Positions 1 through 22,042 of a stretch of DNA of 22,042 bases are shown here, one piece after another. The notes under the pieces were generated by a model that saw nothing but the letters and a program-made list of their open reading frames with translations, had not been told where the DNA came from and made no database searches. The position numbers and the translations under genes are program-made. The DNA comes from a virus. The DNA is taken from positions 1 to 22,042 of the IMG/VR virus record IMGVR_UViG_3300037586_005185; one strand, given 5' to 3'. Each line of letters starts with the position of its first letter. Within the stretch, counting starts at the first letter, position 1.

Positions 1-840
1 GCCAATATGCAATTTTTAGAATCATTTATAAAGAGCCCCAACTTCACATTTATCAGAGAAGACATCGCAAAAATATCATTTCTGCCAGACTGCGATTATG
101 TAATTAATCTCGCAGCAGAATCGCATGTAGGCAATAGCATTATTGATAGTGCCGATTTCATCACCTCTAATGTAATGGGAGTAAAGAACCTTTTAGATTT
201 AATACGACAAAAACCAGCAAATGTGAGCGACCAGCCTGTGTTTTTTCATTTTAGCACTGACGAGGTATACGGCGATATTACTACTGGTGCTCACGTCGAG
301 ACAGACATTTTAAAGCCTAGTAATCCATATTCTGCATCAAAGGCCGCAGCCGATATGTTAGTGACGGCATGGGCCAGAACTTATAATCTTAAATATGTAA
401 TTTTACGGCCAACAAATAATTATGGTATAGGCCAATACCCAGAAAAACTAATTCCACTTACTGTTAAGCTTTTAATGAGAGGCAAAAAAATTAGACTTCA
501 CAACGAAGGTAAACCCATTAGAAACTGGCTTCATGCTGACGATACAGCGACCGCCGTAATTGCTCTTATTGAATCTGGCTCTATAAATGAAATATTTAAT
601 GTAGCCGGTACTTCTGAAAGACAAAATATCGAGACAGTAAGTAAAATTTTAGAATGCTATTTCAAAGAAAAAAGAGATTGGACAGAATTTCTGAATTTGA
701 CATGCATTCGCGAAGGGCAGGATATAAGATATGCCCTTAATGATGACAAACTTCGTTCTTTAGGTTGGAAACCTGAAAGAAAATTTAATGACGAAATAAA
801 AGAAATAGTTGAATATTATAAACAAAATTTTAAATGGTAA
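1..840 (+). CDS. rmlB: dTDP-glucose 4,6-dehydratase (RmlB-like), 5' truncated by window edge
   Basis: Short-chain dehydrogenase/reductase (extended SDR) that would convert dTDP-glucose to dTDP-4-keto-6-deoxyglucose, an early step toward dTDP-rhamnose and related sugars. Counting from the Met at base 7: LAAESHVGNSI (residues 35-45) is a family hallmark, the catalytic Thr-Asp-Glu lies at 84-86 in STDEVYGD, YxxxK is Y108/K112, RPTNNYG is at 134-140, and RNWLHADD is near 172-179. The frame is open to base 1 and the N-terminal Rossmann glycine motif is missing, so the true start lies upstream of the window and about 50 residues are probably absent. The end is complete (TAA at 838-840). In a phage it may feed glycosylation of virion or host surface; that role is inference. 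A related nucleotide-sugar dehydratase or epimerase is the main alternative. Confidence 0.88.
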   Translation, partial: ANMQFLESFIKSPNFTFIREDIAKISFLPDCDYVINLAAESHVGNSIIDSADFITSNVMGVKNLLDLIRQKPANVSDQPVFFHFSTDEVYGDITTGAHVETDILKPSNPYSASKAAADMLVTAWARTYNLKYVILRPTNNYGIGQYPEKLIPLTVKLLMRGKKIRLHNEGKPIRNWLHADDTATAVIALIESGSINEIFNVAGTSERQNIETVSKILECYFKEKRDWTEFLNLTCIREGQDIRYALNDDKLRSLGWKPERKFNDEIKEIVEYYKQNFKW

Positions 841-858
841 TTTTAAAAGGAGAACAAA

Positions 859-1047
859 ATGCAATTATCAAATCAAGCACTTGGAGCCATCATGATGGCC
901 TTACAAGAATCGCTAATGAACCAAACGGATATCGTTCCGGTCCTGCAGGGATTCGAACTCGACGTAACTGAAGATGGTTTAATAGTTAAAAACCCACCCA
1001 CTGTAAGAGTTTCGCATTCCGAAACAACTACTGAAACAACCGAATAA
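859..1047 (+). CDS. small conserved-looking phage protein of unknown function
   Basis: A 62-residue protein with a strong Shine-Dalgarno AAAAGGAG ending six bases before the ATG. The N-terminal half (residues 1-22) is predicted helical. The middle carries a VPVLQGFELD stretch followed by a beta-like DGLIVKNPPTVRV segment, and the tail is rich in Thr and Glu. There is no signal peptide, membrane segment or metal-binding motif. From memory it resembles short unnamed proteins found beside FmdB-type proteins in marine T4-like phages, but I cannot verify this. It starts 18 bases after the rmlB stop and ends 5 bases before the next ATG, so it probably shares their transcript. An overlapping opposite-strand frame lacks these features. 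Confidence 0.7.
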   Translation: MQLSNQALGAIMMALQESLMNQTDIVPVLQGFELDVTEDGLIVKNPPTVRVSHSETTTETTE

Positions 1048-1052
1048 CACAA

Positions 1053-1325
1053 ATGCCACGCTATAAATATCAATGTAGCGAATGTGCACATGTTGTGCTA
1101 GTATTTCACGGAATAGATGACGTATTCACAGATCATACATGTATTATTTGTGAATCACAAGATACTTTAAAAAAGATTCTCACTCGTCCTACAATCGTTC
1201 AAAATACCACCACCACCACAGAACAAGAAGTGGGGGAGATCACGAAAGAGCACATTGAGGCTAATCGTGAAATATTAGAACAACAAAAAAAAGAAGCAAA
1301 GGAAGAAACTTATGAACCGTCTTGA
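1053..1325 (+). CDS. FmdB-type zinc-ribbon protein
   Basis: A 90-residue protein starting with the typical FmdB opening (PRYKYQC). Two CxxC pairs, C8/C11 and C30/C33, should bind one zinc ion. The C-terminal third is charged and helical (Glu/Lys-rich), as is common in the family. FmdB-like proteins are annotated as putative regulators, but their biochemical role is largely unknown; phage copies may bind nucleic acid or protein. The start is fixed by the conserved N-terminus although no good ribosome site precedes it. It lies 5 bases after the previous stop, so reinitiation is plausible. Its end overlaps the next gene by 14 bases. An exact T4 late-promoter word (TATAAATA) falls on codons 4-6, but those bases also encode the conserved Tyr-Lys-Tyr. 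Confidence 0.82.
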   Translation: MPRYKYQCSECAHVVLVFHGIDDVFTDHTCIICESQDTLKKILTRPTIVQNTTTTTEQEVGEITKEHIEANREILEQQKKEAKEETYEPS

Positions 1326-1665
1326 AATTATATTATCGGCAATATTGACACTATCAGTAATCTTAAATATAGGATTATTAGCATACGCCCGAGGAGCCCT
1401 CGTTAGAATTGTATCAGTTTCAGAAGAATTGGGAGATCTACAAAGAATGGTAGATTCATTTGCCCATCATCTTAAAGCTGTTTATGAATTAGATTCATTT
1501 TATGGTGATGAAACCCTTCGAAGGCTCCTGGAGCACGCGATTTCATTTAATGAACAAATGGATACGTTTGATTATATTATATCTCTAACAGAGAATCCCC
1601 CCGAAGAGGAAATAGAAGAAGCAACAAATGACACAAATGACGAAGAAACAGAAGAAGAGAGCTAG
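1312..1665 (+). CDS. short membrane-anchored protein with acidic tail, unknown function
   Basis: A 117-residue protein with one hydrophobic N-terminal segment (about residues 6-26) that should be a membrane anchor, followed by a soluble region containing SEELGDLQRMVDSFAHHL and a VYELDSFYGDETL motif, then an acidic Glu/Asp/Thr tail from about residue 95. No signal-peptidase site is evident. From memory this pattern (anchor, EELGDLQ, YELxxFYGDxTL) recurs in unnamed small proteins of marine T4-like phages; that is recollection, not a search result. The start overlaps the FmdB gene by 14 bases, with AAGGAAG a few bases before the ATG. The end overlaps the sigma-factor gene by 38 bases. It could be a membrane-located assembly or superinfection factor, but nothing in the sequence proves that. 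Confidence 0.72.
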   Translation: MNRLEIILSAILTLSVILNIGLLAYARGALVRIVSVSEELGDLQRMVDSFAHHLKAVYELDSFYGDETLRRLLEHAISFNEQMDTFDYIISLTENPPEEEIEEATNDTNDEETEEES

Positions 1666-2335
1666 ACGCAAAAATTATTATTTTACTTTAGATCACGAAG
1701 AAGCAATATTACGATATGTGCGCACTACTTGTCAGCGTGAGCGCACAGAATTATATGTAGAATATATCCAACCAGCTTTTAATGAGATGGTTGATAAGAT
1801 TGTTTTTACCTATAAGTTTACTAATTTGCCTAATTGCGATTCTTTAAGAGAGGAATGTAAGATTTGGTTAATGACAATTCTTGACAAATATGATCCAAAT
1901 AAAGGCTCTAAGGCCTTTTCTTATTTTTCTGTGATCACAAAAAACTGGTTTATTCATAAAGTTAAACGACAGCAAAAACGTAACAAGCGCGAGGTTGATT
2001 ACGATAATATTTCAAAAGCATATGAAGAAGAATTTCTATCTACTAGCGAATCCTATATAACAAATCGAGAAGAAGAGGAATTTTGGAAATTATTTTATAA
2101 AGAACTCCAATCATGGGATGTCGCTCAAATGAAAGAAAATGATTTAAAAGTCTATAAAGCAATTAATATCCTTTTCGAATCAAAAGAAGACATTGATATT
2201 TTTAATAAAAAAGCTATTTATTTATACTTAAGAGAGATTACAGGGCTAAACACAAAACAGATTGTCAATTCACTTAAAAAATTCAGAAAAAAATATTATA
2301 GTTTTAAAGACGATTGGGAAAGCGGAGAATTATGA
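1628..2335 (+). CDS. 55: late-transcription sigma factor, gp55-like
   Basis: A 235-residue protein resembling the T4 gp55 group of divergent sigma-70 factors that direct host RNA polymerase to phage late promoters. The key stretch is KYDPNKGSKAFSYF followed by NWFIHKVKRQ (residues about 87-114), matching sigma region 2 where the -10 element and core polymerase are contacted. The N-terminus is very basic (TKKQKKRARRKN). Residues about 200-225 (REITGLNTKQIVNSLKKF) look helix-turn-helix-like. T4 gp55 is 185 residues, so this copy is longer, and its C-terminus shows no obvious clamp-binding peptide. Two in-frame ATGs (1628, 1637) are possible; the first overlaps the upstream gene by 38 bases. The stop overlaps the next start as ATGA. 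Assignment rests on motif and context. Confidence 0.72.
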   Translation: MTQMTKKQKKRARRKNYYFTLDHEEAILRYVRTTCQRERTELYVEYIQPAFNEMVDKIVFTYKFTNLPNCDSLREECKIWLMTILDKYDPNKGSKAFSYFSVITKNWFIHKVKRQQKRNKREVDYDNISKAYEEEFLSTSESYITNREEEEFWKLFYKELQSWDVAQMKENDLKVYKAINILFESKEDIDIFNKKAIYLYLREITGLNTKQIVNSLKKFRKKYYSFKDDWESGEL

Positions 2336-2634
2336 GCAAGAAAAATTTAGAAATACTTATTGACGAAGCGCTAGATAATATTCGCAGCGACAGAAAAGTG
2401 GCCCGAGAATTTTTAAATGAAATTGCTAACCAAATTGCAAAAGACGAAGAACAAAATAAATATTTGAGCCCCGTCGCCGCAAAACACATAGAAACGCTGC
2501 AACGATCAAACGAACAACTTGTAAAGCTGATAGGTTTAAGACAAAAGGCCGGCGCCCAAGATCTTGGCCTAACAGATGAAGACAAAAATAGTTTATTTGA
2601 TATGATTCAAGGAGATTTGATCGATGGCAATTAA
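2332..2634 (+). CDS. 100-residue coupled protein, candidate late co-activator (gp33-like) or other small phage factor
   Basis: Translation most likely begins at the ATG of the ATGA overlap with the sigma gene; an in-frame ATG at 2314 would add six residues but lies deeper in the sigma gene. The protein is mostly helical and charged. A C-terminal element, NSLFDMIQGDL (residues 86-96), closely resembles the sliding-clamp-binding peptide at the end of RB69 DNA polymerase (SLFDMF). In T4 late transcription, gp33 and gp55 both carry C-terminal clamp-binding motifs, and gp33 is 112 residues long. Tight coupling to a gp55-like gene therefore makes a gp33-type role attractive. No broad similarity to gp33 was recognised; a small terminase subunit or unrelated factor cannot be excluded. 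Family assignment is weak, while the existence of the gene is well supported. Confidence 0.8.
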   Translation: MSKKNLEILIDEALDNIRSDRKVAREFLNEIANQIAKDEEQNKYLSPVAAKHIETLQRSNEQLVKLIGLRQKAGAQDLGLTDEDKNSLFDMIQGDLIDGN

Positions 2635-3874
2635 GAATTTTTTGGATTGGTCACAATTTACAACCCGCGGTGGAGGTTTAGAATTATTTGGAAATGCGAT
2701 TAGAAAATCTTTAGAATTTAATCAATATGGAGATCAGACAACTTTCCGCGCAGTTGCTTTAACTGATGCGCATCCGCTACAATCCGGAATAGCCAACCTC
2801 CAAGAACAACGCATTACCGGGCAAGAGTCAGAAGCCAGCAGCGAACTATTGGCCACCATCGAAAAGAAATTAACAAATTTTATACTTAAAGCAAGAATCC
2901 TTGGAGACAATTCGCCCCATTCTTTTTTACCCGATCCTTGTGATCCGACAACAGCAGCCGATCCAGACCAATTAATATCGATTATTAAAATGCACACTAG
3001 CTTTGTATCAACGGCTGATTCACTCCTCAGTGATGAGCCTATGGTAAAAAAAGGAGATATTATTTGGGTAGAGTTAAAGAAAAACGTTTTTTCATATGAT
3101 TTGCAATTTGGTAAATTTTTACAAAAGGCGCGGGATAAAGAAGTCCTCGCAGAGACCTCTGCCGTCTGCGGCACTTTATCTACTATGGATTGGGGATCCG
3201 GGGTTGTTGGAGAAGGCGCCACCGAAGATCCAGGCGGATTTAAGTGGTCAAATCGTCAAAGACAATATACTGTTACGTGGCAATCTACTGAGTTTCCTGA
3301 ATACAACGGCAAGATTCTAAAGAATGGCGAAATTGAAGATTCTGGAATGCTGGTTACGGATCCCGAATCCGGCGCCCAGTTAGTTCAGCCCGCGATGAAC
3401 GATTTTCTGTTACTTGCAGCAGCATATAAAGCAAAGTTTAATGGCAAGTCACTCACTGGTTATGGTTATCGTACATACACGGGCCAGGTCTCGGCCCGAA
3501 TGATAAGAGTCGCCGGTGACCAAAATTGCGGTAACCCTAACGGCGAAGGTTCCGGCGATAAGGACGCAAATTGTAAGTTTGTAGGCGCCGCGGCCACACC
3601 AGGAAGGTCTAATCATGGTTGGGGAGCAGCAATTGATCTAAGAGGAAGCCAATTTCGATCCGCCGCCAAAGGGGGCACAGCGCCCGATAATGAAGAATTT
3701 AAATGGATAAACAAGTTTTCTAAAAACTATAACTTTGTTTTTGGAGTTAGCGATGAGCACTGGCACCTTGATTGGATGAAGTATAGTCAAAACGTTGTCG
3801 GCCTCCCGCGCCCAACTGCTCAAAACTCCTGGACAGCAGAAGGCCAAAATGATGATAGTATAACTCTTACTTAA
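2624..3874 (+). CDS. gp5-like baseplate hub / cell-wall-cutting protein with M15 peptidase domain
   Basis: A 416-residue protein. The N-terminal part (about 35-180) looks like the OB-fold of T4 gp5-type hub proteins, ending in GDIIWVELKKNV. The C-terminal part is a VanY/M15 zinc peptidase: GYGYR at 279-283, SNHGWGAAID at 329-338 with zinc ligands H331 and D338, and DEHWH at 377-381 with catalytic E378 and ligand H381. Such enzymes cut peptide links of peptidoglycan (D-Ala-D-Ala carboxypeptidase or L-Ala-D-Glu endopeptidase). No signal peptide is present. AAGGAG at 2609-2614 gives a good ribosome site, and the start overlaps the previous gene by 11 bases. Position before a spike-like gene and gp25 favours a tail-tip enzyme over a free endolysin, though endolysin remains possible. 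The OB-fold call is from pattern only. Confidence 0.82.
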   Translation: MAIKNFLDWSQFTTRGGGLELFGNAIRKSLEFNQYGDQTTFRAVALTDAHPLQSGIANLQEQRITGQESEASSELLATIEKKLTNFILKARILGDNSPHSFLPDPCDPTTAADPDQLISIIKMHTSFVSTADSLLSDEPMVKKGDIIWVELKKNVFSYDLQFGKFLQKARDKEVLAETSAVCGTLSTMDWGSGVVGEGATEDPGGFKWSNRQRQYTVTWQSTEFPEYNGKILKNGEIEDSGMLVTDPESGAQLVQPAMNDFLLLAAAYKAKFNGKSLTGYGYRTYTGQVSARMIRVAGDQNCGNPNGEGSGDKDANCKFVGAAATPGRSNHGWGAAIDLRGSQFRSAAKGGTAPDNEEFKWINKFSKNYNFVFGVSDEHWHLDWMKYSQNVVGLPRPTAQNSWTAEGQNDDSITLT

Positions 3875-3915
3875 AAATATTAAGCTATAACTAAACGAAA
3901 AAAGCAACAAAACAC

Positions 3916-4923
3916 ATGTCAGATAAAAAGAAATTATTTACAACAGAACATCTTAATGATTTTCTTCAACAAAACTATAGAACGCCACATCAAATTCTTG
4001 AGGAAGGAGGAGCATTAAATGAGGCTACTGCCGGCCTTTTGCAGACAGATGTTCCAGAGCCAACGCCTAGTTTTATTGCTGCAAAAAGCACTAAGATTCT
4101 TTCACATAAAAATTCACATATCGTTTTTGGGAGAGATCGTCCATCTACTTTGGGTTCTGGTTTTGGTGGGGTAGGTGCGCAAGGAACAAATACGATTGAT
4201 ATAGTTGTTGGGCGAATGTCAAGTGTTGAAATTGATGATGGAACTCATGTTGATAACAGTTTCACTGCAGATGCTGCTAGAATTTATATAAGCCAACTAA
4301 CAAAAGTTGATGAAAATTTTGGATTAGCAGATAGCCCTAGTGTTCCCAAAAAACCAGCTTCAGCGATTGCTATGAAAGCAGATGGAATTCGAATTATAGG
4401 TAGAGAGGGTGTTAAAATTGTGACCGGTGGCCATCCTGGCGCCGGCGAGAAAACCTCTCTCGGCGGCCGCATCGGCGCTGCCCCCGGTATTGATTTAATT
4501 GCCGGTAACTTTACCGATCCGCGAAGGACCCTCCCAGATCCATGGCCCGATCTAACAGAGTATGGTTTCCCACCTGTCGACACCCTCCAGCCACTTTTAC
4601 TAGGAAAGAATACAAAACAAGCCTTGCAAGAATTAAGTCAAATTATAGACGAAATTTGGAGCGCGGTATATTGGATGGCCATAATTCAGAATAATGTGCT
4701 TAGTACAATGTCGGCATGTCCCGTGGGCCCCGCCCCCGCGCGCGGGGGCGGAGGAGTCGGCCCAGTCGTTTCAGGCGTGTCGCTGGCCATGACTCAGCTT
4801 ATGCCAACATGGGTTTTCTCTCCTCTGGGGCAAACACGCAATACTAAAATGGTTTGGGAAAGAAACTATTTAGAACCATATGGACACAAGTATATTTGTA
4901 GTAAAAGCGTAAGGTCAACGTAA
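3916..4923 (+). CDS. spike-like virion protein (putative central spike component)
   Basis: A 335-residue protein likely to be part of the tail tip. A short N-terminal helical region leads into beta-rich sequence with SHIVFGRDRPS, an ARIYISQLTKVDENFGL segment and ADGIRIIGREGVKIVTGG (about 155-173). The last pattern is typical of short-strand beta-helix or spike proteins in marine T4-like phages (recollection). Residues about 230-262 are helical, followed by a Gly/Pro/Ala-rich linker encoded by a GC-rich palindrome and a Trp/Tyr-containing C-terminus. It starts 41 bases after the peptidase gene with no clear Shine-Dalgarno in an A-rich leader. In T4 the OB-fold, lysozyme and beta-helix are one gp5 chain; here the helix-like part appears as a separate gene. 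It could also be another baseplate component. Confidence 0.7.
   Translation: MSDKKKLFTTEHLNDFLQQNYRTPHQILEEGGALNEATAGLLQTDVPEPTPSFIAAKSTKILSHKNSHIVFGRDRPSTLGSGFGGVGAQGTNTIDIVVGRMSSVEIDDGTHVDNSFTADAARIYISQLTKVDENFGLADSPSVPKKPASAIAMKADGIRIIGREGVKIVTGGHPGAGEKTSLGGRIGAAPGIDLIAGNFTDPRRTLPDPWPDLTEYGFPPVDTLQPLLLGKNTKQALQELSQIIDEIWSAVYWMAIIQNNVLSTMSACPVGPAPARGGGGVGPVVSGVSLAMTQLMPTWVFSPLGQTRNTKMVWERNYLEPYGHKYICSKSVRST
4730..4751. repeat. 22-base perfect GC palindrome inside the spike gene
   Basis: The left arm CCGCCCCCGCG (4730-4740) is the exact reverse complement of the right arm at 4741-4751, with no spacer. A GGGCCC palindrome abuts it at 4725-4730. It encodes the Pro-Ala-Arg-Gly-rich linker of the spike-like protein. 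All 22 bases are G or C in a strongly AT-rich neighbourhood, so a very stable stem or cruciform is possible. No U-run follows, so a classical terminator is unlikely. Confidence 0.9.
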
Positions 4924-4944
4924 TAATGTTATTGGAGATTTAAA

Positions 4945-7900
4945 ATGGCAGAATCTAAATTTTTAAAATATCAAGATAAAAATAGAGATGGATTAACTGA
5001 TGTCTGCGAAGATAAAGTTATAGTTGCTCCTATAGATAATTGCAATGACTGCAAGCCAGTTCCTAATGCTACCGTACCAAGCTGGAAAAATTTAACAATT
5101 GAGGAGCCTTATTTTAACGAAAGAGAAGCACTATACCAAGTAACCAAAGTTACCCCTTATTCTACGACAGGTGCTGATGGGGATTCTTCTTCAGAAGAAT
5201 CCGATGCTATCATTAAAGAGAGATTTGATGAGTTTGTTTATGAAGCAATGGAAGCATTATTGATCGCCAACGATAAGGATACTTCAAGCTCGACACAACA
5301 GGGAGTAAAACCTTATGTTGAATATAGTGATTATTATTTAGATGTTCTTCCATCATCTAGATTAAAATTATTATATTCTATACCTTGTGATATTTTTAAT
5401 GCGATAATAGAAGCCGAAGAGGAAGAGGAAGAGAAAGAGCCGGGCCCCGAAGACGAAGTTGCTCACCAAGTAACTTATGATACCGCTGATTTTTTAGAAA
5501 AACTAAAAAAGGTTCGTCAAGGCATGGGCCTATATTCGACTTATCTTAAAGTATATCAAGCTGTTGATAGTGGTAATTTAATTTTTGATGCCGGCCCACA
5601 AGAAGGTGCTGTTTTTTTTCCTGGGATATATGGAGACCGTCTTGGATTAAAGCCCGGAAAAGTATTATATAAAGTTGGCAGCCATTTAACATCATTTCTT
5701 AATGATAGAAAGATTAAGATTCCTGGCGAGTTCTGGTGCGGGTTCCGTTGTAATAGCGCTGCGAAGCTAATATTTAAATTTAATAGCGAATATAAGTTAA
5801 TAGAACTGCACGTATTCACAGAAAATTGTGGAAACGTTCCTCGGATATTTAAAGGAAAGCAGCTAAATGCTTTAAATAATAAAACTAATTCGGCGTATAG
5901 GGATCCAACCGCCATGAATTATTTGATAAACCTAGATGCGATGGAGAGAGATCTCACAGCACGCACTCCGAAACCCTGGCTAGATTTTCTAATTGAATAT
6001 ACCTATCCACAAGTTTATTCTTCTATTAATCATGCACATGACAACGATTTAAAGGAAGGCGCGCCCGCAAGTTGTGTAGCTAAAGCTCTGGGAGACGAAG
6101 CTAAACAGTTAGGGCAAGACCTTTTAGATGAGGCCTTTGGACTAGTTGATGCTATTCTTCTTAAGTTTAACGAAAAACTATGCAAGTGGGATGGAGAAGA
6201 AGTTAAAGCAAATTGGAAAGAAATTGGCTTAATATATGATCCGGATGATTCAGAGGGAAAAAAGAGTTTATGGGCATTTGCACAAGAGCAAGCCTTAGAA
6301 GATATAGATTTTGCACACACGCCATTCGATAGTCTCTGCGCAGGAATAATAGATAAGTTAAATGGCTCTTCTAGTGTTGATGATACAATTGAAAGAGTAT
6401 TTACGGAAGATCTGGCACAAATTAAATTATGTGGCCTCTCAGAATTATTGATGGAGGCTCTCTCTTGCATGTTCCAGGGGCTATCCCTGGAGGAAGCACT
6501 GTCTAGGGTATTAAAAGCGGCTCTTAAGGGAATGTCAATTGATAATTTTGGTGCGTTATTTGTAGGATTACCACCAGAAAAACAAGCAGAATTAGATGCC
6601 TTAGTAAAGAAAAAAATTGAAAGCGGTGATATTTTTAAAGACACCGGCGCAAATCAAGAGCTTTCAGACACAATAGCAGTAGCAGCAACAAGTACTGCAG
6701 CCGGAACAGTAGAGCACCCATGGAAAGCCAACCCAGAAGATCCTACAAAGGGCGGTACTCCAGGAGTCACAGTTGAAAGCACTATATCTGGTAAATCTAA
6801 TAGGCCCTTGGCTAAGACATTTGATGCGGGATCTGCAGAAAACAGAGCTAAACTTAATCCCAATGTTGTATTACAAGCATATGTTATAGCTATATTAGAA
6901 ATTTATAATGATAACTATCTAGAATTATTAAATGAACTTAATAAATTTCCTGGCGCCAATATAATAGCACATGTTATTGCTTCAATTAGTTGTCCAAGGC
7001 CCCCCACCAATTCAGAACTAGGAATTAGTTGGATTAAAGACGTTGAACTTCCATCACTTTGTGATATAGGTAAGTTTGACATATCGATGCCGCCTTTTAA
7101 AAATCCATTTGATTGGCTACCGGGAACAAAAGATCTCTTCGGCCTTATTCAGCAGGCGGCAATAGAAGCAATTCAACAGATGGTTATAAATATGGTGAAG
7201 ATAGTTCTGACGAGATTATGCAGCATCCTCGGTGATGCCGCATGCTCGGCCCTAGCACTCGCAGGAGATCTTGCAGCGTCCTTACCAGATGTACTAACGG
7301 GTCGCGACACATTTAAAAACATCATTAAAGAATCGCTTTGCGGCGACGGCGCCGATAGCGATACTGTTGATGATACAATGGTTGAGATGCTAGCCAATTT
7401 AGGCCTAGGCGCCGCAGCCTTTGCAGATGAAGAAAGGTTAATGGAGTTTGTAGGAGACGTATCATCAAACGCCACAGCGCAGCAGTGGGCTGATATTTTG
7501 AATGGATCGCCACCAGCAGCATTTTTATCAATTATCGATAACTTAATAGAATATGAATATACAGAATATAGAGACATCCTTCCAACAGAAGAACATCTTA
7601 CAAACTTATTTAAACAATGCGGTAATTTAATGCCCGTAGCAGATAGAAGCGCACTCGCTGCAGCCGCGGCAGCCATCGCTGATGGCCAAGTAAACCCAAG
7701 CCTTTGCGCCTCACCAGAACAGGTCGCAGCGCTTGAAGCTGCAAGATGCGAACTTATGCAAGGTCGCGCCACAGAAGAACAATGTCGTCAGATGCAGCCC
7801 GATCCTGATATTGAAGAAATAGCCAGCTGGGCCCACAACCCACCATTTATATTTCCTCCATTAATATCCGATCCAGGTTGTGATAATGGAATTTTACCAT

Positions 7901-10900
7901 ATGAACCAAAACAATCTGCAGAGGCAGCTTCCAGCGGAATTAGCGATCAACTAGAGGCATTAAAAAATGATTTTTCTACAGACATGCTAGGGTCTGGGCC
8001 CTGGGAATCAGATTATGGGCTTCTTAATATGATTTTGTCAGATACTCACGGTAATCCATATACAGCCCATGTAAGAAGGGTTGCTAATGATTTCGGAAAA
8101 CAACAATATGTTGATTTTTATGTCGACGATGCTGAAGTCGACCGGAAAGATAAAGGAATCTGGTATGATGACATAGAGGAGCAATATGGAGCTTTCCCTA
8201 TAGATGTTGCTAGTTGGTTACAAGATCAGATGACCGGTACACCGATTAGTGTTGTTTCAAATAATATATTAGATCCAGGCTCCAGAATACCGAAGTTTTA
8301 TGACGGATCCGATTCTGATTTAGAAGGGACGATTTCATATGAAAGTTTAGAATATAATACAAGGATAGAAATAGATGCTGCAGCAAAAAAGGTAGTATTT
8401 TTTAAAAAACCACGGAAGGCCGCTCCAGATTTAGAGATAGAATTTCACGAAAATCATGAAGACAGAGGTTGGAGATACGAGCTTTATTTATCAGATTTAA
8501 TCGAAACAGAGGATACATCACAAATAATCAATAGACCAGACGATAATGCTAGAGTAGTAATATATGAAATTGAAGGTGAAGACGAGGAAGACGAGGAGTA
8601 CGAAGAAGAGGTGGTTTATGAATTTTTATCATCTGACGATACTTTAAGTAAGATTAGCACATTTGAATATCCAGCTTTTCGCGCGACATTCCAAGGCCAC
8701 CAACCCTATTTGCCACAGGTTGTATTGCTGCATGAAATGCTTAAGCAAAGCGCCCCAACTGTTTCTTTAAGTAAAGATCAGGTTAAAGAATATTATGATT
8801 CACATATGTCAGAAATAATAAATGATATAAAACAGGAAATTGCCGATAATGAAGACGCTTTTACTTTTGGTGCTGCATTTGATGATTTATTGATTGGCGA
8901 TATAGAATATGTTGTCAACAAAGGACAAACTTCCGCTGATGGAGGGACGCGCTATAAAAAAGTAGAAGTCCCGGAATATGATAGCGATGGCGATCCTGAT
9001 GGAACAAGAAAAATTAAAAACAGAGATCAAATATTAGGTATGAGTCAAATGCAATATAATTACGAACGAGATCCGGACTCAGCCGTTCCAAATAGGGTGT
9101 TTTATTTAGATCCAGCAACTTTTGGAGGTTCATATAAGAATCCGCCTCTGTATATTAAATCAGTTGAAAATAAAGGCTGGCTTGGATTCGTTAATGTGGT
9201 GTTTCCGGAACTAAGTCCCTGTAAGCCATCTAAAACAGATGTAATTGATTTTGAAGATATTCAAGAAAAAATCTATAACACATACTCAAAAACTCCCGAA
9301 GACGAGAGATTAAAATCAGATCCAGAATGCATTGTAGAAAATCCATATGAAAGAATATTAGAAAGGCCCTCTGTTGCAGGATTGGAAGGATTAATTACGG
9401 CAACTATAAGAATATTTGCATCAGTTCATTTTATAAAATCTCTTGCAACATTTACTAAATTCAGGCCAACTTTTCCAGATAACTTTAGTTCAATGTATGC
9501 CGATTTTATTATCGAAGATATGGAGAAGTCTTTTCTTGATGCACAAGGAAGTTTTGCTGAAGCTTTTAATACCTTTAAAGACGATGAATTTTGGTATGCA
9601 TTTTTAGAGCAAGCTGTACAATTATATGATAGAAGATCTGATGTAGATCGCGATGGCGATATTGTAAATCCCCCAGCAACAGCGGTTAACGCATTGATAG
9701 AAATTAATGATTTAATTGAAAGATTAGATATTCCAACCGAAACAGAATGGAAAGAACAAGAAAGATTAAAGGCCTTCGCCTCGGGCCCGGGCGCTTCCCT
9801 AGTAACTGCCGGTCTCTCGGGCCTTATAGCTGAATCTTATCAAGAATTTAAAGATAAAAAAGTTTTTAACTTTATACGCGCCACAGAAGATAAAGCAAAA
9901 GTGGTTCTTAAGCAATTAGTATTAGAGCAACTTGAGTACATGGGTAAAAAATTTATAGACAATTTAGAAGCTATTGATATGCAGCCAGATATTTATGATT
10001 TAGCATATTATCTATTAGAAAACTTTACTGCAGGAGGCGAGGACCTAGACTTAAGAAAAGAAAACCTTAAAGAAGATTTTTCAAAATTAGAAGAAGGAGA
10101 CGGGCAATATACGAGTGGTGGCGACTTTAGTCTCCCAGATGGTTCAGATTATATTGGATACTATCATAGCAATGAAGACGAAGAAGGTAATATAGTTTTT
10201 ATGGCTGGAGAAACCCATGTAGTAGATAGCCATGAGACCCTTACCCCATTAGAAAGTAGGATTATAGTACCAATTGGAGATATTAGCGATTATGGGACAG
10301 AAACAGGCACCAGTACAGACCCATTTGTAATAGAAAAATATATAAGCATTGAGGGAGTAAAATATAATATAGCAGAAGCTCTTGCAATAATTAAAGCCAA
10401 TGATAATTCTCTAAATGTTTCTGATATTTATGCCGGCTCGCTTAGGCACGTAACGGATGATGCTGGAAGAATTGTTGGAGTTGGTGGCAAGCTGGGAATT
10501 AGATATGGATTAGAATTTTCTGCCTATATCTCTTCTGTTGCAAGTAAAATAACAATTACTAATGTTGAAATAAACGCACTAGATACTACTATAGGACAAG
10601 TGAGCGCCCTAGAAGCAAACAGTAAATTATTGTTATGCCTTATTAATAATCTCAAAGAAGACGACAAGTTCAAACTAATGTACCAGTATATTTTTCCGTT
10701 TAATAAAATGACTTCCTTTATGGCAATTTATAATGATTTAAGCTTTTTAAGTTCTATTGGACAAACATCAACTGAAGAACCCGCCCGCGGGACGGAGAAC
10801 GCTAGCGAAAAGGCCGGCCGGGCTGTTACAATCAAAAAGGTAGGTCGTGGAGACGACAAGTATTATGAAACTAGTATAGCAGACGGACAAAAAGGCTGGG

Positions 10901-11211
10901 ATCCCCCTGACTCCCGCTCGCAGCGCATGTTTGTAAGAGAATACGATAATTGGGATAGAACCTTATTAAGAAACTCAAAAGCTAGAGTTAAAAAAATATT
11001 TAAAGGATATTATTTTTCAAGAGACTTTGATCCTATGTCGGCATTTAAAGGCAGAGGCGGAAGAGGGAAACCTTCATTTCCATGGTTAAAGAATCTCAAA
11101 ATGAGCTTTAATAAGGCCCCTGGTGAAGAATTACTCACATGGTTCCAGAGACGCCGGCTTCGTGATAATCCATTTAATTCAAAAGGGGCCTTGTGCAAAA
11201 AGAAAGAATAG
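4945..11211 (+). CDS. 2088-residue putative virion/baseplate protein of unknown family
   Basis: A single uninterrupted frame with GGAG at 4934-4937, seven bases before the ATG. I do not recognise the family. The N-terminus holds a textbook EF-hand-type calcium loop (D11, N13, D15, G16, D19, E22). Further Asp-rich loops occur near residues 1346-1352 and 1566-1572. Acidic tracts lie near residues 154-168 and 1211-1225. Long helical, partly hydrophobic stretches lie around 730-800, including cysteines, but no clear signal peptide or export signal is seen. The C-terminal end is basic. Its place between the spike-like gene and gp25, and its size, suggest a structural baseplate, hub or tail component; T4 has no protein of this size here. 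A tape-measure role is less likely because coiled-coil repetition is not evident. Confidence refers to a real structural gene, not to function. Confidence 0.85.
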   Translation: MAESKFLKYQDKNRDGLTDVCEDKVIVAPIDNCNDCKPVPNATVPSWKNLTIEEPYFNEREALYQVTKVTPYSTTGADGDSSSEESDAIIKERFDEFVYEAMEALLIANDKDTSSSTQQGVKPYVEYSDYYLDVLPSSRLKLLYSIPCDIFNAIIEAEEEEEEKEPGPEDEVAHQVTYDTADFLEKLKKVRQGMGLYSTYLKVYQAVDSGNLIFDAGPQEGAVFFPGIYGDRLGLKPGKVLYKVGSHLTSFLNDRKIKIPGEFWCGFRCNSAAKLIFKFNSEYKLIELHVFTENCGNVPRIFKGKQLNALNNKTNSAYRDPTAMNYLINLDAMERDLTARTPKPWLDFLIEYTYPQVYSSINHAHDNDLKEGAPASCVAKALGDEAKQLGQDLLDEAFGLVDAILLKFNEKLCKWDGEEVKANWKEIGLIYDPDDSEGKKSLWAFAQEQALEDIDFAHTPFDSLCAGIIDKLNGSSSVDDTIERVFTEDLAQIKLCGLSELLMEALSCMFQGLSLEEALSRVLKAALKGMSIDNFGALFVGLPPEKQAELDALVKKKIESGDIFKDTGANQELSDTIAVAATSTAAGTVEHPWKANPEDPTKGGTPGVTVESTISGKSNRPLAKTFDAGSAENRAKLNPNVVLQAYVIAILEIYNDNYLELLNELNKFPGANIIAHVIASISCPRPPTNSELGISWIKDVELPSLCDIGKFDISMPPFKNPFDWLPGTKDLFGLIQQAAIEAIQQMVINMVKIVLTRLCSILGDAACSALALAGDLAASLPDVLTGRDTFKNIIKESLCGDGADSDTVDDTMVEMLANLGLGAAAFADEERLMEFVGDVSSNATAQQWADILNGSPPAAFLSIIDNLIEYEYTEYRDILPTEEHLTNLFKQCGNLMPVADRSALAAAAAAIADGQVNPSLCASPEQVAALEAARCELMQGRATEEQCRQMQPDPDIEEIASWAHNPPFIFPPLISDPGCDNGILPYEPKQSAEAASSGISDQLEALKNDFSTDMLGSGPWESDYGLLNMILSDTHGNPYTAHVRRVANDFGKQQYVDFYVDDAEVDRKDKGIWYDDIEEQYGAFPIDVASWLQDQMTGTPISVVSNNILDPGSRIPKFYDGSDSDLEGTISYESLEYNTRIEIDAAAKKVVFFKKPRKAAPDLEIEFHENHEDRGWRYELYLSDLIETEDTSQIINRPDDNARVVIYEIEGEDEEDEEYEEEVVYEFLSSDDTLSKISTFEYPAFRATFQGHQPYLPQVVLLHEMLKQSAPTVSLSKDQVKEYYDSHMSEIINDIKQEIADNEDAFTFGAAFDDLLIGDIEYVVNKGQTSADGGTRYKKVEVPEYDSDGDPDGTRKIKNRDQILGMSQMQYNYERDPDSAVPNRVFYLDPATFGGSYKNPPLYIKSVENKGWLGFVNVVFPELSPCKPSKTDVIDFEDIQEKIYNTYSKTPEDERLKSDPECIVENPYERILERPSVAGLEGLITATIRIFASVHFIKSLATFTKFRPTFPDNFSSMYADFIIEDMEKSFLDAQGSFAEAFNTFKDDEFWYAFLEQAVQLYDRRSDVDRDGDIVNPPATAVNALIEINDLIERLDIPTETEWKEQERLKAFASGPGASLVTAGLSGLIAESYQEFKDKKVFNFIRATEDKAKVVLKQLVLEQLEYMGKKFIDNLEAIDMQPDIYDLAYYLLENFTAGGEDLDLRKENLKEDFSKLEEGDGQYTSGGDFSLPDGSDYIGYYHSNEDEEGNIVFMAGETHVVDSHETLTPLESRIIVPIGDISDYGTETGTSTDPFVIEKYISIEGVKYNIAEALAIIKANDNSLNVSDIYAGSLRHVTDDAGRIVGVGGKLGIRYGLEFSAYISSVASKITITNVEINALDTTIGQVSALEANSKLLLCLINNLKEDDKFKLMYQYIFPFNKMTSFMAIYNDLSFLSSIGQTSTEEPARGTENASEKAGRAVTIKKVGRGDDKYYETSIADGQKGWDPPDSRSQRMFVREYDNWDRTLLRNSKARVKKIFKGYYFSRDFDPMSAFKGRGGRGKPSFPWLKNLKMSFNKAPGEELLTWFQRRRLRDNPFNSKGALCKKKE

Positions 11212-11236
11212 GTAGTATTTATGGAGGGAGCAACAC

Positions 11237-11605
11237 ATGTCATCATTAAGCGTTAGATTGCCATTACGTCGCGACAGCGATGATGGCTATAAAATGATAA
11301 AAAGCATCCAAGGCATGGTTAAACAAAACTTTAAAATGTTATTATTAACCATTCCAGGAGAAAGAGTGATGATTCCAGAATATGGCGTAGGGCTCCCTCG
11401 ATATTTATTCGAACTTCCTAGTAGCAATCTTGAACAAAATATTTCATCTAAAATTAACGAACAAGTAGATAAATATATGCCTTATTTACGAATAGATAAT
11501 ATGCAATTTAATACTTTAGCCAATGAACCAAACAGTCTACATATAGAAATAACCTATTCTATTCCTAGTTTAAATTTTAGAGATTTATTGGCACTTACTA
11601 TTTAA
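11237..11605 (+). CDS. 25: baseplate wedge protein gp25 (GPW/gp25 family)
   Basis: A 122-residue protein, close to T4 gp25 (132 residues). The family core is visible: an N-terminal basic strand (VRLPLRR), a helix (MIKSIQGMVKQNFKMLL), then TIPGERVMIPEYGVGLPRYL at about 38-57 leading into FELP, which corresponds to the PGER-M-P-G-LFE signature. gp25 sits at the inner baseplate next to gp6 and gp53 and serves as the template from which sheath polymerisation starts; homologues occur in type VI secretion as TssE. A strong purine-rich ribosome site (GGAGGGAG, 11223-11230) lies six bases before the ATG. It follows the giant gene by 25 bases and precedes gp6 by 16, the same 25-6 order as in T4. Confidence 0.93.
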   Translation: MSSLSVRLPLRRDSDDGYKMIKSIQGMVKQNFKMLLLTIPGERVMIPEYGVGLPRYLFELPSSNLEQNISSKINEQVDKYMPYLRIDNMQFNTLANEPNSLHIEITYSIPSLNFRDLLALTI

Positions 11606-11621
11606 AATAGAGGTTTTATAA

Positions 11622-13421
11622 ATGGCCGACGATCAAAAGAAAATCATACCAATAAATTATACAAATCGTGATTTTGCTACTATTCGAAAAGATTTGACAA
11701 CAATTGCCGAAAGATTGTATCCCGATACCTTTCAAGATTTTTCAGAAGGCTCTTTTGGAGCCCTTATGTTAGATGCTGTCGCCTATGTTGGTGATCAGCT
11801 ATCATTTTATCTTGATTACAATGTGAATGAATCGTTTTTAGATACTGCTTACCAATATACTAATGTTTTAAGGCATGGCCGTATCTTGGGGTATAAAGAC
11901 ACCGGTACTCCATCAACATATGGTCAAGTAGCGCTTTTTATTATGGTACCAGCAACAGCAACCGGGCTTGGTCCAGATACAGACTATATACCAATTTTAA
12001 AACGCGGCACAAGATTTTCTTCTACTACTCGCGGCGCCTTTGTTCTTTTAGAAAATATTGACTTTAATGATCCAAAAAATGTAACAATTGTTGCAAGAGT
12101 TGATGAAAGCACTGGCGCCCCAACACATTACGCCATTAAAGCATTTGGTAATGTTGTATCTGGTTTTTTTAGTCAAGAATCTATTCGAGCCGGCTCATTT
12201 CAAAAATACAAAAGATTGGCCATGCAAGCTTCAAATGTATCTGAAATTTTAAGCGTTGTTGATTCTACCGGTAACGAGTATTATGAAGTAGATTTTCTAT
12301 CACAAGATATCGTCTTTAAAGAATTGCCAAATAATAATTTTAAAAAGGACAATGTCCCATCAGTTATAAAGCCCTACCTAGTCTCTAGAAAATTTGTTAT
12401 AGAACGCTCCTCTGGCGGCCGGCCAATATTGCAATTTGGCACCGGGCAAGATGGTGTAACAAATGTTGTTGCCGAGCCTCAAACTGTTGCTTTAGATGTG
12501 TTTGGAAAAGACTATGTTAGTAGCACAACCTTTGATCCAACCAAACTAAGTAAAAATGAGAATTTCGGGATAGTCCCATACGACACAGTATTGACAATAA
12601 CTTATCGAGGCTCTAGCACTACAAATAGTAATATCGGTGTAGGAACATTAACTACAGTTGTATCGGCTGATTTAGAATTTACTGATGAATCAGACCTTAC
12701 CGCGGCCAAAATGCAAGATGTTATCAGCTCTTTAGAGGTTAATAATGAAGAACCAATTATTGGAAACGTTACGGTACCTAATTCAAGCGAGGTAAAGAGA
12801 AGAATTTATGATACTTTCCCGACACAAAATCGTGCTGTAACACAGGCAGATTATGAGAATTTAGTATATCGCATGCCAGCAAAATATGGCTCAGTAAAGA
12901 GATGTTCGATGCAAAAAGATCCTGACTCTCTTAAGAGAAACTTAAATGCTTATGTTATTTCAGAAAACAGGCTTGGCAAACTAACAAAAACTAATTCTAC
13001 TATTAAAAATAATTTAAAAACTTGGTTAAATCATTATAGAATGGTAAATGATACGATTGATATTTTAGATCCTTATATTATCAATCTTGGAATTCAATTT
13101 ATAGTTAAAGCACAAGTTAACGCTAACAAATATACAGTATTAAATGCGTGTGTTAACGCTTTGACGCGCAAATATAAGACTAGTTTTTATATAGGAGAGC
13201 CCTTTTATATTAGTGATGTTTACCAAGAACTTAAATCGGTTACTGGCGTTTTAGATGTCGTAAAAGTAAAATTAGTTAATAAAACGGGAACAGTCTATTC
13301 TAGTGTTATACTCGATATTAATGACAACCTATCCCCTAATGGAGATTATTTAATCATCCCTAAGAATGCAATTGTAGAAATTAAATTCCCAGCAGTTGAT
13401 ATTAAAGGAAAAGTTAGATAA
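11622..13421 (+). CDS. 6: baseplate wedge protein gp6 (Baseplate J-like)
   Basis: A 599-residue protein, slightly shorter than T4 gp6 (660). The N-terminus has the family opening INYTNRDFATIRKDL (about residues 11-25), then FSEGSFGALMLDAVAYVGDQL and YLDYNVNESFLDTA. The central and C-terminal part shows the Baseplate J signature NRAVTQADYENLVYRMP (403-419), followed by a region predicted to be alpha/beta. gp6 dimers form the ring that holds the wedges together and triggers baseplate rearrangement. AGAGG lies eight bases before the ATG. Its TAA shares one base with the ATG of the next gene. The TATAAATG immediately around the start codon resembles a late-promoter word but overlaps the start itself, so it is not called as one. 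Confidence 0.93.
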   Translation: MADDQKKIIPINYTNRDFATIRKDLTTIAERLYPDTFQDFSEGSFGALMLDAVAYVGDQLSFYLDYNVNESFLDTAYQYTNVLRHGRILGYKDTGTPSTYGQVALFIMVPATATGLGPDTDYIPILKRGTRFSSTTRGAFVLLENIDFNDPKNVTIVARVDESTGAPTHYAIKAFGNVVSGFFSQESIRAGSFQKYKRLAMQASNVSEILSVVDSTGNEYYEVDFLSQDIVFKELPNNNFKKDNVPSVIKPYLVSRKFVIERSSGGRPILQFGTGQDGVTNVVAEPQTVALDVFGKDYVSSTTFDPTKLSKNENFGIVPYDTVLTITYRGSSTTNSNIGVGTLTTVVSADLEFTDESDLTAAKMQDVISSLEVNNEEPIIGNVTVPNSSEVKRRIYDTFPTQNRAVTQADYENLVYRMPAKYGSVKRCSMQKDPDSLKRNLNAYVISENRLGKLTKTNSTIKNNLKTWLNHYRMVNDTIDILDPYIINLGIQFIVKAQVNANKYTVLNACVNALTRKYKTSFYIGEPFYISDVYQELKSVTGVLDVVKVKLVNKTGTVYSSVILDINDNLSPNGDYLIIPKNAIVEIKFPAVDIKGKVR

Positions 13422-15130
13422 TGGCGATTAAAAAATATGTAGCCGATGCTGATACAACTATAGTTAATGCATATCAACCAAGTTTAACTAATCGTGGCAC
13501 TGGCTCAAACATGGGTGAAGCTGATGTATTAGAAGTGTTTTCTATCTATGGAAGACAAACAACTAGTTCTGCAGAATTGTCGAGAGCTTTAATTAAGTTT
13601 CCTGTAAACACTATTTCTACTGATAGAACAAACGGTGTAATCCCAGCTAGTGGCAGTGTAAGCTTTTATCTTCGTATGCATGATGCACAACATTCGAAAG
13701 CTGTTCCACGAGATTTTAAGTTAGCTGTTTTATCTGTATCCCAATCCTGGGAAGAAGGCATCGGTTTAGATTTAGAAGGCTACGCAGATAAAACTTTTGG
13801 TAAAATTGGCTGTAACTGGATGTCTGCATCTAAAACAGCGTATTGGACAGACAAATCCGGCCAACTCCTTGCGGGCGGCTCATATCATACGTCAAGTACT
13901 GCGTCAGAAGAAGTATTTTTACTAACACAGTCTTTTTCAACAGGAATAGAAGATTTAGAATTAGACATTACACCGTTAGTAGAGCAGTGGATCGCCGGAA
14001 CATATTCAAATTATGGGGTAGGCGTACACTTATCAGCAAGCTATGAGGCTTTTTGGTCTGGTTCTGCCAACCTCGTTACGAGCAGAGGGCCACCCGGAGT
14101 AATAGATAACAAGGGCGCCGATGATACGACACAAAGTGTCTTGTATAACCCAAGTGGCTCAAAATCATCTTATTATACTAAAAGATTTTTTGCGAGAGGT
14201 TCACAATATTTCTTTAAGCGCCCAAGTATTGAAGCAAGATGGAATGATATAGTTAGAGATGATCGCGCCGATTTCCGATTTAGCAGTTCTTTGGCCCCCG
14301 CGGCAGACAATTTAAATACATTATATTTTTATAATTATGTTCGTGGACAATTAACAGATATACCAAATTTAGGGTCGGACAAGAGAATTTATATAAGTAT
14401 TTTTTCGGGCTCATCCGGCGGATTCTACGGTAGCTATGCAGATAATGTAGCGCCCGCCGACCTCCCAGTATCGGGCACCACAGGAAGTATACAAATTTTG
14501 TCGGCCGATGATGGAGGCAGCGTCCGAAGCGGTTATCTAACCGTTGTAACAGGCGGTATTGTGTCAACAGGAATTTACAGTGCATCATTTGCCTTTACAG
14601 GATCGTCAACACTAGAGACAATATATGATGTATGGTTTACGGGTAGTCACAATACTATAAATGCATACGATGCACTAACACAATATTTTACCGGCTCAGC
14701 TAAAACAATAACCCCGCGCGCCTCCAATACGATTTCAAGACCAAGTTACTATCTTAATGTTACAAATTTGCGCAATAGATACAACAGCAACGACACTGTG
14801 CGATTTAACCTATACGTTAGAAACAAGAACTGGTCTCCAACTATCTACAATGTAGCAAATTCAACTGTTGAAACCACCACAATTCATAGTGCATCTTATA
14901 GAGTTTATAGGACGCTAGACGCCTACGAAGCAGTTCCTTACGGAACAGGAAGCGAGCTGCATACAGGGCTTTCTTATGATGTTTCAGGAAATTATTTTGA
15001 TTTTAATATGAAACTTTTAGAGCCTGGATATGAATATGCATTTAAATTTGCTTTCTATGATAATAAACTAAAAACATGGATTGAGCAAGACACCGCGTTC
15101 AAATTTAGAGTAGAAAACTATGAGTATTAA
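13421..15130 (+). CDS. virion structural protein with DNRLRE-like domain (gp7-position)
   Basis: A 569-residue protein that is probably an outer baseplate or adhesin subunit. The N-terminal part (about 45-210) fits the DNRLRE fold of extracellular beta-sandwich domains: a RALIKFPVNTI strand, SWEEGIGLDLEG near 108-119, and DITPLVEQWIAGTYSNYGVG at about 182-201. The middle is Ser/Gly/Thr-rich beta sequence. The C-terminal third (about 435-569), with YYLNVTNLRNRYNSNDTVRF and a closing EYAFKFAFYDNKLKTWIEQD, looks like a separate beta domain. No catalytic motif is seen. Translation is coupled to gp6 by a one-base overlap. In T4 the next genes would be 7 and 8, but I see no direct similarity to them. 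Confidence 0.82.
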   Translation: MAIKKYVADADTTIVNAYQPSLTNRGTGSNMGEADVLEVFSIYGRQTTSSAELSRALIKFPVNTISTDRTNGVIPASGSVSFYLRMHDAQHSKAVPRDFKLAVLSVSQSWEEGIGLDLEGYADKTFGKIGCNWMSASKTAYWTDKSGQLLAGGSYHTSSTASEEVFLLTQSFSTGIEDLELDITPLVEQWIAGTYSNYGVGVHLSASYEAFWSGSANLVTSRGPPGVIDNKGADDTTQSVLYNPSGSKSSYYTKRFFARGSQYFFKRPSIEARWNDIVRDDRADFRFSSSLAPAADNLNTLYFYNYVRGQLTDIPNLGSDKRIYISIFSGSSGGFYGSYADNVAPADLPVSGTTGSIQILSADDGGSVRSGYLTVVTGGIVSTGIYSASFAFTGSSTLETIYDVWFTGSHNTINAYDALTQYFTGSAKTITPRASNTISRPSYYLNVTNLRNRYNSNDTVRFNLYVRNKNWSPTIYNVANSTVETTTIHSASYRVYRTLDAYEAVPYGTGSELHTGLSYDVSGNYFDFNMKLLEPGYEYAFKFAFYDNKLKTWIEQDTAFKFRVENYEY

Positions 15131-18100
15131 AAAGCTTTTTCAATCTACAGAGGAAGTCAGAAGTTACCAAGCCGATACAACACAAAAAGATTTATTCGAA
15201 GATGTTGAATCGGCAAGAAACGCTGAGGCAATAAAAGAGCAACAAGAAGCTTATATTGCCCCTGTTGATTATTCAAAGCCGCAACAATTTGCTAGATATG
15301 GATCTGCGTATTTATATTATAAAACAGCAATTGATCGTATCCTCGATTATTATCCATATGATGGCTCAGACGCTGAAATAAATGAATTTGCTAATAAAGC
15401 TCTAGGCGTTGATAGATATGTATTTAATAACGTTTATCCGCGCACAAATGGCTATGCAATTTTCAGTCCGGATGACTCGGGCAACGGGTGGGGAGATACC
15501 GGTTCTCTTCCGTCCGGTTATGGCCTGCCGAGTACATTAGAACATATCACTTTTAAAGGTGGTCCTGGAACAGGTTCGTTCGCGTCGGGCAGCAGCTTAA
15601 AAACGATATCATATAATGAACAAAATAGCAAGTTTCAACACGCCAATATATATGACGAAGATATTTATACGACTGCGGGTCTCCCATCGAATTATGGATC
15701 GGGGTCTCGTGAATCAAACTTAAAATCGAACTTTGAGCGCGGCGTTACAATAGAATTTTGGGCAATAACGGGCTCTGATTGTTCTCTAGATCATTTAGGC
15801 GTTCGAACTCAGAAACAAGTACTAGTAGATATTTGGAACGGTAGCTTGTCTGGTTCGCTCGACTATAGTAGAATTACAATTGAGTTAAACGCATCTGCTA
15901 GCAGTGGCACCTCTCCGTTTTTAATTACTGCTCTGTCTGGAACAGCTTCTGGATCCTATTGCGCTGGTATTTTCTCGAACTCCGTAGGAAAGAGTATTAC
16001 AGTTGACACACTCTCTTCGTGGCATCATTATGCATTAGTTTTGCAAAACTCTGGAAGCGATCTGATAACAAAGTTCTATCTTGATGGTAAGCTAAACCAC
16101 ATGTCTTCCTCTGCTAACTCTAAGCTAGGAGAATTGACAGCAAAGAACATGAAAGGCCGTATCGGCGCACTTCTAACAGCGCCTTCTGGAACAGTGCCAG
16201 CCGATCCAACGTCTCTAGCAGGTGCCGGAAAACTTTCTGGCTCAATTGACGAATTCCGATTCTGGAAGGTTGCGAGAACAGCCAAAGAAATTGGAACAAG
16301 TTGGTTTACTCAGGTCCGCGGAGGTGTTAACACGGACATTTCTAATACCGAATTAGGCCTATATTATAAGTTTAACGAAGGGATCACGGGTACCGCAAGT
16401 GTTGATCGTACAGTTTTAGACTATGGTGGTCGTATTGCAAATGGTGTTTGGACAGGATATAGCTCCAATTCAAGAAATACAGGCTCTGCAATAGTTTCAG
16501 CCTCCGCAGCAGCAACAGAGTATGAAGACCCAATTGTATATGCATCTCATTCAGATGTTACATCACTTAAGACTTTGCTTTTGGCTACCGGTTCTTATCA
16601 CGATTCTACTAACAACAATATGATTCAGAGCTTAGCACCATCTTGGGTTATTGAAGAACATGATGATTCAGAAAATAATAATTTAAATTATCTTTCACAT
16701 ATTATCGGCGTTTATTTCGATAAATTATTTTTGCAGATTACAAGCTTACCGGGAATAAAACAGACAAATTATCCAAGCTCATCTCACAAGCCGCTGCCTT
16801 TCGCAGAGCACTTGCCCCAAAGTTTAGGTCTATACACACCAGAGCTTTTTATTGATGCGTCGATAATGGAAAAGTTCTTAAACAGAAATGAGACATCGTT
16901 ATTTGAGGGCGACTTAGACGAAACAAAGAATTTAATTTACATTAATTTGTATAATAATCTCGCCAACATATACAAAAGCAAGGGTACTCACCGCGCCATT
17001 AGAAATGTTTTTAGATGTTTTAATATTGATGAAAATCTGCTTAAATTAAATGTTTATACAAACAATCAAACATATGAGCTTAAGAATAATTTAAAACAAT
17101 ATGTTACCAATAAGAAATTTTTAAACTTTAATACAGCTAGTAATCTAGGTGCCGTGGTATATCAGGCTCAAGACCGTGCTCACGCAACTGCAACAATAAC
17201 CTTTGCTGGAGCAGCGAGCAACGGCGACAGTATTACAATAGTCGATACTGCTGGTACAAGCAAAACATATGCTGTTGCATCTGCTACCGATGCGGCTTCG
17301 GGAGAGTTTGCAGGCGAACCGGCCGGCGGCATGAACGGCTTAGCTAATGGTTTGGCATTATGTATTGCAAATGCAGCAGGTCACAATGGAACAATTACTA
17401 CTTCTGCAACTGCAACAGGCCAAATTACTTTGACACAGGCTGTTGGTGGTACCGCTGGAAATACTACAATTACCAAAGGTAGGTTTGCAACTGCAACAAT
17501 AACATTTGCTGGGGCAGCGAGTAATGGTGACACTATTACAATAGTCGATACTGCTGGTACAAGTAAGACATATACTGTCGCATCTGCTACTGACGCAGCT
17601 GCGGGGGAGTTCGCGGGCGAACCAGCAGGCGGCATGAACGGTTTAGCTAATGGCTTGGCATTATGTATTGCAAATGCAGCAGGTCACAATGGAACAATTA
17701 CTACTTCTGCAACTGCAACAGGCCAAATTACTTTGACACAAGTCGGCGCCGGTTCCGATGGAAATACTACAATTACCAAATCTGGCTTAGGCGTAGCGAC
17801 AGTTGTGCAATGGAGTGGTGGTACAGATACAGGCTTAGGCGTAGCGACAGTTGTGCAATGGAGTGGTGGCGCAGGTAATGACGAAAGCCTTGGGTATATC
17901 TCGGGTTCACTAGCGGGCCAGTCTGGCGGCCATGGCTATGAAGACAAATATGGCCTTACAGTAGAAGCTGATATTACATTCCCATACTATTCATATGAAA
18001 AAGAGGATTTTCCCCGCACATTCTTAACAGCATCACTCTTCGGGATGCATACTGTTGATACAGGAAGCGCTGATTCAAAGAGCGGCACTAACACGGGATT

Positions 18101-21100
18101 TGTATCCAACTTAGCTACTGCTCAACCTGACCTCGCCAACTTCCAGGTGATGGCCATTAGGCCCCGCGGGAAATCTAAGAATGTTTATTTCCAACTAACA
18201 TCATCAAACTATCCTTACCCGATCTCTTCAGATATTCACAGCGCCATTACCAGTAGTATATTTTTCAATGTATATGACCAAGAACGTTGGAATCTATCTG
18301 TCAGAGTAAAGCCTAGTACCTATCCACTTGCGGGAATAGTTAGTGGCGCCTCATCCACCCACCCTGGAATAACCGCACCCGTGGGCTTAACGTATACATA
18401 CGATGTTATATTCCGCGGCGTTAGCACGGGAGTTGACTCTCCATCAAAGAGTTTCGAAGTAACGGGATCCATGACCCGGGCCGCCGGAGAATATTTTCTT
18501 CGCTCAGCGAAAAGAGTTTATACTGGAGCGCGAAGAACAAATCTTACTGGTGCGCTTCTAAACCAATCTGATGTATTGGTTTCATCAATTAAATATTGGG
18601 CAAAATATCTCGATAATAGTGATTTAAACCAACATGTCGATGATTTCGAGAATTATGGAATATCAGATTCATATAGAAATATTTCTGCATTAGATCCAGG
18701 TCTCGAAATGACTGACGGCACCAACACCCGATTGGATATTCTTAATTTAAACACCCTAGCCTTAAACTGGAATTTTGTTAATGTGTCTAGTTCGGGCGAT
18801 GCTAGCAGCCCTCTGTCTAGCAGTTTTTATGTAACAGATATTAGTTCTGGTTCCGCGCTGCTTAGGAATAATTATGGCTGGGTTGGTAATTTGGCAGGAT
18901 ACCAGCATACAGGATACGGAGCACATTTTCCAACAGCATCAACAACAGTTGTCAACAAGCAACTGGTTAATACATATAAATTTATTGATCCAGAACAAGC
19001 AGTTTCGGCCGATATGATTAAAATTTTATCGGATGATGACAGAGTATATGGTGTTGTAGAGACCGTACCAAATTATTATTATACCCTAGAAAAGAGCATG
19101 TATGGTGCAATTTCGGAAGAGATGTTGGATTTTTTTGCCGGGGTCGTTGACTTTAATAATGTTATTGGAGAACCCGTCAACAGATATCGGGAACGATATA
19201 AGAATTTAGAAAAATTAAGAGAAATTTTCTTTAGAAAAGTAACAACAGTATCGGATGTAGAAAAGTTTATTGAATATTATAAATGGTTTGATGACACGCT
19301 TTCTATAATAATTGGCCAGCTTTTACCGGCCTCAGCAGAGTTTTCTTCCGATGTTTATAATACAATTGAAAGCCACGCCCTTGAAAGAAATAAATACAAG
19401 ACCCCATACCCAACATTAGAGTTTGAGGAGCCAGATCTAAATCAAGCACTTGAAGGCGTCAAGGCCGGCTCTTATGATTGGCATCAAGGATCTTCCAACA
19501 TCACGGCTTCCCCTCGTGATACTAAAACTAGATTAGCCTTTTGGCGTGAGCGCGCCCTTAGATCAGCAGAGGAAATCACTGCAAGGAAAGATCTTCCCAG
19601 CAACACTACTTTGGCCGATATTATTGACTCACAAAGAGAAACAATTCGTAAAGTTTCTTGGTCATCACCTCGAATGAGTCAAAGCTTTCCAACTTCATTT
19701 ACTGATCAAGGAGCAGTATACCAAAGCAGAGAATTTGCAAAGAGAAATTTCAATAAAATTGCAATTGAAACAGTAGACAAAATTGATGCTATTGGAGGAG
19801 GAGTTAATTTTGAACAATCAAAAAACATTCACTTTACTTATGATGCATTATACCCGGCCGGCCCAATAAACTTAGCGGATGGCAGTTACACACCAGAAAA
19901 TGTATTGGTTGGGTTCACAGAAGATGTTGTAAAATTACAAAAGCTTGAGATGTTAGACTCTAACCTCACTAATAAGAAAATTAAACGAAACATTAAAGTT
20001 CAACATGGTAGAGATTGGGAAGATGGCTTAGGAAAGTTAAACGTTAGATCGGCTATAGCATTCCCGTTCAATATAATGAGTTCTTCAGTTGTAAGTGGTT
20101 ATAATAAAGCTGTTGTCAATTTAGTAACTGCAAGCATAGAAATTACCAACTTACATAATGATGTGTATGGTCGCGACATGGAGGTGCCAATGCAAGGCCC
20201 CTTTACAAACCATGTTGTCGGCGGCCACCAATCCCGCCACGTACCAATAAATTACGGTTCAGACAGCTATTCAAGTCGACCCGAAGCTTGGAAATTATTA
20301 TTAGGCAGATGTGTAGATGATACTGTTACCAGCGGCGCCATTGGTCTCGTCGGCGCCGACTACCCCTGGCCAGAAGCTAACGATCCAGGTTCAACACCAT
20401 ATCCTATGACAGCTTCTCAAAAGGCTGTATATTATAGAGATTTAGTTGCCAAGAGCCCAGTTAATATTAAAAATATTCTTCTTACTAGCGGCTCTACTCC
20501 TGGTTCTGTGAAGCTTGGAAATTATCGTAAAAACTATGAAGTCGTTAGTACCTTTGGCGCCTATGCCAACCCTAGGTGGTTTCTGGATCACCAACCAGTA
20601 TTGCCGGCAACAATTACAGACCAAGGTAACTTAACTGCTTCAAGTGTAGTGGGAACAATTTTGGCAATCGAGCGCGCCGAAAATATTGGACAGGGTTTCA
20701 AGCCAGATCATTTTGATTGGGATATAGGATATTTAGTAACCGACAATAGCAGTTCTGCCGATAATAAATCTATCATTACACAGCGATTTGGTGCCCCCGG
20801 AGGCAGAGAGACATCCGCAAGAATGATGAGAGACATCCGCTCCGGCGAATTTTCAGTCTACAATACCTTAAATAATCGTAACTTAACAGTTATAAAGCCT
20901 TCACAAGGGCCGGCCAACACATCCACCGTGACAGGCGCCCTCGACGAGCCAGTTGGCATCCGCGTTTCTGATATTCATTTTGAAGACTATGGCTTAAACT
21001 CTCATGTCTCTCGCCATAGTGCACAGTTTGGCTTAGATGCACTGCAATCTGCAGATTATTTATTAACTACTGACTTAGTTACGCCCAGTTCTGGTAGCAC

Positions 21101-22042
21101 ATATACATATAGATCCAAAGATTCACTACAGGGTTGGTGGCGATTAAATACAGATGTTTTTGCATCCGGGGACGCAATAGATAGCAGCGGGAAAGACCGT
21201 GCCGGCTCTATTTCCCCCGCCGGCGACCGGCCGAGGTTTGATCCATACAATTATCCGGCCGAAAAAATTCAAACAGCCACATGTATTTTTGATGGCACCG
21301 ACGATCAAATAGATATTGGTACCTCAGTGGTATGGGATAAAATTATTGGGAACAATACATCTGCCGGCTCAACCCAATTAATGACTTTTTCAGCTTGGGT
21401 TAATGTGGCGCCAGGGTCCGGCCTCGACCGAATACTTGATTTTGGCAACCGGGATATTGTACTCATTACTCATGGCACAAGTAAATACGTTGGTTTTGAA
21501 ACATCATGGAATGGCTCTACCATCACAAAGGTGACGGCCAACAACACAATTGAAACGGGCAAGTGGCACCATATTGCCGTTACATACGATGCCAACACCA
21601 CAGGTAATGTGCCCAAAATATATATTGATGGTGAACACATAGCCGTAACAGGCGGCTCCCCATCGGGAACATGGGATGGCATTTCCGGAGTCAACTGTTA
21701 TATTGGTGGCTATACTGCTTTTTTCACGGGTCGCTTGGCCGATATTGCAGTCTGGAATTCAATACTGCATCTAGACGAGATCAAAGCACTTTATAACTTT
21801 GGTTCTACTTTTGATTCTCGCCCAAGTATGTTTAAGACTAATAGAAACCCAAAAAGAAGAGCCACCATGGAAATTGGCTACAACCAGCAAACTCTTGACG
21901 GCATAACAGGATCAACCTATCGGTATGATAACCTTAATGTTCAGCATCCAATTCCACAAATGGACCGACAATATTCATGGGTAGCGAACTCGATTGTTAA
22001 ATCTGATGATTTACGATATTTCGGAAGGGCTACTATTGATGG
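15120..22042 (+). CDS. giant virion protein with two LamG-like domains and tandem repeat insert, 3' truncated by window edge
   Basis: The frame from ATG 15120 stays open to the window end (2307 complete codons). It begins 11 bases inside the previous gene. A LamG/concanavalin-like domain lies at about 205-395 (WHHYALVL at 301-308, GSIDEFRFW) and a second at about 2003-2228 (WHHIAVTY at 2149-2156, IYIDGEHIAV, then LADIAVWN). Between them is a helical baseplate-like region containing YKSKGTHRAIRNVFRCFNID (618-637), a motif style seen in tail proteins, and a conserved-looking LEKLREIFF...YYKWFDD segment (1363-1395). A Gly/Ala/Thr-rich insert of about 230 residues with duplications occupies about 689-920. 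The likely role is sugar-binding adhesin plus baseplate component. It may replace gp7/gp8 functions. The stop is not visible. Confidence 0.88.
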   Translation, partial: MSIKKLFQSTEEVRSYQADTTQKDLFEDVESARNAEAIKEQQEAYIAPVDYSKPQQFARYGSAYLYYKTAIDRILDYYPYDGSDAEINEFANKALGVDRYVFNNVYPRTNGYAIFSPDDSGNGWGDTGSLPSGYGLPSTLEHITFKGGPGTGSFASGSSLKTISYNEQNSKFQHANIYDEDIYTTAGLPSNYGSGSRESNLKSNFERGVTIEFWAITGSDCSLDHLGVRTQKQVLVDIWNGSLSGSLDYSRITIELNASASSGTSPFLITALSGTASGSYCAGIFSNSVGKSITVDTLSSWHHYALVLQNSGSDLITKFYLDGKLNHMSSSANSKLGELTAKNMKGRIGALLTAPSGTVPADPTSLAGAGKLSGSIDEFRFWKVARTAKEIGTSWFTQVRGGVNTDISNTELGLYYKFNEGITGTASVDRTVLDYGGRIANGVWTGYSSNSRNTGSAIVSASAAATEYEDPIVYASHSDVTSLKTLLLATGSYHDSTNNNMIQSLAPSWVIEEHDDSENNNLNYLSHIIGVYFDKLFLQITSLPGIKQTNYPSSSHKPLPFAEHLPQSLGLYTPELFIDASIMEKFLNRNETSLFEGDLDETKNLIYINLYNNLANIYKSKGTHRAIRNVFRCFNIDENLLKLNVYTNNQTYELKNNLKQYVTNKKFLNFNTASNLGAVVYQAQDRAHATATITFAGAASNGDSITIVDTAGTSKTYAVASATDAASGEFAGEPAGGMNGLANGLALCIANAAGHNGTITTSATATGQITLTQAVGGTAGNTTITKGRFATATITFAGAASNGDTITIVDTAGTSKTYTVASATDAAAGEFAGEPAGGMNGLANGLALCIANAAGHNGTITTSATATGQITLTQVGAGSDGNTTITKSGLGVATVVQWSGGTDTGLGVATVVQWSGGAGNDESLGYISGSLAGQSGGHGYEDKYGLTVEADITFPYYSYEKEDFPRTFLTASLFGMHTVDTGSADSKSGTNTGFVSNLATAQPDLANFQVMAIRPRGKSKNVYFQLTSSNYPYPISSDIHSAITSSIFFNVYDQERWNLSVRVKPSTYPLAGIVSGASSTHPGITAPVGLTYTYDVIFRGVSTGVDSPSKSFEVTGSMTRAAGEYFLRSAKRVYTGARRTNLTGALLNQSDVLVSSIKYWAKYLDNSDLNQHVDDFENYGISDSYRNISALDPGLEMTDGTNTRLDILNLNTLALNWNFVNVSSSGDASSPLSSSFYVTDISSGSALLRNNYGWVGNLAGYQHTGYGAHFPTASTTVVNKQLVNTYKFIDPEQAVSADMIKILSDDDRVYGVVETVPNYYYTLEKSMYGAISEEMLDFFAGVVDFNNVIGEPVNRYRERYKNLEKLREIFFRKVTTVSDVEKFIEYYKWFDDTLSIIIGQLLPASAEFSSDVYNTIESHALERNKYKTPYPTLEFEEPDLNQALEGVKAGSYDWHQGSSNITASPRDTKTRLAFWRERALRSAEEITARKDLPSNTTLADIIDSQRETIRKVSWSSPRMSQSFPTSFTDQGAVYQSREFAKRNFNKIAIETVDKIDAIGGGVNFEQSKNIHFTYDALYPAGPINLADGSYTPENVLVGFTEDVVKLQKLEMLDSNLTNKKIKRNIKVQHGRDWEDGLGKLNVRSAIAFPFNIMSSSVVSGYNKAVVNLVTASIEITNLHNDVYGRDMEVPMQGPFTNHVVGGHQSRHVPINYGSDSYSSRPEAWKLLLGRCVDDTVTSGAIGLVGADYPWPEANDPGSTPYPMTASQKAVYYRDLVAKSPVNIKNILLTSGSTPGSVKLGNYRKNYEVVSTFGAYANPRWFLDHQPVLPATITDQGNLTASSVVGTILAIERAENIGQGFKPDHFDWDIGYLVTDNSSSADNKSIITQRFGAPGGRETSARMMRDIRSGEFSVYNTLNNRNLTVIKPSQGPANTSTVTGALDEPVGIRVSDIHFEDYGLNSHVSRHSAQFGLDALQSADYLLTTDLVTPSSGSTYTYRSKDSLQGWWRLNTDVFASGDAIDSSGKDRAGSISPAGDRPRFDPYNYPAEKIQTATCIFDGTDDQIDIGTSVVWDKIIGNNTSAGSTQLMTFSAWVNVAPGSGLDRILDFGNRDIVLITHGTSKYVGFETSWNGSTITKVTANNTIETGKWHHIAVTYDANTTGNVPKIYIDGEHIAVTGGSPSGTWDGISGVNCYIGGYTAFFTGRLADIAVWNSILHLDEIKALYNFGSTFDSRPSMFKTNRNPKRRATMEIGYNQQTLDGITGSTYRYDNLNVQHPIPQMDRQYSWVANSIVKSDDLRYFGRATID
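17184..17477 (+). repeat. tandem duplicated module, copy 1 (unit 303 bases)
   Basis: This encodes residues 689-786 of the giant LamG protein, beginning ATATITFAGAASNGD. The second copy starts exactly 303 bases downstream, preserving frame. The module is Gly/Ala/Thr/Ser-rich and probably all-beta. Bases 17352-17437 are identical to the second copy, while the preceding 168 bases carry about 21 differences, most of them synonymous. Confidence 0.95.
17487..17780 (+). repeat. tandem duplicated module, copy 2
   Basis: Second copy of the module, residues 790-887. It shares the identical 86-base block (17655-17740) and a final 21-base block with copy 1. A segment of about 20 bases between them differs strongly, giving VGAGSD in place of AVGGTA. 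Confidence 0.95.
17784..17869 (+). repeat. 48-base tandem repeat, two copies (38 bases identical)
   Basis: Immediately after the larger duplication, 17784-17821 recurs without change at 17832-17869. Each unit encodes GLGVATVVQWSGG plus a three-residue spacer (residues about 889-917). The unit length keeps the frame. It may vary in copy number between relatives through slipped pairing. Confidence 0.95.

Follow-up and report, generated by a model that had tools for sequence, protein, structure and literature searches.

Repeated G+C palindromes of a marine phage family resemble those of cyanobacterial chromosomes and point to a process acting at the DNA level

In the current work, the words GGCGCC and GCCGGC are found to be about three times as frequent in a large ocean phage family as can be accounted for by protein sequence and codon usage. 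The excess acts at the DNA level, being equal in the three codon phases, genome-wide, bound to the zero-gap form of the palindrome and nearly without positional conservation, and the two hexamers are the most prominent case of a broader excess, that of contiguous G+C palindromes in general, which becomes stronger as length and GC content increase.

The stretch of DNA analysed as a whole (the window) comprises 22,042 bp, being positions 1 to 22,042 of virus record IMGVR_UViG_3300037586_005185, and its GC content is 39.3%, in line with the roughly 40% estimated in a preliminary description of this DNA. It is a fragment from a marine, distantly T4-like phage, membership of the T4-like myoviruses being indicated by genes for gp25 and a baseplate wedge protein. 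Relatives were gathered by homology to this gp6-like wedge protein (Table 1), and the pooled family set consists of 13 related marine T4-like contigs. Genes for capsid, portal and terminase are not part of the window and were observed in one relative alone (G003, 195 kb), which encodes Gp23, Portal_T4, Terminase_6N, sheath, gp19 and gp32. The closest cultured relatives are the far-T4-like phages Mel-JY01 (Microcystis), immuto (Flavobacterium) and RM378 (Rhodothermus), with ~30-45% identity in baseplate and capsid protein; unlike the family of the window, none has an excess of GGCGCC or GCCGGC, and Mel-JY01 iterates CCCGGG in their place.

Exact counting yielded 18 GGCGCC and 17 GCCGGC in the window (Table 1), where about 18 and 16 had been read by eye, and no other of the 64 hexamer palindromes is as strongly over-represented as these two. 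Base composition predicts 1.27 of each, within the 1-2 previously assumed, and dinucleotide composition 2.54 of each. None of the sites lies outside an ORF, and the impression that nearly all are in frame holds for 17 of the 18 GGCGCC (as GGC-GCC) and 13 of the 17 GCCGGC (as GCC-GGC). The preliminary description would have been contradicted by shuffles giving similar counts, or by absence of the excess elsewhere in the genome. In 500 shuffles preserving the protein and codon usage of each gene, means of 4.8 GGCGCC and 5.4 GCCGGC were obtained and the observed counts were never reached (0/500), and the excess was also found in the rest of related genomes. The claim of a real excess not driven by codons was right, and even understated.

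Table 1. Coordinates of the GGCGCC and GCCGGC sites and of selected proteins in the window.
Feature	Position	Strand	Remarks	Basis
gp6-like baseplate wedge protein	11622..13421	+		PHROG 219, E 1.8e-16
2,088-aa virion-region protein	4945..11211	+	7 sites inside	no Pfam match
2,307-aa protein	15120..22040	+	open at contig end; 15 sites inside	Laminin_G_3 domain
GCCGGC	2548..2553		in frame (Ala-Gly); overlaps GGCGCC at 2551	exact word search
GGCGCC	2551..2556		in frame (Gly-Ala)	
GGCGCC	3215..3220		in frame	
GGCGCC	3371..3376		in frame	
GGCGCC	3584..3589		in frame	
GCCGGC	4030..4035		in frame	
GGCGCC	4438..4443		in frame; overlaps GCCGGC at 4441	
GCCGGC	4441..4446		in frame	
GCCGGC	5590..5595		in frame	
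GGCGCC	6952..6957		in frame	
GGCGCC	7348..7353		in frame	
GGCGCC	7408..7413		in frame	
GCCGGC	10432..10437		in frame	
GCCGGC	10813..10818		in frame	
GCCGGC	11153..11158		phase 1 (off codon phase)	
GGCGCC	12033..12038		in frame	
GGCGCC	12114..12119		in frame	
GCCGGC	12189..12194		in frame	
GCCGGC	12418..12423		phase 1 (off codon phase)	
GGCGCC	14114..14119		in frame	
GCCGGC	17322..17327		in frame; within duplicated segment	
GGCGCC	17745..17750		in frame; within duplicated segment	
GGCGCC	18345..18350		in frame	
GCCGGC	19464..19469		in frame	
GCCGGC	19857..19862		in frame	
GGCGCC	20334..20339		in frame	
GGCGCC	20352..20357		in frame	
GGCGCC	20556..20561		in frame	
GCCGGC	20603..20608		phase 2 (off codon phase)	
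GCCGGC	20909..20914		phase 2 (off codon phase)	
GGCGCC	20934..20939		in frame	
GCCGGC	21201..21206		in frame	
GCCGGC	21219..21224		in frame	
GCCGGC	21363..21368		in frame	
GGCGCC	21407..21412		phase 2 (off codon phase)	

Across the 13 relatives the same shuffle gave 631 vs 202 and 518 vs 188 for the two words. In G003 both are the top palindromes (z about 20 for GCCGGC and 12 for GGCGCC), and nine of its ten 20-kb bins, all but one, stand at 2.5-3.7 times expectation; a function in late genes, as had been suggested, was rejected on this distribution and on the near-independence of sites among orthologues (326 vs 292 and 91 vs 73 expected). Taken together, the two words occur about 1.6 times per kb in the window and 1.4 times per kb in G003.

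A codon-pair or translational preference for GGC-GCC and GCC-GGC, raised in the preliminary description, agrees with most window sites being in frame; the words can, however, occur mainly at Gly-Ala and Ala-Gly, which accounts for that placement. Such a preference would confine the excess to phase 0, which is not what was found: enrichment in the three phases is 2.75, 2.86 and 2.26 for GGCGCC and 3.12, 3.86 and 3.49 for GCCGGC, and because it is alike in all three the preference is rejected and retains hardly any credibility. GGCGCC is also raised in intergenic DNA (12 vs 3.0, four genomes summed), so that phases and intergenic GGCGCC together place the excess at the DNA level and not in the codons, as in highly iterated palindromes. 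Intergenic GCCGGC in the same four genomes stands at expectation (3 vs 3.0), which was counted against the host-methylation reading considered below.

It is improbable, in our estimate, that the excess is mostly compositional, a by-product of G and C being clustered over short distances in AT-rich DNA, with a host that does not restrict the sites. G+C-only non-palindromes are likewise raised in the window (259 vs 128), and under a stricter null, in which the G+C/A+T landscape of each codon is frozen, the pooled excess falls to 1.44 and 1.60 (518/359 and 631/395) while the window alone (18/12.5 and 17/12.5) is not significant by itself. GC clustering thus accounts for part of the raw excess, a share counted against the host-methylation reading, and 1.4-1.6-fold remains with the landscape frozen, a null which also strips real signal. 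The compositional account is opposed by codon pairs: pooled palindromic pairs are at 422/151 (GGC-GCC) and 502/161 (GCC-GGC), whereas the same codons reach only 308/213 (1.44) in GGC-GGC and 166/145 (1.14) in GCC-GCC, and no increase is seen for other G+C pairs encoding Gly-Ala or Ala-Gly (GGC-GCG 79/79, 1.00; GGG-GCC 0.79; GCC-GGG 0.46). In the window, palindromic pairs of these C-ending codons occupy 30 of 95 Gly-Ala/Ala-Gly positions vs 10 of 86 Gly-Gly/Ala-Ala positions for non-palindromic pairs of the same codons (odds ratio 3.5, p = 0.0013).

At equal composition, moreover, gap 0 exceeds gaps 3-8: the ratio for G+C-only arms is 1.78, 2.82 and 3.13 for arms of 3, 4 and 5, and that for AT-only arms 1.00, 0.99 and 0.95. 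Only gap 0 stands out, dyad symmetry without a spacer being required, and AT palindromes are at baseline. Spaced inverted repeats, half-sites and hairpin-size loops were at baseline, the same level as controls, and spaced half-sites and hairpins were accordingly rejected. Enrichment rises from 1.35 overall and 4.3 all-GC in 8-mer palindromes to 1.48 and 5.5 in 10-mers and 1.62 and 6.3 in 12-mers, symmetric G/C flanks are doubled beside both hexamers, and GCGCGC, CCGCGG, CGGCCG and longer G+C palindromes are also favoured, which a pair of hexamer-specific methylases does not predict. This dependence on length and GC, the flanks and the many cores affected would suit strand-switch (quasi-palindrome) mutagenesis, in which a nascent strand would move to the complementary template during phage replication and perfect imperfect palindromes, GC-rich pairing extending them best; this nevertheless seems rather unlikely, given that inverted repeats separated by hairpin-size loops do not exceed control level, AT palindromes show no effect, six bases are short for priming a switch and sister phages show the opposite sign.

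Weak genome-wide selection, through binding of G+C palindromes by a symmetric phage or host protein (in packaging, nucleoid structure, recombination or anti-silencing), is unlikely, if less so. The requirement for zero-gap symmetry and the equal phases speak for it, and the high motif frequency, about 40% of conserved Gly-Ala pairs despite site turnover, is compatible with weak selection on density. Against it, no single homodimer site explains both orders, other cores and longer forms, spacing in the window is irregular (CV 1.37), no candidate protein was found and positional conservation is absent. Positional function was rejected, sites being barely conserved among orthologues. In closely related pairs persistence is 0.78 for the target words, 0.77 for same-codon controls, 0.60 for other G+C pairs and 0.73 for the rest; these values do not set selection apart from mutation, which was counted against the host-methylation reading.

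Restriction enzymes recognise palindromes, which phages for this reason usually lose. The same genomes are almost devoid of GAGCTC and CTCGAG, so restriction pressure is real; avoidance of restriction sites is shared with other phages in this near-loss and in sister lineages, whereas the G+C palindromes of the family show the opposite sign. The suggestion of a host lacking such enzymes could account for the missing avoidance but does not yield a positive excess. Protection by a phage- or host-made base modification at GGC, which would leave sites tolerated or favoured, has a precedent in the 7-deazaguanine of phage CAjan at GGC, and GGC is present on both strands of both hexamers. It is nonetheless very improbable: no C5 or N4/N6-beta methylase, TGT/DpdA-like or QueC gene was found in the 13 relatives, which rejects phage cytosine methylation and deazaguanine modification, some relatives carrying methylases, but of the adenine type only; GGC...GCC with a spacer stays close to baseline; and protection predicts neutrality, not a threefold excess. 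A phage vsr gene was likewise looked for and not found, and C-to-T neighbours are not specifically depleted (GCT-GGC 0.77, GCA-GGC 0.53, GCG-GGC 0.68), so Vsr-type very short patch repair was also rejected.

The nearest known counterparts are the alternative highly iterated palindromes (HIPs) of cyanobacteria, GGCGCC in Calothrix PCC 7103 and RCCGGY in Oscillatoria PCC 10802, which accompany matching methylases and for which G-methylC-directed mismatch repair has been proposed, GGCGCC and GCCGGC being its exact end products (Elhai 2015, PMC4390886). The phages share with them the same words, dispersed at about one per kb and far above expectation, and differ in iterating both jointly, against a background in which G+C palindromes with various cores and lengths are generally in excess, in a virus and not a cyanobacterial chromosome, and with no cognate methyltransferase in the 13 relatives. 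HIP1 (GCGATCGC) is likewise a dispersed palindrome iterated through coding DNA, and its ~1 per kb is near the phage density, but it is a different word; CGATCG is not raised, being absent from the window and rarer than expected (54/83) in the high-palindrome panel, and HIP1 itself was rejected. No earlier account of over-represented palindromes in phages turned up in the literature searched.

We tentatively propose a diffuse DNA-level bias whose likeliest driver, though held with less than even confidence, would be methylation of cytosines at such sites by the host, linked to repair. G-methylC-directed mismatch repair, as in Elhai's process, would preserve fresh mutations creating GGCGCC or GCCGGC; replication within such hosts would pass the bias on to the phage, which would lose it once a host restricts these sites instead. 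The family's duplex DNA would thereby stay rich in contiguous G+C-only palindromes, foremost these two, through a steady-state mutation/repair bias or very weak genome-wide selection, sites probably not being individually needed. Survival of the shuffles, equal phases, the gap-0 effect, near-independent orthologous sites, controls below 1, identity with Elhai's end products and HIP1-like density were counted for the methylation and repair reading. The palindromes themselves are raised, as a two-round version of the G-methylC ratchet predicts; half-way forms are asymmetric, only ACCGGC (1.52) being raised beside GCCGGT (0.83), GACGCC (0.97) and GGCGTC (1.07), and this was counted against it.

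Depletion, with ratios below 1, is seen in genomes of Bacteroidota, in other phages and in several sister lineages ('low' phages); the sister lineages avoid many palindromes including GGCGCC, and excess has been replaced by depletion several times among them. A search for the host with the baseplate profile gave contigs of two MAGs only, one of Flavobacteriales and one of Neisseriaceae; the former lacks the excess (12/16, 19/15), which was counted against host methylation, and neither MAG was therefore taken as host. Among Bacteroidota genomes scanned with the 8-mer CGCCGGCG, one (G034, 38.8% GC) iterates GCCGGC (74/25) and ACCGGT (57/31), not GGCGCC, and carries a C5 methylase, which was counted in favour. 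It is possible, if somewhat doubtful, that a process at the DNA level which has not been described before actively builds contiguous G+C palindromes in this widespread marine clade, whatever their core and with a strength that increases with their length; in controls such palindromes are avoided, and GGCGCC and GCCGGC would be only the most visible products of the process.

A common ocean phage clade that accumulates G+C palindromes and at the same time removes two particular sites, GAGCTC and CTCGAG, offers a natural experiment on the reason for iterated palindromes in genomes, a question open since HIP1. Since sister phages of opposite sign exist, the cause is mappable by comparison, and uncultured phages might be linked to their hosts with the aid of palindrome profiles, should the signature be shared by the host.

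The exact count over the 22,042 bases of this virus record gave 18 GGCGCC and 17 GCCGGC, against an expectation per word of 1.27 from base composition and 2.54 from dinucleotides, and the two words rank first and second among the 64 hexamer palindromes. In 500 shuffles holding every protein and the codon usage of each gene constant, the null was 4.8 and 5.4, respectively, and no shuffle attained the observed counts. The excess of both words reported in the preliminary description is therefore real, both remaining far above the null in the codon-preserving shuffle of all hexamer palindromes which it had proposed; that observation is correct and extends beyond its own statement, and the description of the excess is held with high confidence. 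GGC-GCC represents 17 of the 46 Gly-Ala pairs and GCC-GGC 13 of the 49 Ala-Gly pairs in the window, the same codons being unremarkable in non-palindromic pairs (GGC-GGC 8 of 38, GCC-GCC 2 of 48; odds ratio of palindromic versus non-palindromic pairs 3.5, p = 0.0013).

Baseplate genes of the gp25 and gp6-like types lie in the window together with genes for a VanY-domain protein, for two giant proteins and for part of a nucleotide-sugar epimerase. Its cultured relatives are distant (Microcystis phage Mel-JY01, Flavobacterium phage immuto, Rhodothermus phage RM378), and many uncultured relatives are present among IMG/VR viral contigs, from samples presumed to be marine from their identifiers. In G003, a relative of 195 kb, T4-type genes are present for capsid, portal, terminase, sheath and gp32; the same genome (L074-L083) also encodes a bacterial-type DNA polymerase III alpha in addition to a family A polymerase, B12-dependent ribonucleotide reductase, Cpn60, IMP dehydrogenase and a tubulin/FtsZ-domain match (PF00091, 9.9e-10).

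Coordinates of features in the window and in the relative G003
Sequence	Position	Feature	Context
Window	17184-17780	294-nt tandem duplication, 90% identical	Gene of 2,307-aa LamG-domain protein
Window	17784-17877	46-nt tandem duplication, 93% identical	Same gene
G003	100-120 kb (L079)	Only 20-kb stretch without excess (0.82)	Small hypothetical ORFs, both strands

The excess extends outside the window to nearly all relatives: pooled over 13 related T4-like contigs, GCCGGC occurs 631 times versus 202 expected and GGCGCC 518 versus 188, and in G003 GCCGGC tops the enrichment of all hexamers (164 versus 48, z 20), with ratios of 2.5-3.7 in all 20-kb bins but one. A codon-pair preference, as had been suggested from the in-frame Gly-Ala and Ala-Gly pairs, is contradicted by an excess which is alike in codon phases 0, 1 and 2 (GGCGCC 2.75, 2.86 and 2.26; GCCGGC 3.12, 3.86 and 3.49) and by intergenic GGCGCC (12 versus 3.0, four genomes summed), intergenic GCCGGC being 3 versus 3.0 in what is little sequence. 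The excess is at the level of DNA, not of translation.

It is also specific to contiguous palindromes. Among pooled codon pairs of the 13 relatives, GGC-GCC reaches 2.80-fold and GCC-GGC 3.12-fold, against 1.00 for GGC-GCG, 0.46 for GCC-GGG, 1.44 for GGC-GGC and 1.14 for GCC-GCC; the same half-sites placed 1-7 bases apart fall mostly in the range 1.1-1.7, and direct repeats for the most part between 1.0 and 1.5. With spaced inverted repeats (gaps 3-8) as internal composition control, G+C-only palindromes rise from 1.78-fold for 6-mers to 2.82-fold for 8-mers and 3.13-fold for 10-mers, and AT-only palindromes are at 1.00, 0.99 and 0.95. All palindromes combined climb from 1.11 for 6-mers to 1.35, 1.48 and 1.62 for 8-, 10- and 12-mers. 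Since symmetric C/G flanks are moreover twofold enriched around both words, GGCGCC and GCCGGC represent the peak of a wider G+C palindrome excess.

Under the strictest null, in which the G+C/A+T class of each codon position is frozen, the pooled counts are 518 versus 359 (GGCGCC) and 631 versus 395 (GCCGGC), and those of the window 18 and 17 versus 12.5 each; the raw threefold excess thus overlaps in part with GC clustering, and this null soaks up true signal as well, since at Gly-Ala the joint G+C excess lies wholly in the palindromic combination. 8-mer palindromes overall stand at 1.36 (z 32) in the high family, 0.90 in Bacteroidota genomes (GGCGCC 63 versus 80, GCCGGC 114 versus 117), 0.81 in remote isolate phages and 0.79 in low sister phages. 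A capsid tree of 43 relatives contains 33 high and 9 low members, the low state involving at least four changes on well-supported branches, a soft number as some labels come from small counts. The two words correlate between contigs (Spearman 0.50); low lineages avoid GGCGCC (2 versus 18) and not GCCGGC (16 versus 17), so that control of the two is separate. One 74-kb sister phage of opposite sign (G008, L033; baseplate protein ~61% identical) is depleted in CCGG, CGCG and G+C palindromes, and a search for tRNA genes in it found none.

High relatives are nearly devoid of in-frame GAG-CTC (0 versus 48) and CTC-GAG (1 versus 47), and the window contains neither GAGCTC nor CTCGAG; this near-loss indicates that a strong restriction-like pressure is present. 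G+C palindromes are gathered, beyond mere tolerance. G003 lacks GAGCCC and GGGCTC (0 each versus about 20) and GGGCCC (0 versus 13), its genes containing no GRGCYC. In G003 and a further relative, G007 (together L074-L088), AGGA, GAGG, GGAG and CAGG are strongly avoided within genes (in G003, AGGA 569 versus 812), which would fit avoidance of Shine-Dalgarno-like sequence, and AGGA lies upstream of about a third of genes.

GGCGCC occupies ~40% of aligned conserved Gly-Ala pairs per genome; 326 such pairs carry it in both genomes versus 292 expected, and 91 Ala-Gly pairs carry their word in both versus 73. Density is kept up as individual sites turn over, with no fixed sites.

Among the 13 relatives, many of whose records are fragments in which such genes may be missed, no C5 methylase, N4/N6-beta methylase, TGT-like protein, QueC or Vsr was found; D12 Dam-type enzymes are present in two and a PF05869 Dam in G003, both families being adenine-specific going by their names. 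In cyanobacteria lacking HIP1, the highly iterated palindrome, the iterated word can instead be GGCGCC (in Calothrix PCC 7103, which has GRCGYC methylases) or RCCGGY (in Oscillatoria PCC 10802, which has a DmtD methylase), with roughly one site per kb; for this iteration a G-methylC-directed mismatch repair was proposed as a ratchet with GGCGCC and GCCGGC as end points (Elhai, PMC4390886). The phage words match exactly, at similar density; unlike the cyanobacterial cases, the phages have both words together with a general G+C palindrome excess, and no cognate methylase was found in the phage genomes searched. Such chromosomes exist beyond cyanobacteria, as the Bacteroidota genome G034 (38.8% GC) encodes a 439-aa C5 DNA methylase and iterates GCCGGC (74 versus 25) and ACCGGT (57 versus 31); GCGCGC and TTGCAA are iterated there too (L229, L249-L254, L260). 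In Mel-JY01 (L228, L073), CCCGGG, possibly a further iterated G+C palindrome in a relative, occurs 48 times in 66 kb, where 8.4 would be expected; many of the copies fall within a repetitive gene close to the start of the record, and others are dispersed. Genes of its 40-kb stretch L228 lack TTATAA, GAATTC and others. For the phage family, we tentatively infer that the mechanism may be a methylation/repair-linked bias acquired from the host, which would hold the phage palindromes at steady state.
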